Source of the DNA: Sphingosinicella sp. YJ22 | Lineage (GTDB): Bacteria; Pseudomonadota; Alphaproteobacteria; Sphingomonadales; Sphingomonadaceae | Reading direction: 5' to 3' | Assembly: GCF_011320075.1 (NCBI RefSeq) | Contig: NZ_JAANPA010000001.1 | Coordinates: 124,001-188,000, forward strand | Length of the DNA stretch: 64,000 nt | In this document: positions 1 through 64,000 of the stretch, piece after piece | Layout: each line of letters begins with the position of its first letter | Numbering within the stretch: the stretch's first letter is position 1 | The notes under the pieces: generated by a model | Databases searched by the model: none | What the model was told of the DNA's origin: nothing | Seen by the model: the letters and a program-made list of their open reading frames with translations, nothing else | Made by a program: the position numbers and the translations under genes

Positions 1-2
1 AG

Positions 3-332
3 CTCTACAAGATGGCGGCGCACGAGCTGGCCGCGGCCCAGCAGCAGATGGTGCTGCTCGGGCGCAAGACCGCCGCCGAGCGGGTGGCGAGCTTCTTCCT
101 CAACCTGCTCCAGCGCGGCGAGCGGGTGAGTGGCCGCACCGAAACCCGCTTCAACCTGCCGATGAGCCGGCTGGACATGGCCGACTATCTTGGCCTCACC
201 AAGGAGACGGTGAGCCGGATGCTTGCCGAGCTTCGCGACCGCCGGCTGATCCGGCTCGAGACGCAAAGCCGAGTCGAGGTGCTGGACCGCGCCGGCCTGG
301 CGGACATGGCCGAGGGCCATCGCGCCGCCTAG
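3..332 (+). CDS. Crp/Fnr-family transcriptional regulator, C-terminal part (5' end outside window)
   Basis: The open frame runs in from the left edge, so only the C-terminal ~109 residues are seen. They contain the end of the dimerisation helix (KTAAERVASFFLNLLQR) and a complete winged helix-turn-helix; LDMADYLGLTKETVSRMLAEL is the classic Crp/Fnr recognition element in which the E..SR residues contact DNA. The sensory cyclic-nucleotide-like domain and any Fe-S cysteines lie upstream and cannot be judged. The helix spelling resembles FixK/Fnr proteins of alphaproteobacteria, which control respiratory genes, but the exact subfamily is inference. The next gene starts 9 bp downstream on the same strand. 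Confidence 0.9.
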   Translation, partial: LYKMAAHELAAAQQQMVLLGRKTAAERVASFFLNLLQRGERVSGRTETRFNLPMSRLDMADYLGLTKETVSRMLAELRDRRLIRLETQSRVEVLDRAGLADMAEGHRAA

Positions 333-340
333 GGGGCATC

Positions 341-1081
341 ATGGACGTGACCAGTGTCGTGGCGGTCGCGCTGATGATGGCCATCGCTGCCGCGCTCTAT
401 TCCTCGGTCGGCCATGGCGGGGCGTCGGCCTATCTGGCGATCATGACTTTGTTCTCGGTCGCGCCCGAGACGATGCGCCCGACCGCGCTTGCCCTCAATC
501 TGGTCGTCGCGGGGCTGGCCGCTTTCAGCTTCGCCCGCGGCGGGCAGACGAACTTTCGTCTCCTCGCCGCTTTCGCCGTCCCCGCCGTCCCCGCTGCCTT
601 CGTCGGCGGGCTCGTCCAGCTGCCGCCCGATCTTTACCGGCCGCTCGTCGGAATCGTCCTGATCGCCGCCGCGGCGCGGCTGTTCTGGCAACCGGAGCGG
701 CTCGCAGCGCGCGCGACCAGGCGGCCGTCGCTCGCGGTCACCCTCCCGGCGGGGGCGGCGCTCGGCCTGCTCGCCGGCCTCACCGGCACAGGCGGGGGCA
801 TCTTCCTCAGCCCGCTCATCATCCTGTTTGGCTGGGAAGAGCCGCGCAGGACGTCGGGCGTCGCCGCCGCGTTCATCGTCCTCAACTCAGCCGCCGGTCT
901 CGCGGGCAATGTCGCCGGCGTCCAGGCGCTGCCGCCGGAGCTGCCGATCTTCGTCGCCGCGGTGGCCGCCGGCGCCCTGCTTGGAATCTGGGGCGGCGTG
1001 GCGCGGCTGCCGCGCGAACGGCTGCTCCAGGCGCTCGGTCTCGTGCTCGTCGTCGCCGGATTGAAGCTTCTGCTGACCTGA
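341..1081 (+). CDS. TauE/SafE-family membrane exporter
   Basis: A 246-residue, very hydrophobic protein with about eight transmembrane segments. It shows the family's paired glycine-rich motifs near the start of each half: SSVGHGGASAYLAIM (about residues 22-36) and GLLAGLTGTGGGIFLSPLI (about 146-164). The family moves anions such as sulfite, sulfonates or organic acids across the inner membrane; the substrate cannot be told from sequence. It lies 9 bp after the Crp/Fnr gene and may be co-transcribed with it. It converges with the molybdopterin operon, leaving only 5 bp between stop codons. Confidence 0.88.
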   Translation: MDVTSVVAVALMMAIAAALYSSVGHGGASAYLAIMTLFSVAPETMRPTALALNLVVAGLAAFSFARGGQTNFRLLAAFAVPAVPAAFVGGLVQLPPDLYRPLVGIVLIAAAARLFWQPERLAARATRRPSLAVTLPAGAALGLLAGLTGTGGGIFLSPLIILFGWEEPRRTSGVAAAFIVLNSAAGLAGNVAGVQALPPELPIFVAAVAAGALLGIWGGVARLPRERLLQALGLVLVVAGLKLLLT

Positions 1082-1086
1082 GCGAG

Positions 1087-2274
1087 TCAGAAGTCGAGGA
1101 CGTCGACGAACGTCCCGGCCGCGACGGCAGCGGGGCCGGGCGGCAGCCGGACCAGCCTATCGCAATCGGCCAGCGTCTTCTGCGCGCTCGAATCCTGGTT
1201 CGAAAGCACCCGCACCGTCTCGCCTTCGATCCTCCCACGAGCGAAGGTCTCGCGGTCGCCGGTCGGCGACAGGCCATCGGCAAGCCGGGCGCTGCGCCAG
1301 CACAGCGCGGAACGCGGGTCGCGGCCGGCCAGTCCGGCGACGAGCGGCGCGAGGAACAGGCGCGCCGTGACCATCGCGGACGTGGGATTGCCGGGGAGGC
1401 CGAGCACGAGCCGGCCGCGCGCCCGGCCGAGCCACACCGGCTTGCCCGGCTTGATCGCGACCTTCGAGAAGACCAGTTCCAGCCCCTGCTCGGCGAACAT
1501 CGGCTTGGCGAAGTCCTTCTCGCCGACGGAGGCGCCGCCGGTCACCACCACGACGTCCGCGTCGCGAAGCGCCAGCGCCGCCGCCTGCGCCATCTCCTCG
1601 AGCCGGTCGGCAAGTGTCACGCGGCCAATGAAGTCAGCCCCCCACGTCTCCGCCAGAGCGGCGACGCCGACCGAGAGGCTTTCGGGGATGGCCTGTGGCT
1701 GCGCGCGGGCGGTGCCCGGCTCGGCGAGCTCGTCGCCGGTGCTCAGCACCATCACCTTCGGCCGGCGAGTCACCGACAGCCGGCCGAGATCGGCAGCCGC
1801 CGCCGCCACCAGCTGGCGCGGCCCGAGCAACGTCCCGCTGTCCAGCAGGACGTCGCCGACGCGGAAGTCGGATCCGGCGGCGCGGATGTGGCGGGCGGGC
1901 GACAGCGGCGCCTCGACCACCGCCGTTCCGCCCTCGCGGCGCACCACTTCCTGGACGATCACCCGGTCCGCGCCGGGCGGGACCGGAGCACCGGTGAAGA
2001 TGCGCACGCAGGTTCCCGGCTCGATCCCGCCGTGGTGACCGCGACCGGCGAACGATTCGCCGGCGATGGGCAATGTCGCGGGGAGGGCGGCGAGGTCGGC
2101 CTCGCGGACCGCATAGCCGTCCATCGCCGACACGTCGGCCGGCGGCGCCGACACCAGCGCGGTGATCGGGGCGGCGAGAACCCGGCCATGCGCTTCGGCC
2201 AGCGGCACTTCCTCGGCGCCGAGCGGCTTGGCGATTGCGAGGACGCGCTCGAGCGCTTGGTCGAACGGGATCAC
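1087..2274 (-). CDS. moeA: Molybdopterin molybdotransferase MoeA
   Basis: A 395-residue protein of usual MoeA length. MoeA inserts molybdate into adenylylated molybdopterin to give active molybdenum cofactor in the cytoplasm. Diagnostic segments are [11 protein letters not shown] (about residues 48-58), the MoaB/MogA-like fold core [14 protein letters not shown] and [12 protein letters not shown] in the C-terminal half. The GTG start overlaps the moaC stop (GTGA), so the gene is translationally coupled as the last cistron of the moaD-E-B-C-moeA operon. Confidence 0.95.
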
Positions 2275-2756
2275 GCCGCGCCGCCGCCTTCCCAGTCGCC
2301 GGACTTGCCGCCGCTCTTCGAGGTTACCCGGATGCTATCGATGACCATCGTGCGATCGACCGCCTTGAGCATGTCGAACAGGGTCAGGCACGCGACCGAG
2401 ACCGCGGTCAGCGCCTCCATCTCGACTCCGGTAGCTCCGAGCGTTCGCACCTCCGCCGCGACCCGGAAGCCGGGCAGGGCGTCGTCGATCGAGATCGTCA
2501 CTGCCGCCTTGGTGAGCGGCAGCGGGTGGCATAGCGGGACGAGGTCGGCGGTGCGCTTGGCGGCCATGATCCCGGCCAGCTCCGCGGTCTGGATCACCGA
2601 GCCCTTCGGAGTCTCGCCGGCGCGCACCTTGTCTAGCGTCGCCGCGGCGCAGCGCAGCGTGCCTTCGGCGGTCGCCACGCGCTGGGTCGGCACCTTGCCG
2701 GAAACGTCGACCATCGCCGCGCGCCCGTCGTCGCTTATGTGCGTGAGCCGGCTCAT
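2271..2756 (-). CDS. moaC: Cyclic pyranopterin monophosphate synthase MoaC
   Basis: A 161-residue protein. MoaC converts the MoaA product to cyclic pyranopterin monophosphate, the second step of molybdopterin synthesis. The sequence carries the conserved [13 protein letters not shown] segment (about residues 71-83) and [20 protein letters not shown] (about 110-129), which holds active-site residues. The start was set at the ATG whose first bases overlap the moaB stop (ATGA); a longer frame upstream reads antisense-like filler and has no MoaC similarity. No moaA is visible in this window, so the first enzyme must be encoded elsewhere. Confidence 0.95.
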
Positions 2757-3289
2757 CCGCACAGCGCCCTTAGGCGCGGAACCTGGCCCGCCAGCGAACA
2801 GGGCCGGTATCGGCTGTCCAGCTCGAGCGACAGGACGAGGTCCCAGCCGTCCCGGCAGGCGCCGGTCGAGCCGGGCAGGCAGAAGATGAACGTGTCGTCG
2901 ATCTGGCCGGCGCACGCGCGCGACTGGAGCGTCGACACGCCCACCGTGCCGAGGCTCGCCTGGTGGAACACGACCGAAAAGCCGTCCATTTCGCGCCAAA
3001 ACAGCGGCCGCACCGCTTCCGGGGTGACATCGCGCGGCGCGAATCCGGTGCCGCCGGTCGACAGGATGACGTCGACGCCGTCGTCCGCGACCCAGGCCCG
3101 TACCTGCGCCTGGATCGCCTCGACCTCGTCCCTGACGATCGCCTTGCCGGCCAGCGCGTGGCCGGCCGCGCTCAGCCGCTCGACGAGCAGGCGTCCGGAC
3201 TTGTCACTCTCCGCGTCGCGCGTGTCCGACACGGTGAGCACCGCGATGCGCAGCGGATGGAAGGTCAGGCTCTCGTCAATGCCGGGCAT
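2753..3289 (-). CDS. moaB: Molybdenum cofactor biosynthesis protein MoaB
   Basis: About 178 residues, the size of MoaB/MogA adenylyltransferase-type proteins, which activate molybdopterin with ATP before molybdate insertion. Visible motifs are [12 protein letters not shown] near the N-terminus, [18 protein letters not shown] in the middle and [15 protein letters not shown] near the C-terminus. The ATG at 3289 forms a TGATG junction with the moaE stop; a GTG four codons upstream is an alternative start. The end overlaps moaC by 4 bp. Confidence 0.92.
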
Positions 3290-3756
3290 CACTCGCTCCA
3301 CCGCGCCCTGTCGGCGCGGTCGGCCTCGGTAGGCTCGATCCAGCGCGAGCCGTCAACCGAGTCCTCGCGCTTCCACAACACCGCGTCGGTCTTGAGTCGG
3401 TCCATCACATAGTCGGCCGCCTCGAACGCGGCGCGGCGGTGAAGCGAGGCTGCCGCGACGAACACGATCGTCTCGCCGGGCAGGACTTCCCCGAAGCGGT
3501 GTACGGCGGTGATCGCGCCGACCGCGAAGCGCCGGCTGGCAGCTTGCGCGATGTCGTCGATGGAGCTCTGGGTGATGCGGGGATGATGGTCGAGGAACAT
3601 ACGCTCGACGTCCGCGCCGTCCCGGTTCCGCGGCCGCGCGATTCCGGCGAAGCTGACCACGGCGCCTTCGTCGGCGAGCTTCGCCATGAAGCGCGACAGC
3701 TCGGCGGCCGGGTCGAGCGGCAAATCGGTCAGTCGGGCCTCGATCATTCCGCTCAC
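3289..3756 (-). CDS. moaE: Molybdopterin synthase catalytic subunit MoaE
   Basis: A 155-residue protein; MoaE with MoaD converts cyclic pyranopterin monophosphate to molybdopterin by adding two sulfurs. Family features seen are VVSFAGIARPRNRDG, a run matching the MoaE N-terminal sheet, the VHRFGEVLPGETIVFVAAAS core (usual form HR.G.l..gE..V.v.v.s) and the substrate-binding FWKRE-like segment, here VLWKREDSVDGSRW. The GTG start overlaps the moaD stop; an ATG three codons on is an alternative. Pairing with moaD immediately upstream is the normal arrangement. Confidence 0.95.
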   Translation of the reverse strand: MSGMIEARLTDLPLDPAAELSRFMAKLADEGAVVSFAGIARPRNRDGADVERMFLDHHPRITQSSIDDIAQAASRRFAVGAITAVHRFGEVLPGETIVFVAAASLHRRAAFEAADYVMDRLKTDAVLWKREDSVDGSRWIEPTEADRADRARWSE

Positions 3757-3998
3757 CCGCCCGACAGCGGCGGAAAGAACTCGACCGTGCCGCCCGCCCC
3801 GACACGAAATTCATCGGCGACGATGGCATCTTCGACGCAGGCCTTGAGCGAAGGGCTCGTCAAGTCCTCGGCCAAATCCGGGTAGAGCGAGGCCAGAAGT
3901 TCGCGCACCTCGCGAACCGTGAAGCCGGCCGGCGGCGGCTCGATGCTCACCTCCCGGCCGATCCGATCGCCAAGCTTACCGAAGAACAGGATGTTCAC
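3753..3998 (-). CDS. moaD: Molybdopterin synthase sulfur-carrier subunit MoaD
   Basis: An 81-residue ubiquitin-like protein that ends in FFPPLSGG; the terminal Gly-Gly carries the thiocarboxylate donated by MoaE. Segments typical of the family are NILFFGKLGDRIG at the N-terminus and EFRVGAGGTVEFFPPLSGG at the C-terminus. The GTG start is preceded by GGGAGG nine bases upstream. It is the promoter-proximal gene of the five-gene molybdopterin operon. Confidence 0.94.
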   Translation of the reverse strand: MNILFFGKLGDRIGREVSIEPPPAGFTVREVRELLASLYPDLAEDLTSPSLKACVEDAIVADEFRVGAGGTVEFFPPLSGG

Positions 3999-4173
3999 GC
4001 CGTCACGCCTCCCATTCGCTGCCCGGCCTAGACTGCCGCGGCGCCGTCTCGGTGATCCATATCAACGCGCAATTCGCGCGGGGAGCCATACTGCCTCGAG
4101 GAGGGATGACTATGACGATCGAATCGAACCGCGACGATCATATGCGCCGCGCGCGTTTTGAGCTCGATCTCGC

Positions 4174-4383
4174 CTATCTTGCCGCGGGAGTCGCGATCGG
4201 AGGAGGGGCGTGGGCCCAGAGGCCTTTGCTCTGCGCAGCGCGGAATCCTACGAGCACCAAAGCGAGCGCGGCGGCGTCACCGAGGACGCCGAGGACCACG
4301 GCAACGAGGATTGACGAGGCGGCCGGACGGGCCGGGACCAGCGCCATTGCGCCCGCTGGCAGGCGAAGGGTGGTCATGTGCAT
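4174..4383 (-). CDS. Possible small membrane protein between moaD and tRNA-site flank
   Basis: A 69-codon frame with GC-rich third positions and one clear hydrophobic helix (SSILVAVVLGVLGDAAALAL). I do not recognise a family and the ribosome-binding site is weak. A competing plus-strand frame begins at 4106 behind a good AGGAGG (4099-4104), but after about 36 residues (…AYLAAGVAIGGGAWAQ) it loses coding character, suggesting a truncated or frameshifted gene. Only one of the two frames is likely real. The region lies just outside the island, on the chromosomal side of the left attachment site. Confidence 0.3.
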   Translation of the reverse strand: MHMTTLRLPAGAMALVPARPAASSILVAVVLGVLGDAAALALVLVGFRAAQSKGLWAHAPPPIATPAAR

Positions 4384-4471
4384 CGTCGTCTCGATCGGGA
4401 CGGCGTCCAAACCTCCCCGACTGGCTCGGGTCTGCCGTAACAGCGAGCAGATCAAATCGGCCTAAATCCGG

Positions 4472-4495
4472 GAAAACCGCCGTTTCTAGGCGGTT
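4472..4495 (-). terminator. Stranded rho-independent terminator of tRNA-Glu
   Basis: On the minus strand the sequence directly after the repeated tRNA 3' end reads AACCGCC-TAGAAAC-GGCGGTT followed by TT, a perfect stem with a T-run. This is where a terminator would sit behind tRNA-Glu before island insertion. The intact tRNA now lies 22 kb away at 26671-26746, so the terminator appears to have been separated from it. Confidence 0.7.
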
Positions 4496-4799
4496 TGGTG
4501 ACCCCTACGGGAGGCGGCACCAAGAACATGAAACGACGGAAAACTGATCCCGTCGCGATCGACGCCCGACGTGTCCGCGAGCGACTGCATCATCTGGTGC
4601 GACAGCGTGTGGAGGAGGAGATAGACGTAGGCCGGGACGGTCCTCGGGTAGCCGCCCGTCCCCTCGCGGTCTTTGAAGATCTCGAGAAAGGGACCGAAGT
4701 CCTCGTAGCGCTCGAGGAACGCGCGACCCAGCGCCTCGTCGGGCACGTCGCTGACCCCATTGGCCTTCAGCCAACGGATGAAGCGCGCAACAACACATT
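4486..4799 (-). pseudogene. Fragment resembling the C-terminal part of a DUF1998/DrmB-like protein
   Basis: The minus frame reads about 85 meaningful residues including YVYLLLHTLSHQMMQSLAD, which resembles the LLHTLSHLL motif of DUF1998 proteins (DrmB of DISARM and related helicase-associated proteins). It has no start of its own: at its 5' side (about 4790) it abuts the duplicated oxidase tail, and at its 3' side it runs into the att site with unrelated residues before the stop at 4486. It is therefore a remnant broken at both ends. Family assignment rests on one motif and is tentative. Confidence 0.4.
4496..4512. repeat. Left attachment site of the island (17-bp direct repeat)
   Basis: TGGTGACCCCTACGGGA here is identical to the last 17 bases (complement strand) of the tRNA-Glu gene at 26671-26687, in the same orientation. 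Only the T-arm/acceptor end of a tRNA is present, so this is a duplicated att core and not a tRNA gene. Confidence 0.85.
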
Positions 4800-4887
4800 C
4801 GATCTGGTCACCTTGTTCAGTCTTTATCTTGCGGGGCAGGGCGCGATCTCCGCGGCTCTCACCCGCCTCCTCCCGGGAGTGTCGTGA
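4788..4887 (+). pseudogene. Duplicated 3' tail of the cytochrome oxidase subunit I/III gene
   Basis: This stretch encodes NNTFDLVTLFSLYLAGQG followed by AISAALTRLLPGVS and a TGA. It closely matches the last ~33 codons of the intact oxidase fusion gene at about 11651-11750 (NNTFDLITLFTWYLAGQG…). No upstream oxidase sequence is present. The similarity continues into the next feature, so one block of about 390 bp was copied or left behind. Confidence 0.8.
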
Positions 4888-4888
4888 G

Positions 4889-5179
4889 ATGCGCGCCTAG
4901 GCCTATCCGCTCGGCGGACTCGTCGTGTGGGCGGTGCATTTCTTCGTCGTCTATGCTGCATCAATCATCTTCCTCACGTCGGACACGACGCGCGCCGTTA
5001 CGGCGGTGGCCACTGCCGTGTGCCTGCTCGCCGCCGGGGCGCTGGCGATCTATGGCTGGGCTGCTCGGGTCGGTACGGGGGAAACGGTTGGGCGCTGGAT
5101 CCACACAATTGCCGCTCTGTCCGGCGCGGCGGCATTCCTTGCACTGGCGTGGCAGGGCCTGCCTGAGCTGCTGATCTAG
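4889..5179 (+). pseudogene. Inactivated paralogue of the small membrane protein at 11753-12043
   Basis: Same length (291 nt) and same position behind an oxidase tail as the intact 96-residue gene at 11753. The alignment is gap-free from ATG to TAG, but codon 4 is TAG where the intact copy has TGG. The remainder is well conserved (…RWIHTIAALSGAAAFLALAWQGLPELLI compared with …RWIHTIAALSGATAFLAIAWQGLPALLI, shown abridged). A GTG at 4925 could restart translation of the last 84 codons, so a shortened product cannot be excluded. Confidence 0.75.
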
Positions 5180-5206
5180 CCGGAGACCTTGGCGAGCAAC
5201 GCGATT

Positions 5207-5605
5207 CTAATGCCAGAAAGCGATCACCGCCGCGATCGTGTTATAGCCCATGCGCAACACCGCTCGGTCGCGGCGCTCGAGCAGCCCGACCACGTAGATG
5301 CCGGTCATTAGTACTGCGATCGATGCGCCGACGATCTCAAACCTCCCGGGCGCCGCCAGCACCGGCCCACCGTCATAGACGAGGTCGGCGAGGAAGATCA
5401 GCATGATGTTGAAGATGTTGGTCCCGAAGACGTCTCCAATCGCCATCTGGTAACGCAGAAGCTTCACCGCTGCGGTTATCGAGCTGATCTCGGGCAGCGA
5501 CGTCGCCGCGCCAACCAACAGAAAACCAACGAGACCGGCCGCCAGGCCGGTCTGCTCGGCGTGGCGCCCTCCGGGTGCTGAGGCGGCAAATCCAACTGGC
5601 AGCAA
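5207..5605 (-). pseudogene. C-terminal half of a sodium/calcium-type cation exchanger
   Basis: About 120 residues match the second alpha-repeat half of CaCA exchangers: VGAATSLPEISSITAAVK and AIGDVFGTNIFNIMLIF are the TSLPE and GSN-x-FN type ion-binding motifs. Family members have two such repeats in 300-400 residues. The first half is absent and the sequence upstream (5606-5800) has no matching frame. It is most likely a truncated, inactive copy captured at the edge of the island. Confidence 0.7.
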
Positions 5606-5810
5606 ACGCCTCGTCTGGAAACTAAGCGCCCGAATCAGGGTGTGCAGCTAGCTGAGCTCGAATGATTAGCCCTCTGCGGTCCCAAGATTGGAACCGCCGT
5701 GTCAGCCGCGCATCAGCTCGCAATATGGGCTTTGCTCAATTCAGTGCTTCTGACGGAACCTAGAAGCACGTCGAGAGGTTGCAATTTGAGCGGGGAAGGT
5801 GGCTGCGCCG

Positions 5811-6554
5811 ATGAGCGAGCAGATCTGGTTGCCTTATTGTGGCGGGGCGCCGCAGCCAGCGGAGCTCTTCGCCCGCTGGAATCTCGATCCGATCCTGCTC
5901 GCCATTCTCCTGCTCGCTGCTGCTCTCGGGCTTGTCCGAACCGCCAAATACCCGCGCGAGCGGACCCGCTTCGCTGCTGCGATAGCGGTCGTGCTGCTGC
6001 TTTTCGTATCGCCGCTCTGCGCGCTGACCTCCGCACTGTTCGCAGCGCGCAGCGCGCATCACGTCCTCCTGACGACGCTCATGGCGTTCCTGCTCGCCGC
6101 TTCAGTCCCGCGGCAACGGCTGGCGACGTTACCAGGATCGCTTTCGGTCTGGATGGCGCTCAGCGCCTTCGCCTTGTGGGCATGGCACGCTCCTCCGCTC
6201 TATGCGGCCGCGCTCTCGAACGATCTCGTCTACTGGGCGATGCAAATCAGCCTGCTCGCGACGGCAACCGGCTTCTGGGCGAGCGTCAGGTGGGCAGCAC
6301 CGGGCGGAGCCATCGTCGCCTTGTTGACCTACATGGTCCAGATGGGCCTGCTCGGGGCGTTGCTGAGCTTCAGCACGAGCGCGTTCTACGCGCCGCACGC
6401 GTTGACTACGGCAGCGTGGGGGATGTCGCCGCTCGAGGACCAGCAGCTCGGCGGAATCATCATGTGGGTTCCGGGAGCGGCGGCCTACCTGATTGCAGCG
6501 CTGGCCCGGATGCACGAACTGCTCGGGGAAGAGCGCGAGCCCGCGCGGGCATGA
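5811..6554 (+). CDS. ctaG: Cytochrome c oxidase assembly protein, CtaG type (PF09678-like)
   Basis: A 247-residue polytopic protein with about seven hydrophobic helices. Family-typical segments are ARSAHHVLLTTLMAFLLA, LWAWHAPPLYAAAL and the C-terminal DQQLGGIIMWVPGAAAY. CtaG_Cox proteins help metallate the copper centres of caa3-type oxidases in the membrane, which fits the oxidase structural genes 1.7 kb downstream. The ATG at 5811 was preferred; a GTG at 5799 overlaps the likely ribosome-binding site. The stop overlaps the next ATG (ATGA), so translation is coupled. Confidence 0.85.
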   Translation: MSEQIWLPYCGGAPQPAELFARWNLDPILLAILLLAAALGLVRTAKYPRERTRFAAAIAVVLLLFVSPLCALTSALFAARSAHHVLLTTLMAFLLAASVPRQRLATLPGSLSVWMALSAFALWAWHAPPLYAAALSNDLVYWAMQISLLATATGFWASVRWAAPGGAIVALLTYMVQMGLLGALLSFSTSAFYAPHALTTAAWGMSPLEDQQLGGIIMWVPGAAAYLIAALARMHELLGEEREPARA

Positions 6555-7222
6555 TCGACGCGCTGCGATCCTGGGCGCGCAAGCATACCGACGAGGGTCG
6601 CTACTCCCCGGTCGGGATCACCTTCCATTGGGTGATGGCTTTCCTCGTCCTGTTTCAGCTCGGATGGGGCTTCTACATCGGCTTCATGGGAGTCGGCGGC
6701 GACAAGCTTGCGGCCTACCAGGTGCACAGCGCGGTCGGCCTGCCGATCCTGGTTCTCGCGGTTGGCCGACTGGGCTGGCGGCTGCTGATCCCGGGCCCTC
6801 ACAATGATGCCGACGAGCAGGGCGTCCAGACGCAGATCGCCTACGCGATCCACTATCTCTTCTATCTCGCCTTCTTCGGGCTGCCCCTGACCGGGTGGGC
6901 AATGTGGTCGTCGGTCGCGGAGCCCGGGCCGCTCTACCTCGCTGGCCTGGTGCCGTGGCCGCAGCTGCCTTTCGACCAGCTCGACATCGCCACCCGCTGG
7001 GCCATCATGGATGTGGCGGAGGACGTGCACCACCTGCTCGCATGGCTGCTCGTGCTCATTGTGCCGCTTCATGTGGGCGCGGCGCTGAAACACCATTTCT
7101 GGGATCGGCACGACGTACTTCGGGGAATGATTCCGGAGATCCCGGACTCGGAGGACCCCCGGGGAGGGCACCGGCATAAGCCGCGAGAGCCGAGAGCTCG
7201 GCCGGGGTCAGCCGGCGGCTGA
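6551..7222 (+). CDS. Cytochrome b561-family protein
   Basis: A 223-residue membrane protein with four helices. Histidines placed for two b-hemes are seen in VGITFHWVMAF, AAYQVHSAVGLPI, AIHYLFYLAFFGLPLTGWAM and VAEDVHHLLAWLLVLIVPLHVG followed by AALKHHFW. Such proteins exchange electrons with quinone in the inner membrane. It starts inside the ctaG stop codon. The last ~30 residues (RGGHRHKPREPRARPGSAGG region) are non-conserved and lie antisense to the end of the cytochrome c gene on the other strand, a 167-bp tail-to-tail overlap. Confidence 0.88.
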   Translation: MIDALRSWARKHTDEGRYSPVGITFHWVMAFLVLFQLGWGFYIGFMGVGGDKLAAYQVHSAVGLPILVLAVGRLGWRLLIPGPHNDADEQGVQTQIAYAIHYLFYLAFFGLPLTGWAMWSSVAEPGPLYLAGLVPWPQLPFDQLDIATRWAIMDVAEDVHHLLAWLLVLIVPLHVGAALKHHFWDRHDVLRGMIPEIPDSEDPRGGHRHKPREPRARPGSAGG

Positions 7223-7814
7223 TGACCTGCATGACGTTCATCGGATCGTTGCGCCGTTCCGACCGCCGCCATTTCTCGAGCTGCTCGACATGGTAGGCGG
7301 CCGGCTGCGCGCCCAGAGCGGGATTGGCAGGCCCGATGCCTTCGCCGCGAAGGCCGTGGCAAATTGCGCAAGGCTGCAGCCCGCGTGCCGGATCGCCGGA
7401 AACCCACAAGGCCGGAGCCGGGCCCTGCGGCATCGCACCAGGCTGAAACGGCATGGCCGCGTAGTATGCAGAGACGGCCTGACGATCGGCGGCCGACAGC
7501 TTGCCGGCTATGTACTGCATCTGGGGGTGCTGGCGCAGGCCCGCTGCATAGCTCTCCATCTGACGATTGAGGTACCCAAATTCCAGGCCCGCGAGACGCG
7601 GCGCCCCTGCGCCGTTGCCGAGTCCGTCGAGACCATGGCAGGTGAGGCACGCATTGACCGCACCGGCGTCGCCGCCGCTCAGCGCGATGACCTCTCCCGT
7701 CGCCCTGAAGCGATCGTCCGACACCGTTTCCACGGCACTGCACGCTACCAGCGTCGCCGCAAGGACGAGCGCCGGGACGGAGCTCCTCCACCATCGTCTC
7801 GTTTTGGGGGCCAT
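7056..7814 (-). CDS. Di-heme cytochrome c lipoprotein (cytochrome c4-like)
   Basis: A 252-residue protein with an N-terminal lipoprotein signal (PALVLAATLVAC) and two class-I heme sites, NACLTCHG and QPCAICHG, each followed by a methionine-containing loop (MQYIAGKLS; MNVMQVISRRL). The two-domain layout is that of cytochrome c4, a membrane-attached electron donor to terminal oxidases. It is divergent from the next monoheme cytochrome gene. Start chosen at ATG 7814, directly before the signal. The C-terminal ~55 codons overlap cytochrome b561 antisense; the conserved fold ends before the overlap. Confidence 0.85.
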   Translation of the reverse strand: MAPKTRRWWRSSVPALVLAATLVACSAVETVSDDRFRATGEVIALSGGDAGAVNACLTCHGLDGLGNGAGAPRLAGLEFGYLNRQMESYAAGLRQHPQMQYIAGKLSAADRQAVSAYYAAMPFQPGAMPQGPAPALWVSGDPARGLQPCAICHGLRGEGIGPANPALGAQPAAYHVEQLEKWRRSERRNDPMNVMQVISRRLTPAELSALAAYAGALPGGPPSPGSPESFPEVRRADPRNGVSAPRPHEAAQ

Positions 7815-7892
7815 GATCGCGGAACCTACCGTGGCACGCACGGTTCCGATTGCACGGCGCTCGCACCTGGGGTCCGGGAGAAGGGGTTCATA

Positions 7893-8267
7893 TTGTCGCC
7901 TTGGCGCTCCTTCGCTGCATTGCTGCCGATGTTGAGCATAGCCGCCTGCGAGGCACCCCCCGTCGACCGCCATCCGATGCCGCAAGCTGATCCGGAACGC
8001 GGCCGTCTGGCGATGAACCGCACAGGCTGCGGCAGCTGCCACCGCATACCTGGGGTGTGGCCGGAAGGATCGGTGGGGCCGTCGCTCGAGGCCTTTGCTC
8101 AACAGACCCTGATCGCCGGCCGGTTGCCGAACCGTGCCGACGTGCTGGCCGAGTTCGTGCGCGATGCGCCGCGATATGTGCCAGGAACGGGCATGCCCGC
8201 CATGCCGCTCACGGAGGAGGAGGCGCGCGATGTGGCCGCGTATCTCTACACGCTCGGCGGTCGGTGA
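7893..8267 (+). CDS. Monoheme cytochrome c lipoprotein
   Basis: A 124-residue protein starting at a TTG with GAGAAGGGG eight bases upstream; this start gives a compact lipoprotein signal ending LPMLSIAAC. One heme-c site, GCGSCHRIPG, and a C-terminal axial-methionine region GTGMPAMPLTEEEARDVAAY are visible. The spacing (about 80 residues between CxxCH and Met) fits small class-I cytochromes c. It overlaps the start of coxB by 38 bp, so it is almost certainly an electron-transfer partner in the same oxidase unit. Confidence 0.82.
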   Translation: MSPWRSFAALLPMLSIAACEAPPVDRHPMPQADPERGRLAMNRTGCGSCHRIPGVWPEGSVGPSLEAFAQQTLIAGRLPNRADVLAEFVRDAPRYVPGTGMPAMPLTEEEARDVAAYLYTLGGR

Positions 8268-9216
8268 CGCGCTCGGCGGCTGGCCGCCGCCCGTGCTCGA
8301 CCCGGCGGGCCCCTACGCCGATCCCCTGGCGATGCTCAGCTGGGTGCTGTTCGCAATTGCCGCGCTGGTGCTGCTTGTCGTCGTCGCGGCGCTTTGGGTT
8401 GCGCTCTTCGGCAGCGCAAGGCGCAAGGGGAGGCTGGGCGGCACGCGCGCGATCTGGATCGGCGGCGTCGCCTTCCCGGCGGTCGTCCTGTCGGCGTTGC
8501 TAGTGTGGGGTCTCTCGCTTACCGGCAGCCTGACCGCCCCCATCCGCGGCGACGAAATGCGCGTGAAGGTCACCGGCGAAATGTGGTGGTGGCGCATCGC
8601 CTATCTCGGCCGCGACGGGCAGGCCGTCCTGCACGATGCCAACGAATTGCACATCCCGGTCGGCCAGCCGGTGGTGCTGGAGCTCGAGTCCGCGGACGTC
8701 ATCCACAGTTTCTGGGTGCCTCGTCTGTCGGGCAAGCTCGACATGATTCCGGGGCGAACCAACATGATGAGGATCCAGGCGGACGAGCCGGGCGTGTTCG
8801 GCGGACAATGCGCCGAATATTGCGGCGGCCCGCATGCGCTGATGGGATTTGTGGTCGTCGCCCACGAGCCAGAGGATTTCGCCCGGCTGATGGCCGCGCG
8901 GACGGCCGGCGCCCGACCGCCGTTGCCGGCACACCCCGATCTGGCCCGCGGCGCCCAGCTGTTCCAGACCGCCGGCTGCGCCGCCTGCCACCGGATCGCC
9001 GGCACCGGCGCCAACGGGATTGCGGGTCCCGATCTCTCCTTTTTGGGAACGCGCCAGACGTTGGGCGCGGGCATCCTGCCCAACAATCGCGGCACATTGA
9101 TGGGCTGGATCGGCAACAGCCAGGCGATCAAGCCGGGCAACCGAATGCCGCCCTATTCCATGCTTTCGTCCGACGATCTGCGTGCGCTCGCCGTCTATCT
9201 CGAGGCCCAGAGGTGA
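8230..9216 (+). CDS. coxB: Cytochrome c oxidase subunit II with fused cytochrome c domain (caa3 type)
   Basis: A 328-residue protein. Two N-terminal helices anchor it in the inner membrane. The periplasmic cupredoxin domain has all CuA ligands: H159 (DVIHSFWVP), C194 and C198 with H202 and M205 (CAEYCGGPHALM). A C-terminal cytochrome c domain carries CAACH (C250, C253, H254) and NRMPPYSM as the methionine loop, which defines caa3-type subunit II. The start ATG has GGAGGAGG seven bases upstream and lies inside the preceding cytochrome gene. The stop overlaps the next start (GTGA). Confidence 0.95.
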   Translation: MWPRISTRSAVGDALGGWPPPVLDPAGPYADPLAMLSWVLFAIAALVLLVVVAALWVALFGSARRKGRLGGTRAIWIGGVAFPAVVLSALLVWGLSLTGSLTAPIRGDEMRVKVTGEMWWWRIAYLGRDGQAVLHDANELHIPVGQPVVLELESADVIHSFWVPRLSGKLDMIPGRTNMMRIQADEPGVFGGQCAEYCGGPHALMGFVVVAHEPEDFARLMAARTAGARPPLPAHPDLARGAQLFQTAGCAACHRIAGTGANGIAGPDLSFLGTRQTLGAGILPNNRGTLMGWIGNSQAIKPGNRMPPYSMLSSDDLRALAVYLEAQR

Positions 9217-11750
9217 GCTCGGAAACCGGCTTCGATCCGGCTCTTTACGAACGTTTCCCGACCACAGGCGAGAGGCCGGCGGGCGAGTTCGACGAGCTCA
9301 ACCGGATCTGGGCGGCGCCGACCGGAATCGCGAAGCTGACCGCCGTCAACAACAACTATGTCGGCGTGTGGTACATCGCCACCGCCTTCCTCTTCTTCGT
9401 ACTTGCCGGCGTGCTCGCGCTGGTCATGCGCGCGCAGCTCGCGCTGCCGCTCCAGGGCATCCTTCCCCAGGAGACCTACAACCAGTTCTTCACGATGCAC
9501 GGCACGATCATGATGTTCCTGTTCGCCGTGCCGATCATGGAGGCGCTCGGAGTCCTGCTTCTCCCGCAGATGCTCGCCGCGCGCGATCTCCCGTTCCCGC
9601 GTCTCTCAGCCTACGCCTTCTGGGCCTACTTTGTCGGCGGCCTCTGCTTCTTTGCCTCGATCTTCTTCGGCCTGGCGCCGAACGGCGGCTGGTTCATGTA
9701 CCCGCCGCTCACCAGCACGACCTACTCGCCGGGCATCAACGCCGATTTCTGGCTGCTCGGCATCGGCTTCATCGAGATCAGCGCGATCGCCGGCGCGATC
9801 GAGATCATCGTCGGCGTCCTGCGCACCCGTGCGCCGGGCATGAGCCTGCGCGAGATGCCGATCTTCGCCTGGGGCATGCTCGTCTTTGCCGGTATGATCG
9901 TCATCGCCTTTCCTTCGGTGATCCTCGCCACGCTTCTGCTCGAGCTGGAGCGGGCGCTGAACTGGCCCTTTTTCGATCCGACGCGCGGCGGCGACCCGGT
10001 CCTTTGGCAGCACCTCTTCTGGTTCTTCGGCCATCCGGAAGTGTACATCATTTTCCTGCCGGCCTCCGCGCTGGTGTCGATGATGATCCCGGCGCTCGCC
10101 CGCACCCGCCTGGTCGGTCACAACCTCATCGTGTTGGCTTTTCTCGCCACCGGCTTCATCAGCTTCGGCGTCTGGGCGCATCACATGTTCGCCACCGGCA
10201 TGCCGGCGCTGTCGGTGGGCTTCTTCGCGGCCGCGAGCATGGCGGTCAGCGTCCCGGCCGGCATCCAGGTCTTCTCCTGGATCGCCACGTTCGCGAGCGG
10301 CAAGCCGGTCTTCAACACGCCGACCCTGTTCGTCCTGGGCGGCCTCGTCACCTTCGTGATCGGCGGCCTCACCGGCGTGATGGTGGCTTTGGTGCCGTTC
10401 GACTGGCAGGTGCACGACACCCACTTCATCGTCGCGCACCTTCACTATGTGCTGATCGGCGGCGCCGTGTTTCCGCTGTTCGCCGTCTTCTACTATTGGA
10501 TGGGGATGACCAGCCGCCGGCCACTGTCCGAGCGGACCGGCAAGTGGGTGTTCTGGCTGATGTTCGTCGGCATGCAGGTCATTTTCCTGCCGATGCACCT
10601 CACCGGCCTCATGGGCATGCCGAGGCGCGTCTACACCTACCTGCCCGGACGCGACTGGGAGATCACCAACATGATCTCGACGATCGGCGCCTTCATCTTC
10701 GCGGCGGGCGTGCTGCTGTTCCTGATCGAGCTTGCCCGCAATTTCCGTTTCACTGTCGAGGACGATGCCGGCAACGTCTATGGAGGAGGCACGCTCGAAT
10801 GGCTTCCGACCGGCCTCTATTCGACCCGCTCCATTCCGGTGGTGAACAGCCGCTATCCGCTGTGGGACGATCCAGGCATCTGCAAGGACGTCGAGGAAGG
10901 ACGCTATTTCCTTCCCAATGCGCCGACCGGCCACCGCGAGACGATCATCACCAGTCCGGTGCGCGCCGAACCGGAATATGTCCAGATCATGCCCGGCCCG
11001 TCGGCATGGCCTTTGCTGGCGGCCGTGTTCACCGCCGGGTTCTTCGTCATCCTGACCATCCAAGCTTATGGCGTCGCGCTTTTCAGTGGCGTGTTGGCCG
11101 TCCTGTGCGTGCTTCGCTGGCTGTGGGACACCGATCGGCCAATCGCGGTCGAGCAGGCCGATGTCGGCGCGGGTATCATGTTGCCGACTTACGTGACCGG
11201 CCCCCGCACCCATGGCTGGTGGGCGATGATCGTTCTTCTGGTCGTCATCGGAATGATCTTCCTGATGGCGGTATTCAGCTATTTCTACCTCTACGGCATT
11301 CACCCGCAATTCTGGATGGTTGAAGCCCAGGGCTGGTGGCTGTTCCCGATCGTCGGTCTCTATGCGCTCGCAGCGCTGCTTGCCTGGCTCGGCCGCCGCC
11401 TGTTGGCCCGCGAGGACGTCTCGGAATGGACGCCAAGCGGGCTGCTGCTCTGGGGGATGGTCGCGGCCGGCGCCGCCTTCATCCTCGACTTGTGGAGCTG
11501 GCGAGCGACCGGTCTGACCGGAGACGCGAGCGGGCAGGGGGCGATCATCCATGCCCTGTTCACGCTGCAGGGCTGCCTCGTCTTCATCCTCGCGCTGATG
11601 GCGGTCTACCTGGCCGCTCGCACCGGCCGCGCGCTGATCATCAAGCCATGCAACAACACGTTCGACCTGATCACCTTGTTCACCTGGTACCTTGCGGGAC
11701 AGGGTGCGGCCTCAGCCTTGCTGACCCGTCTCGTGCCGGGCGGCTTCTGA
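9213..11750 (+). CDS. Cytochrome c oxidase, subunit I fused to subunit III
   Basis: An 845-residue protein joining the proton-pumping catalytic subunit to a C-terminal subunit III module, as in Thermus caa3 oxidase. Heme a ligands are H96 (FFTMHGTIMMF) and H411; heme a3 ligand is H409 (HDTHFIVAHLHY); CuB ligands are H274, H323 and H324. GHPEVY provides E276 and the cross-linked Y278, so it is an A-type heme-copper oxidase. The subunit III part starts near residue 600 (PSAWPLLAAVFTAGFF) and keeps MAVFSYFYLYG and HALFTLQGCLVF segments. GTG start overlaps the coxB stop. Confidence 0.93.
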   Translation: MSSETGFDPALYERFPTTGERPAGEFDELNRIWAAPTGIAKLTAVNNNYVGVWYIATAFLFFVLAGVLALVMRAQLALPLQGILPQETYNQFFTMHGTIMMFLFAVPIMEALGVLLLPQMLAARDLPFPRLSAYAFWAYFVGGLCFFASIFFGLAPNGGWFMYPPLTSTTYSPGINADFWLLGIGFIEISAIAGAIEIIVGVLRTRAPGMSLREMPIFAWGMLVFAGMIVIAFPSVILATLLLELERALNWPFFDPTRGGDPVLWQHLFWFFGHPEVYIIFLPASALVSMMIPALARTRLVGHNLIVLAFLATGFISFGVWAHHMFATGMPALSVGFFAAASMAVSVPAGIQVFSWIATFASGKPVFNTPTLFVLGGLVTFVIGGLTGVMVALVPFDWQVHDTHFIVAHLHYVLIGGAVFPLFAVFYYWMGMTSRRPLSERTGKWVFWLMFVGMQVIFLPMHLTGLMGMPRRVYTYLPGRDWEITNMISTIGAFIFAAGVLLFLIELARNFRFTVEDDAGNVYGGGTLEWLPTGLYSTRSIPVVNSRYPLWDDPGICKDVEEGRYFLPNAPTGHRETIITSPVRAEPEYVQIMPGPSAWPLLAAVFTAGFFVILTIQAYGVALFSGVLAVLCVLRWLWDTDRPIAVEQADVGAGIMLPTYVTGPRTHGWWAMIVLLVVIGMIFLMAVFSYFYLYGIHPQFWMVEAQGWWLFPIVGLYALAALLAWLGRRLLAREDVSEWTPSGLLLWGMVAAGAAFILDLWSWRATGLTGDASGQGAIIHALFTLQGCLVFILALMAVYLAARTGRALIIKPCNNTFDLITLFTWYLAGQGAASALLTRLVPGGF

Positions 11751-11752
11751 AA

Positions 11753-12043
11753 ATGCGGACCTGGGCCTATCTGCTGGGCGGGCTGATCGTCTGGACCGTC
11801 CATTTCTTCGCGGTCTACGTCGCCGCGAGCATCTTCCTGACCAGCACGACCGCGCGGGTCGTCACCGCTCTCGTGACCTTCGTCTGCCTCGCCGCCGCCA
11901 CGACTCTCACCTTGCGTGGCTGGGCGGGCAGGGTCGGCGCCACCGACCCGGAACGACGATGGATCCATACCATCGCTGCATTGTCGGGCGCGACGGCGTT
12001 CCTCGCAATCGCCTGGCAGGGACTCCCCGCGCTCCTGATCTGA
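11753..12043 (+). CDS. Small membrane protein linked to the oxidase operon
   Basis: A 96-residue protein with three predicted helices (YLLGGLIVWTVHFFAVYV; VVTALVTFVCLAAATTLTL; IHTIAALSGATAFLAIAW). I do not recognise a named family. It starts two bases after the oxidase fusion gene, so it may be an accessory subunit or assembly factor. A full-length, nonsense-mutated paralogue occurs in the same position behind an oxidase tail at 4889-5179, which shows the pair travels together. Confidence 0.75.
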   Translation: MRTWAYLLGGLIVWTVHFFAVYVAASIFLTSTTARVVTALVTFVCLAAATTLTLRGWAGRVGATDPERRWIHTIAALSGATAFLAIAWQGLPALLI

Positions 12044-12183
12044 TCGGCCGCCGCTGCCTGCCCCACTCGGCAGGACCCACTTCACTGCTGTTTTCCGTTC
12101 GGTGGAGAAAGAGAGCGCGCCGTTGCGAACCCTTCGGGCTGCGGATCGTTAATGATTAACACCCCAAATGAAGGAGAGAACGG

Positions 12184-12642
12184 ATGGCCGATACCGACCA
12201 TGACGTAAGCGTGCTCAACAGCCTCATCACCACCACGATCGACAGCGCCAACGGCTTCGAGGAAGCCGCCAAGGATGCGCGCAGCGATCAGTTCAAGTCG
12301 ATGTTCCAGCAATTCGCGACCGAGCGCCGACAGTGCGTGAACCAGCTCCAGCAGGTCGTACGCCAGCTCGGCGGCGATCCCGAGGACGACGGCTCCACGG
12401 CCGCGGCGATGCACCGCGCCTGGCTCAACCTCAAGGACGCCGTCGCCGGCGACAGCGACAAGCAGATCGTCGAGGAGGTCGAGAACGGCGAGGACTATAT
12501 CAAGGGCAAGTACGAGACGGCGCTGCAGGACGACCGCCTGTCGGTGCAGGCCAAGTCGATCATCGAAGAGGCGTTCCGCTCGGTTCGCGAAGGCCACGAC
12601 CGCGCCAGCCAGCTGAAGCACAGCATGAAGGGCACGACCTGA
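12184..12642 (+). CDS. DUF2383 (PA2169-type) four-helix protein
   Basis: A 152-residue, highly charged, all-helical soluble protein. The pattern VLNSLITTTIDSANGFEEAA followed by KDARSDQFKSMFQQFATERR is typical of DUF2383 proteins, ferritin-like bundles of unknown function found with stress-response genes. It has its own ribosome-binding site (AAGGAGAG) and a strong terminator after it, so it is probably a single-gene transcript. Confidence 0.85.
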   Translation: MADTDHDVSVLNSLITTTIDSANGFEEAAKDARSDQFKSMFQQFATERRQCVNQLQQVVRQLGGDPEDDGSTAAAMHRAWLNLKDAVAGDSDKQIVEEVENGEDYIKGKYETALQDDRLSVQAKSIIEEAFRSVREGHDRASQLKHSMKGTT

Positions 12643-12657
12643 GTCTTATCGATTGGG

Positions 12658-12698
12658 GCCACCCGGGAATCACAGCCAATCCCGGGTGGCTTTTTTTT
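12658..12698 (+). terminator. Rho-independent terminator after the DUF2383 gene
   Basis: An 11-bp perfect stem, GCCACCCGGGA with TCCCGGGTGGC, is followed directly by eight T residues (12691-12698), 15 bp after the stop codon. Confidence 0.92.
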
Positions 12699-12728
12699 GC
12701 CGAGAGGCTCCTGCTCAGTCGAAAAGCA

Positions 12729-14051
12729 TCATTGGACGCTCGCCGGCGCAGCGGCGGCTTGTGGTCGGACGGGCGCCACGCGCCAAACCGTATTGGACAG
12801 ATCGTCGACGATGATCAGCGCTCCGCGCGGGTCCACGGCGACCCCGACGGGTCGTCCGCGCGCAGCGTCTTCGCCGAGGAAGCCGGTCGCGAACTCGATT
12901 GGAGCTCCTGCCGGGCGGCCGTTGCGGAAGGGCACGAACACCACGCGATAACCCACCGGAGTGTTGCGGTTCCAGCTGCCATGCTCGCCGATGAAGACGC
13001 CTTCGGCAAAATTCGCACCCATCGCGGGGACCGAGAAGGCAAGACCCAGTGGCGCGTGATGCGAACCAAGGCTGTAGTCGGGGCGGATTGTGGCGGCGAC
13101 CTTTTGGGGATCCTGCGGTCGGACGCGTGGGTCTTCATTCTGGCCCCAATAGGCGTACGGCCATCCATAGAAGGCGCCTTGGCGAACGGACGTTAGATAA
13201 TCGGGAACGAGGTTGGGGCCGAGCTCGTCGCGCTCGTTCACGACCGCCCAGAGCTGGCCAATGCCCGGCTGGACGGCGAGTGCGGTCGGATTACGAAGGC
13301 CGGTGGCGAAGGGGCGATGGAAACCGGTGGCGGCATCCACCTCCCAGATCATCGCCCGGTTTTCCTCCACCGCCATGCCGCGCTCGCCGACATTGCTGTT
13401 CGAGCCGATGCCGACGTAGAGCCGGCGTCCGTCCGGGCTGACGGCGAGCGCCTTGGTCCAATGATGGTTGATCTCGGCCGGCAGGCTCGTGACCGTCACC
13501 GGCGGACCGCTCGCTCGGATCTGGCCCGGCTGGTAGTCGAACCGGACCAGCGCATCCTGGTTGGCGACGTAGAGAGCGTTGCCGCTGAGCGCGAGGCCAT
13601 AGGGTGCGTTGAGGTTTTCTGCGAACACTGCGCGGCCTTCGTACCTCCCGTCACCGTCGGCGTCCCGAAGCAGGGTGAGGCGGTCGCCGCCTTCGGTCGT
13701 GCTCGATCCCTGCTCCATCACATATCCTGCAATGAAGTCCTTCGGCCGCAGCGCCGGCGCGTCCTTGCCGCCTTTGCCTTCGGCGATCAGGATGTCTCCA
13801 TTCGGAAGTATCAGGGCCTGGCGCGGCACCTTGAGGTCGGTGGCGATGGCTGTGATCGTGTAGCCTTGCGGCACGGTCGGACGCTGATCGCCCCAGCCAG
13901 CCGGGCTTGCGACCGCCATGCTGGGCAGGAGCCCCCGCTGCTGGGCCGGCAGCTCGGGATTGGGCCCATATTGGCTGGGGTCCGGATCGCCGCCGCAAGC
14001 AGCCAACAGGCCGACCGCCGCCACCGCACTTGAAAGTTTGATCCGGTTCAT
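12729..14051 (-). CDS. GSDH/L-sorbosone-dehydrogenase-like PQQ-type beta-propeller lipoprotein
   Basis: A 440-residue exported protein with a lipobox (AVGLLAAC) directly after an N-terminal helix. The body has six-bladed propeller signatures: LPNGDILIAEGKGG, LNAPYGLALSGNALYVAN, HHWTKALAVSPDGRRLYVGI, GLRNPTALAVQPGIGQLW, GAFYGWPYAYWG and GVFIGEHGSWNR. This family includes soluble PQQ-dependent sugar/aldehyde dehydrogenases that pass electrons to cytochromes in the periplasm; many members have no proven cofactor. No PQQ synthesis genes are in the window. Its start overlaps the stop of the DUF2231 membrane protein upstream (ATGA). Confidence 0.85.
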   Translation of the reverse strand: MNRIKLSSAVAAVGLLAACGGDPDPSQYGPNPELPAQQRGLLPSMAVASPAGWGDQRPTVPQGYTITAIATDLKVPRQALILPNGDILIAEGKGGKDAPALRPKDFIAGYVMEQGSSTTEGGDRLTLLRDADGDGRYEGRAVFAENLNAPYGLALSGNALYVANQDALVRFDYQPGQIRASGPPVTVTSLPAEINHHWTKALAVSPDGRRLYVGIGSNSNVGERGMAVEENRAMIWEVDAATGFHRPFATGLRNPTALAVQPGIGQLWAVVNERDELGPNLVPDYLTSVRQGAFYGWPYAYWGQNEDPRVRPQDPQKVAATIRPDYSLGSHHAPLGLAFSVPAMGANFAEGVFIGEHGSWNRNTPVGYRVVFVPFRNGRPAGAPIEFATGFLGEDAARGRPVGVAVDPRGALIIVDDLSNTVWRVAPVRPQAAAAPASVQ

Positions 14052-14476
14052 TGCGTCTCTCCCGAGCGCGAGCCGGAGAAAGCGAACCAGATCGCCCCGA
14101 TCACGAGCGCCGCGACGATGATCGACAGGATCGGTGCTTCGGGCATCACTGCCCAGCCGTCCTTCGCGTGGACCAGCGCGTTGATGAAGCCGACGACCCA
14201 AGTCGCCAGGAGCAGCAGGAAGCCCATCACGTTGCGCCGCCCGCGCCTGTCCGCTCGAAGCAGCTCGATGAACGACCAGAGCAGCGCAAGCCCACTGAAC
14301 AGCAGCGCCCCGACAAGGAGCCAGGAGGCGAAATTGGCCCACTGCACCTCGTAGGTCGAGCCGTAAGCCCAATCGCTCAGCAGCGTCCCCAGAAAGAGCG
14401 GAAGCGAGCCGGCAAGCAGCACGGCATGTACCGGGTGGATCGCTTCGGTTCGTCGGGTGCGGGCTTCGGCGGCCAC
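14048..14476 (-). CDS. DUF2231-family membrane protein
   Basis: A 142-residue protein with four helices and the family N-terminal signature AIHPVHAVLLAGSLPLFLG. Many members neighbour periplasmic sugar/alcohol dehydrogenases or cytochromes and may anchor them or pass electrons, but the function is unproven. It is translationally coupled to the GSDH-like lipoprotein gene, so the two products probably work together. Confidence 0.85.
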   Translation of the reverse strand: MAAEARTRRTEAIHPVHAVLLAGSLPLFLGTLLSDWAYGSTYEVQWANFASWLLVGALLFSGLALLWSFIELLRADRRGRRNVMGFLLLLATWVVGFINALVHAKDGWAVMPEAPILSIIVAALVIGAIWFAFSGSRSGETQ

Positions 14477-15164
14477 TGCGGTTCCTTTCTGCTCACAGAG
14501 GCGCGAAGCCTCGGGATCAATGAGCCGGACGAAGAGAGACCTTAATCAGTTCCCCATTAGCCGCGATGCGCTCGCGGTTGCTCATTCGTCTGAATGCAAT
14601 ATTTGTAATGCCGCGGCGCCGGTGGAGTTCCGGAAGCCGGCCAGCCGTCGTCGATACCTACTCCGAAGGTGGCATTGCGCGCGCTCCGTTCAGCGCCGCG
14701 TGTGCCGCGACGATCGCCGTGCGAGGCGCGACCGGAACCGCGACAACCGCCGTATCGCTACTACCGTGATCGTGATCGGGACGACGACTGAGCTATCTGG
14801 CCAGTCAAACGTCTGAGCTGTGTGTTTCCGTCCGCTCTGGCCGGAAGTCACCGAAATGTCGCTCGTCGGCTTTCGGCCAGATCCTGCCGGACTGCTAAGC
14901 GCCCATACCGGACGCTAGAGGCGCCGCCGGCGGTGCCGAAAACCGGGCGTTCGTTCAGCTGGTTTGGCGATGACCGCTTTCGACCCTTTGCTGACATTCG
15001 GGGCTCAACGCTGAAGTCGAACAGAATTTCCATCTAGATCAGCTTTCCCTCGGCGGACGTTGGCGCGCGCATGCCGCCGTCGTTGCGCGCTGGGATTGCC
15101 AGATCGCGCGGTCTGAGGTTGGTGCGGGGATACCGACGAAGTTCGCACGCCGGTGCCCGGCGGC
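14477..15164. other. Gap with dispersed repeat, no confident gene
   Basis: About 690 bp. The right part (14821-15012) is repeat copy A (separate entry). The middle (14620-14790) is rich in CGx codons, and one short frame ends in PYRYYRDRDRDDD, like tails of small basic envelope proteins, but it has no plausible start; it may be the residue of a dead gene. The left part presumably carries the promoter of the DUF2231 operon. I see no RNA gene. Confidence 0.4.
14821..15012. repeat. Dispersed island repeat, copy A
   Basis: Shares with copies B and C the ordered blocks GCTAAGCGCCCAT, CCGG-CGTTCGTTCAGC and TTTCGACCC followed by a GACATTCG-type end. The last part forms an imperfect inverted repeat, ATGACCGC TTTCGACCCTTTG CTGACATT. 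It also holds a TTCGGCCAGATcc block shared with copy D. Divergent between copies, non-coding. Confidence 0.5.
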
Positions 15165-15338
15165 TCACGTCACTTTCTTGTAGACTGTGTAGCCAAGGAC
15201 AAACAGCAGGACGGCAATGATGACGGCGAGCCAGAATAAAATCTGAGCAATATCGATGAAGGCGCCTGCGAGGCCGCCAAAGCCGAGGACCGCCAGCACA
15301 AGCGCGAGCACGGCAAATATGATGGCCCATTTGATCAC
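15165..15338 (-). CDS. DUF1328-family small membrane protein
   Basis: A 57-residue protein with two helices, starting at GTG with GGAG six bases upstream. IKWAIIFAVLALVLAVLGFG at the N-terminus and FWLAVIIAVLLFVLGY near the C-terminus are typical of the DUF1328/YtjA family, which is 50-60 residues long and of unknown function. It is divergent in sequence composition from nothing nearby. It is followed on the same strand by no gene before the GSDH operon. Confidence 0.85.
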   Translation of the reverse strand: MIKWAIIFAVLALVLAVLGFGGLAGAFIDIAQILFWLAVIIAVLLFVLGYTVYKKVT

Positions 15339-15435
15339 GGTTGTCTCCGAGTGGTGCGAGGACGGCCGCATCTGAGCGCGGCCGGCCTGATGAAGACGGC
15401 TGGGGCCGCCGGCGGTTCCGGCGGCCCTCGCTCGG

Positions 15436-15657
15436 TCAGCGGTTTTGGTCGCCGCCAGTGATCTCGCTCGCCTTGTCCTTTACGCTGCCCCAGGCATTCT
15501 GGAGCTTGCCCTAGGCCTGATCTCCTTGCCCCTCGCGCTCCAGCTTCTCGTCGCCGAGGAGATTGCCCGCACCTTCCTTCCAGTCGCCGCCCATCTTCTT
15601 CATGCTGCCTTCGGTCCGGACGGAATCGATAGATTGATCGTCGTCGCGAGGGTTCAC
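15436..15657 (-). pseudogene. CsbD-family stress protein with an in-frame amber codon
   Basis: A 74-codon frame from GTG 15657 reads as a CsbD protein: MKKMGGDWKEGAGNLLGDEK, then REGQGDQA, a TAG at codon 49 (15511-15513), then GKLQNAWGSVKDKASEITGG and a final TGA. The family motif 'A.GK.QNAWG' continues in frame directly across the TAG, so a single substitution (for example CAG to TAG) explains the break. CsbD proteins are short soluble stress-induced proteins. Truncation after 48 residues would remove the conserved second helix. Confidence 0.8.
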
Positions 15658-15854
15658 GTCAGCCTCCTAATTGTTGTGAGATATGGAGGGTAACGGGCGA
15701 GCGATCGAAATGGTTCTGCGGCAGCTTTGTTGCTGCCGCAAAGTGGCTCGAGCCAGTCAAACGCGCTCAAACGGCATGAGCGTCAACGGTCGCGCCTTCG
15801 TATGCTTACTCTCGCCCGTTGCGAAAGGGAGACGGGCTGATTTCGGCCATTTCG

Positions 15855-15985
15855 TGCCTTTCCGCTTAGCGCCCATCGCGGCCGCTTCGGACCGCGTTCG
15901 CCGCGACGTATACCGGACGGTCGTTCAGCTCGCCTGGTTATGTCCGTGTTTCGACCCAGGACGGACGTCTAGGACCGCACCTAAA
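15855..15985. repeat. Dispersed island repeat, copy B
   Basis: Lies in the 348-bp gap between the CsbD pseudogene and oppF, which holds no credible gene. Blocks shared with copy C in the same order: CGCTTAGCGCCCAT, GCGGCCG, TTCGCCGCG, CCGGA, TTCAGC and TTTCGACCCAGGACGGACGTC. Overall similarity is clear but imperfect. Confidence 0.55.
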
Positions 15986-16005
15986 GCAACCGGGTGCGGC
16001 CTCCG

Positions 16006-17052
16006 TCAGGCTGCGCGTTGCAGACAGAAGGGACAATCATGTGCGAAATGGCCGGGGTGAAACTCGACCAGCTCGGGCTCGACCACCTTCATCCGCTCAT
16101 CGTGAGGAATCGGGCTTCGCGGCCAGAAGCTGCAGCCGGTCGGCGGGTTGAGAGGCGAAGGCGGATCGCCCTTCAAGATGACGCGCTTCCGGCTACGCTC
16201 GATCCGAGGATCAGGCTGCGGGATCGCGCTCATCAGGGCGCGCGTGTAGATGTGGAGCGGATCATCGACGACGGTTTCCGCGTCCCCCAGCTCGACGATC
16301 CGCCCCAGATACATGACCGCGATTCGATCCGCGATGTAGCGGACCACCGACAGATCGTGGGAAATGAAGATCATCGTCAGTCCCATGTCCCGACGCAGCT
16401 TCTTGAGGAGGTTGAGGATCTGCGACTGGATCGAGACGTCCAGAGCCGACACCGGTTCATCGGCGATGATCAGCTTCGGTTCCGGCGCAAGGGCGCGCGC
16501 GATCGCCACCCTCTGCCGCTGCCCGCCGGAGAATTCATGCGGGTATTTCTTCATCTGGGCGGGGCTGAGGCCGACCAGCCTGAGGAGCTCGACGACCCGT
16601 TCGCGCAGCGCCGTCCCGCGGACCCCGGGGTGGCGCGTCCGGATCGCCTCGGCGAGTGCGTCGAATACCGTCATTCTCGGGTTGAGCGACGCGTAGGGAT
16701 CCTGGAAGATCATCTGGAAATTGATCCGCTCGTGACGAACCTCCCGGTCGGAAAGGGAGCTGAGCTCCTTTCCTTCCAGAAAGATCCGCCCCGAAGTCGG
16801 CCGGATGATCTGCATGATGGTGCGGCTGAGCGTGGTCTTCCCACAGCCGGACTCGCCGACGAGGCCGAGGATCTCGCCCTGGCGGATGGAGAGCGAGACG
16901 TTGTCGACGGCTTTGATGACCCCGCGGCTCCCGCGCCCGAAGAACCCCGTGCCGAGATCGAAATGCTGGCTGACCGAATCCAGAACGAGAAAATCTTCCC
17001 GGGGCCCGCTCTCGCCCGTCTCCTTGCGCTCGCTGATGGCGGCGTCGGTCAT
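16006..17052 (-). CDS. oppF: Oligopeptide ABC transporter ATP-binding protein OppF
   Basis: A 348-residue ATPase. Walker A is GLVGESGCGKTTLSR (about residue 60), the Q-loop is MIFQDPYASLNPR, the signature is HEFSGGQRQRVAIARAL and Walker B is KLIIADEPVSALDVS, with the H-loop in FISHDLSVV. The C-terminal oligopeptide-transporter extension (SPLNPPTGCSFWPR) identifies the OppF/DppF subtype. It is the last gene of the oppA-B-C-D-F operon and overlaps oppD by 4 bp. It powers peptide uptake across the inner membrane together with OppD. Confidence 0.93.
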   Translation of the reverse strand: MTDAAISERKETGESGPREDFLVLDSVSQHFDLGTGFFGRGSRGVIKAVDNVSLSIRQGEILGLVGESGCGKTTLSRTIMQIIRPTSGRIFLEGKELSSLSDREVRHERINFQMIFQDPYASLNPRMTVFDALAEAIRTRHPGVRGTALRERVVELLRLVGLSPAQMKKYPHEFSGGQRQRVAIARALAPEPKLIIADEPVSALDVSIQSQILNLLKKLRRDMGLTMIFISHDLSVVRYIADRIAVMYLGRIVELGDAETVVDDPLHIYTRALMSAIPQPDPRIERSRKRVILKGDPPSPLNPPTGCSFWPRSPIPHDERMKVVEPELVEFHPGHFAHDCPFCLQRAA

Positions 17053-18068
17053 TCGAACGCCTCCGTGACGTCGCTGGTCAGCACGTCCTCGATCGGTTTG
17101 CTTCGATCGCAATACTGGCAGTCCTGCGCACAATGGCCTTCGGTAAGCACGACCAGCTCGGGTGGCGGGCCGTCAGGCGGGGCGAGCTTGGGATAGGGGC
17201 AGCGCGGATAGAAAGCGCAACCCTGGACCGGCTTGCTGAGGTCGGGAGGCATCCCCGGTACGGTATATAGCAGGTCTCCTTTCGTTTGGAGCGACGGGAT
17301 CGCCTTCTGGAGCGCCTGGGTATAGGCGTGATGCGGGTCGTAGAATATCTGATCGGCGGTGCCGCTCTCCACGTCGCGTCCGGCATACATCACGTTCACC
17401 CGCTCGCACGTGCCGGCCACGACGCCCAGATCGTGGGTGACGAGGATGATCGCCGTGCCCAGCCGTTCCTGCCGTTGCTTGAGGAGATCGAGGACCTGCG
17501 CCTGGATGGTGACGTCGAGCGCGGTCGTCGGTTCGTCGGCGATCAACAGGTCCGGCTCGGTAAGCAAGGCGGACGCGATCATCACCCGCTGGCGCATGCC
17601 GCCGGAGAATTCGTGCGGGTAGGAATGAATGCGCTTCGACGCTTCGGCAATCCCCACCTCCTCGAGCGCGGCGATTGCCTTGTGAAGCGCCGCGCGCTGA
17701 TCGAGGTCGGTATGCAGCCTCAGCGTCTCGACCATCTGGGTCGAGATGCGCAGGAACGGATTGAGCGAGGTCATCGGGTCTTGAAAGATCATCGAGATCC
17801 GTCCGCCGCGAATCTCCCGCATCCGGGAGTTCGTGGCCTGGAGCAGGTCCTCGCCGTCAAACATCACGGACCCCCCGACGATTCGTCCGGGCTCATCGAT
17901 CAGGCGGAGGATGGAGTAACAGCTGACCGACTTGCCGCTGCCGGATTCACCGACGATGCCGACCGTCTGGCCGCGTTCGACTTCGAAGCTGACGCCGTCG
18001 ACGGCGCGCACGACCCCGCCCCGCATGAAGAAATAGGTTTTGAGGTCCTGGACGTGGAGGAGCGCCAT
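17049..18068 (-). CDS. oppD: Oligopeptide ABC transporter ATP-binding protein OppD
   Basis: A 339-residue ATPase with Walker [17 protein letters not shown]-loop [14 protein letters not shown], signature [17 protein letters not shown], Walker [16 protein letters not shown] and H-loop LVTHDLGVV. The C-terminal extension has a cysteine cluster ([12 protein letters not shown] and [10 protein letters not shown]); similar clusters bind a [4Fe-4S] in some OppD proteins, so this is a possibility here. ATG 18068 was preferred over a TTG at 18077, which lacks spacing for a ribosome-binding site. Confidence 0.92.
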
Positions 18069-18073
18069 AGCGG

Positions 18074-18997
18074 TCAATCCCTCGCGCTCTTGGGGTCGAG
18101 CGCGTCACGCAGGCCGTCGCCCAAAAAGTTTAGCGAGAACAGGGTCAGCGCGAAGAAGAAAGCGGGGAAGATCAGCAGCCACGGGAAGATCTCCATGTTC
18201 TGCTGGCCCTCGTTGATCAGCACTCCCCAGGACGCGTTGGGCGGCTGAACGCCAAGGCCGAGGAAGCTGAGAAAAGCCTCGAGCAGCATGACCGCCGGCA
18301 CCGTCAGGGTAGCAACGACGATCACTGGGCCGAGCACGTTGGGGATCAGATGCTTCAGGATGATGCGGCGATGGCTGTAGCCGAGCGAGACGGCCGCTTC
18401 GATGAACTCCTGCTTGCGCAGCGCCATCACGCCGGAGCGGACGATGCGCGCCATGCTGAGCCATTCGACGAAGCCGATCGCGACGAACATCAGCCACAGT
18501 GACCGGCCGAACGCCACCATCAGCAGGATCACGAAGATGGTGAATGGCAGCGCATAGAGGATGTCGACCAGACGCATCATCACTGCGTCGGTCTTCCCGC
18601 CGAGATAGCCGGCGGTGGCACCGTAGAGGACGCCGATCAGCAGGGCGACCAAGGTCGCGATCAGGCCGACCATCAGGGAGATGCGCCCGCCCTCCATCAC
18701 CCTGACCATCAGGTCGCGGCCGAGCGTGTCGGTGCCGAACCAGTGGGTCGCGGAGGGCCCCTGCGCCCCTATCATGAGATCCTGCTGCTGGCTATCCCAA
18801 GGGGAGAGGAAGGGCCCGACGACGCAGAACAGCGCGATGGCGATGAACACGAACAGGCTGATCAGCGCCAGCTTGTTCTTGCCGAGCCGATGCCATGCGT
18901 CCCGCCAGAGCGAAGCGCCACGTTCGATCTCCGGCGTGGCCGGTTCGCGCCCGACATCCTCGTCTGCGCCCAGCACGGCCTCTACCGAACCGCTCAT
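18074..18997 (-). CDS. oppC: Oligopeptide ABC transporter permease OppC
   Basis: A 307-residue inner-membrane protein. It has an N-terminal helix after a cytoplasmic lead (LGKNKLALISLFVFIAIALF), the family's periplasmic DLMIGAQGPSATHWFGTDTL segment with GTDxLGRD, and the EAA coupling loop EAAVSLGYSHRRIILKHLIP that contacts the ATPases. It forms the translocation channel with OppB. The stop lies just upstream of the oppD start; oppB ends 27 bp before it. Confidence 0.93.
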   Translation of the reverse strand: MSGSVEAVLGADEDVGREPATPEIERGASLWRDAWHRLGKNKLALISLFVFIAIALFCVVGPFLSPWDSQQQDLMIGAQGPSATHWFGTDTLGRDLMVRVMEGGRISLMVGLIATLVALLIGVLYGATAGYLGGKTDAVMMRLVDILYALPFTIFVILLMVAFGRSLWLMFVAIGFVEWLSMARIVRSGVMALRKQEFIEAAVSLGYSHRRIILKHLIPNVLGPVIVVATLTVPAVMLLEAFLSFLGLGVQPPNASWGVLINEGQQNMEIFPWLLIFPAFFFALTLFSLNFLGDGLRDALDPKSARD

Positions 18998-19024
18998 GGC
19001 CGCGGTCTCCCGGTTCGCATCAGA

Positions 19025-19942
19025 TCACTCATATTTCAGCCGCGGGTTGAGGGCGACGTGAGCGATGTCGGCCAGCAGGTTCATGACGACGATCAAGGCC
19101 GCGAACAGCACGGTCAGCCCCAGGATCAGGAAATCGTCGCGGTTCAGCGCCGCCTTCACGAACCACTGGCCGAGACCGGGTATCTGGAAGATCGTCTCCA
19201 CCACGAACGATCCGGAAATGATCCCGGCAAGGGCTGGTCCCAGGAAGGTGATCGCGGGGATGAGCCCGCCCTTCAAGCAATGCTTCCAGACGATGGTCCA
19301 CTCAGGGACGCCCTTGGCCCGGGCCGTGCGGACGAAGTCTTGGTTGAGCATCTCCAGCATGCCGCCGCGCGTGAGACGCGCGAAATAGGCGGCGTAATAG
19401 AGGCTGAGAGTTGCAGCCGGCAGAATGATATATTCAGGACCATACCAGCCGGAAACCGGCAGGAGGCGAAGGATCAAGCCGAACACCAGTGCGAGCAAGG
19501 GGCCCATCACGAAGGTGGGCAGGCAAATACCAGCCATCGAAACCGACATCGGCACATAATCGAGCCAGGTGTTGCGCCTGACCGCCGCTACGATCCCGGT
19601 GGGGATGCCGATAAGCAAGGCCGCGAGCAGCGAGATGGACCCCAGCTTCAACGAAACCGGGAAGGATTCGGCGATGATGTCGGTCACCGACCGGTTGGCA
19701 TAAACCGCCGAGGGGCCGAATTCACCGCTCAGCGTATTGGTCAGTGACGTCCAGAAACGTTCCAGGACCGGTTTGTCATAGCCGTAAAAGGCTTCGATCT
19801 GGGCCAGGATGTGGGGCGGGATCGCGCGCTCCGAGCTGAACGGGCTGCCGGGGGTCGCCGCTACCAGGAAGAAGGTGATGGCATAGATGGCCAGCAGCAC
19901 GAGCAGGCCTTGCAGAAACCGCAGGGCGATGAACTTCGCCAT
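19025..19942 (-). CDS. oppB: Oligopeptide ABC transporter permease OppB
   Basis: A 305-residue inner-membrane permease with six helices. The N-terminal FIALRFLQGLLVLLAIYAIT helix, the LKLGSISLLAALLIGIPTGI segment and the EAA-like loop QDFVRTARAKGVPEWTIVWK are characteristic of OppB/DppB. A family ending GLGQWFVKAALNRDDFLILG is present. It is 64 bp downstream of oppA, and 27 bp separate it from oppC. Confidence 0.93.
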   Translation of the reverse strand: MAKFIALRFLQGLLVLLAIYAITFFLVAATPGSPFSSERAIPPHILAQIEAFYGYDKPVLERFWTSLTNTLSGEFGPSAVYANRSVTDIIAESFPVSLKLGSISLLAALLIGIPTGIVAAVRRNTWLDYVPMSVSMAGICLPTFVMGPLLALVFGLILRLLPVSGWYGPEYIILPAATLSLYYAAYFARLTRGGMLEMLNQDFVRTARAKGVPEWTIVWKHCLKGGLIPAITFLGPALAGIISGSFVVETIFQIPGLGQWFVKAALNRDDFLILGLTVLFAALIVVMNLLADIAHVALNPRLKYE

Positions 19943-20006
19943 GGCTTATGGAGTCCGGTGCCCGGCGGGTCTGGCCGAGCCTTTCCGATCAGCGCGCATC
20001 TCTTGC

Positions 20007-21674
20007 TCAACCGCTGCTGATCGAGACATATTTGTAGGGACGGTTGTCGAGCAGCGTCGGATTCCAACCCTGGACGCGCGGATCCTTCAGATAGATTCGC
20101 GTATACCAGTAGATCGGGATCACCGGCAGCTCCGTCAGCAGCAGCCGTTCGGCCTGCTGCATCAGCTGCATGCGCTGCGGCTCGGTCGACGCAGTGCGGG
20201 CCTGCTGGATCAGCGCATCATATTGCGCATTGCTCCATCCCGTATCGTTATTGCCGTTGCCCGTGGTAAAGATCTCGAGGAACGTCATCGGGTAGGCGTA
20301 ATCTGCGATCCAGCCGGCCCGTGACAGGTCGTAGTTCAGCTGGCTCTGGCTATCGAGATAGACCTTCCATTCCTGGTTGTAGATGCCGACGTCGATGCCG
20401 AGATTCTCGCGCCACATCGCCTGGATGGCTTCCGCGATCTTGCGGTGGGCCTCGGACGTGTTGATCAGGATCTCCTTGCGGGGAAAACCTCGACCGCCGG
20501 GGAAGCCGGCCTCCGCCAGCAACTGGCGCGCGCGCTGGAGATTGAACTGCACCTGCTGGGAGGCCGGATAGTTCTGCAGGCCGGGGGGAACGATGCCGCT
20601 GGCGGGAGCCTGGCCGCCCTGGGTTACCCGCTCCACCAACATCCTTCGGTCGATCGCAAGGTTAAGCGCCTCGCGGACGCGCGGATCGTTGAAGGGCTCA
20701 CGCGTCACGTTGATCCGGAAGAAGTAAAGGCCGAGGTAGGGATCGATCTTCAGCTGTTCGGCATTCTCGCGCTGAAAGGTTGGAATCCGGTCCGGCGACA
20801 CGGTGCTGGTGAGATGCAGCCTGCCGGCGAGGAACGCGGTCTCCTCGGTCCGGACATTCTCGATCGGGAAGAAGTGGATCTCGTTCAGCCTGACGCGCGC
20901 CGCGTCCCAATAAGTGGGGCTCTTGGCGACCTTGATGACCTGGTTGGTGGTCCACTGGGTGAGGCGGAAGGGCCCGTTGCCGACATAATTCTCCGCCGTC
21001 GACCAGCTGTTCTGGCGGTTGGTCATGCCTCCGAACCGCTCGACCACCCGCGGGTTGACCGGAAAGAAGCTGTAATGCTTCAGCATGTTGAGGAAATAAG
21101 GCGTCGGTCCCGCAAGCGTGACTTCCAGCGTGCGCGGGTTAAGCGCCCTGACGCCGACCTGGCTGAAGTCGTTGATCTGGCCCTGGTGGAAGGCCTCCGC
21201 GTTGCGGATGACGTAGAGCATCGACGCATATTCAGCGCCCAAAGCAGGGCTCAGGATACGCTGCCAGCTGTAGACGAAGTCGCCAGCCGTGACCGGCTCC
21301 CCGTTGCTCCAGCGGGCGTTCTCGCGCAGCTGGAACCGCCAGACGGTGAAGTCCGCATTATGCTCCCAGCGCTCGGCGACGCCGGGCTCCGGCTCGAGGT
21401 CGTTGCTTGGATGGTAGGAGATCAGGCCTTCCATCAGCGACGAGATGATGCGGTTCTCCGGAACGCCGGTGACGAGATGCGGATCGAGCGCCTTGGGCTC
21501 GGCGCCATTTCCCATGAGGAGAATGCCGTTTTTCGCGGCGATATCCACCTCGCGCTCGCGCGTGCCGCAGGCGACCACCGTGAAGCAGATCGCGACAATG
21601 GCGACGCTGAGGAACGAGCTTGAGAATTGGGCTGCAAAAGCCTTGATGGCTGTGGCCAAGGTACCGACGCGCAC
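20007..21674 (-). CDS. oppA: Peptide-binding lipoprotein OppA
   Basis: A 555-residue solute-binding protein. The GTG at 21674 has AAGGAG six bases upstream and gives a normal signal with the lipobox FTVVAC; a longer frame to 21779 would put an implausible 35-residue lead in front. Cluster C (SBP family 5) features are seen: GAEPKALDPHLVTGVPENRI near the N-terminus, then WRFQLRENARWSNGEPVTAG and DFVYSWQRILSP. It captures peptides in the periplasm and delivers them to OppBC. First gene of the operon. Confidence 0.92.
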   Translation of the reverse strand: MRVGTLATAIKAFAAQFSSSFLSVAIVAICFTVVACGTREREVDIAAKNGILLMGNGAEPKALDPHLVTGVPENRIISSLMEGLISYHPSNDLEPEPGVAERWEHNADFTVWRFQLRENARWSNGEPVTAGDFVYSWQRILSPALGAEYASMLYVIRNAEAFHQGQINDFSQVGVRALNPRTLEVTLAGPTPYFLNMLKHYSFFPVNPRVVERFGGMTNRQNSWSTAENYVGNGPFRLTQWTTNQVIKVAKSPTYWDAARVRLNEIHFFPIENVRTEETAFLAGRLHLTSTVSPDRIPTFQRENAEQLKIDPYLGLYFFRINVTREPFNDPRVREALNLAIDRRMLVERVTQGGQAPASGIVPPGLQNYPASQQVQFNLQRARQLLAEAGFPGGRGFPRKEILINTSEAHRKIAEAIQAMWRENLGIDVGIYNQEWKVYLDSQSQLNYDLSRAGWIADYAYPMTFLEIFTTGNGNNDTGWSNAQYDALIQQARTASTEPQRMQLMQQAERLLLTELPVIPIYWYTRIYLKDPRVQGWNPTLLDNRPYKYVSISSG

Positions 21675-22172
21675 AGGCTGCTCCTTAGGCTCCAAAGCTG
21701 GAGCGGTCTCTGAAACCCCTGGTCCGCCCTTTGCTCGGAGGTCCGCAGCAGGCTGGATGCGTAACAATTGATCGACCACGCGGATTGTTCCAGCTCACAA
21801 GCCGGGGCGAATGGTCCACCCTCGAGTGGCTTCGGTATGGATCTTCAGCTGTGGGTCTGCGCCGGTGCCGAGCGCGGCGTGCGCCGCTAAGCCCCTATTG
21901 CGGCCGTTCTGGGCTGCATTCGCCGCGTCAAAAGCCGGAAATTCTTTCAGCCAGCTTTGCTAAGTCTGATCTCGACCCAATGCGGGCATTGTCGTCAGCG
22001 ACGAAGCGGAAGCCGGCCGCACGTGACTTCGTGGTCTGAGACACGGTGACGCTCGAAACTCGGCGCAGCACGTCCGTTCGCCGCCCTCCGCCGGTGCGCG
22101 ATCATGTCGCGCCGAATCAACCCCGGGCTTCGACGGCCACCCCTGTGAGGGGGCAGCCGCCTTCGAAGCCGG
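21675..22172. other. Intergenic region between oppA and the M13 peptidase gene
   Basis: About 500 bp holding the opp promoter region on the minus strand and repeat copy C (21872-22000). The 22030-22170 part has no frame with protein-like composition. A GC-rich hairpin CTTCGAAGCCGG region near 22160 could end the peptidase transcript, but lacks a T-run. Confidence 0.35.
21872..22000. repeat. Dispersed island repeat, copy C
   Basis: Aligns along its length with copy B: CGCTAAGCCCCTATTGCGGC, then TTCGCCGCGTCAAAAGCCGG, TTTCAGCCAGCTTTG and TCGACCCAATGCGGGCATTG. Non-coding. Confidence 0.55.
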
Positions 22173-24341
22173 TTACCAGATGCGGACGCGCTGCTCTGGC
22201 GGGATGTAGAGTGGATCGCTGGGCTGGATGTCGAACGCCCGATACCACGCATCGATGTTGCGCAGCGGTGCGTAGGCCCTGATCATGCCGGGCGAGTGCG
22301 GTCCGGTGGCAAGCTGCTGCCGGAGAGCATCGTCCCGGAACAAGGTCCGCCAAACCTGAGCCCAGGCGAGGAAGAAGCGCTGGTCGCCGGTGAATCCGTC
22401 GATCACCGGCGCTTCGCGACCGTTGAGGGAATTGCGATAGGCCTCGTAGGCGATGGTGAGGCCACCGAGGTCGCCGATATTCTCGCCCATAGCCACGCGC
22501 CCGTTGATGCGCTGGCCCGGAAGCTGCGGGAACTCGACCGCTTCATATTGGGCACCGAGGCGCGCTGCCTGCACCTCGAACGCCGCGGCATTCTCGGGGG
22601 TCCACCAGTCGCGAAGCACGCCGCGACCGTCTGACTTGCGGCCCTGATCGTCGAAGCCGTGGATGATCTCGTGGCCGATCACTCCGCCGATGGCGCCATA
22701 GTTGATCGCCGAATCCGCCTGCGGATCAAAGAAGGGCGGCTGCAAGATCGCGGCCGGGAAAACGATCTCGTTCCGTGGCGGGTTATAATAGGCGTTCACC
22801 GTCTGCGGCGTCATGCCCCACTCACCGCGCTCGACGTCCTGGCCGATTCGCCGACGGTCCCGCCCCCACTCGAACGCCCGAGAGCGCAGAGCATTGCCGA
22901 ACAGATCGCCCGGCCGAACCTCCAGCGCCGAATAATCGCGCCATTCATCGGGGTGACCGATGCGGACGGTAAAGGTCTCGAGCTTGGCGAGCGCCTCCCG
23001 CTTCGTGGCCGGTGTCATCCAGTCGAGGTTCTCGAGCCGGCTTCGCATCGCGGTGCGAAGATTGGCGACCAGCTCTGCCATCTGCCGCTGTGCTTCGGGC
23101 GTGTAGTAAAGCTCGACATAGTCGCGGCCGATCGCCTCCCCCATCGCGTCCTCGGCGAATGCGACTGCCCGCTTCCAAAGCTCGCGCTGCTGCGGCTGGC
23201 CCTGGAGGAAGCGCGAGCGGAAGTCGAACTGCGCGTCGACGAACTGCCGCGAAAGCAGCGGCGCCGCGTCTTCGACGGTGTGGAAGGCCTGCCATGCGCG
23301 CAGCGTCCCGACGTCGGCATTCGCAAAGATCTCGGCGAGCCGGGGGACAGCGGTGTTCTGCGCGACGATCGCACGCTCCGCGTGGTCGACTCCGGCGGCA
23401 CGGAAGAAGGTCGCCCACGGGAAGCCCGGCGCCTGCGCCTGCAGCTCGGACGGAGTCATCGGATTGTAGGTACGGTCGCGGTCGCGGCTCTCGGCGCGGC
23501 TCCAGTGGGCGCGGGCGATCTCCGTCTCCAGCGCGACGATCGCGGCAGCCGCCTGCTCCGGCTGCTCCCAACCGGCGAGGCCTAGCATCTGCGCGACATA
23601 TTGCTGGTAGCGCGCCTTCTGCGGCGCGAACCTCTCTTCCAGATAATAGTCGCGGTCCGGAAGGCCCAGGCCCGACTGGCGTAGGCCCAGCGCATAATGC
23701 TCCGGATCGCGCGAATCGTCATTGACGCCCATGCTGAAGAAGCTGGCGCCGGGGCCGCTCATCGACCGGCCCATCAACGCGGCGATCTGGTCCTTGCTCT
23801 GCGCCGCGCGGATCTGCTGCAGGTGGGGCTGAAGCGGCCTGGCGCCGAGCCGCTCGACTCGCGCCTCGTCCATGAAGCTGCCGTAGAGCGTCGCGACCTT
23901 CGCGCGGTCGGCATTGCTGTCGTTGACCCTGTAATTCTCCACCAGCTGCCTAACCCGCGCTTCGGACAGGTCGCGAAGCACGTTGAACGAGCCGAAGCTC
24001 GAGCGGTCGGCGGGAATCTGCGTGGTGCGCGCCCAATTGCCGTTTGCAAAGGCGAAGAAGTCTGCGCCCGGGCGGACATTGCGATCCATGCCTGACGCGT
24101 CGAAACCCCACACTCCCATGCGCTGGCTCGCGATCCGGTCGGTGGAGCCCCCCGGACGGGTGACAGTCGTGCCCGCGTCGCTTCGACGCACGCCGCGCTC
24201 GTAGAGCTGAATGCATCGATCGTCGCCTGGCCCGCGGGCGCAAGCCGGCAGGCGGGCGGATGATCCGGATTGCTGCGCGGCGAGAGCAATTGGAGCGGAA
24301 GCGGCGAGGAGGGTGGCAGCAACGAACAACTTGCTTCTCAA
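22173..24341 (-). CDS. M13-family zinc metallopeptidase (neprilysin/PepO type)
   Basis: A 722-residue secreted peptidase. The zinc site is H557-E558-x-x-H561 (GHEIIHGFDDQG) with E620 in GENIGDLGG as third ligand; NAYYNPPRNEIVFPAAIL is the substrate-binding NAYY/F motif. The N-terminal M13 domain starts with DRNVRPGADFFAFANGNW. A TTG at 24341 with GGAG seven bases upstream gives a clean signal peptide (LFVAATLLAASAPIALA). M13 enzymes cleave short peptides, which fits the neighbouring peptide importer on the same strand. The protein ends RVRIW, close to the usual C-terminal tryptophan. Confidence 0.92.
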   Translation of the reverse strand: MRSKLFVAATLLAASAPIALAAQQSGSSARLPACARGPGDDRCIQLYERGVRRSDAGTTVTRPGGSTDRIASQRMGVWGFDASGMDRNVRPGADFFAFANGNWARTTQIPADRSSFGSFNVLRDLSEARVRQLVENYRVNDSNADRAKVATLYGSFMDEARVERLGARPLQPHLQQIRAAQSKDQIAALMGRSMSGPGASFFSMGVNDDSRDPEHYALGLRQSGLGLPDRDYYLEERFAPQKARYQQYVAQMLGLAGWEQPEQAAAAIVALETEIARAHWSRAESRDRDRTYNPMTPSELQAQAPGFPWATFFRAAGVDHAERAIVAQNTAVPRLAEIFANADVGTLRAWQAFHTVEDAAPLLSRQFVDAQFDFRSRFLQGQPQQRELWKRAVAFAEDAMGEAIGRDYVELYYTPEAQRQMAELVANLRTAMRSRLENLDWMTPATKREALAKLETFTVRIGHPDEWRDYSALEVRPGDLFGNALRSRAFEWGRDRRRIGQDVERGEWGMTPQTVNAYYNPPRNEIVFPAAILQPPFFDPQADSAINYGAIGGVIGHEIIHGFDDQGRKSDGRGVLRDWWTPENAAAFEVQAARLGAQYEAVEFPQLPGQRINGRVAMGENIGDLGGLTIAYEAYRNSLNGREAPVIDGFTGDQRFFLAWAQVWRTLFRDDALRQQLATGPHSPGMIRAYAPLRNIDAWYRAFDIQPSDPLYIPPEQRVRIW

Positions 24342-24721
24342 GCAACTTCTCCGACCGGGGATGGCCCGTCTGGCACAAGAGTGAAGGACGGCGAGGAGGT
24401 GAGTAACAGGTTTTCCCAGGATCGAAAATGAATGAGCATCGGACTGAAACTGCAAGGGGAGAAAGCTCGCCTCACGATTCCCGGACAGGTATCTCGCCTT
24501 GGAAACAGTCTCGGCGGGGCCCTGCAGCACGATATAAATCGCAGCTGTTCCTCATGAATGAGCGACCGCATTCACGACATCTCCGCTAGGAGCGGACCGT
24601 CGGCTTCCGGCCAGATTCGACCATTCGCGCTTAACGCGGGGGCGAGCTGCGCGACGAAACCGGCCTTGACCGATCGAACCACCCCCTGGCGCTGGTGCGC
24701 GCTAGGGGGTAGTTCCAATCA
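24342..24721. other. Gap between M13 peptidase and integrase remnant
   Basis: About 380 bp with no convincing gene. It presumably contains the M13 promoter. At about 24585-24645 there is a short repeat fragment (copy D: GTCGGCTTCCGGCCAGATTC) that matches part of copy A. An inverted repeat ACCCCCTGGCGC…GCGCTAGGGGGT occurs at about 24681-24712 and could be a terminator-like or recombination-associated hairpin beside the integrase end. Confidence 0.35.
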
Positions 24722-26609
24722 TCAAACCGGCAGTCGGAATTGGAGGCCGCGGGTGACTTCCGTCGCCTCCGGGTCTAGGCCACCGAGACCACGCGCATGT
24801 GCGACGACCTTTGACCAATCAGGGCCGCCATAATCGATCAACTCGATCACCTCCCTCAACGGCCGCATGTCTGCACCGCGGCCGTAGCGGCGCCCGACCT
24901 TCCCGTCGGAATGGCCGCAGATCAGGTCAACCATTTCTTCCTTGGCTCGACCGCGAAGGTTGCGGCGGATCGAGTGGCGGAAGGAATGGAATACCTTTTC
25001 GTCGTCGGTGATGCCGATGTCCTCGAGATATCGGGCGAAGAGTCTCGATACCCTGGAGGTCCGCTTCCCGAATTTGTTGGGCTTGAAGTCGGGGAACAGC
25101 CATTCGGCTCCTTCGGCCTTACGACGTTCGACAAATTCGATGAAGCCGGCGCGAAGCAGAACCGGGTGGACCGGGATGTCCCGATCGGAGTTCGAGGATT
25201 TAAGGCTCTTCTCATCCTGGTCCTTGTCTGCACGAACCTGAGCGCGGTCTCGCTCGGTCGCGATGAACCAGATCCCCTGCTCCGACCGAACGTTGAATGG
25301 ACGAAGGGTACCGACTTCCTCCAGGCGACAGCCGTGAAGGGGGCGAGGAGGTCGATCCAGAACAGCGTCTCCTGGCCTGATACCCGTAGCGTCTTCGATG
25401 ACGAGGTCGCGGAAGATCGCCTCCATGTCATCCTCGTCAAACGGCAGCCGCTTCTCCTAGCTCTCCTCCACCTCCACGAACTTGGCCTGCTTCGCCGCAT
25501 TCAGCTGGAGGGGTACCTTCGACATCTTGTCGATGACGTGTTCGGTTATCGATCGTAGCGCAGAGAGGGCCTTGTTTACCGTCGCCGGTGCGAGCGTCGG
25601 CAGGCCTTCATTGGCGGCCACCGCAGCCTCATTATCTAGTGGGAGCGCCTTGATCGACTTTTTCGTCCGTCCGGGCAGCTCGAGCAGCTTCTCGCGAAAG
25701 TCGCGAACCATCTGCGGGCGGATATGGTCCATGTCGATGTCACCGAACATGGCGACGAACCGCCGGACCGCCAGATCCCACTCTTGTACCAGCTGCGGCT
25801 TGCGGGAGCGGCCCTTGGAATAGTCTCGCCAAGCTTCAAAGGCTTGGCTCACCGTGAGACCCACTACGGGCCCCGCGACGTGAACGGGGGCATCGGCGGA
25901 TGCCGATAGACCGCCCTGAATGACAACGAGCGGTGGTGGCCCGGACCAAGTCGCGACCTCGCGGGTGTTTTCTTTCTGAAGGGCCTCAATGAGCGCTTCG
26001 AGCGTCCGGCGCTGTAACTGGCGCGCGATTGCCTCACGGAGGGTCTCGTCGGTCGGCAATCCATGGCGCTGCAACACGAGACCCGAGGGTCATGCGAACG
26101 CTTCCGGCGCCAACCGACTAACCTCCTGCAGGCAAATCCGGTATGGCAGCCGGCGCTCGCCCTGGAAGGTGCGGAGCATCACGGCGTCATCCTCGCCGTA
26201 TCGACTCTCCGGCTCGAAGACATAGTCAGGAGCCGGCCCGGCGATGCCACGCTCGGCAGCGAGGCGCTGGTACGATGCCATTTTTGCGTACGGCCATTCG
26301 CAGCCACAGTCCATCACGGCGCGTTTCTTGAAGCCACCGTTCAACGTAGTGGTTCGCCTGCGCGCTCACCCCACCACAGAGAAATGCCTTGGCATTGATG
26401 GCCAGCCGCTCATAGGCAGCGGCGCGCTCGGGCATTAGCGCCTTTGCTTCCACCGGATCGCGGGTGCCGAGGCTGACCTTGTATTCCCGCTTGCCGAAGG
26501 CGGGTCGCAACTCTGGCGGGATCACCTTGCGGAAATAATAGATACCGGTGCGGGGGTCTTTGGACGGTGCTGTCATTCGGATCACTTTGTACGCATCCTT
26601 TGTATGCAA
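24722..26609 (-). pseudogene. Tyrosine-recombinase integrase, broken by stops and frameshifts
   Basis: The N-terminal part (from 26609) has the DUF6538-like lead PRTGIYYFRKVIPPELRPAF. It shifts frame near 26340, meets TGA near 26090 and continues in frame with a SAM-like core domain (SQAFEAWRDYSKGRSRKPQL). It then meets TAG near 25457, after which the same frame resumes (EKRLPFDEDDMEAIFRDL). Two compensating frameshifts lie near 25330-25390. The catalytic domain still shows GCRLEEVGTLRP (first Arg), HSFRHSIRR (HxxR), CGHSDGKVG and the Tyr in RRYGRG. It probably inserted the island into tRNA-Glu but can no longer act. Confidence 0.85.
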
Positions 26610-26670
26610 GGACGGGTAAAGCGATCGTGAAAGTGGCGGTTTTCCGCGATTCCGCCGATTTCGGCAGTTC

Positions 26671-26687
26671 TGGTGACCCCTACGGGA
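26671..26687. repeat. Right attachment site within tRNA-Glu (17-bp direct repeat)
   Basis: The 17 bases TGGTGACCCCTACGGGA are the complement of the tRNA 3' end (half T-stem, acceptor stem and CCA) and repeat exactly at 4496-4512. Confidence 0.85.
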
Positions 26688-26746
26688 CTCGAACCCGTGT
26701 TTTCGCCGTGAGAGGGCGACGTCCTAGACCGCTAGACGAAGGGGCC
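26671..26746 (-). tRNA. tRNA-Glu (anticodon CTC)
   Basis: A 76-nt cloverleaf including encoded CCA. Acceptor GGCCCCT pairs with AGGGGTC, the anticodon arm is TCGCC-CTCTCAC-GGCGA with CTC at positions 34-36, and the T arm is ACGGG-TTCGAAT-CCCGT. All arms are intact, so the integrated island regenerated a functional 3' end. Its natural terminator seems to be the hairpin now at 4472-4495. Confidence 0.95.
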
Positions 26747-26806
26747 GCTCGAAGAGCAGGGGTGGCGCATATGGGGCGAGGGGGGCGGCTGTCAAGCCGC
26801 GCCGCG

Positions 26807-27751
26807 TCAGGCGCCCGGTACGCCCAATTCGCGGGCGGCGGTGCGCAGCTGTCCCTGGGTCTCGGCGTCGCCGTCGAACGCCGCGAGCGCGCTGCGCAGG
26901 GCCGCGCCGGCGGCGTCGCGCTCGCCGAGCACCATGCGCGAGCGCATCAGCCGGACCCAGCCTTCGGCGTCGCGCGGGTTACTCTCGAGGCGGGCGGCGA
27001 GGCGGTCGACCATGCCCTTGACCATCTCGTTCTGCTGCGCCGGCGGGATGGCGCTCGCCGCCGCCATCTGCTCGCGGGTCGGGCCGGGAATGGCTGCGGT
27101 GGCGGTCGAAGCCGGCGCCGGGCGCGGCTCCGGCAGTCGGCCGGCGATGTCGATATCGTGCTGGCGGGCGATCGCCTGGGCGGCACCGCGGACCTGCGGC
27201 TCCCAGCCGGCGCCGGCCGGGGCGTCGCCGAGCAGGGCGACGAGATCGTCGACCGCGCCGCGCGGGTCGCCGTCGCGGTCCTTCAACGTCGCCCGGTAGA
27301 AGCGCACCATCGGCTCGCGCGGGTCGAGCGTCGCCGCCCGGTCGAGCAGTCGGCGCGCCTCGGCGAGGCCCGGCTCGGTGCCGAGCAGAAGCTGCGATTC
27401 CGCGAGATAGGCGACGTGCATGACGTTGTCGGGCTGAAGCTCCATCGCGCGGCGGAACGCCTGAGCGGCGGGCTGGACCTGCTCGGTGTCGCGATAGGCC
27501 ATGCCGAGCAGGAACCACGCCTCGGCATTGTCCGGGTCGCTCGCGATGCGCTGGCGGAGGCTGGCAATCATCTGCTCGATATTGCCGGCCTGCTGGTCCG
27601 GCGCGGCCGAGGCGACGCTTCGCGGCTGGGCGCCCGGCTCGTCGGACCGAGTGAGCGCGATGACGATCGTGACGAGCGCCAGCAAGGCCGCGAGGGCAAG
27701 CGCGATGGTGGCGGGCTGGATGCGCCGCGCGGGCGTCGTGGTGTCGGCCAT
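26807..27751 (-). CDS. ccmI: c-type cytochrome biogenesis protein CcmI/CycH-like (TPR)
   Basis: A 314-residue protein with one N-terminal membrane helix (PATIALALAALLALVTIVIA) and a periplasmic part with TPR units: AEAWFLLGMAYRDTEQVQPA and the MVRFYRATLKDRDGDPRGAV region. The C-terminal segment LAARLESNPRDAEGWVRLMR is typical of CcmH/CcmI, which holds apocytochrome c for heme ligation. The other ccm genes are not visible. It lies divergently next to an operon that needs at least 25 c-type hemes, a functionally sensible neighbour. It is the first chromosomal gene beyond the tRNA. Confidence 0.8.
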   Translation of the reverse strand: MADTTTPARRIQPATIALALAALLALVTIVIALTRSDEPGAQPRSVASAAPDQQAGNIEQMIASLRQRIASDPDNAEAWFLLGMAYRDTEQVQPAAQAFRRAMELQPDNVMHVAYLAESQLLLGTEPGLAEARRLLDRAATLDPREPMVRFYRATLKDRDGDPRGAVDDLVALLGDAPAGAGWEPQVRGAAQAIARQHDIDIAGRLPEPRPAPASTATAAIPGPTREQMAAASAIPPAQQNEMVKGMVDRLAARLESNPRDAEGWVRLMRSRMVLGERDAAGAALRSALAAFDGDAETQGQLRTAARELGVPGA

Positions 27752-27898
27752 AGACCCGCGATCATTTCAGCATATCGGCGCACGTCAAGGTCTGGCGGAA
27801 CGCGGATTAGCTGCTAGACTGTGCGGCCGATGAGGGGCCGACGGCGCACGACCGCCGGCCTTTTGCCACTTCGCAGGTCCTAAGGGGGAAGGGATCGC
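27752..27898. promoter_or_regulatory. Divergent control region of ccmI and the electron-transfer operon
   Basis: The 147-bp gap between divergent genes must hold both promoters. A TAAGGGGGAAGGG ribosome-binding site precedes the GTG at 27899. A GC hairpin-like run (GGCCGATGAGGGGCCG and GACCGCCGGCC) occupies the centre. I could not define a promoter box or operator with confidence. Confidence 0.5.
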
Positions 27899-30511
27899 GT
27901 GTCGGAACAGAAGGTTCGGATTGCCATCGTCGGTTCCGGTCCCGCGGGGTTGAGCGCCGCGGCCCGGGCCAAGCAGCTTGGCATCTCGCACCTGCTGATC
28001 GAGAAGTCCGACCACCTCTCCGACACGATCTACAAATACCAGAAGGGCAAGCATGTGATGGCGACGCCCGTCCAGCTGCCGCGCCGTTCGGACATGAAGT
28101 TCGACGCCGGCAAGCGCGAGGCGGTGCTCGGCCTCTGGGACGATCTCGCGGCGGAGTTCGCGATCGACGCGCTGATCAATGCCGAGGTGCTGTCGATCAC
28201 CGGGCAGGATGGCGACTTCGTGCTCAAGGTGAAAGGCGCCGCCAACCGCTGGCAGCGTCCGGACAAGCCCGGCGAGCCCCACGGTCCCAATGTCGCGGGC
28301 GCCGGTTCCGACCAGGTCCAGGAGATCCGCGCCGAGAAGGTGATCCTGGCGATCGGCACCCAGGGCAATCCCAACCGCATGCGCGTTCCCGGCGGCGACC
28401 TTCCGCACGTCCAGTATCAGCTCGACGACCCCAACGCCTATGACAACGAGCATATCACCGTGGTCGGAGCGGGCGACGCGGGCATCGAGAATGCGCTCGG
28501 CCTGCTCGAGGACCCCAAGCTCGACAACGTCGTCACCATCCTGAACCGCACCGCCGACTTCTCGCGCGCCAAGGGCCCCAACGTGCAGGCGATGTTCGCA
28601 GCGCGCGACGAGGGCCGGCTGACGGTGATGCCGGAGACGACTCCCGCACTGGTCGAGAATGGCTGGCTGACGGTGGAGACCCGCGACGGCCCGCAGCGCT
28701 TCCGCTGCGACCGCATCATCGCGCGCATGGGCTCCGCACCGCCGCGCGCCTTCGTCGAAGGCTGCTGCGCGACCTTCATCGAGCAGGAGGACCCGGACGG
28801 CGGCAAGCCCAAAAAGGTGATCAAGCCGGGCACCGGGATCGAGTTCAGCAGTCCCGACCGGGAAGCCTATCCCAAGCTGTCGCCGCAGTTCGAAAGCACC
28901 GTTCCCGGGATCTTCGTGGTCGGCGCTCTGGCCGGTTATCCGCTGATCAAGCATTGCATGAACCAGGGCTATGACGTCGTCGAGTTCATCAACGGCAACA
29001 CCAGCCTGGAGCCGGTCGACACGCCGCTTCTCGCCGCCAAGTTCAGCGCCCTGCCGGGCCGCCGAAGCGTCGACGAATGGCTCGAGTTCCTGCGCGAGAA
29101 CGTGATCATCCTGAACGGGGTGTCGCCGCTGCAGATGCGCGAGTTCATGCTCGACAGCGACGTGCGCTTCTACCGCGCCGGCGACACGGTATTCGAGCGC
29201 AACGAGCCGGGCTCGTCGCTGTTCGCGATCGCCTCGGGCAGCGTGCTGGTCGAGGTCGACCCCCGGGACCGCAGCATCACCGTGCCGATCGAGACCGGCT
29301 CGATCTTCGGCGAGGTCGGCCTGATCTCGGGGCGCCCCCGCGGCGCCACGGTCCGCGCCGCCGAGGATGCGATCATCGTCGAGGTCTCGCGTCTCTCCGC
29401 GCTCAAGCTGATGGCCGCGGTGCCGGCGGCCAAGGAAGCGGTCACCCGCATCTCGGTCGAGCGGCAATTGCTGCAGATATTCAAGTCGGGCCTGACTTCG
29501 GCCGACCTCGCCGACGTCCTCGACGATTACAAGATCGTTCGGGTGAGAGCCGGCGAGGCGATTATCAACGAAGGCGAGGAAGGCTACGATGTCTTCGTCA
29601 TCCGAGTCGGCTCGATGGTGGTCGAGCGCACTGTCGCTGGCCGCCCGGTCTTCCTCTCCTATCTGCCGGCGGGCTCCTATGTCGGCGAGATGGCGCTGCT
29701 CGACGGCGGCCGCCGCACCGCGACCGTGCGCGCCGCGATCAAGTCCGAGGTGATCCGCCTCAACGGCGACAAGATGCGCGCGCTGCTCGCCCGCAACGCG
29801 CGGCTGCGCGAGCGGTTCGAGACCGACATGGCCAACCGCCAGCGGCTCAACTCCTTCATCGAGGCGAAGAAGGAGAGCTTCAGCGGCGCCGTCGACCTCT
29901 ATTCGTCGGTCGCGACCTTCCTCGTCGAGCAGGGCATTGGCGACGCCACCGACGTGCTGCTGATCGACGAGAAATTGTGCGTCGGCTGCGACAATTGCGA
30001 GAAGGCGTGCGCCGACAGCCATGACGGCCTGTCGCGCCTCAATCGCGAGGCCGGCAAGACCTACGCCCATCTCCACGTGCCGACCTCGTGCCGCCATTGC
30101 GAGCATCCGCATTGCATGGCCGACTGTCCGCCCAACGCCATCCATCGCGGCCCGGACGGCGAGGTGTTCATCGACGACAGCTGCATCGGCTGCGGCAATT
30201 GCCAGCGCAATTGCCCCTACGGCGTCATCCGAATGGAGATGGTCCCGCCCAAAAAGCCGAACCTGCTGTCCTGGCTGTTCTTCGGGCGGGGACCCGGGCC
30301 GGGCGAACCCAGCCAGAAATGGGCCAAGGCCAATCTGCCGCTGACCGGCGACGAGAAGAAGGATGCCGAGCTGACCAAGAAGCGGGCGATCAAGTGCGAC
30401 ATGTGCTCGGGGATCCCCGGCGGACCGGCCTGCGTGCGGGCCTGCCCGACCGGCGCCGCGATTCGAGTCAAGCCGGAGGAGTTCCTCACCGTGGCGCGGC
30501 TGGAGGCATGA
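27899..30511 (+). CDS. FAD/NAD(P)-type oxidoreductase fused to two cyclic-nucleotide-binding domains and a four-cluster ferredoxin
   Basis: An 870-residue cytoplasmic protein without signal or membrane helix. Residues ~5-375 are a thioredoxin-reductase-like flavoprotein (IAIVGSGPAGLSAAARA; VVGAGDAGIENALG; VPGIFVVGALAG) lacking a CxxC redox pair. Residues ~395-510 and ~525-645 are two cNMP-binding domains; both phosphate cassettes are intact (FGEVGL…RPRGATVRA with E472/R481; VGEMALLDGGRRTATVRA with E597/R606). Residues 694-860 form an NrfC/DmsB-like ferredoxin with four cysteine groups (CVGCDNCEKAC, CRHCEHPHCMADC, CIGCGNCQRNC, CDMC…CVRAC), i.e. four [4Fe-4S]. It likely feeds or accepts electrons at the b-type protein encoded next, under cAMP/cGMP control; that role is inference. 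Confidence 0.88.
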   Translation: MSEQKVRIAIVGSGPAGLSAAARAKQLGISHLLIEKSDHLSDTIYKYQKGKHVMATPVQLPRRSDMKFDAGKREAVLGLWDDLAAEFAIDALINAEVLSITGQDGDFVLKVKGAANRWQRPDKPGEPHGPNVAGAGSDQVQEIRAEKVILAIGTQGNPNRMRVPGGDLPHVQYQLDDPNAYDNEHITVVGAGDAGIENALGLLEDPKLDNVVTILNRTADFSRAKGPNVQAMFAARDEGRLTVMPETTPALVENGWLTVETRDGPQRFRCDRIIARMGSAPPRAFVEGCCATFIEQEDPDGGKPKKVIKPGTGIEFSSPDREAYPKLSPQFESTVPGIFVVGALAGYPLIKHCMNQGYDVVEFINGNTSLEPVDTPLLAAKFSALPGRRSVDEWLEFLRENVIILNGVSPLQMREFMLDSDVRFYRAGDTVFERNEPGSSLFAIASGSVLVEVDPRDRSITVPIETGSIFGEVGLISGRPRGATVRAAEDAIIVEVSRLSALKLMAAVPAAKEAVTRISVERQLLQIFKSGLTSADLADVLDDYKIVRVRAGEAIINEGEEGYDVFVIRVGSMVVERTVAGRPVFLSYLPAGSYVGEMALLDGGRRTATVRAAIKSEVIRLNGDKMRALLARNARLRERFETDMANRQRLNSFIEAKKESFSGAVDLYSSVATFLVEQGIGDATDVLLIDEKLCVGCDNCEKACADSHDGLSRLNREAGKTYAHLHVPTSCRHCEHPHCMADCPPNAIHRGPDGEVFIDDSCIGCGNCQRNCPYGVIRMEMVPPKKPNLLSWLFFGRGPGPGEPSQKWAKANLPLTGDEKKDAELTKKRAIKCDMCSGIPGGPACVRACPTGAAIRVKPEEFLTVARLEA

Positions 30512-30543
30512 GCGTGACGGCGGGCAGGGGAGCGGCGCTCTAG

Positions 30544-31413
30544 ATGGCGACCCGGGGGGCAAAGCAGATCGAGCGCAGCCGGTCCTCGGCGCATGAGGGC
30601 TTCCTGCAGCATCGCAATCATCGCTGGCTCAAGATCGCGCTCGGCCTCTCGATCGCGGCGCTGATCGTCTATCTCGGCGTGGACGTCGAGCCGCGCCACA
30701 ATGGCGGCAGCTGGTACGGCTATACGCTCGGCACGATCGGCGCGCTTCTGATCCTGTGGCTGACCATGCTCGGCGTGCGCAAGCGGGCGATGACGCGCGG
30801 CTATTTCTCGCTGAAGGCGTGGACGTCGGCGCATGTCTATCTCGGCCTGTCGCTCATCGTCATCGCAACCTTGCACACCGGCTTCCAGCTCGGCTGGAAC
30901 GTGCACACTTTGGCCTATGTGCTGATGATGATCGTGATCCTGTCCGGGATCTACGGCATCATCGCCTATTCGACCCTGCCCGAAGCGCTCAGCGACAATC
31001 GCTCCGAGATGACCCGCTCGCAGATGATCGAGACGATCGCCAAGCTCGACCGCCAGATCGACATCGCGGCGCAGTTGTTGGAAGACACCGAGATCGTCCG
31101 CTCCTCGCTCAAGGAGAACCCGTTCCGCGCCGGCATCTTCGCGCGGCTGTCGGGCAGCGACCGCAACTGCCGCAATGCCCGCGCCTTGCAGGACATGCGC
31201 GCGCGCCTCGCCACCGCGACGGGGGAGCAGGAGGACGCGATCCGTGCGGTGGTGCAACTGCTCGAGCGCAAGGCGGCGGCGCTGGCGCGCATCCGGAGGC
31301 AGCTCAAGATCAAGGCGCGGCTCGAGGTGTGGCTGTTCATCCACGTGCCGACGACCTTCGCCCTGATCGCCGCTCTTTCCGTCCACATCCTCAGCGTCTT
31401 CTATTACTGGTGA
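30544..31413 (+). CDS. Di-heme b-type membrane protein of the electron-transfer operon
   Basis: A 289-residue protein with about five helices and a cytoplasmic-looking coiled middle part (residues ~150-255). Four histidines form two pairs each spaced by 13 residues: H97/H111 in the third helix (SAHVYLGLSLIVIATLHTGF) and H267/H281 in the last helix (FIHVPTTFALIAALSVHIL). This is the bis-histidine quartet of cytochrome b/b561-type proteins holding two stacked hemes across the membrane. No named family recognised. It starts 32 bp after the ferredoxin-flavoprotein gene and ends 7 bp before the decaheme gene, so it is probably the membrane link between them. Confidence 0.75.
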   Translation: MATRGAKQIERSRSSAHEGFLQHRNHRWLKIALGLSIAALIVYLGVDVEPRHNGGSWYGYTLGTIGALLILWLTMLGVRKRAMTRGYFSLKAWTSAHVYLGLSLIVIATLHTGFQLGWNVHTLAYVLMMIVILSGIYGIIAYSTLPEALSDNRSEMTRSQMIETIAKLDRQIDIAAQLLEDTEIVRSSLKENPFRAGIFARLSGSDRNCRNARALQDMRARLATATGEQEDAIRAVVQLLERKAAALARIRRQLKIKARLEVWLFIHVPTTFALIAALSVHILSVFYYW

Positions 31414-31420
31414 TGGCCCG

Positions 31421-33421
31421 ATGACCTTCCTCGTCGAGCGGATATCCTACAGCGCCCAGGGCCGGCGGATCGTGAAGGCGATCACGGTCGAGGGCGATAC
31501 GCTCACGATCGGCCGCCATCCGTCCAGCGACATCCGCCTGGCGGATCTCAATGCCGCGCTCCGCCACGCAGTGGTGCAACGGGTCGCGCCGATGCAGCTT
31601 CAGGTCTCCGCGGAGGAGGGCGTCGGAGTCGAGCTCGACGGCCGCAAGGTCACCTCCGGCATCATCGACCTCGCGACCGGCGGCGACCTCAGGATCGGCA
31701 AGAATCTGCTGCGCTTCGCGCCGACCGCCGCGGGCAGCGAGGAGATCAGGGTCGAGGTCGAGGAGGTCGGCGAAAGCGCGGCCGACGAGAAGGATCGCGC
31801 CGACGTCGCGCGCTTTGCCGCGGGCGCGGTCATGCCGGGCAAGCGAGTCGCTTCCTATGTGCTGGCCGTGGTCGTGCTGGCGGTGTTCCTGGCCTGGCCT
31901 TTATGGTTCGTCGGCCAGCGCCAGCAGGCCCAGGCCCAGACCGAACAGCAGCCGGTCCGCGGGGACGGCCGGAAGGCCAAGGCGGAGCGGCAGGAACGCG
32001 TCGAGGTCAGGCCGGTGGCGGGATTCGCGGCGGACCGGCTGTGGATCAGCGGCCATCTCAGCCAGGCGCATGCCAGCCTGGAGAATAATTGCGGCGCCTG
32101 CCATGTCCGCCCGTTCGAGCCCGTCCGCGACGAATCCTGCATGGGCTGCCATGGCGACATCACCAATCATGGCGACACCGAGCGCCGGCCCGAGGAAGCG
32201 GCCGCGCGCCTCGCCCGCTCGCAACCGAATCTCACCGGCTTCGCCCGCTTTCAGCTGACCGTTGCCGAGGCGTTCGGCCACAATGCCGGCCGCTGCGTCG
32301 ATTGCCACCGCGAGCATGAGGGCCCGACTCGGCTCGCCGACACGGTCCAGAGCGACTGCACCGGCTGCCACGCGGATCTCAACAGCCGGCTGACTGGCGT
32401 GCGCTTCGGCAATGTCGTGGACTTCGGGCGCAACGCGCCGCGGCCCGATCCCGAGGGTCATCCCGAGTTCCGGCCCCTCGCACTGATCAACTGGGACGGC
32501 GATCGGCCGCTGCTGTCGCGAGTCGATCTGCGCGGCGCCCGCGAGAACAGCAATCTCGCCTTCCCGCACGAGATGCACCTCGATCCCGAAGGCGGCGTCG
32601 CGCGGATGACCCAGCGGCTCGGCCAGCGTTACGGGGGACGGCCGGGTCTCGGCTGCGCCGACTGCCACACCGCGACGCCGGACGGGACGAGCTTCCAGCC
32701 GATCAACATGGAAGAGGATTGCAGTTCCTGCCACAGCCTCGGCTTCGAACAGCAGGGCAATGTCGTGCGCACTCTGCGCCACGGCGCTCCGGACCAGGTC
32801 GTCGCCGATCTGCGCGAATTCTATCGTGGCCGCGCGCCGGCCCGGCCGCAGGAGCTGAGCTCGGCCGCTCGCCGCCGCCCCGGCGACATCGGCCAGGTTC
32901 GCGCCGCGCTTCAATATGCCCGCGCCCGCGCCGGAGCGAACACGTCGGCGGTGCAGGCGATCCAGGCGGTGTTCCAGCCGCAGGGCGCGTGCGGCGAATG
33001 CCATGTCGTCGACCAGCGCGGGCCGCTCGACTTCCACGTGCGGCCGGTCGCCTTCCCGACCCGCTATCTCCTGCACGGCTGGTTCAGCCACGCTCCCCAC
33101 CGCCGCACCGAATGGCCGCGCGAGACACCGGCTTTCCCCCGCGGCGCTGCTTTCGAAGGCGACCAGGCCTGCCTCAGCTGTCACGTCCAGGCCGGAAGTT
33201 CGCGTGCGGCGACGGACCTGATGCTTCCGAACATGGCGAGTTGCCAGTCCTGCCACGGCGGTGAAGGCGGACGGCGCGAAGCCGTGGAATCGAGCTGCTC
33301 GATGTGTCATGATTATCACCTGAACCAGGGCGTTCCGGCGATGCTGGTCAGGCGTCAGGCCAGGGGACAGAGATGGCACACGACGGTCACGCCGGTGGCG
33401 CGACTGACGGCGGCCAGATGA
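31421..33421 (+). CDS. FHA-domain / transmembrane / decaheme cytochrome c fusion protein
   Basis: A 666-residue protein. Residues ~20-105 are an FHA phosphothreonine-binding-type fold (TIGRHPSSDIRLADLNAALR; the GR, S and N positions are kept). A single helix at ~147-166 (SYVLAVVVLAVFLAWPLWFV) places FHA in the cytoplasm and the rest in the periplasm. Ten CxxCH sites lie between residues 224 and 630: CGACH, CMGCH, CVDCH, CTGCH, CADCH, CSSCH, CGECH, CLSCH, CQSCH and CSMCH. It could carry electrons from the b-type protein into the periplasm while FHA binds a phosphoprotein. The architecture is unusual; function is inferred from domains and operon. Confidence 0.85.
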   Translation: MTFLVERISYSAQGRRIVKAITVEGDTLTIGRHPSSDIRLADLNAALRHAVVQRVAPMQLQVSAEEGVGVELDGRKVTSGIIDLATGGDLRIGKNLLRFAPTAAGSEEIRVEVEEVGESAADEKDRADVARFAAGAVMPGKRVASYVLAVVVLAVFLAWPLWFVGQRQQAQAQTEQQPVRGDGRKAKAERQERVEVRPVAGFAADRLWISGHLSQAHASLENNCGACHVRPFEPVRDESCMGCHGDITNHGDTERRPEEAAARLARSQPNLTGFARFQLTVAEAFGHNAGRCVDCHREHEGPTRLADTVQSDCTGCHADLNSRLTGVRFGNVVDFGRNAPRPDPEGHPEFRPLALINWDGDRPLLSRVDLRGARENSNLAFPHEMHLDPEGGVARMTQRLGQRYGGRPGLGCADCHTATPDGTSFQPINMEEDCSSCHSLGFEQQGNVVRTLRHGAPDQVVADLREFYRGRAPARPQELSSAARRRPGDIGQVRAALQYARARAGANTSAVQAIQAVFQPQGACGECHVVDQRGPLDFHVRPVAFPTRYLLHGWFSHAPHRRTEWPRETPAFPRGAAFEGDQACLSCHVQAGSSRAATDLMLPNMASCQSCHGGEGGRREAVESSCSMCHDYHLNQGVPAMLVRRQARGQRWHTTVTPVARLTAAR

Positions 33422-33435
33422 TCGGGGCGGCTTAG

Positions 33436-34362
33436 TTGGATCTCAACGGGAGCAAGTCGGCGATTCAAAAGATCGGATCAGCCGATAGCCTCGACCGCGC
33501 CCCGAGCATCTATGCCGCAGCGGAAGCCAAGGCGGAGGCGCTCGCGCTCGACGTGATCCGCGCGCGGTTCGAGAGCGGCCGCGTCCCCGATCACATGCAT
33601 TACCACAATAGCGAGCATACCGCCGGCGTGATCAACCGCGCCCGTGCGATCGGAATCGCTATCGACATGTCGGACCGCGACCTGCTGCTGCTGGTGATCG
33701 CCGCGGCGTTCCACGACGTCGTCCAATATTGGTCGCCGGAGCATCGCGACGACGGCTCGGTCTATCGCCGCCGCCACGCCGGCCGCAACGAGGTCGCCAG
33801 CGCCTATGAGGCGATCGAGGCGATGACCGAGCTCGATGTCGACTTCCAGCCCGAGGAGCAGGGCATCGTCGCGTCGGCGATCATCGGCACGATCCCCGGC
33901 TGGGACCATGAGTGCGCGACCGTCGTACAGCCTTTCCTGGTCGAGCATGGCGTCGTGCGCGCCCTGGCGCTGGCGGACATCGGCTCCTCGGGCATGGACC
34001 CGGCCATGTACCGGCTCGACGGGCCGAACCTGTTTGCCGAGGAGAATCTCGACATCATGACCGCGCTTGCGCGGGCGCGGCGCGGCAGCGACATCGCCGA
34101 AGCCGATCAGGACGACTATCGCGGACGCTACGTCGCCTGGCTGAGGATTCAGCCGGAATTCGCCCGCGGCCGCCGCGAATGCCTCGCCAATGGCGAGCTC
34201 GACGGCCTGGACGAGGAGCATCAGGCGCGGGTCGAGGCGCTGTTCTGCCATTTCGACGAGTCGATCGCCGCCGCCGAAGCCGCCGCGCTCGACGCCGAGA
34301 CACTTCCCTTCGTCCAGCTGATGCGCCAGCTCGATCCGGACGCTTTCCCGGACGAGGCCTAA
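33436..34362 (+). CDS. HD-domain phosphohydrolase-like protein
   Basis: A 308-residue soluble protein starting at TTG, 14 bp after the decaheme gene. The HD metal site is visible as YHNSEHTAGV, then AAAFHDVVQYW (HD pair) and a later ALADIG aspartate. HD proteins cleave phosphate esters, including cyclic nucleotides and (p)ppGpp. As the last gene of an operon whose first product has two cNMP-binding domains, a phosphodiesterase role is attractive but not shown. No standard HD-GYP or RelA/SpoT motif is present. Confidence 0.75.
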   Translation: MDLNGSKSAIQKIGSADSLDRAPSIYAAAEAKAEALALDVIRARFESGRVPDHMHYHNSEHTAGVINRARAIGIAIDMSDRDLLLLVIAAAFHDVVQYWSPEHRDDGSVYRRRHAGRNEVASAYEAIEAMTELDVDFQPEEQGIVASAIIGTIPGWDHECATVVQPFLVEHGVVRALALADIGSSGMDPAMYRLDGPNLFAEENLDIMTALARARRGSDIAEADQDDYRGRYVAWLRIQPEFARGRRECLANGELDGLDEEHQARVEALFCHFDESIAAAEAAALDAETLPFVQLMRQLDPDAFPDEA

Positions 34363-34372
34363 GCCCCTCCCG

Positions 34373-37300
34373 TCAATTCCGCCGCGTCGCCTCGACCCAG
34401 TCGGCCATGCTGCCGGTGTCGTCGACTTGGTAGAGCCGGCCGGTGCTCGCCGCACGGCCGCGGCTGACGAACAGCTGCTCCATCTCCGCCCGGTTGAACG
34501 GACGCGAGCCGAGGCGCCCGAACACCGCCATCTGGTGACCGGTCTCGTCGACGCCGCGGTCGCGGTCGAGCCCCTTCGACAGCGCCAGGGCCGGCGAGGG
34601 CGTCCGCGCCCAGGCGATCAGCTCGGGCGCCGGCCGCGGCGAGAAGCCGTAGAGCGCCGGCTGGCTCTCCGGCGAAGTTAGCTGGATGACGCGCACTCCG
34701 TTTCGTCCGTCCGCGACATAGGCGAACAGCGACGCGTTGGTCGACGCGACGATGACGTCCTCGACATCGTTGAGCAGCTGCCCGTGCTGGCCGGTGAAGA
34801 AGACAGGCGGCTGTGGGGCGTCGGGGCGGGTGATGTTGATGATCGCCAGGCCCTGATGCTTGGCGGCGACATAGGCGTAGGTGCGGGCGAGATAGATGCG
34901 CTGGGCGTTTTCCAGCCGCACCGTGCCGCTCGCCACCGGCTCCGGACGCGCCATGTCGGTGACGTCGAACAGCTTAAGCCCCTCGGCGTCGGTGACCCAG
35001 AGGTAGCGGAACTGCACCGCCGAGGCGCGCGCGTCGGTAAGCGGCAGGGTCGCCGTCACGCGCGGCTGAAGCGGATTGTCGAGGTCGAGCACGACGAGGC
35101 CGGAGGCGGTCGTGACGTAGGCGTAGGTGCCCGCCAGTGTGATGTGCCGGGCGCCGGCGAGGACTCCATTCTCGTTCCACGCGGTGGCGCCATTGGCGAA
35201 GCGGGTGCGCTCGAGGAAATTGTTGCGGGGCTCGCCGTCGGCCATGGTGCGGACGTCGACGAGGATCAGGCCCTCCTCGGAATCGGTCACCACCGCATAA
35301 TTGTAGATCGGGTGGAAGCGCTGCTCCTGGTTTTCCTCGAGCAACGAAACCGTGGTGCCGTCCGCATTCGCCCGAACCGTTTGAGCCATGCGCTCGTTGC
35401 GCTGCGGATCGATCGGCTGGTTGGTTGCGAGCGCCATGCAGGTCGCGTTGCGGCTAGGCACGCGCGTGTTGTGTCCGAGCGGCGAGAAGGGCGCGGTGAC
35501 GATGCGCTCGGAGGTTCCCTTGTTGCCGATATTGGCGATGTCATAGACCTGGAAGCCGCCGCGGCCTTCGGCGACGAACATATATTCGCCGCGCATCTGC
35601 AAGCAGCGCACCGCGCCCCCGGTGCCCTGGTGGATGTTGGCGAATTCCTCGTTGTGCTGGGTCTCGCCCGACAGGTTGCGGTCGAGGCGGTTGCCGCGTT
35701 CCCAATTGATCAGCTGGCGGCCGTTGCGCTCGACATGGAGGCGGTAGAAATCGGGATAGGCGAAGCGGTGGAGATAGGAGCCGATCACCGCCTGCGGCTC
35801 TTCCCACTCGGTCACGCGGGTCGCCTGGAAGCCGCCCTCGAGCCCCGCCCAATTGTGCAGGCCGACGAAGTTCACGAAGTTCGTGCCGTGCAGCAGCAGC
35901 TGCGCCATGATCGCATTGTTGTCGTTGTTCTGGCTGACATGGCAGTCGGAGCAGGTCTTGGTCTCGGTGCGCCGCACGGTGTGCGGGAAATGCGGCGCGA
36001 ACGCCTGTGACGAGTATCCGGACGCCGCGATCGGCGGCTGCTGGATGTAGATTCGCTCGCGGTTGAGATTGGTCGACGACAGGATCAACGCCGATGTCGA
36101 GCGGATCGGCGCGACGATTCCGCGGGGCTCGCCGTTCGGTCCCGGCTCGCCGACCTTGGTGGTCTGGTGGCGGCCGAGCTGGAACATCTCGTCGCGCGCC
36201 ACTTGCGGATTGTAGGTCGCGAAGTTGCGGGTCTGCGCGCCTTCGAAATGGTGCATCGAGGTGCGGAAGTTCGCCTCGATCGGCAAGTGGCAGCCGGCGC
36301 AGCTCGTCGTCCACGACAGGTGGCAGGTGAAGCAGGCCATGTCGCCTTCGGGGTGGGCGAGGTCGTTGTCGGGCACGCCTTCGCCGAATGGGGCATGGCC
36401 GTCGGTGCGGTCGGCGCTGCTCGCGCTCATCAGCTTGGAGCGCGCCGAGCGCATGCTGAAGCAGGGACCGGTGGTGCGGGGCTCTTCCCATTCCTCCGGG
36501 CAGCGGGCGTCGCGCAACGTGCCGTCGACGCTGTCGCGTACCTGGCTGACGACCCAGAACAGGTTCGGGTCGACGATCGAACGCTGGATCAGCACCTGGC
36601 GATTGTCGGGGCAGGTCAGCTGGCGCGGAAGGATCTGCTCGCCGCGCTCGATCGCGTCGGCGACCATCTGCTGGGCCTGGCCGCACTCCATCCACTCGAA
36701 GCGGCGGCGGCCGTCCTCGTTGCGGATCAGCTCGAGATTGCGTCCGCGCGGCGGCGCCGCCACGTTGGACGTGCGCAGATTGGCATAGTCGCGCGCGGTG
36801 CCGTGGCAGTCGCGGCAGCCGATCTCGATGGCGTTGGCGACCTCGCCGTAGAGGAAGCCGTTGCCGTGCGCGTCCTGGGCGAAATGGCAGTCGGCGCATT
36901 GCAGGCCGACCTCGGCATGGATGTCCATCATGTGGACGGCGCGGCCGTTATTGTTGCCGACCTCGGGGAACAGCGTCTCGCCGCTGCGCTGGAACACCTC
37001 GCGGCGCTGGATCTCCTCCGCGCTGGCAAGGCGGCCGTCGGCGCCGGTCACGTCGATGCGCTCGCCGCGCACGTCGACGAGATTGCCCTCGCGGTCACGG
37101 CGGAAGATGCCGCGGAAGTTCCAGCCGTGGCCGTGATAATCGGCGAATTGGGTCATCCGCGCGCGCGGATTGATCTGCTCATAGACCTCGCGCAGGAAGT
37201 CGACGTCGCCCCACAGGCCGCGCGGCGCGGCGGCCTCCGGGTTGCGGTCGAGGATCTCGAATGTCTGGCTGGCGCTCGGATAGCGCTGCTGCCGGTAGGT

Positions 37301-38884
37301 TTCGCGCCACCGCTCCTGTTGCTCAGCGGTCAAGCCTTCCGGCATCTGCAGCCGGTTCTCCGGCCCGGGCCACATGAGGTCGGCGTCGGCCTCATAGTCC
37401 CACATCGTGTAGCCGAGATAGCTGTTCAGGAAGATATTGGGCTGGTGCATGTGGCAGGTCATGCACTGGGCGGTCGGAATGGCGCGGGTGAAGACGTGGC
37501 GCACCGGGTGGCCGCGCTCGCGCATGGTCGCGTGGTTGGCGTCGGCCGGAGCCGCGCCGGTTGCGTCGCCGGAATCGCCATGATCCTCGCCATGCGCCTC
37601 CGCCGGTGGCGATGCCTCGGCGCTCTCGCCACAGGTCGTCGACAGGGGTGAGCCGGCTGCGCGCTGCCCGGTCACCGGGAGAGGCGCCTCGCGGCGATGC
37701 TTCTCGGTGTGGGCGTCGTGCTGGGCGAGGTTGCGGATGGTCGGGTCGCAGGTCTGGGTCTGACCGTCGCGGCCATATTGGGCATAGGTCAGGCTGTGCT
37801 GCGGCTGGCGGTCGTTGGCGTAGATGACGTGGCAGCCGGCGCAGCCCGAATGACGGTAGTCGCCCGGCTGGTCGTTGGTGCCCATGAACCACATGTACGG
37901 GTCGTTGAGGCGCGTCTTGTGGATGTTGAGCACCGCGATGGCGACGCGCAGGCCGGTGCCGGGGCCGCGGTTCGACTGGCGGATGTCGGGCCGGCCGGGC
38001 TCCTCGAGGCGCTGGATCGACCCGCTCGGATTGGGCAGGCCGATCTCGGCGAACTGGGTGCCGATGTTGCGCCCGCCGCGCTCGAACACGCGGAACACGT
38101 CGGCGGGCGGAAAGACGTGCCAGGTCGGGAGCGGATAGAGCGCGCCGAGCACGCCTCGGGCGCGCTGCTCGGCGGTCGGCTGGCCGTTCGGCGGCGACAC
38201 GATTACGGCGTTCTGGCCGGTGCGGGTATAGGCCTCGCCGGTGATGTAATTCTTGTAGGGCAGGATGCCGTTATTGTAGGCGCCGCCGCCCCACAGCATC
38301 GCGCCCGTCGCCATCAGCGACCGCTCCGCGGCCTCGATGATCTCGATATGGCAGGCGCCGCAGCTTTCGCGCACCACGCGATAGTCGGCGGGATTGACGA
38401 AGCGGACGAATTCCGGCGCCTCGATATTGAGCAGGGTGTAGCTGCGCGCCGGATTGGCGCTCGACGGCCAGTGCCAGCCGCCCGGATAGCGCGGCAGCAC
38501 ATGGGCCTGGTCGCGCGCGGCGACGTAGCGCGGATCGTCATGCGCCAGGTTCGGATCGCCGGCGATGCGCGGGTTGCCGCCATGGCAGTCGGTGCAGCCG
38601 AGCACCACGGCGGGCGAGCGGTGCATGGTGTGGGCGTCGCTGTCGTAGTGGCACGACATGCAGCCGCTGGTGCGCGCCTCGCCGCTCTTGGCGCGGGCGG
38701 CGGCCCAATCCTGGGTGCGCGGGGCAGGGGCGGCGCGGACCAGGCTGTAGTCGCGCACGACCGGCTTTTCCTTCTCCGCCGCGCCGACATAGGTCGCGCC
38801 GAACACGGCCGACGCGACGACGACCGCCGCCGCCATCGCGAACTTGCCGAACCGTGCTGCGATCGTCGCCCCCATCGTGCTCAT
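34373..38884 (-). CDS. Giant exported decaheme cytochrome c with C-terminal LVIVD-type beta-propeller
   Basis: A 1503-residue protein with a signal peptide (AMAAAVVVASAVFGATYVGA). Ten CxxCH sites lie between C75 and C978: CMSCH, CTDCH, CGACH, CAGCH, CMTCH, CADCH, CRDCH, CFTCH, CAGCH and CSDCH. An acidic/histidine-rich insert sits at ~430-460. From ~1110 to ~1430 there are six repeats of the type YxYVAxxxGLxVxDI (e.g. YAYVTTASGLVVLDLDNPLQ, YLWVTDAEGLKLFDVTDMAR), resembling LVIVD repeats of surface proteins. The start follows the beta-barrel stop by one base. Probably the outer-membrane or surface electron-transfer component partnered with the barrel; location is inferred. Confidence 0.85.
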   Translation of the reverse strand: MSTMGATIAARFGKFAMAAAVVVASAVFGATYVGAAEKEKPVVRDYSLVRAAPAPRTQDWAAARAKSGEARTSGCMSCHYDSDAHTMHRSPAVVLGCTDCHGGNPRIAGDPNLAHDDPRYVAARDQAHVLPRYPGGWHWPSSANPARSYTLLNIEAPEFVRFVNPADYRVVRESCGACHIEIIEAAERSLMATGAMLWGGGAYNNGILPYKNYITGEAYTRTGQNAVIVSPPNGQPTAEQRARGVLGALYPLPTWHVFPPADVFRVFERGGRNIGTQFAEIGLPNPSGSIQRLEEPGRPDIRQSNRGPGTGLRVAIAVLNIHKTRLNDPYMWFMGTNDQPGDYRHSGCAGCHVIYANDRQPQHSLTYAQYGRDGQTQTCDPTIRNLAQHDAHTEKHRREAPLPVTGQRAAGSPLSTTCGESAEASPPAEAHGEDHGDSGDATGAAPADANHATMRERGHPVRHVFTRAIPTAQCMTCHMHQPNIFLNSYLGYTMWDYEADADLMWPGPENRLQMPEGLTAEQQERWRETYRQQRYPSASQTFEILDRNPEAAAPRGLWGDVDFLREVYEQINPRARMTQFADYHGHGWNFRGIFRRDREGNLVDVRGERIDVTGADGRLASAEEIQRREVFQRSGETLFPEVGNNNGRAVHMMDIHAEVGLQCADCHFAQDAHGNGFLYGEVANAIEIGCRDCHGTARDYANLRTSNVAAPPRGRNLELIRNEDGRRRFEWMECGQAQQMVADAIERGEQILPRQLTCPDNRQVLIQRSIVDPNLFWVVSQVRDSVDGTLRDARCPEEWEEPRTTGPCFSMRSARSKLMSASSADRTDGHAPFGEGVPDNDLAHPEGDMACFTCHLSWTTSCAGCHLPIEANFRTSMHHFEGAQTRNFATYNPQVARDEMFQLGRHQTTKVGEPGPNGEPRGIVAPIRSTSALILSSTNLNRERIYIQQPPIAASGYSSQAFAPHFPHTVRRTETKTCSDCHVSQNNDNNAIMAQLLLHGTNFVNFVGLHNWAGLEGGFQATRVTEWEEPQAVIGSYLHRFAYPDFYRLHVERNGRQLINWERGNRLDRNLSGETQHNEEFANIHQGTGGAVRCLQMRGEYMFVAEGRGGFQVYDIANIGNKGTSERIVTAPFSPLGHNTRVPSRNATCMALATNQPIDPQRNERMAQTVRANADGTTVSLLEENQEQRFHPIYNYAVVTDSEEGLILVDVRTMADGEPRNNFLERTRFANGATAWNENGVLAGARHITLAGTYAYVTTASGLVVLDLDNPLQPRVTATLPLTDARASAVQFRYLWVTDAEGLKLFDVTDMARPEPVASGTVRLENAQRIYLARTYAYVAAKHQGLAIINITRPDAPQPPVFFTGQHGQLLNDVEDVIVASTNASLFAYVADGRNGVRVIQLTSPESQPALYGFSPRPAPELIAWARTPSPALALSKGLDRDRGVDETGHQMAVFGRLGSRPFNRAEMEQLFVSRGRAASTGRLYQVDDTGSMADWVEATRRN

Positions 38885-38885
38885 C

Positions 38886-40835
38886 TCAATAAGTCAGGAT
38901 CGCGTTCAACAGGATCGAATAATAGAAATCGTGGCGGCCCTCATTGGTGAAGAGATCGTTGAAGCCCGCCGTCGGGATCAGGGCCGCGGCGGACGCGCGG
39001 AACACGAGGTTCTGGTTGAAGTTCGGCCGGTAGATCGCCGCCGCGGAGATATCGAAGCCGATCTCGTTGGGGATGGTGCCCTCGACGCGAAGCGCCTCGA
39101 GCACCTCGGTGCGGTGGAACCATAGGTGATTGACGTTGCCCGACAGGCGGAAGTCCGGGGTGATGTCGAGGTCGGCGCCGACGCCGAGCAGCAGGGTGCC
39201 GGGGTTGACGAAGTTCGACTGGCCTTCCTCCTTGGACGAGCGGAGGTTGGCGAGGATGCCGTTGCGGCCGTTGAGCGACACCGCGCGCGCGCCGCCGGCA
39301 AACGGAATGGTCTGGCGGATCCAGTAGCTGGTGTCGGCGCCGGCGAAGATCGGGTTTTCGAAGATCGCGTCGTAGCCGGCATGGGTGTCGTTATAGGGAT
39401 CGCCGTCGCCGCTCGAGATCATCGCGGCGCCGCGCAGGCGGATCCAGTTGAAGTCGTAGCTCGGCTCGAACGCGGCGAAGTAGCCGCTGATGTCGGCGGG
39501 GCGGCCGGTGAAGACGTTGTGCTGCTCCCAGCCGAACACATAGGAGAGCGACGCGGACAGGTTGATGCGGCCGATGCGGCCGTCGGCATTGTAGCCGAGA
39601 TAGACGGCGTCGTAATTGCGGCCCCTCAGATCGCCGAACAGGGCCGGCCGCACCGGGAAGCCGTTGTCGTCGATATGGATGTCCTGGCCTTCGCGGTTGA
39701 TGTTCCAGGTGAGGCTCGCTTCGCTGGTCAGGCCGACGACCGGCAGGTCCTGGCGGAAGACGTTGGCGTGGATGATCCAGTCGTTGCGCGGGCTCGCGGT
39801 GACGTCGTTGAGGCCGGAATTGGTGTCTTTCTCCAGCCGCCACACGCCGATCAGATTGTACTGCCAGCGATTATTGTCGCGGTTGCCGAACAGGCGCACG
39901 GCGAGGTTCTGGTCGTTGAACAGGAAGCCGCGGAAATCGAACTGGAGCGGCTGGATGCCGACGCGGATCGAGTCGAAGTCGTAGCGGTCGGAGACGTCGC
40001 GGAAGTGATAGTCGATGAAGGCTTCCTGGACGCCGATCCAGGTGTCGAGGCGGCTGGTGCCGCGCGACGGCTCGACGAACAGCACGCGCCGCTCTGAGAC
40101 GTCGACATAGTTCATCTGGGCCGCCAGCGTCAGTCGATACTCGACGGTCGGCGGGCGGTAGGCGGTGTTGCCCTTGATCAGCGCGGCGCTGAGGATGACG
40201 GTCTGCGCGGCGACGAGGCTGTCGCCGATCCCGAACACGTCGACGCTGCCCGGCCGGTCGGTCGTCTGGACTCCGACCGGGATCGGGAAGGAGCGCGGCT
40301 CAAGCACCGTGTCGGAGATGGCGCTGCCGACGAAGAACCAATCGTCGCCGCCGAGGCCGAGACTGTCGAACACGCGGCAGCCGAGTGTGCGGCGATGGCG
40401 TTCGCCAACCTCGTCCTGCTGGTCGCGCAGCGCCGGCGTGCAGATCGGCCGGTCGCCCTTCAACGTGTTCTGGTTGTAGGGATCGAGATAATTCTCGCGG
40501 GCGAAGCCGAGGTCGCCGACGCCCCTGATGCGCAACGAGTCGATGAGCCGCCAGCGGTCCGGGATCGGGATATGGTCGGTGGGATAGGCTTCCGGCGGCG
40601 GCGAGCGGATCGCGCCGGGATTGACCTGCTCGACCGGCGGCTCGAGCGCTTCCTGCGGCACGCCCGGGCGGCGGCGCTGGTCCTCGCCAAGCCCTTCCGT
40701 GTTGGCGGGCGGTTCGACCTCGGGCGGCTGCCCGGCCTGGCCGGCGGGCGCGGGCTGCGACGCATTCTGCTCCTCCGCGACCGGCGGCTGCATCATCGAC
40801 GCGACGAGCGCGATGAGGGAGGAGCCCAGCGTCAT
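38886..40835 (-). CDS. Outer-membrane beta-barrel protein (putative cytochrome-conduit porin)
   Basis: A 649-residue exported protein with a short hydrophobic N-terminus (SLIALVASMM), a proline/glutamate-rich linker (~18-70), then alternating aromatic/polar strands to a typical barrel C-terminus (…YYSILLNAILTY). Strand-like stretches include YRLTLAAQMNYVDV, QYNLIGVWRLEKDTN and INLSASLSYVFGWEQH. I do not recognise a named family. Position between a tandem heme-binding-type lipoprotein and a decaheme cytochrome is that of the barrel in porin-cytochrome complexes (MtrB/PioB role), though no sequence link to MtrB (e.g. N-terminal CxxC) is seen. Start overlaps the previous stop (ATGA). Confidence 0.75.
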   Translation of the reverse strand: MTLGSSLIALVASMMQPPVAEEQNASQPAPAGQAGQPPEVEPPANTEGLGEDQRRRPGVPQEALEPPVEQVNPGAIRSPPPEAYPTDHIPIPDRWRLIDSLRIRGVGDLGFARENYLDPYNQNTLKGDRPICTPALRDQQDEVGERHRRTLGCRVFDSLGLGGDDWFFVGSAISDTVLEPRSFPIPVGVQTTDRPGSVDVFGIGDSLVAAQTVILSAALIKGNTAYRPPTVEYRLTLAAQMNYVDVSERRVLFVEPSRGTSRLDTWIGVQEAFIDYHFRDVSDRYDFDSIRVGIQPLQFDFRGFLFNDQNLAVRLFGNRDNNRWQYNLIGVWRLEKDTNSGLNDVTASPRNDWIIHANVFRQDLPVVGLTSEASLTWNINREGQDIHIDDNGFPVRPALFGDLRGRNYDAVYLGYNADGRIGRINLSASLSYVFGWEQHNVFTGRPADISGYFAAFEPSYDFNWIRLRGAAMISSGDGDPYNDTHAGYDAIFENPIFAGADTSYWIRQTIPFAGGARAVSLNGRNGILANLRSSKEEGQSNFVNPGTLLLGVGADLDITPDFRLSGNVNHLWFHRTEVLEALRVEGTIPNEIGFDISAAAIYRPNFNQNLVFRASAAALIPTAGFNDLFTNEGRHDFYYSILLNAILTY

Positions 40836-42799
40836 TTTCCCTGGCACACATTCTGGTCGTTCGAGCCGATGAACGGCGCGAACGGACAGCTGACCCAGCG
40901 CAGGCGGACATTGATTCCCGGCACGACGATCTGGTCGGCGCGGATCGCCGGCGGTGCATTGTTGATCGAGCCGACGCGCGCGCTGGCATTGTGGAGACCG
41001 AGGAAGCTGATCATGTCGTCCTGGTCGATGCCGTCGCCCGATATGCCGATGCCGCCGACGAGGGTGCTGCCGCGATAGATCGGCACCGAGCCGGGGAAGA
41101 TCTGGATTCCGTTGGCGAGCAGCGCCGGGTTCGGGTTCTGCGTGCATTGCTGGGGCGTGTCGGGCCCCGCGCCGAGCACGAACAGCACGTGCTGGATGAC
41201 GTTGCCTTCGATCAGGGCGGATTGCAGACCGGTGGAGAAGGGGTTGAACTCCTGGACCGGTCGCGAGAACGGCCCCGGCGGGCGGCCGAGCTCGCCGTCC
41301 GGGAAATAGGGCCGCGACAGGTTGCCGTTGGCGCGGTCCGAGAAAGCGAACTGCCCGGTCAGCGCATTGGGATCGCCGAGGAACGTGCGCACGGCGCCGA
41401 CGAACATCGACACGTCGGGGTCGGGATTGCCGAGCAATTGCTGCGCGGCGATCATGCTCGAGAAGAACATCGCGGTGCGCGCCTTCTGCAGCGACACGTC
41501 GATGCCGAAGATCGGGGCGTCGGGGGAGCGGACGAGACCGAGCACAGCGCCGCTGGTGTCGACCACGCTGATCGAGACCTGGGCGCGGCTGTCGAGCGGC
41601 TGGCGGATCTGCGCGCGCGCCGCGCTCATCACCTTGAACGCTTCCTCGAGCACGGCCGTCACCTCGGCCGCGGTGAGCGACTGGGGCGTTCCCTCGGTGC
41701 CGGCGCGGATCGGGTAGCGGTTGGCGCCGCTGCCGTTTGACAGAACGAAGGCGTCGCGGTTGGAGAATTCGGCGGCGGTCGAGGCGCGGATTCCGGACGC
41801 CTCGCTGCCATAGGCCGTGCCTGGCCGCACGCCCCCGACCGCGTCGTAATAGCCGTTGACGCTGGTGAGGTTGCCGACGCTGCCGTTGATCGCGGCGAAG
41901 CCAGGCGCCGCGGCGGGATTGCTGAGCAGATCGGCGACGCCCATGTCGCTGTAGCGCAGCGACGTGCCGTCGACGGTGATCCGCTCTGCCCGGATCGCAT
42001 CCGGCGCGGCGAAGCCCTGGCTCGCGGCGACGGCGATCGCTTCCTCGTCGTCGCGGTCGACGTCGCGCACTTCCGGGTCGAAGCCGTAGAGGCCGTCGGC
42101 GAACACGCCGATGCCGCCGACGACGACGCCGTCAATGTAGAGCGGGAGGCCGCCCGGATCGGCGGACAGGCCGAGCGGCGAGCGCTTGGGGCCGATCAGT
42201 GCGGAGGGCCCGCCCAGAGCGTTGAAGCGGGCGGACAGGTCGGAGCAGGGCAGCTGGCTGAACTGGACGCCGAACAATGGGCCGCTCTCCAGCCCGCGTG
42301 CGACCGCGGAGGGCGGGAAATGCTCCTGCACGATCATGCTGGCGGTGCGCGACGAGAAGGCGTTGCCGCCCGACGACAGATAGGCGCCGGTGATCGCCTT
42401 GGCGATGGCGGCGGCGACCGCTGCGGGGACGTTGTCGAGACCGGGCCGGTTGCCGACGCCCTGGAGGTCGTGGATGCTGCCGTTGGGCCCGCGCGGCACG
42501 TCGACCTGCAGATTGGCGCCGTTCATCACGAACACGGCGAGGACGTTGCCGACCCGGTCGGTCACCGCGAAGGTGGCGCGGATGCCGCGCGCCTGCGCCT
42601 CGGCGACGCCCTGGGCGATGATCTGCTGGATGTTGGCGACGCTGAGCGCCTGCTGGGCCGGCACGGCGAACACGGTCGTCGGCGGCGGGGTTGGCGTCGG
42701 CGTGGGCGGCGGGGGAGCGGGAATCGAGCCGCCGCCACCGCCGCATGAGGTGGCGAGCAACATGGCCGCAATGGCGATCATCGATGTGGCGCGGTTCAT
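40832..42799 (-). CDS. Lipoprotein with two GlcG/HbpS-like heme-binding-type domains
   Basis: A 655-residue lipoprotein: signal with lipobox-like MLLATSC, then a glycine stretch and a proline-threonine linker (~20-43). Domain 1 (~45-300) and domain 2 (~375-600) both resemble GlcG/HbpS (DUF336): VANIQQIIAQGVAEAQARGI with TFAVTDRVGNVLAVFVM, and AQVSISVVDTSGAVLGLVRS with KARTAMFFSS. HbpS-type domains bind heme or sense iron/redox. The two domains flank a long central insert. It overlaps genes on both sides by 4 bp in the cytochrome operon, suggesting a stoichiometric partner of the barrel/cytochromes. Confidence 0.78.
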   Translation of the reverse strand: MNRATSMIAIAAMLLATSCGGGGGSIPAPPPPTPTPTPPPTTVFAVPAQQALSVANIQQIIAQGVAEAQARGIRATFAVTDRVGNVLAVFVMNGANLQVDVPRGPNGSIHDLQGVGNRPGLDNVPAAVAAAIAKAITGAYLSSGGNAFSSRTASMIVQEHFPPSAVARGLESGPLFGVQFSQLPCSDLSARFNALGGPSALIGPKRSPLGLSADPGGLPLYIDGVVVGGIGVFADGLYGFDPEVRDVDRDDEEAIAVAASQGFAAPDAIRAERITVDGTSLRYSDMGVADLLSNPAAAPGFAAINGSVGNLTSVNGYYDAVGGVRPGTAYGSEASGIRASTAAEFSNRDAFVLSNGSGANRYPIRAGTEGTPQSLTAAEVTAVLEEAFKVMSAARAQIRQPLDSRAQVSISVVDTSGAVLGLVRSPDAPIFGIDVSLQKARTAMFFSSMIAAQQLLGNPDPDVSMFVGAVRTFLGDPNALTGQFAFSDRANGNLSRPYFPDGELGRPPGPFSRPVQEFNPFSTGLQSALIEGNVIQHVLFVLGAGPDTPQQCTQNPNPALLANGIQIFPGSVPIYRGSTLVGGIGISGDGIDQDDMISFLGLHNASARVGSINNAPPAIRADQIVVPGINVRLRWVSCPFAPFIGSNDQNVCQGK

Positions 42800-44238
42800 C
42801 TCAGCCTTCTGATCGCCGCTGCGGCGCGGCCGAGGCTCGCGCGGAAATTGCCTGGGTCGTAGACATTGGGCTCGCGCACCGCCTGATAGGCGCTGTTGAT
42901 GTCGCCGCGGATACCCATCACCGCCTGCTGGCTGATCTCGCCCGAGGCTACGAGCGACGACAGCAAGGTGTCGGTCGCCATCACCGCCTGAACGCTGCCG
43001 GCATAATCGGTGTAGCGCTCGGTGATCGCGCGGCTGGTGATCGCGTCGATCATGGCGAAGACCTGGGCGCGGCCGATCGGCGTACCGGCGAAGGCGGCGC
43101 CGAGCGCGTCGGCTTCCCCGCGCAGGCGGCGCGCGGCGGCGACCATGCGCTGGGCGTTGCCGGCCGACGAGCCCATCGCGGCATGGAAATCGGAGCTCGC
43201 CGCCTCGAACCGCGCCGCGCGCTGGGGCGCGACGACGCGCGCGGCCGCGGCGAGCATGATCATGTTCTCGTCATTGTAGGGCGGCACGCCGCGCGGGATG
43301 CGGCGGGTGAGGTTGAACAGGTCGCGGCGGACATTGGGGTTGGGGTCGTCGCTGATCGGCCGGTGGCACGAATGGCAATCGAGGAAGTAGAATTCGGGGA
43401 AGATGCCCTGGCGGCCGCGGTCGCTGAGGTAGAGGTCGAGCGAGCGCTTGAGCGCCTCCGCCTGGCCGATCGCCCAGACCTGGGCGTTGCCGACCCGGCG
43501 CTTGCGCTGGTCGTAGTCGCGGTCCTCGTTGTGATGCGCCTGGAGCGTGGTGAACAGGTCGAGCTCGAACGAGATGCGCGGATGGCCGGCGGCCATCATC
43601 TCGTGGGTGACGAACTGCTCGCGCGCCTCGTTGCCGAAATGGCAGTCGAGGCAGACGCTGGCGCGCACCGCCGGATCCTCGAGCCGGCGCAGGCCGCGGT
43701 CGAGATTGGCCTGATGGTCGCCGCGCACCGTATAATGGGACGTCAGCCAACGCGCCGCCGGGCCGTGGCAGGATTCGCAGCCGACGCCTTCGGCGCGGAA
43801 CGTCGCCGGGCGGTAGGCCGCGCCGCCGTCGGGATCGCCGGCGGTGGAGTGGCAGCCGAGGCAGCGCGGCTCGTTGCTCGCCGCCGCATTGCGCCAGTCG
43901 GCGCCGTTGCTCGACCGCAGCCGCTGCATGATCTGCTCGGAGCGGTCGTCCTCCAGCACGGCATAGGCGCGGCTGTGCGCGCCCGCGGCGCTGGCCGGGT
44001 CCTGCCAGATCATCAGCTCGTCCTGGCGGACGACGCCTTCGCCTTCACTGTTGGGGACGCTTCGGCCGTGGCAGGTGGTGCCGCCGCAGGTGGCGACGCC
44101 GACGAAGGTGCCTTCGGCAAGCGGCTGCTGCTGGGCGACCGCGCCCGCGCCGTCGGCCGCGATGAACAGAGCGAAGCCTGCAAGCAGCGACAGGGCGGTG
44201 CCCGCCAAGCCGACCGCGATGTTACGGCTGCCCCCCAT
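42796..44238 (-). CDS. Exported multiheme (pentaheme) cytochrome c, cytochrome c554-like
   Basis: A 480-residue protein with signal GLAGTALSLLAGFALFIAA. Heme sites: CGGTTCH (a CX4CH variant near residue 55), then CLGCH, CESCH, CLDCH and CHSCH. The order ATCGGTTCHGR … EPRCLGCHSTAGDP … GVGCESCHGPAARW resembles the cytochrome c554 family, which has four hemes. The C-terminal ~180 residues are helical without heme sites. First gene of the minus-strand operon; ATG 44238 was chosen because the upstream extension (to 44421) has no signal-like start. Likely a periplasmic electron carrier. Confidence 0.85.
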   Translation of the reverse strand: MGGSRNIAVGLAGTALSLLAGFALFIAADGAGAVAQQQPLAEGTFVGVATCGGTTCHGRSVPNSEGEGVVRQDELMIWQDPASAAGAHSRAYAVLEDDRSEQIMQRLRSSNGADWRNAAASNEPRCLGCHSTAGDPDGGAAYRPATFRAEGVGCESCHGPAARWLTSHYTVRGDHQANLDRGLRRLEDPAVRASVCLDCHFGNEAREQFVTHEMMAAGHPRISFELDLFTTLQAHHNEDRDYDQRKRRVGNAQVWAIGQAEALKRSLDLYLSDRGRQGIFPEFYFLDCHSCHRPISDDPNPNVRRDLFNLTRRIPRGVPPYNDENMIMLAAAARVVAPQRAARFEAASSDFHAAMGSSAGNAQRMVAAARRLRGEADALGAAFAGTPIGRAQVFAMIDAITSRAITERYTDYAGSVQAVMATDTLLSSLVASGEISQQAVMGIRGDINSAYQAVREPNVYDPGNFRASLGRAAAAIRRLR

Positions 44239-44502
44239 CCGACCCCCATGCACAAGGCGCCTTGTGAAGCGCCAACTCCCACGTGCGGGCAAAACTATGG
44301 GCAAAAGCGCAGCCGCAATCAATGGCCAAGTCCCGCAGCCCGCCGCATCGGGACAGCGCCAATGGATCGGGTGACAGGGGCCGGAATCGTGATTAGAGTC
44401 GAGCAGGTTCGGGGGGATCAACCGGCAATCCTCAGTCTCGCCGCGTCAGCCTCGTTCGTGTTGCGTCCTTGTCCAGCATCGCCACAAAGGGGAGACGGCG
44501 AG
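44239..44502. promoter_or_regulatory. Divergent control region of the cytochrome operon and the ThDP-enzyme operon
   Basis: A 264-bp gap between divergent operons. AAAGGGGAGACGGCGAG gives the ribosome-binding site for the plus-strand gene. An inverted repeat CAAGGCGCCTTGTG occurs at about 44251-44264, close to the minus-strand start, and might be an operator. I see no gene. Confidence 0.45.
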
Positions 44503-46191
44503 ATGACGAAGGCTTCCGACCTGTTCGTTCAATGCCTCGAGGAAGAAGGCTGCGAATATGTCTTCGGCGTCCCCGGCGAAGAGAATCTCGACATGCTCGA
44601 CAGCCTGTCTCGGTCGAAGAAGATCAAGCTGATCCTAACCAGGCACGAGCAGGGCGCGGGCTTCATGGCCGCCACCTACGGCCGTCATACCGGCAAGGTC
44701 GGCGTGTGCATGGCGACCTTGGGGCCGGGTGCGACCAACTTCGTCACTGCGGCGGCCTATGCGCAGCTCGGCGGCATGCCGATGATGATGGTCACCGGCC
44801 AGAAGCCGATCAAGAAATCGAAGCAGGGCCGCTTCCAGATCCTCGACGTCGTCGACATGATGCGCCCGATCACCAAGTACACGCACCAGCTGGCATCCGC
44901 GGACAACATCCCCAGCCGAATCCGCGAAGCCTATCGCCTGGCCGAGGAGGAGAAGCCCGGCGCGACCCATCTCGAATTCCCTGAGGACGTCGCTGACGAG
45001 CAGACCGATTCGCGGCCGATCCCGCGCAGCCTGGTGCGCCGGCCGCATGCCGACGAGAAAGCGGTGCGCGCGGCGGTCAAGAAGATCGAGGAAGCGCGCT
45101 CGCCGGTGCTGGTGCTGGGGCAGGGCGCCAACCGCAAGATGACGAGCCGGATGCTTCTCCAGTTCATCGAGAAGACCGGCATCCCGTTCATCACCACTCA
45201 GCTCGGCAAGGGCGTGGTCGACGAGAACCACCCGCTCTTCCTCGGCTGCGCCGCTTTGTCGTCGGGCGACTTCGTCCACAAGGCGATCGAGGCGGCGGAC
45301 GTCATTATCAATGTCGGCCACGACGTGATCGAGAAGCCGCCTTTCTTCATGAAATTGGGCGGCGCCGAGGTGATCCACGTGTCGACCAACACGGCCGAGG
45401 TCGACCCGGTCTATTTCCCCCAGATCGAGGTGATCGGCGACATCGCCAACGCCATCTGGCAGATCAAGAACGACATCGTGCCGTCGGGCCGGTGGAATTT
45501 CGAGGGGATGCTCGCCGCGCACAAGGCTGAGGTCGACCATACCGAAAGCCTGTGCGACGACATGCGCTTCCCGGTCTTCCCGCCACACCTGGTCAAGCAG
45601 GTCCGCGCGGCGATGCCGGCGGACGGAATCATCTGCCTCGACAATGGCGTCTACAAGATCTGGTTCGCGCGCAACTATCCGGCGCGCCAGCCCAACACCG
45701 TTCTGCTCGACAACGCGCTGGCGACGATGGGCGCCGGCCTGCCTTCGGCGATGGCCTCGGCGATGGTCTATCCGGACCGCAAGGTGATGGCGATCTGCGG
45801 CGACGGCGGCTTCATGATGAACAGCCAGGAGATGGAGACCGCGGTCCGCCTGGGCCTCAATATCACCGTGCTGATCTTGAACGATAACAGCTACGGCATG
45901 ATCCGCTGGAAGCAGGCGAATATGGGCTTCGAGGATTGGGGCCTGACCTACGGCAACCCGGACTTCGTCAAATATGCCGAGAGCTACGGCGCCAAGGGGC
46001 ATCGGGTGGAGAGCGCCGAGAGCCTTCCGGACCTGCTTCACACCTGCCTCGACACGCCGGGCGTGCACCTGATCGACTGTCCCGTCGACTACAGCGAGAA
46101 CGACCAGATCCTGAACAAGGATTTGAGGGAGCTGAGCGCCAAGGTCGGCGCGCCGGCCGCCGCGATGCCGGCCCAGCCGCAGCCCGCCTGA
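44503..46191 (+). CDS. Thiamine-diphosphate enzyme, acetolactate synthase large-subunit-like
   Basis: A 562-residue cytosolic enzyme of the AHAS/pyruvate oxidase superfamily. The N-terminal catalytic Glu is in TRHEQGAGFMAATYGRHTGK; GATNFVTAAAYAQLGGMPMM follows; the ThDP/Mg site is ICGDGGFMMNSQEMETAVRL ending VLILNDNSYG. The substrate is uncertain: it is not next to a regulatory small subunit (ilvH), and its partner 25 bp downstream is an aldehyde dehydrogenase. It may make or use a 2-oxo acid or aldehyde rather than serve valine synthesis. Catabolic AlsS-type enzymes are of this size. Confidence 0.82.
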   Translation: MTKASDLFVQCLEEEGCEYVFGVPGEENLDMLDSLSRSKKIKLILTRHEQGAGFMAATYGRHTGKVGVCMATLGPGATNFVTAAAYAQLGGMPMMMVTGQKPIKKSKQGRFQILDVVDMMRPITKYTHQLASADNIPSRIREAYRLAEEEKPGATHLEFPEDVADEQTDSRPIPRSLVRRPHADEKAVRAAVKKIEEARSPVLVLGQGANRKMTSRMLLQFIEKTGIPFITTQLGKGVVDENHPLFLGCAALSSGDFVHKAIEAADVIINVGHDVIEKPPFFMKLGGAEVIHVSTNTAEVDPVYFPQIEVIGDIANAIWQIKNDIVPSGRWNFEGMLAAHKAEVDHTESLCDDMRFPVFPPHLVKQVRAAMPADGIICLDNGVYKIWFARNYPARQPNTVLLDNALATMGAGLPSAMASAMVYPDRKVMAICGDGGFMMNSQEMETAVRLGLNITVLILNDNSYGMIRWKQANMGFEDWGLTYGNPDFVKYAESYGAKGHRVESAESLPDLLHTCLDTPGVHLIDCPVDYSENDQILNKDLRELSAKVGAPAAAMPAQPQPA

Positions 46192-46216
46192 TCCGCCGGA
46201 TCGATTGGGGGATCAG

Positions 46217-47656
<1,440 letters not shown>

Positions 47657-47687
47657 CCAGCCAAGGAAGCTGACCGGCGAATAGGGG

Positions 47688-47714
47688 CCGCGCCGGCTGG
47701 GCGGCGCGGCGGTT
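47688..47714. terminator. Probable hairpin terminator between convergent genes
   Basis: CCGCGCC (47688-47694) and GGCGCGG (47703-47709) pair with an 8-base loop, followed by CGGTTTC. The T-run is short, so efficiency is uncertain. It sits between the ALDH stop and the next gene's stop. Confidence 0.4.
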
Positions 47715-47718
47715 TCGC

Positions 47719-48450
47719 TCAGGCGGGCTCGTCGGATGCGGCGCGGGTCGCGATCAGGACGTCAAGCTGCGAGCGGCAATTGTTGTCGAGGAACGCGGTC
47801 GCCACCGCATCGACATTGCCGATCTGCAGGCCGGTCAGCGTCCGCGTGGTCACACGCACCGGATTGACCGCGCCGTTCCAGTTGAGCTGATAGCTGGCGC
47901 CGTCGGCGACGGGCACGCTGGCGGGCCATTCGAGAGTCGCCTGGCCGGCATTCCAGTTCACCGTCTGAGCCGCACCGTTCTGCGGCGTGATGGTGAGGCG
48001 GACGGCGCGGTCGCTCTGCGGGCGCCACAGGACCGGACGCTGCCCGGACAGCACGCAGGCGCGGCCGCTCTGGGTCACGTCGAACTGCCAGATATCCGCT
48101 GGGCGGGCCACCGCAGCCGCCGGGAGGTCGGTGCGAACTGCTCCGGTCTGGCGGCGAACGTTACTGCCGCCGGCCATTTGCGGGCCGCGGCGCACCGGGC
48201 CGGTGGCGCTGTACGAGCCCGGGCCGCGGAACGTGCGCGTCGCGCCGTTGGCGAGCACCACGACGACGTCGCCCGGACGAAGCGTGAAGCTGGTCGTGTC
48301 GGCGACCCGGCGGCCGGCCGGGTAATTGCGCGCGGACGGTCCCGCCGAGCGCAGAATGAGCACTTCCGCCGCCGCAGCCGAGATTTCACCTGCCGCGATG
48401 GCGAGAACGGCGAACTGGACAAGCCGCCGCTTGCGTGGACTCCAAGTCAA
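47719..48450 (-). CDS. Secreted protein, paralogue 1 of a tandem pair beside the CHASE2 cyclase
   Basis: A 243-residue protein starting at TTG with AGGGAGG five bases upstream, and a signal-like helix (LVQFAVLAIAAGEISAAAAE). The N-terminal third contains FTLRPGDVVVVLANGATRTF and RGPGSY, a beta-rich segment somewhat like FecR/LPS-assembly-type folds; the rest is Ig/sheet-like. It is similar over its whole length to the next gene (shared QFAVLAIAAGEIS, EVLILR…GPSAR, TRTFRGPG, DIWQFD, SQLD..IATR). I cannot name a family. Two cysteines (RACVLSG; NNCRSQLD) are conserved in the pair and may form a disulfide. Confidence 0.65.
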   Translation of the reverse strand: MTWSPRKRRLVQFAVLAIAAGEISAAAAEVLILRSAGPSARNYPAGRRVADTTSFTLRPGDVVVVLANGATRTFRGPGSYSATGPVRRGPQMAGGSNVRRQTGAVRTDLPAAAVARPADIWQFDVTQSGRACVLSGQRPVLWRPQSDRAVRLTITPQNGAAQTVNWNAGQATLEWPASVPVADGASYQLNWNGAVNPVRVTTRTLTGLQIGNVDAVATAFLDNNCRSQLDVLIATRAASDEPA

Positions 48451-48534
48451 TCTGACCTCCCTCCGACCTGCCTTGCAGGTCCTATACACAAAATCCTGCG
48501 GCGCGGCATCCCGCGCCCTGCCTGCGGCTCCGAG

Positions 48535-49314
48535 TCACCGGCGCGGTGCCGCCGGCTCGCGCGCCGGTGTGCGCCGCGCATCGGCGTCGCCCACCGGGGC
48601 CTCGGGATCCGTCCGCGTCGCGATGAACGTGTCGAGCTGGCTGGTACACTCGTTTCGGATGAAAGTGCTCGCCAGCGTGTCGAGATTGTCGGCCTCGCTC
48701 TCGCCGAGCATAATCGTGCGGATGCGTACGGGACGTGCGTCGCTGTCCCAGTTCAACGTGAAGGTGGCACCGCTGGCGATCGGCAGGCTCGCCGGCCAGG
48801 CGTAGCTGGTCTGCCCCGCCGGCCAGTCGAACGACTGGGCGTCGCCCGCCAGCGTGCGGATGGTGAGACGGGTGCCGCCATGGTCGGCCGGGCGCCACAG
48901 CGTCGGGAGCGCGCCGGCCGGCACGCAGACATTGCCGCTCTGGCGGGAATCGAATTGCCAGATGTCAGTCGGATCGACGCCCGGGACAACCGGCTCGGTG
49001 CGGACCACGCCGGTCTGGACGCGGACCGCCACGCCGTTGTCGGTGCGATAGCCCTGCGGCGGGGCGACGACGCTGAACGCGCCCGGTCCGCGGAAGGTGC
49101 GCGTCCCGCCCTGCGCCAGCACGGTGACGCGGTCGCCGGTGCGCAGGTTGAAGACGTGGGTGTCCGGCACATGCGCGCCGACGCGGAACAGGCGCCGCGC
49201 GCTCGGCCCGTCGGTGCGCAGGATGAGGACTTCGGCGGCGGCATGGGAAATCTCGCCGGCCGCGACTGCAAGAAGCGCGAACTGCGCCAGGCGCGTTGCG
49301 GATATCTTCGACAT
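48535..49314 (-). CDS. Secreted protein, paralogue 2 of the tandem pair
   Basis: A 259-residue exported protein (signal LAQFALLAVAAGEISHAAAE). Shared with paralogue 1: VLILRTDGPSARR, FNLRTGDRVTVLAQGGTRTF, RGPGAFSV, TDIWQFDSRQSGNVCVP and NECTSQLDTFIATR. It has an extra charged C-terminus (RRTPAREPAAPRR). It lies 126 bp downstream of the CHASE2 adenylate cyclase gene on the same strand. The group might form one transcription unit with a periplasmic sensor partner for CHASE2; that is inference. Confidence 0.65.
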   Translation of the reverse strand: MSKISATRLAQFALLAVAAGEISHAAAEVLILRTDGPSARRLFRVGAHVPDTHVFNLRTGDRVTVLAQGGTRTFRGPGAFSVVAPPQGYRTDNGVAVRVQTGVVRTEPVVPGVDPTDIWQFDSRQSGNVCVPAGALPTLWRPADHGGTRLTIRTLAGDAQSFDWPAGQTSYAWPASLPIASGATFTLNWDSDARPVRIRTIMLGESEADNLDTLASTFIRNECTSQLDTFIATRTDPEAPVGDADARRTPAREPAAPRR

Positions 49315-49440
49315 GTCGCCCTCCGAGACCCGTCTTGAGGCCGCTTATACGCCGCTCAGGCTGAACGGCAGAATTACGGCTCCGTCATATTCGACGCGGC
49401 GCGCGCCGCCTTCGTCGAATTCCGAGCGCCGGCGCCGGCG

Positions 49441-51510
49441 CTATTTCGACTCCAGAACGAAGGCACCGCCGGGCCCCGCCTCGCGGATTCGAAACACGAA
49501 ATTGTGCAGGGCCGCGTCGTCGGGATGCTCCGCCGCGACCCGCTCGATGTCGCCGAGCGCAGTGTGGTCGCCGCCATCGTAACGCTGCCACAGGTCGCGC
49601 AAGCGGGCGCGGACCTCCGCGTCCATGTGCGGGACCGGCTCCCAGATCTCGATCGGGGTGGGACGGCCGCTGAGGACGACGCGCCCCATCGGCCGGTAGA
49701 GGTCGGTGTCGGTCACGTCCTTGACCGCGGTGCTGACGAGGATGCTGGTCTGCAGCGCCTTGTTGGCGGATTCCAGCCGTGCTGCCGTGTTCATGCCGTC
49801 GCCGAGCGCGGTGTATTGGATTCGCTTCTGCCCGCCGAAATTGCCGACCACGACGTCGCCGAGGTGGAGGCCGACTCGGGTGCGGCCGATCGTCGGGAGG
49901 TCGGCATCGGCGGTTCGGCGGAACTCCTCGCCGGCCTCGAACATGGCGATCGCTGCCCGCACGGCGCGCTCGGCGTCGTCCGGCCGGCTGATCGGCGCGC
50001 CCCAGAAGGCGACGACGGCGTCGCCGACGAACTTGTCGATCGTGCCGCCATGGCTGAGGACGGTGTCGCTCAGAGTGTCGAGATAATGGTTGAGCAGCGC
50101 CGACAATCGCTCCGGCTGGATGCCGTGGCTCAATTTGGTGAAGCCTTCGAGGTCGGTGAACAGGGCGTAGATCTGCTTCTTCTCGCCCTTCAGAGCGAGC
50201 CGCTCGGGATCGCGCATGATCTGGGCGGCGACGTCGGCGGGGAGATATTTGCCGAGCGCCGAGGACGCGAACTTGCGTTGCTCCGACCCGACCGCGCGTG
50301 CGGCGATGCCGGCGCCGAGCACGGCAAGCAGCCAGCCGGCGCCCCAGCCCGCGGCGGGCAGGTGAATGGTCTCGACCTCGTTCGCTTCCAAAAAGAACGG
50401 CACGGCGGCGATCAGCGCGACCTGGACGATGACCGCGAGTCCGAGAATCCAGCCGCGGCCCTCGAGCACGGCGGTCAGCACGCCGCCGGCGACGATCGCC
50501 ACCGCGATCGCCCACAGCAGCCAATCCGGGATTGGCCTCGGCATCCGCCCGTCCAGCACTTGCGACAGCATGTGCGCGTGGATGATCATGCCCTTGGTGA
50601 AGGTCTGGCCATCCTGCCGGGTCCGCGACATCGGCGTTTCGAAGTCGTCGAGCAGCTGGATGTTGCCGCCGAGGATGATGTAGCGGCCCTCGATCGTCGG
50701 CCGAAGACTCTCGGCGATCGCCGCGCTTTCCTCGGGGGGCAGGTCGCCGCTGGCGAGCGAGGCCAGCATCTCGACGGGAAGCTCCGTGAACGGCTGGATC
50801 TCGGGGCTGTCGGTGAGGCGATAGTCGATCGCGCCGCGATAGCCGACGAAGGCGCGATGCTCGGGCGCCATCGCGCTGGCCAGGAAGGTCGGCAGATGCG
50901 GGTCCAGCTCCGGCCAGCGCCGCATCACGCCGTCGGCGTTGTCCGGCCGGAACTGGATGCTCGCCGGCCGTACCGGGCCCGAACGCACCTGATCGAGGAA
51001 GTTGCTCAGGAATTGCTCCTGCCAATATTGCATCTGCTCGGGATTGGCCTGCGTCGTCGTGAACGCGAGGAAGGTGGGCGTGCGCATCGCGCGCATCGTG
51101 GCGATCAGCTCGGCATCTTCGGGCTGGGCCTGGTCGATCAGGATGTCGATGCCGATCGCGCGCGGGTTCATGCGGTCGATCGCGCGAAGCGCCTGGGCCA
51201 TCATCCGCCGGTCGAGCGGCGAGCGCTTGCCGAGCTGCTCCAGAGTCTGGTCGGTATAGGTGACGAGCGTGATTCGGTCGTCCTGGCCGAGCCGGTCGGC
51301 CGCCCAGAAGAAGCGCAGGTCGTAAAGCGCGCGTTCGGCATCGCTGGTGAGCGGCATCGTCCAGCTGGAGCGAGCGACGGTGAGCGCGATGCCAAGCAGC
51401 AGCAGCGTCAGGATCAGCCGAGCGACGCCGATCTGGCGGAGCGTCCGGCGAACGCCGATCAGGCCGCGGCGCCCTTCCTGCTGCACAGCCCGGGTGCCCG
51501 CGTCGGCCAT
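49441..51510 (-). CDS. CHASE2-domain class III adenylate/guanylate cyclase
   Basis: A 689-residue membrane protein. An N-terminal helix (~32-48) leads to a periplasmic CHASE2 sensor (~60-335; LYDLRFFWAADRLGQDDRIT, PRAIGIDILIDQ). Three helices follow (LLWAIAVAIVAGGVLTAVL; ILGLAVIVQVALIAAVPFFL; GAGWLLAVLGAGIAARAV). The cyclase domain (~455-630) keeps FTDLEGFTKLSHGIQPERL and GGTIDKFVGDAVVAFWGAP (both metal aspartates) and LGDGMNTAARLESANK (Asn/Arg). It therefore probably makes cAMP in response to an envelope signal. Possible receivers are the cNMP-binding domains in the electron-transfer operon. Confidence 0.92.
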   Translation of the reverse strand: MADAGTRAVQQEGRRGLIGVRRTLRQIGVARLILTLLLLGIALTVARSSWTMPLTSDAERALYDLRFFWAADRLGQDDRITLVTYTDQTLEQLGKRSPLDRRMMAQALRAIDRMNPRAIGIDILIDQAQPEDAELIATMRAMRTPTFLAFTTTQANPEQMQYWQEQFLSNFLDQVRSGPVRPASIQFRPDNADGVMRRWPELDPHLPTFLASAMAPEHRAFVGYRGAIDYRLTDSPEIQPFTELPVEMLASLASGDLPPEESAAIAESLRPTIEGRYIILGGNIQLLDDFETPMSRTRQDGQTFTKGMIIHAHMLSQVLDGRMPRPIPDWLLWAIAVAIVAGGVLTAVLEGRGWILGLAVIVQVALIAAVPFFLEANEVETIHLPAAGWGAGWLLAVLGAGIAARAVGSEQRKFASSALGKYLPADVAAQIMRDPERLALKGEKKQIYALFTDLEGFTKLSHGIQPERLSALLNHYLDTLSDTVLSHGGTIDKFVGDAVVAFWGAPISRPDDAERAVRAAIAMFEAGEEFRRTADADLPTIGRTRVGLHLGDVVVGNFGGQKRIQYTALGDGMNTAARLESANKALQTSILVSTAVKDVTDTDLYRPMGRVVLSGRPTPIEIWEPVPHMDAEVRARLRDLWQRYDGGDHTALGDIERVAAEHPDDAALHNFVFRIREAGPGGAFVLESK

Positions 51511-51697
51511 TGCTCCCCTCCCGATTTCCCCTGGGGCGGAGGCTAGACCGCACCGGGCGAGAAGAACAGGCCCCAATCGTCGACGGGCCCGGGACGACTA
51601 TTTGACCCGCTTCGGCGCAAATCGCCCGCGCGACTTGCGGGAACCCGCACCTCGTCTATCATGATGCCGCTTTGTTCCCATCTCTCCTCAGGCCCGC

Positions 51698-52246
51698 GTG
51701 GCAACGGTGAGCATAGAACCGCTAGACCCCTCGTCCGGCGGGACGCCGGGGGACAGGCAGAGCCTGTTCGACCACGCGCGCGAGCATCACATCGCACTGA
51801 TCAACCGCATCGCCTTGTCCTACGAGATCGACCCGGCTTTGCGGCGTGAGTTGGTTCAGGACATCATGCTCGCGCTGTGGATGGCGCTTGCCACCTTCCG
51901 CGGGGAATCCTCTCTCAAGACCTTCGTCGCCTCGGTCGCTCAGAAACGGTCCATTTCGCACGTGACTCGCCGTGCCCGCGAGCCGAGACAGGAGGAGCTG
52001 TCGCCGGATCTGCCGTCGTCCGGGCCGCGGCCGGACGAGATCGCGGTACAGAACGACATGAAGCAGCGCCTCGTGGAATCGATCCAGAAGCTGCCGATCC
52101 CGCAGCGCGAGGCGATCGTGCTCACCCTCGAAGAGTTCAGCTATGCCGAGATCGGTGAGGTGCTCGGCATCACCAGCAACGCGGCCATGCTTCGCTGCCA
52201 GCGCGCCAGGGCCGCCCTGAAGGCCATCATGGAGACTCGCTCATGA
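51698..52246 (+). CDS. ECF-type RNA polymerase sigma factor
   Basis: A 182-residue sigma-70 family protein with region 2 (LRRELVQDIMLALWMALATF, RGESSLKTFVASVAQKRSIS) and region 4 (LPIPQREAIVLTLEEFSYAE followed by IGEVLGITSNAAMLRCQRAR). Length and lack of region 3 mark it as an ECF factor. GTG start. The stop overlaps the next start (ATGA), so it is coupled to a membrane protein that is the likely anti-sigma or sensory partner. Confidence 0.92.
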   Translation: MATVSIEPLDPSSGGTPGDRQSLFDHAREHHIALINRIALSYEIDPALRRELVQDIMLALWMALATFRGESSLKTFVASVAQKRSISHVTRRAREPRQEELSPDLPSSGPRPDEIAVQNDMKQRLVESIQKLPIPQREAIVLTLEEFSYAEIGEVLGITSNAAMLRCQRARAALKAIMETRS

Positions 52247-52866
52247 GCACGGGCGACCTCGACGACCTGGCGACCCTGTGGCGCGCCGAGCCGGACGCTG
52301 CCGAGCAGGAGGAGCTTCAGCGGCTCGCCGGCAGGGCGCGTTGGCGCGGCCGGCTTGTCGACTATGTCGATCTGGCGATGGTCGCTCTGGTGATCGGAGG
52401 CAGCATCGTCGCCGCTTTCGCTGCGCGCAGCCCGCTGCTGATGGCCGCGGCGCTGGTCCTCATCGTCGCGTCGGTTTGGCTGACCTGGAAACGGCGGATG
52501 ATCCGCCAGGTGACTCGTGACCTCGTGACGACGGATCGCGACAGTTTCCTTTCCGGCAGCATTCGCCATACCAAGGCCAATCTGCGCCGAAACACGCTGA
52601 GCCTCGTCGCTTTCCCGCTGATCGTCCCGCTCGCCGTGATTCTGAAACGCGCAGCGACGACCGGCGGGGACCCCAACGCCGTGCTCACTGGCCTGGCCGA
52701 ATGGGCGGGCTCGCAACGCGGCGTCATCACGCTCTCGGTCCTGTCGCTCATGATCCTGTTCCTGCTTCGCAGCCGGCATCGCCATAAGGCGGAATTGCGG
52801 CGGCTGGAGGACCTGCGACGGGCCTACGAGGACGAGGCGCGGATGGATGGCGAAGTCGACTTATAA
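52243..52866 (+). CDS. Membrane protein, likely partner of the ECF sigma factor
   Basis: A 207-residue protein: an acidic cytoplasmic N-terminus (DLDDLATLWRAEPDAAEQEE), two adjacent helices (VDLAMVALVIGGSIVAAFAA; LLMAAALVLIVASVWLTW), a loop, and two further hydrophobic stretches (LSLVAFPLIVPLAVIL; VITLSVLSLMILFLL). No zinc-binding anti-sigma motif (HxxxCxxC) is seen. Coupling to the sigma gene by ATGA is the reason for the proposed role. Confidence 0.7.
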   Translation: MSTGDLDDLATLWRAEPDAAEQEELQRLAGRARWRGRLVDYVDLAMVALVIGGSIVAAFAARSPLLMAAALVLIVASVWLTWKRRMIRQVTRDLVTTDRDSFLSGSIRHTKANLRRNTLSLVAFPLIVPLAVILKRAATTGGDPNAVLTGLAEWAGSQRGVITLSVLSLMILFLLRSRHRHKAELRRLEDLRRAYEDEARMDGEVDL

Positions 52867-53028
52867 ACAGCTTTTCCCGCCTGTTTCCCGGGAGTTTCCC
52901 CAGTTGCGTCCACAACTTAGTCGCTAACCCCGGACAGGAATCCTTCCCTTTCGAGACTGTTGCCGACGGGGTGGCGATGCCGCGGCAACAGTCGACGGCG
53001 AACCTCCTCCAGAGGACAGGAGGACGAC

Positions 53029-53157
53029 GTGAAGAAGATGGACATCGGAAGGATCCCGGAGTTGCGGACCCGGGTCGGGGTGCATGGTTCCGCCAAGCAG
53101 AAGGAAGTCGGCGGCGCGGCCTGCGTCGGCGTCGTCATCGCGCTCATCACGACCTGA
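53029..53157 (+). CDS. 42-residue peptide with GG-AC hydrophobic tail (candidate modified/exported peptide)
   Basis: The frame starts at GTG with a perfect AGGAGG five bases upstream. The peptide begins MKKMDIGRIPELRTRVGVHG, has a basic/polar middle (SAKQKEV), then a Gly-Gly followed by AACVGVVIALITT, a hydrophobic Cys/Thr-containing tail. A leader-GG-core layout is typical of bacteriocin and RiPP precursors, but no lanthipeptide, lasso or protease/transporter gene is recognisable here. It may equally be a short membrane peptide. Two cupin/HEAT-like proteins follow 57 bp downstream on the same strand. Confidence 0.55.
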   Translation: MKKMDIGRIPELRTRVGVHGSAKQKEVGGAACVGVVIALITT

Positions 53158-53214
53158 CGGGATGGGGAGGGGCGGGCGTCCCCTCCCGCCCACCTTCGCG
53201 GGGAGGACAGGAGC

Positions 53215-54213
53215 GTGAAAGCCAGCGATAGCCTGGCCGAATGGTTCGGCGACGCCGGAGCGCAGGCCAGGACGATGGCGCTCGCCGAAGGCGTGGCGCG
53301 GCACGTCGCGTCGCTGCCCGAGCTGCGCCGTCTCGAGGCCGATCTCTCGGCCGCAGGGGGGCGAAGCGCCGCGGCGGTGCTCGACGCGGCCCGAACCTTC
53401 CTCGACGACGAGCACGCGGTGGCGGCGTGCCTCGCGCCCCTGATCCAGGCGGCGCGCTCGGACCCCTTCTTCCGCCCGCCTCTGCGCCACGGATCGAGCC
53501 CGGTTCATACCGGCCTGCTGCTGTTCGACCGGCCCGAGCTGATGATCTTCCTGTCCGTCGTGTCCGCCGAAGCGGTCGCCGCCAAGCGCGTGTTCCGCCA
53601 GGGCGGAGCCTCGATCATCCTTCCGGGAACCCGCTCCCTCTACAAATTCCTCAGGTCGGGCGACGCGACCCTGTCGATCTGGGAAGCGCCCGAGGTCGAC
53701 GGGGATTTCAGCTCCTCGGCAGGCACCAGGTGCCGCCGCGCCGAGCGCCGCCGGATGCGGGACGGCGAGACACTCGAGCTCGACGGGGGCCGGCAGACCT
53801 TCGTGATCGACCACGCCGTGTCCGACATCGTCTATCTGCACGCGACCACCCAGGTCGACGCGGCGCCGCTGTCCGTCCAATATGATTCCGAAACCCTCGA
53901 GTTCGTCGGCGCAAGCAGCACCGACGAAGCGAGCTCGCGCGCCCATTTGATGCTGTCCCTGCTGCGCAGCATGGACCGCCAGGACGCGGCGCCCGTGTTC
54001 GAAGCGATGCTGAAGAGCCCGCATTTCTACATGCGCTGGGCGGCGATGCGCGACTTCCTCGGGCTCGACGCGGACCGCGCCCTTCCGCACCTGCGGGAAA
54101 TGGCACGAAGCGACGACCATCCTGACGTGCGCGAGGCGGCCGCCCAGACCCTGGCGCTGCTGGTTGCCGATGATGAAGCGACCGAAAGAGAGGACGTGCC
54201 ATGCCTCGCGTGA
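53215..54213 (+). CDS. Cupin/HEAT-like protein 1 of the peptide locus, unknown function
   Basis: A 332-residue soluble protein. The N-terminal ~100 residues are helical (LPELRRLEADLSAAGGRSAA), the middle is beta-rich and jelly-roll-like (VFRQGGASIILPGTRSLYKF; GDATLSIWEAPEV; LHATTQVDAAPLSVQYD), and the C-terminus is HEAT-like (FYMRWAAMRDFLGLDADRAL, PHLREMARSDDHPDVREAA). The usual cupin metal histidines are not obvious, so this copy may be non-catalytic. GTG start behind GGGGAGG. The last 13 bp overlap the next gene, which has the same three-part layout. No family name recognised. Confidence 0.65.
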   Translation: MKASDSLAEWFGDAGAQARTMALAEGVARHVASLPELRRLEADLSAAGGRSAAAVLDAARTFLDDEHAVAACLAPLIQAARSDPFFRPPLRHGSSPVHTGLLLFDRPELMIFLSVVSAEAVAAKRVFRQGGASIILPGTRSLYKFLRSGDATLSIWEAPEVDGDFSSSAGTRCRRAERRRMRDGETLELDGGRQTFVIDHAVSDIVYLHATTQVDAAPLSVQYDSETLEFVGASSTDEASSRAHLMLSLLRSMDRQDAAPVFEAMLKSPHFYMRWAAMRDFLGLDADRALPHLREMARSDDHPDVREAAAQTLALLVADDEATEREDVPCLA

Positions 54214-55136
54214 TCGACACCGAAGCCGCGGACTCGATCGAGCTCGGCGACCTCGTCGAGATGCTCGAGGCCGGCCCGTTCGATCCCGAGGACGAGGGCT
54301 GCGTCGCGGAATGGGGGCCGGCGCTCAAGCGGCTGGCCAACAACCGCCGCTTCATCGGCGATCTCGTGATCGAGGAGCTCAAGCAGCGCTGCGCCGGGCA
54401 GCTCAAGAACAATTACTACACCACCCAGGTGCTGCTGCTGCACCGCGCGCGGACGTTCGCGCTCCGGGCGAACTTCTGGCCGGCCGAAGGCGACAGCGCC
54501 CTCGCCAATAGCGGCCGCGAGCCGTTCTTCTACGACGTCCCGCACGACCACAATTTCTCGTTCCTGACGGTCGGCTATCACGGGCCCGGCTATTGGAGCG
54601 ACTATTACGAATATGAGTATGGCCAGGTCGTCGGCTATCCCGGCGAGAAGGTCGACCTTCGCTTCGTAGAGCGGTCGGCGCTGAGCGAAGGCAAGGTCAT
54701 GCTCTACCGCAAGCATGTCGACGTGCATCGCCAGCTGCCGCCGGACTCGCTGTCGGTGTCGCTCAACATCATCGCGCTGTCCGCGGTTTCCGATTTTCGC
54801 GACCAGTATCGCTTCGACGTCGATCGCTCCGAGGTGGCGTCGATCGTCAACCACACCGGCCTCGAGACCCTGATCAGGCTCGCCGCCCATTGCGGTGGCG
54901 GCAACGGGCTGGATCTCGTCGAGAGCTGCGCGGAGAGCCATCCGAGCGGCCGCGTGCGGTTCGCGGCGTGGCAGGCGAAGGCGTCGCTGCGTGACGATGT
55001 CGATGGGCGCATCGCGGTCTACGAGGAAGCGGCCGCGGGCGCGGGCGGTCTCGCGGCCGCGACGGCGGCGCGCGAAGTGGAGCGCATCAAGGCGACGCGG
55101 CACTGGATCGACGGCGCTCCGGACCTCGCCGCCTGA
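54201..55136 (+). CDS. Cupin/HEAT-like protein 2 of the peptide locus, probable metal site
   Basis: A 311-residue protein. The central sheet contains a plausible non-heme metal site: H115 and H117 (VPHDHNFSFLTVGYHGPGYW), E137/E139 (YYEYEYGQVVGYPGEKVDLR) and H172/H176 (YRKHVDVHRQLPP), in the HxH…E…H order of cupins and 2-oxoglutarate-type oxygenases. The C-terminus is HEAT-like (SGRVRFAAWQAKASLRDDVD). Translationally overlaps protein 1. A peptide-modifying hydroxylase role is an inference from the motif and the small peptide gene upstream. No exact family recognised. Confidence 0.65.
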   Translation: MPRVIDTEAADSIELGDLVEMLEAGPFDPEDEGCVAEWGPALKRLANNRRFIGDLVIEELKQRCAGQLKNNYYTTQVLLLHRARTFALRANFWPAEGDSALANSGREPFFYDVPHDHNFSFLTVGYHGPGYWSDYYEYEYGQVVGYPGEKVDLRFVERSALSEGKVMLYRKHVDVHRQLPPDSLSVSLNIIALSAVSDFRDQYRFDVDRSEVASIVNHTGLETLIRLAAHCGGGNGLDLVESCAESHPSGRVRFAAWQAKASLRDDVDGRIAVYEEAAAGAGGLAAATAAREVERIKATRHWIDGAPDLAA

Positions 55137-55179
55137 CCACAAAAATTTTTCGGCTGCAGCGACAGGTTTTGCCGAGGGC

Positions 55180-55310
55180 GGTGACTAAGCGGTTTGGAGG
55201 GGGTGTCCACGGCCCTCGCGGCCGCGCTTCGGCGCGCCGCCAAGCGGTGGAAGGATCAAGACCTCTGTCCTGAGGTCCCACTCGGAGGCGGCTTCGGCCG
55301 CCTCTTTTTT
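55180..55310 (+). ncRNA. Possible structured small RNA / 3' UTR ending in a terminator
   Basis: The 170-bp gap after the second cupin-like gene is highly structured on the plus strand: CCAC/GTGG pairing around GCGGCCGC…GCGCCGCC, a perfect hairpin GACCTC-TGTCCT-GAGGTC (55260-55277), then a terminator. No protein frame fits. It could be an independent small RNA or only the 3' end of the cupin operon mRNA. No known RNA family was recognised. Confidence 0.3.
55285..55310 (+). terminator. Strong rho-independent terminator
   Basis: GAGGCGGC-TTCG-GCCGCCTC forms an 8-bp perfect stem with a stable TTCG tetraloop, followed by six T residues. It ends transcription from the plus strand just where the convergent malate synthase gene stops. 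Confidence 0.93.
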
Positions 55311-57441
55311 AGTCTCTTTGCTTGAGCTTCAGGCGGTGGGCGTGGAGCAGGGGCTCGGTGTAGCCGGACGGCTGTGCCTCGCCCTCGAAGATGAGCGCTC
55401 GGGCGGCCTGGAAGGCGAGGCCTCCCTGCGGATCGGCCGCCATTGGGCGGTAGCCTGGATCGCCCTCATTCTGCCGGTCGACCACCGCCGCCATGCGTAG
55501 CAGGGCCTCGTTGACCTGTTCGTCGGAGACGATCCCGTGACTCAGCCAGTTGGCGATGTGCTGGCTGGAGATCCGGCAGGTCGCGCGGTCCTCCATCAGG
55601 CCGACGTCGTGGATGTCGGGCACTTTCGAGCACCCGACTCCGGCGTCGATCCAGCGCACGACATAGCCGAGGATGCCCTGAACGTTGTTGTCGAGCTCCT
55701 CCCGCACCTCCTCTGGCGACCAATTGTGGCCCTCGGCCACGGGAATGACCAGCATGTCGCGCAGCTTCGCCGGCGCGCGACCGGCAATCTCGCGCTGCCG
55801 CTCGGCCACGTCGGTGCGGTGATAGTGGATGGCATGAAGCGACGCCGCGGTGGGGGAGGGCACCCAGGCGGTGTCGGCGCCCGCCTGCGGGTGGGCGATC
55901 TTGGCCGCCATCATCTCGGCCATACGGTCCGGCATCGCCCACATGCCCTTGCCGATCTGCGCGCGGCCCTCGAAGCCACAGGCGAGGCCGACGTCGACAT
56001 TGTTGTTCTCATAGGCGGCGAGCCAGGTGCTCGACTTCATCTCGCCCTTGCGGATCATCGGGCCGAGCCGCATCGAGGTGTGAATCTCGTCGCCGGTGCG
56101 ATCGAGGAAGCCGGTGTTGATGAAGACGACCCGGTCTTTCACCGCATGGATGCAGGCGGCGAGGTTCAGCGAGGTGCGCCGTTCCTCGTCCATCACGCCG
56201 ATCTTGATCGTGTGGCGCGGCAGGCCGAGCAGGTTCTCGACCCGGTCGAACAATGTGTCGGCAAACGCGGCTTCCTCGGGACCGTGCATCTTCGGCTTGA
56301 CGATGTAGATCGATCCGGCCGCGCTGTTCGCCCGCTTGCCGCGCACGTCGTGAAGAGCGATCAGCGACGTGAACAGGGCGTCGCACAGCCCCTCATACGC
56401 TTCCTCCCCGTCGATCCGGACCATCGGGTTGGTCATCAAATGCCCGACATTGCGCATGAACATCAGCGCACGGCCCTTGAGCGTCACGGTGCCGCCGCCC
56501 GGTCCCTTGTAGCTTCGGTCTTCCGCCGGCGTCCGGACCATGCTGCCGTTGCCCTTGGCGAAGCTGGCGGCGAGCGTGCCCTGCATCAAACCGAGCAGGT
56601 TGCGGTAGACGCCGACCTTGTCCTCCGCGTCGACCGCAGCGACGCTGTCCTCGCAGTCCATGATCGTGGTGACGGCGCTTTCGAGCAGGATGTCGGCGAC
56701 ACCGGCCTTGTCCTGGCTGCCGATCGGGCTCTCCCGATCGATCGCGATTTCCACGTGAAGGTCGTGATGACGCAGAAGGAGGGCATCCGGCGCGTCGGCC
56801 TGGCCTCGCCATCCGGCAAAGAGGGATGGGTCGGCGAGCGGACCCAGGTCACTCACCAGCGCGCCCTGTTCGACGCGATAGGCAAAGACGTCAGCATGAC
56901 TGCCGCTCGCCAGCGGCGCGATCTCGTCGAGGAGCGAGCGTCCGGCATCGATCACGCGCTGCCCGCGCTCGGGATCGTAGCCGCCGCCCGTCGGCAGGTC
57001 GCCGAGGACATCGGTGCCATACAGCGCGTCGTAGAGGCTGCCCCAGCGGGCGTTGAGCGCGTTGAGCGCGTAGCGGGCGTTGCTCGCCGGGACGACCAGC
57101 TGCGGCCCGGCAATGTCGGCGATCTCGGGATCGACATTCGCGGTCCCGATCGTGAACGGCGCGGGCGGATCGACCAGGTAGCCGATTTCGCGCAGGAAGC
57201 TTTCTTCCTCCGCGGGCGTCGGCACGTGCCCGTGAAGGGCTTGATTGCGGGCGTCGATCCGCGCCTGCAATTGCTCGCGGCGCGCCAGCAGGCGCCGGTT
57301 CTCGGGCGTCAGCGCGCGAAGCAGCTCGGCCGCGCCTTCCCAGAAGGCGTCGCGCCCAGCGCCGCTGCCGGGCAGCGCTTCCCCGTCGATGAACCCGAGC
57401 AGGATCGGATCGACGTCGAGCCCCGGGACAATCTCCGTCAA
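55309..57441 (-). CDS. glcB: Malate synthase G
   Basis: A 710-residue enzyme condensing glyoxylate and acetyl-CoA to malate. Landmarks: the [20 protein letters not shown] segment (after TTIMDC), [41 protein letters not shown] (catalytic Arg region), [31 protein letters not shown] and the C-terminal [13 protein letters not shown] with [19 protein letters not shown]. Length equals that of form-G enzymes. It stands alone with no isocitrate lyase gene nearby. Confidence 0.96.
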
Positions 57442-57592
57442 ACCGTGCCTCCTGCGGCTGTGCTGACCGGCCTATGCGGGAGCGGCGCGGGCGCATCAAG
57501 CGCGCCGAAGAAACCGCGCGGCTCGGTTGGGCTGGCGGCGCAAAAGTGCTATGATCGCGGGCGGTGGGCTCCTTCGAGAAAGGAGAAGGATC

Positions 57593-58165
57593 ATGGCCAA
57601 GCATCATGTTCTCATCGCCGCCGCCTTCGCGGTGCTTCCGTTCCCCGCGATTGCCGGCGTTACCGTCATCGGCTCGAGCTCCGCACGCCTCTGCTATCTG
57701 GCCGCAGACTCGCCGATGATGCCGCGCGTACAGGACCTGCGTCGCTGCGACGCTGCCTTGGAGGAAGCGGCGATCATGCCGCGCGACGTCACGGCGACCT
57801 ACGTGAACCGCGGCATCCTGCGGCTCCGCCGGGGCGACGCCGAAGGTGCGATGAGCGATTTCGACGAGGCTTTGCGCCGCGACCCGGGCGAGGCCGAGGC
57901 CTATCTCAATCGCGGATCGGCGCTTCTTCGGCGCGACCGGACGGACGAAGCTGTGGCGATGTACAGCCAGGCGCTCGAGCACAACACGCGCCGGCCGGCG
58001 CTTGCCCATTACGGCCGGGCGATGGCGCAGGAGCTGCTCGGCAACGTGCGCGCCGCCTATAACGACTATCGCCGGGCGAGCGAGCTCGCTCCGGACTGGT
58101 CGGCGCCGCGCGAGGACCTGCGGCGCTTCCGCGTGGTGCCGGCGAGCCAGACCAACATCGGCTGA
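57593..58165 (+). CDS. Exported TPR-repeat protein
   Basis: A 190-residue protein with a signal peptide (VLIAAAFAVLPFPAIAG) and three TPR units (ATYVNRGILRLRRGDAEGAM, AEAYLNRGSALLRRDRTDEA, ALAHYGRAMAQELLGNVRAA). Cys pair CYLAAD…LRRC near the mature N-terminus may form a disulfide. RBS AGGAGAAGGA lies directly upstream of ATG 57593. Function is unknown; such proteins act as periplasmic scaffolds. Confidence 0.78.
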   Translation: MAKHHVLIAAAFAVLPFPAIAGVTVIGSSSARLCYLAADSPMMPRVQDLRRCDAALEEAAIMPRDVTATYVNRGILRLRRGDAEGAMSDFDEALRRDPGEAEAYLNRGSALLRRDRTDEAVAMYSQALEHNTRRPALAHYGRAMAQELLGNVRAAYNDYRRASELAPDWSAPREDLRRFRVVPASQTNIG

Positions 58166-58235
58166 GCCGAAAAAAGGGGGTGCCGTTCCTCCGAGGCTGG
58201 GCTAGCGAGGCCGCAAATCCCAGCCTCAGGAGGAC

Positions 58236-58865
58236 ATGATGCCCTATACATTGCCCGAACTTCCTTACGCCAAGGACGCGCTCGGCGAGTTCATGTCGGC
58301 CGAGACGCTCGAATATCACCACGGCAAGCATCACAAGGCCTATGTCGACAAGACCAATGGCCTGGTCGGCGAGAAGAATCTCGGCGCGATGCCGCTCAGC
58401 CGGCTGATCGCCCACGCCAAGGCGGAGGGCGACAAGACCTTGTTCAACCAGTCGGCGCAGATCTGGAACCACAGCTTCTACTGGCAGTGCCTCGCGCCGG
58501 CGCAGGGGCAGCGCCCGAGCGGCAAGCTCGCCGAGCTGATCGACCAAGCCTATGGCTCGACCGACAATCTGCTCGCGGAGCTGAAGAAGGAGGCGGTCGG
58601 CCACTTCTCCAACGGCTGGGCGTGGCTGGTCCTGGACGGCGACGCGCTCAAGATCACCTCGCTTCACGACGCCGACAGCCCGGTCGCCCACGAGGGCATG
58701 AAGCCGCTCCTCACGCTCGATGTGTGGGAACATGCCTATTACATCGACTACCGCAACGCGCGGCCGGACTTCGCGGAGAAAGTGCTCGGCAACATCGTCA
58801 ATTGGGACTTCGTCGCCCAGAATCTCGACGGCAACGGCATCGCCCGCGCCGACCAGGAGGGTTGA
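58236..58865 (+). CDS. sodB: Superoxide dismutase (Fe type)
   Basis: A 209-residue cytoplasmic SOD. Metal ligands are in YHHGKHHKAYV (first His), NHSFYWQCL (second His) and DVWEHAYYIDYRNARPDF (Asp and third His). AQIWNHSFYW and FGSDxN-like STDNLLAELKKEAVGHFSNG plus WAWLVLDGD point to the iron subtype. AGGAGG precedes two consecutive ATG codons; either may be used. Single gene, flanked by a TPR protein and a hairpin terminator. Confidence 0.95.
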   Translation: MMPYTLPELPYAKDALGEFMSAETLEYHHGKHHKAYVDKTNGLVGEKNLGAMPLSRLIAHAKAEGDKTLFNQSAQIWNHSFYWQCLAPAQGQRPSGKLAELIDQAYGSTDNLLAELKKEAVGHFSNGWAWLVLDGDALKITSLHDADSPVAHEGMKPLLTLDVWEHAYYIDYRNARPDFAEKVLGNIVNWDFVAQNLDGNGIARADQEG

Positions 58866-58872
58866 CGCTTCG

Positions 58873-58898
58873 GCGGCGGCCGCTCTCGCGGCCGCCGC
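58873..58898. terminator. Hairpin terminator between convergent sodB and PuuD-like gene
   Basis: GCGGCGGCCGC (58873-58883) and GCGGCCGCCGC (58888-58898) form an 11-bp stem with a TCTC loop, followed by ATCTCTTC. It could act on the plus strand; the T content is modest. Confidence 0.6.
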
Positions 58899-58910
58899 AT
58901 CTCTTCGGGT

Positions 58911-59501
58911 TCAGCCGCCGATATGGACCTGCGCGACCATGCAGTAGAGCATCGGGATCGACAGGATGAGGTTGGTGCGGCTCGCCATCATCGCGGTCGA
59001 GGCGGAGCGCGACTTCACGTCATCCTCGGCCGCCACGATACCGAGCGCTCGCTTCTGGTTCGGCCAGATGATGAACCACACATTGGCCGCCATGATGAGG
59101 CCGAGCCACATGCCGATGCCGATGGTGCGATAGCCTTCCTCGAGCGTCAGCGCACGGACCGTGTAGCCGCCCTGCTGCATGTCGCCGACCGCGAGGCCGA
59201 GGATCACGGTCGCCAGCGCCGCCCAACGGAACCAGAACAAGGCCGCGGGCGCGATATGCTTGCTGATGCCCGGCTTCAGCTCGGCCGGCACCTTCGGCAT
59301 GGTCGGGATCTGCACGAAGTTGAAATAATAGAGCAAGCCGATCCACAGCACGCCCGCGATGACGTGAAGGTAGCGCAGGAACTGCGCCCACTGATAGCTG
59401 CCGTCGCCGAGCTGGCCGCCGTGAAGCCCGAACATCGTGAGGATCAGCAGGACGACGCCGATCCCCAGCGCGAGGTGAAAATTGCCCAATATCTTCGCCA
59501 T
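58911..59501 (-). CDS. PuuD/DUF989-like membrane protein without cytochrome domain
   Basis: A 196-residue protein with five helices. QFLRYLHVIAGVLWIGLLYY, FNFVQIPTMPKVP, APAALFWFRWAALATVILGL and GMWLGLIMAANVWFIIWPNQ match the urate-oxidase PuuD/DUF989 membrane region. PuuD enzymes are about 400 residues with a C-terminal cytochrome c; this protein stops after the membrane part. No purine-degradation gene is nearby, so the role is open. Confidence 0.75.
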   Translation of the reverse strand: MAKILGNFHLALGIGVVLLILTMFGLHGGQLGDGSYQWAQFLRYLHVIAGVLWIGLLYYFNFVQIPTMPKVPAELKPGISKHIAPAALFWFRWAALATVILGLAVGDMQQGGYTVRALTLEEGYRTIGIGMWLGLIMAANVWFIIWPNQKRALGIVAAEDDVKSRSASTAMMASRTNLILSIPMLYCMVAQVHIGG

Positions 59502-59571
59502 GACGGTATCTCCCCTGCCTGCCCGGCCAGTTGTGACCCCGCCGTAACAATTTGCAAGGGAGCGAAGCGAG

Positions 59572-60348
59572 CTAGGCCTTCAGCCGGTATCCGGTGCGGA
59601 AGATCCAGGCGATGACGGCGAGGCAGAGCAGGAAGAAGGCGAAGGTCGCCGCAAGCGCGTAGCCGACCGGCACGTCGGCGGTGCCGAAGAAGGTCCAGCG
59701 GAAGCCGTTTATCAGGTAGACGACGGGGTTAAACAGGGTGATCGTGCGCCATGGCTCGGCGAGCATGTCGATCGAGTAGAAGGCGCCGCCGAGGAAGGTC
59801 AAAGGCGTTACAACGAGCAGCGGAATGACCTGAAGCTGCTCGAACCCCTTGGCCCAGATGCCGATGATGAATCCGAACAGGCAGAAGGTCGCCGCGACCA
59901 GAAGCAGATAGGCGAGCATCAGGAAGGGATGCGCGATCTGCACGTCGACGAAGAGGTTGGCGGTGGCGAGGATCACCAAAGCCACGATCGTCGCTTTGGT
60001 CGCCGCCGCGCCGACATAGCCGAGCACCGTCTCGAACGCCGACATCGGCGCCGACAGAAGCTCGTAGATGGTTCCGGTGAAGCGCGGCATGTGGATGCCG
60101 AAGCTCGCGTTGAAGATGCTCTCGGTGAACAGCGACAACATCATCAGGCCGGGGACGATGAAGCTGCCATAGGCGATGCCGTCGATCTCGGTCATTCGGC
60201 TGCCGATCGCCGCCCCGAACACGACGAAATAGAGCGACGTGGTGATCACCGGCACCGCAAGGCCGGTCCACAGCGTTCGGCGGAAGCGGTGCATCTCGAA
60301 GCGGTAGACGGCCAGCACGCCGCGATGGTTGAACGCGCCGACGCTCAT
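59572..60348 (-). CDS. ABC-2 type exporter permease
   Basis: A 258-residue membrane protein with six helices and the family motif [20 protein letters not shown] (about 88-107) followed by [20 protein letters not shown] and [18 protein letters not shown] at the C-terminal side. It overlaps the ATPase gene by 4 bp and forms a two-gene exporter with it. This subclass (YadH/YadG-like) has no proven substrate. Confidence 0.9.
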
Positions 60349-61289
60349 GACCGTGCCTCCCCTAGTCTTCGGTCGCTCACCAGGCTGACGAAGATTTCTT
60401 CCAGCGAGCTCTGGTGGGTGTTGAGGTCCTTGAACTGGATGCCCGAGTCACGCATCGCCGTCAGCAGGGAGGGGATGCCGGTGCGCTCGCCCTTGGGATC
60501 GAACACGTAGTGAAGCTCGGTGCCGTCGCCGTTCAGCGTGAGGTTCCAGTCGGCAAGCTCCGGCGGCACGGCGGCGAGCGGCTCGGCGAGCTGAAGCGTC
60601 AGCTCCTTCTTGCCGAGCTTGCGCATGAGCGCGTCCTTCTCCTCGACCAGGATCAGCTCGCCCTTGTTGATGACTCCAACGCGGTCGGCCATCTCCTCGG
60701 CTTCCTCGATATAATGGGTGGTGAGGATGATGGTGACGCCGCGCTCGCGAAGCTGCCGAACCAGGTTCCACATGTCGCGGCGAAGCTCGACGTCGACGCC
60801 AGCGGTCGGCTCGTCGAGGAACAGGATTTCGGGCTCGTGGGCGAGCGCCTTGGCGATCATCACCCGGCGTTTCATGCCGCCGGACAGCTCCTTCATGATC
60901 GTCCGTCGCTTGTCCCACAGCGACAGGTCGCGGAGTACCTTCTCGATATAGGCATCGTCGCCCGGCCGGCCGAACAAGCCGCGGCTGAACGAGACCGTCG
61001 ACCATACCGGCTCGAACGCGTCGGTATGGAGCTCCTGCGGCACGAGGCCGATCTTGGTGCGCGCGGCGCGATAGTCCCGGACAATGTCGTGACCGTCGAT
61101 GGTCACCGTGCCGCCCGACGGATTCACCAGACCGCAGACGATGCTGATCAAGGTCGTCTTGCCGGCGCCGTTGGGGCCGAGCAGGGCGAATATCTCGCCT
61201 CGGCGAATCTCCAGATCGACCGGCTTCAGAGCGACCGTGCCCGACTTGTAGGTTTTCGATAGGCCGCGGATCGATAGGACGGAATCCAT
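60345..61289 (-). CDS. ABC exporter ATP-binding protein
   Basis: A 314-residue ATPase: Walker [17 protein letters not shown]-loop [11 protein letters not shown], signature [17 protein letters not shown], Walker [17 protein letters not shown] and H-loop [13 protein letters not shown]. The C-terminal ~80 residues are an extra regulatory domain. Start set at ATG 61289, eleven bases after the IspZ gene stop. It pairs with the ABC-2 permease downstream and resembles YadG. Confidence 0.93.
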
Positions 61290-61300
61290 TGGGTCGGCTC

Positions 61301-61933
61301 TCACTGCACCGGCGGGACGGGCGGATCTTCCTTGACCTCGCCGGCCTCGAGCCCGTGGCGCATCAGCATCGGCACGTTGGCGAGCGCGAAGACGAAGGTC
61401 GCCGGGAGGAAGAACCACAGCTTGAAACCGATCCAGAAGTCGGTGCTCTGGGTGCGCCACACCGCCTCGTTGACCACCGCCATCACCAGGAAATAGCCGA
61501 TCCAGTTGCGGGTGAGCAGCTTCCAGCCGCGCTCGGACAGGCCCGGATAGACCGACTCCAGCACCATCTTGAGGAGGTTGCGGCCGGTGACGAGGCCGAA
61601 GGTGAGCAGGCCGGCGACGAGGACGTAATAGATGGTCGGCTTGACCTTGATGAAGGTCTCGTCGTGCAGCCAGATGGTGATCCCGCCGAGCACGAGCACC
61701 ATCGCGCCCGAGAAAAGCAGCAGCGGCGAGATGTGCTTGTAGCGGATCTGCGAGTAGATCATCGCCGCGAACATGGCGGCCATGAAGGCGCCGGTCGCGT
61801 AGAAGACCCTGAGCTGATCGGCGACCGGGGCGAAGCCATTGGTCAGGAAGAAGACGAGCAGCGGACCGAGATCGATCAGCAGCCGCGCGCCAGCGCTGGG
61901 ACCGGCGGGCTTGGTGGTGGCGGCGTCGGTCAA
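61301..61933 (-). CDS. yciB: Inner-membrane septation protein A (IspZ/YciB)
   Basis: A 210-residue membrane protein. Family landmarks: [55 protein letters not shown] and [20 protein letters not shown] with [18 protein letters not shown]. Involved in cell division/envelope structure. It overlaps ftsY by 4 bp (ATGA), the usual alphaproteobacterial order mtaB-ftsY-ispZ. Confidence 0.94.
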
Positions 61934-62862
61934 TCTACTCCCCTTATTCCCGCGATGGCGCCCGCGACCTCCTTGGGGTCGAACGGGCGCAGGTCGTTCA
62001 TGCCTTCACCGATGCCGATGGCGTGGATCGGCATGCCATATTTGTCCGCCGCCGCGACCATGACTCCGCCGCGCGCGGTGCCATCCAGCTTGGTCATGAC
62101 CAGGCCGGTCACGCCCGCCACTTCGCGGAACACGTCGATCTGCGCCAGCGCATTCTGCCCGGTGGTGGCGTCGAGGACGAGCACGACGTCGTGCGGCGCG
62201 GCTGGATTCAGGCGGCCGAGAACCTTCCGGATCTTGGCGAGCTCGTCCATCAGGTGGCGCTTGTTATGGAGGCGACCGGCGGTGTCGACGATGAGGATGT
62301 CGATGCCCTCCTCGGTCGCCTTCTTGACCCCGTCGAAAACGATCGCCGAGCTGTCGCCGCCTTCGGGCCCCGAGATGATCGGAACGCCGATGCGATCGGC
62401 CCAGATTTTCAGCTGCTCGATCGCGGCGGCGCGGAAGGTGTCGCCGGCGGCGAGCAGGACCGAATAGTCCTGGTCGAGAAACTGGTTGGCGAGCTTGGCG
62501 ATGGTCGTCGTCTTGCCCGAGCCGTTGACTCCGACGACGAGGATCACCTGTGGGCGCGGGAAGGCGTCGATCTCGAGCGGCTCGGCGACCGGCGCGAGAA
62601 TCTTCTCCAGCTCCTGGGCGACGACGCGGCGCACCTCGACCTCGGTGACCCCGCGCTCGAACCGCTCGGCAGCGAGGCGGTCGCGGATCTTGGCGGCGGT
62701 GGAGGGGCCGAGGTCGGACGCGATCAGCGCCTCCTCGAGCTCGTCCAGCGACTGCTCGTCGAGCGCGGCCTTGTTGAACAGGCCGGTGAGATTGTCGCCG
62801 AACCGGTCCGACGTGCGCCGGAAGCCTTCCCGCATCTTCTCCGCCCAACTCGTGTCGGTCAT
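61930..62862 (-). CDS. ftsY: Signal recognition particle receptor FtsY
   Basis: A 310-residue SRP-GTPase with NG domains only; the long acidic A domain of enterobacterial FtsY is absent. G elements: [20 protein letters not shown] (G1), [37 protein letters not shown] (G3), [16 protein letters not shown] (G4) and [14 protein letters not shown]. It docks ribosome-SRP complexes at the Sec translocon. Overlaps mtaB by 4 bp. Confidence 0.97.
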
Positions 62863-64000
62863 GCCGGCACCCCGACGAGCGTTTCGCCTTCCACTCCAGT
62901 CACACTCACCTCGACAATCGTACCCACCTCGCCACCGCGAGCCGCCTGGACGGGCGCGAAATTCTCCGCGTGGCCACGGTTACCCTTCTCGACAAGCACA
63001 CGCTGCGTGGTCCCCACCATGCCCTCGAGCCAGCCCGCCTTGCGCCGCGCGCTTGCCTCGCGCAGCCGCCGCGCCCTTTCCTTGATCGCCGCCGCCGCGA
63101 CCTGCGGCATGCGCGCAGCCGGGGTGCCGCGCTTTGGCGAATAGGGGAAGATGTGGCCCATGACGATGTCGCAATCGTCGATCAGCGCGAGGCTGTTGGC
63201 AGCCATGTCGTCGGTCTCGGTCGGGAAGCCGGCGATGATGTCGGCGCCGATCGCGATCTCGGGACGGCGCATCTTCAACCGCTCGACCAGGGCGACCGCC
63301 TCGGCGCGGCTGTGGCGGCGCTTCATGCGCTTCAAAATCATGTCGTCGCCGGCCTGAAGCGACAGGTGGAGGTGCGGCATGACCCGCTCGTCGCCGGTGA
63401 CGAGGTCGAACAGGCGGTCGTCCATCTCGATGCAGTCGAGTGACGATAGGCGCAGCCGCTCGAGCGCCGGAACGTGGCGGAGGATGCGTTCGACGAGCAA
63501 TCCGAGCGACGGCGCGCCGGGAAGGTCGGGGCCGTAGCTGGTCACGTCGACACCGGTCAGGACGATCTCGCGGAAACCCTCGTCGACCAGCGCCTTGACG
63601 CGGTCGACGACGAGGCCGGCAGGCACTGAGCGGCTGTTCCCGCGGCCATATGGGATGATGCAGAAGGTGCAGCGATGATCGCAGCCATTCTGCACCTCGA
63701 CGAAGGCGCGGGCGCGCTCGGCGAAGCCGGAGAGGAGGTGCGGGGCAGTCTCGGTGACCGCCATGATGTCGGAGACTCGGATTTCGGCTTCACCCTCGAC
63801 GTCCCACGGTCGTTCGGCCCGAGCCCGAACGGTGCGGGGGAACAGAAAGGAGGAGGCTTCGAACTTCTCCCTGTTCCCGAGCACCCGGCTCACCTCGGGC
63901 ATCGCCGCGAAGGTCTCGGGCTCGACCTGGGCGGCGCAGCCGGTGACGATGACGCGGGCGTCCGGACGGGCGCGCTTGGCCCTGCGGATGGCCTGGCGGG
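62859..64000 (-). CDS. mtaB: tRNA t6A37 methylthiotransferase MtaB (5' end outside window)
   Basis: The frame runs open to the right edge, with VIVTGCAAQVEPETFAAMPE near the edge (UPF0004 cysteine). About 380 residues are present, roughly 30-60 short of full size. The radical-SAM triad is in GCDHRCTFCIIPYGRG; SSLDCIEMDD, HLHLSLQAGDD and IIAGFPTETDD follow, and a C-terminal TRAM-like region ends the protein. It adds methylthio to t6A at tRNA position 37. First seen gene of the mtaB-ftsY-yciB-ABC unit. Confidence 0.95.
   Translation of the reverse strand, partial: RQAIRRAKRARPDARVIVTGCAAQVEPETFAAMPEVSRVLGNREKFEASSFLFPRTVRARAERPWDVEGEAEIRVSDIMAVTETAPHLLSGFAERARAFVEVQNGCDHRCTFCIIPYGRGNSRSVPAGLVVDRVKALVDEGFREIVLTGVDVTSYGPDLPGAPSLGLLVERILRHVPALERLRLSSLDCIEMDDRLFDLVTGDERVMPHLHLSLQAGDDMILKRMKRRHSRAEAVALVERLKMRRPEIAIGADIIAGFPTETDDMAANSLALIDDCDIVMGHIFPYSPKRGTPAARMPQVAAAAIKERARRLREASARRKAGWLEGMVGTTQRVLVEKGNRGHAENFAPVQAARGGEVGTIVEVSVTGVEGETLVGVPA

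Follow-up and report, generated by a model that had tools for sequence, protein, structure and literature searches.

The window analysed here, a stretch of 64,000 nucleotides from Sphingosinicella sp. YJ22, carries between positions 27899 and 44238 eight intact open reading frames, A to H. The A-B-C half, on the plus strand, and the H-G-F-E half, on the minus strand, are convergent in the window, a layout that we saw only in Alphaproteobacteria and that is not universal. Motif counting gave 25 heme-c sites, ten CXXCH in C, ten CXXCH in E, and four CXXCH plus one CX4CH in H, which bears out the gene and heme numbers of a preliminary description of this DNA. The named genome collection holds at least 594 stretches encoding relatives of E, a figure that may include double counts as the two patterns used match neighbouring parts of E, and 80 of these were kept as the named loci. 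Across them the median intergenic gaps A-B, B-C, H-G, G-F and F-E lie between -1 and +10 nt, suggesting translational coupling. The most likely start of F is 40835 (649 aa), where its ATG overlaps the stop of G; for H it is 44238 (480 aa). The conserved set reaches past these eight genes on both sides. Divergent from A lies gene I (26807 to 27751, minus strand), encoding a membrane-anchored CcmH/NrfG-like TPR protein (TPR_CcmH_CycH, 75.7 bits), which was found at 40 of the 43 named loci showing A and adjoins H in 10 of all 80. On the other side, 5 kb upstream of H, lies AC (49441 to 51576, minus strand), a CHASE2-sensor class III adenylate cyclase and the probable writer of a signal. AC resembles other CHASE2-adenylate cyclases in exceeding the Pfam cut-offs for both domains (CHASE2 98.4 bits against 26.3, Guanylate_cyc 63 bits against 21.9), and is unlike them in its linkage to a multiheme electron chain.

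Gene A (27899 to 30511, plus strand) encodes a cytosolic FAD/NAD(P) oxidoreductase, free of hydrophobic segments, with two cyclic-nucleotide-binding (cNMP) domains and 16 cysteines in four 4Fe-4S motifs. The cNMP domain exceeds its Pfam cut-off in two stretches (116 bits against 27.5) and the Glu and Arg of the phosphate-binding cassette are present; these pairs (E472/R481 and E597/R606) and all 16 Fe-S cysteines are invariant in 44 of 44 proteins from both classes of the phylum in which the system was found. The flavin part lies nearest to the disulfide-reductase model YpdA (93.5 bits, below the YpdA cut-off). B (30544 to 31413, plus strand) has four hydrophobic segments, and histidines 97, 111, 121, 267 and 281 are kept in 45/45 homologues; it is a probable di-heme b protein of the inner membrane. 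C (31421 to 33421, plus strand) combines a degenerate cytosolic FHA-like domain, one hydrophobic segment and a decaheme periplasmic domain, whose 10 CXXCH recur in number in 44/44 homologues from the named loci and are all invariant in the 14 aligned. FHA domains usually have a Ser that is not kept in C, and G31, R32 and H49 are retained in 14/14, so C is a weak candidate for a phospho-threonine reader; the FHA domain of one homologue, encoded in the other class, is over its cut-off.

The gene following C is occupied differently among genomes. In relatives it encodes a phosphodiesterase-like metallophosphoesterase, matching the class III phosphodiesterases SpdA (E 6e-39) and Rv0805 (2e-22) as well as 2zo9 (3e-26). 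It exceeds its own Metallophos domain cut-off and is unlike those enzymes and CpdA in that the best of three sequences reaches only 134.2 and 98.5 bits, under the equivalog cut-offs of 400 (SpdA) and 225 (CpdA). This gene is present at locus L102 too, and no homologue was seen in the stretches around the operon in the other class. In the window the slot is filled instead by D (33436 to 34362, plus strand), an HD-domain protein (PF01966, 24.5 bits; cut-off 22), whose only homologue we saw is in G016; among 296 genomes drawn from the order, D occurred only in the window's own genome. Neither this genome nor G016 has a metallophosphoesterase orthologue at 1e-8. PDB matches of D are at chance level (phosphodiesterases E 1.2) and, with a single homologue, we rejected it as a proven phosphodiesterase.

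H, C and E each carry an N-terminal export or anchor segment and are predicted to be multiheme periplasmic c-type cytochromes. H (42796 to 44238, minus strand) is a c554-like pentaheme cytochrome whose 4 CXXCH and 1 CX4CH recur in 66/66 homologues from the named loci. Its N-terminal heme region matches PF13435 (43.6 bits) and the cytochrome c554 structure 1bvb (E 9.9e-5), and it differs from the c554 family in a long extra C-terminal part, the CX4CH site and its operon context. Against PDB sequences C and H gave only weak heme-protein or FHA matches. G (40832 to 42799, minus strand) is a lipoprotein with HbpS-like stretches (PF03928, 83.5 bits); among 68 homologues a lipobox is found in 64 and a heme-c motif in none. 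F (38886 to 40835, minus strand) models with AlphaFold2 as an outer-membrane beta-barrel of about 18 strands resembling the AlgE/OprD solute channels, which ranked first in a fold search that returned outer-membrane barrels (VIA Z up to 24.6, for AlgE) and in which MtrB was not among the best rows listed. F had no NCBIfam match at E 0.01, hence no MtrB/PioB-type barrel by sequence family, and its profile found nothing in PDB sequences at E 1; for a homologue encoded in the other class, a porin model was the single match (18.3 bits, NCBIfam at E 0.1). E (34373 to 38884, minus strand) is an exported decaheme protein with an N-terminal hydrophobic segment and C-terminal LVIVD repeats (53 bits). 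At the named loci 74 of 76 homologues have 10 CXXCH (the others 9 and 3) and 0/76 have a lipobox. Its heme part (residues 30-1060, 38 rows) gave a low-confidence AlphaFold2 model (pLDDT 42, pTM 0.30), and E matched no PDB sequence at E 1.

Several lines of evidence from gene order and distribution support the two operons as one conserved system. In the other class the genes run (A-)B-C-G-F-E(-H), all on one strand, and where the halves have become unlinked both are retained: at three E loci lacking an adjoining A-B-C (G001, G008 and G026), A-B-C was found elsewhere in the genome in 3/3 checked, and in the three genomes with A-B-C moved the metallophosphoesterase gene still directly follows C. 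The proposal of one system in the preliminary description, which was to be given up if homologues of the two operons never co-occurred, is strengthened: among 60 relatives, A (E <= 1e-60) occurs in 15 of the 16 E-positive genomes and in 0 of the 44 E-negative ones (Fisher p 3e-13). On an rpoB tree of 22 of the 26 genus genomes (the 4 without an rpoB match were left out), A and E agree in 4/4 independent pairs; with only four such pairs the link is not significant after correction for relatedness (p 0.125). Where 9.5 kb or more is available to the right of E, as at 63 loci, A or C lies there in 39 and is absent in 24, and one genome, G024 (86% complete), has E and lacks A, the cyclase and the metallophosphoesterase. 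The named loci carry Sphingomonadales names in 77 of 80 cases (three only Alphaproteobacteria or Proteobacteria), and the copy in the culturable Sphingobium herbicidovorans resides on plasmid pMSHV.

The sequence itself shows the domains, cofactor motifs, predicted topology, conservation as one system and linked cyclase and phosphodiesterase-like genes. Our preferred reading, which we hold to be reasonably probable, is a cAMP-regulated, NAD(P)H-fed electron chain that would lead out of the cytosol as far as the outer membrane; cAMP as the ligand, the gating, flow towards the outside, the sequence of carriers and an acceptor are inferred. A periplasmic cue would act on the CHASE2 domain and the cyclase would make cAMP, whose binding to the tandem cNMP domains of A would permit (or block) electron flow. 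Electrons would then pass from NAD(P)H to FAD, through the four 4Fe-4S clusters of A to the b-hemes of B, and on through the ten periplasmic hemes of C to H and E, which barrel F and lipoprotein G may hold at the outer membrane, where electrons would be handed to an acceptor. The phosphodiesterase beside C, here probably the HD protein D, would reset the signal.

Sphingomonadales are mostly aerobes, which makes the need for an envelope electron chain less than obvious. The preliminary description had proposed a trans-envelope conduit, and while its single system and its gating gain from our analysis, the crossing of the outer membrane stays no more than a possibility; F resembles 18-strand AlgE/OprD channels and G is devoid of heme-c motifs. 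A porin-cytochrome conduit has three elements, namely a multiheme periplasmic c-type cytochrome, an integral outer-membrane beta protein and an outer-membrane lipoprotein with a redox cofactor (PMC6148476). The first has counterparts in H, C and E by predicted location, the second in the model of F, and a candidate for the third is G, with its lipobox and HbpS-like stretches and without heme c. The nearest analogues appear to be the Geobacter ext clusters and Mtr, and by sequence family the present set falls outside both. With MtrCAB/PioAB it shares the general layout of inner-membrane donor, periplasmic multiheme protein, barrel and lipoprotein; it differs in its modelled barrel of about 18 strands, the lack of a multiheme lipoprotein and a cytosolic flavo-ferredoxin input. 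The lack of Mtr signatures noted earlier was borne out for MtrA and MtrB, as there is no MtrB/PioB model match and C (25.9 bits) and H (19.5 bits) stay far below the cut-off of 192.2 of the MtrA/DmsE decaheme model TIGR03508. With extHIJKLMNOPQS it shares a pentaheme cytochrome, large multiheme cytochromes, a barrel, a lipoprotein without heme c and a b-type inner-membrane partner. In contrast, the Rieske protein ExtO, the cytochrome b ExtP and the rhodanese-like ExtH have no counterpart, their place being taken by the flavo-ferredoxin, the di-heme b protein and the HbpS-like protein, and the ext literature compared names no cNMP domain.

This likeness gives some room, as a lesser but serious possibility, to a periplasmic or outer-membrane-associated reductase under the same cAMP control of input, in which F would admit a soluble acceptor (oxyanion, quinone or chelate) that E and H reduce on the inner side, rather than a wire. 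The channel-like model of F fits such a reductase, although F lacks an NCBIfam family match. Short stretches of E and its homologues match ExtM, at 54.6 to 68.2 bits with some 50 residues in the best of them, and also ExtN and ExtO, but the ExtM matches are far under the equivalog cut-off of 800 bits. In extHIJKL, too, a pentaheme cytochrome is accompanied by a lipoprotein free of heme c and by a porin-like protein (PMC6148476), and the porin ExtI, discussed along such reductase lines, is one whose loss impairs selenite and tellurite reduction (PMC5877670). An NADH-dependent membrane-bound tellurite reductase is described in the aerobic phototroph Erythromonas ursincola, but its link to the present system is only a guess, since its subunits of 62 and 55 kDa have GroEL as nearest mass-spectrum match and the word heme is absent from the paper (PMC5488091). 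Twenty-five hemes would also be a high number for a soluble reductase.

As regards control by cAMP, the system comes together with genes that would make, read and erase this nucleotide, which suggests that the cell may switch the electron line on and off by a messenger. Of the cytosolic regulatory domains to which the preliminary description drew attention, the cNMP pair held up, gating through FHA is weak and the HD protein, seen in two genomes only, is not a conserved part; signal gating as a built-in theme gains from the cNMP pocket, the phosphodiesterase-like slot and the CHASE2 cyclase neighbour. Of 63 named loci whose left flank spans 9 kb or more, 16 have a cyclase orthologue 0.8-1.1 kb upstream of H; among 18 other upstream flanks from the own class, each about 15 kb long, it is present in 8 and absent in 10, and in the other class five genomes have it no more than about 13 kb away from the operon. 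It could be that this regulation is incidental, the cNMP domains being structural or binding another ligand and the cyclase and metallophosphoesterase serving other pathways, but we think this unlikely. The cyclase occurs in 14 of 16 E-positive and 1 of 44 E-negative relatives, and we do not count this pattern as proof in its own right, since the uncorrected Fisher p of 1e-10 is lost once relatedness is taken into account (on the rpoB tree two pairs agree, none oppose and two show no difference). In the other class CHASE2 cyclases are common (93/274 genomes), the cyclase family being found in 9 of 12 E-positive against 84 of 262 E-negative genomes (p 0.004); there, G460 has the operon and no such cyclase at 1e-60, and G598 has its cyclase on another contig. 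These patterns, and the sub-equivalog scores of the metallophosphoesterases, would suit an incidental role. Against it stand the invariance of the binding residues in both domains and both classes, the metallophosphoesterase that follows C even where A-B-C has moved, the other phosphohydrolase fold in the slot of the two genomes that lack it, and G557, which has two copies with the cyclase gene placed between A and B in each.

Electrons might also flow inward, with Fe(II), Mn(II) or a similar external donor feeding E/H and, by way of C and B, A and NAD(P)+. NAD(P)+ reduction by iron or manganese is uphill, and no energy-coupling subunit was seen among the conserved genes; the flavin part of A, nearest to a disulfide reductase, also argues against this direction. 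We therefore regard it as improbable, although all carriers are reversible in principle and the outer-membrane conduits of Fe(II)-oxidising Rhodopseudomonas TIE-1 support flow in that sense (PMC6148476). That the halves are merely two unrelated neighbouring operons, as their convergence in the window might suggest, is scarcely credible, being already contradicted by their single strand in the other class and their co-retention when unlinked.

We found no description of the present system in the literature searched. The available portion of PMC9226611 contains nothing on it, and in the main text of a large survey of multiheme clusters (PMC11475568) the terms 'sphingo', 'erythrobact' and 'alphaproteobacteria' are absent, its supplementary lists possibly holding such loci unnamed. 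What we report seems to be a conserved and apparently undescribed bacterial electron machine reaching from the inside of the cell to the outer membrane.

What is known of envelope electron conduits comes mostly from metal-respiring bacteria, and to our knowledge they are controlled through their expression. The conserved, widespread conduit-like system described here brings along a messenger circuit of its own. We tentatively hypothesise, at a little less than even confidence, that it is the first electron chain gated directly at its flavin/iron-sulfur input by a second messenger, cAMP, which a periplasmic sensor cyclase writes, tandem cNMP domains in the input enzyme read and a neighbouring phosphodiesterase erases, so that export to or through the outer membrane would be switched post-translationally in a widespread and ordinary aerobic lineage. 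If true, this would amount to allosteric control of electron export, and the system would be a candidate for the unexplained reductive activities of sphingomonads.

The window holds two convergent gene sets, and the TPR gene I (26807-27751, minus strand) is divergent from the first of them. On the plus strand, A (27899-30511) encodes a YpdA-like FAD/NAD(P) domain, two cyclic-nucleotide-binding domains and four 4Fe-4S motifs; B (30544-31413) has four hydrophobic segments and five histidines invariant in 45/45 sequences, which fits a di-heme b protein; C (31421-33421) combines a degenerate FHA-like domain, one membrane segment and ten heme-c motifs, with one homologue from another class of the phylum passing the FHA cut-off; and D (33436-34362) is an HD-domain protein. 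On the minus strand, E (34373-38884) is a predicted exported decaheme protein ending C-terminally in LVIVD repeats, F (38886-40835) is a predicted barrel, G (40832-42799) an HbpS-like lipoprotein and H (42796-44238) a c554-like cytochrome. Ten heme-c motifs in C, ten in E, and four CXXCH plus one CX4CH in H add up to the 25 sites of the preliminary description. The motif number is kept in 44/44 C, 74/76 E and 66/66 H homologues from the named genome collection (the two deviating E proteins have 9 and 3), so the counts are not due to chance.

Adjacent to the system on its left, a tRNA-Glu gene (26671-26746) adjoins a phage-type integrase in at least three broken reading frames (24722-26609; DUF6538, a weak SAM-like and catalytic parts), likely an old integration site. 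Separately, a cyclic-nucleotide-binding domain (G000:C1:123730-123984) stops 16 bases left of the window start, and the 268-aa open frame to which it belongs may extend into the window.

The preliminary description had treated the two operons as one unit, and the comparative data bear this out. Among 60 related genomes, the window's own included, E was found in 16 and A (called at an E-value of 1e-60 or below) in 15 of these 16 and nowhere else (Fisher p 3e-13); the sole E genome without A, G024, is 86% complete. Mapped onto an rpoB tree covering 22 members of the genus, the distribution of E takes five changes to explain; A varies together with E in 4/4 independent pairs, a number in itself too small for significance. 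Moreover, the A-B-C set is sited elsewhere in the genome, yet retained, in G001, G008 and G026. In the other class, by inference Gammaproteobacteria, E occurs in 12 of 274 genomes. Three of the twelve loci fetched (L150, L156, L165) end before the C side, and in all nine others C and B stand beside G on a single strand, in the order A-B-C-G-F-E in six (L157-L160, L163, L166) and B-C-G-F-E in three (L161, L162, L164); H is beside E in 8/12 loci. In two of the latter three, the G557 copies L161 and L162, A lies at some distance on the same strand. Furthermore, in the named loci A-B, B-C, H-G, G-F and F-E are separated by median gaps of -1 to +10 nt, pointing to translational coupling. Co-occurrence, retention when unlinked, the one-strand order elsewhere and the short gaps together argue that the convergent pair is, as judged from gene content and order, one functional module, which this lineage arranges as two operons. 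G557 carries the whole system twice (L228/L229 and L161/L162). In each copy, A and B are separated by genes for a cyclase, a FecR-type and a TPR protein, and beside these one copy also encodes a 2,251-aa repeat protein whose start resembles a lipobox. G695 has a second H-like cytochrome gene (L158 16049-17251), divergent and upstream of A.

The module appears to include a cyclic-nucleotide circuit. In A, E472/R481 and E597/R606, which we take to be the Glu and Arg of two phosphate-binding cassettes, are present in 44/44 proteins, two of them from the other class, and all 16 Fe-S cysteines are likewise kept in 44/44. In relatives, a metallophosphoesterase gene lies directly 3' of C. Its best family matches are the cyclic-nucleotide phosphodiesterases SpdA (134 bits) and CpdA (98 bits), both below the equivalog cut-offs, and its best matches among solved structures are 2zo9 and Rv0805, also phosphodiesterases. 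It still follows C in all three genomes with a relocated A-B-C set. Of the 39 named loci whose full flank includes A or C, 38 have it; the exception, L062, has D in its stead. No orthologue was found at 1e-8 in the window's genome or in G016, where D occupies the position; when 296 genomes were drawn from the order, the window's own was the only one with D. One phosphohydrolase fold has here been exchanged for another, which hints, without proving it, that a phosphodiesterase is required at this position. Since no metallophosphoesterase homologue was seen in the stretches fetched from the other class, the linked eraser is confined to the examined Alphaproteobacteria.

The candidate writer is a CHASE2-class III adenylate cyclase (49441-51576), ~5 kb from H in the window and ~16.5 kb away in G009. 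Of the named loci, 63 have a left flank of 9 kb or more: 16 of these carry the cyclase 0.8-1.1 kb upstream of H, and 17 show two metabolic genes at that position, with the flank ending soon beyond. In 18 further upstream flanks of ~15 kb it was present in eight (L183-L188, L196, L197) and absent from ten. An orthologue occurs in 14/16 E-positive vs 1/44 E-negative relatives, unlinked in four of them, but in the tree-corrected comparison with E only two pairs agree, none opposes and two are equal. The cyclase family is common in the other class (93/274 genomes) and more frequent where E is present (9/12 E-positive vs 84/262 E-negative, p 0.004). In five genomes of that class it neighbours the operon. 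Both G557 copies have it between A and B; its distance from A is ~3 kb in G608 and ~12 kb in G695; in G685 it is ~7 kb from E, and in G424 ~8 kb from H. It is absent from G460, which has the operon, and on a different contig in G598.

Between H and the cyclase, the window encodes an acetolactate-synthase-like gene, as read from sequence, and an aldehyde dehydrogenase (44600-47656), a pair found in the same place in most genus flanks; the former adjoins H in 17/63 named loci, a conserved neighbourhood. Two similar genes lacking a Pfam match (47719-49314) separate dehydrogenase and cyclase, and their homologues go with the cyclase in relatives. A FecR-domain protein adjoins the cyclase in G557. 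Directly before H, Sphingobium herbicidovorans (L059 515-8668) carries a two-partner-type secretion/activation protein and a 2,092-aa hypothetical protein, and TomTYG74 has a similar arrangement.

An outer-membrane wire, as in the preliminary description, goes further than the data. The structure model of F (mean pLDDT 68) is a barrel of ~18 strands preceded by ~160 poorly modelled residues, closest among the matches listed to AlgE and OprD-type channels (Z 24.6, rmsd 2.9 over 358 residues, 11% identity). By simple geometry an 18-strand barrel is too narrow to hold an MtrA-like cytochrome, and G has no heme-c motif. The main rival is therefore a reductase fed through a solute channel: besides the channel likeness of F, E shares short stretches with ExtM/N/O, and a pentaheme cytochrome is likewise combined with a porin-like protein and a heme-c-free lipoprotein in the Geobacter extHIJKL conduit (PMC6148476). 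Deleting extHIJKL brought Fe(III) citrate reduction down to about 65% in that study; in PMC5877670, the porin ExtI is connected with the reduction of selenite/tellurite but not of Fe(III) citrate.

In the named genome collection at least 594 stretches encode E relatives, where one gene may count twice. Sphingomonadales names stand on 77 of the 80 loci kept, among them Sphingosinicella, Sphingopyxis, Erythrobacter, Novosphingobium and Blastomonas. Plasmids carry E as well, with 13 records (12 Sphingobium, one Sphingopyxis); in the three examined, the gene annotations read hypothetical, heme-binding, cytochrome or multiheme protein. A phylum-wide draw found E in 11/398 genomes, the window's own included; of the other ten, seven belong to the same family, two elsewhere in the class and one to another class. 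The literature searched contained no description of the A-H system and no precedent for its messenger circuit.

Domains, motifs, predicted topology and gene linkage were read directly from the sequences; the nature of ligand and acceptor, the sign of the gating, the direction of flow and the order of the carriers are inferred. In the most likely scheme, electrons would pass from NAD(P)H to FAD and four [4Fe-4S] clusters within A, then to the b-hemes of B and, on the periplasmic side, to the ten hemes of C; H and E, located with F/G within or beneath the outer membrane, would receive them next. The CHASE2 cyclase would make the cAMP that acts on A, with the phosphodiesterase resetting the signal. 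We prefer outward flow, because no energy-coupling subunit for the reverse was seen among the conserved genes and because the input enzyme A has an NAD(P)-linked flavoprotein fold. We class the A-H system as a kind of trans-envelope multiheme electron chain.
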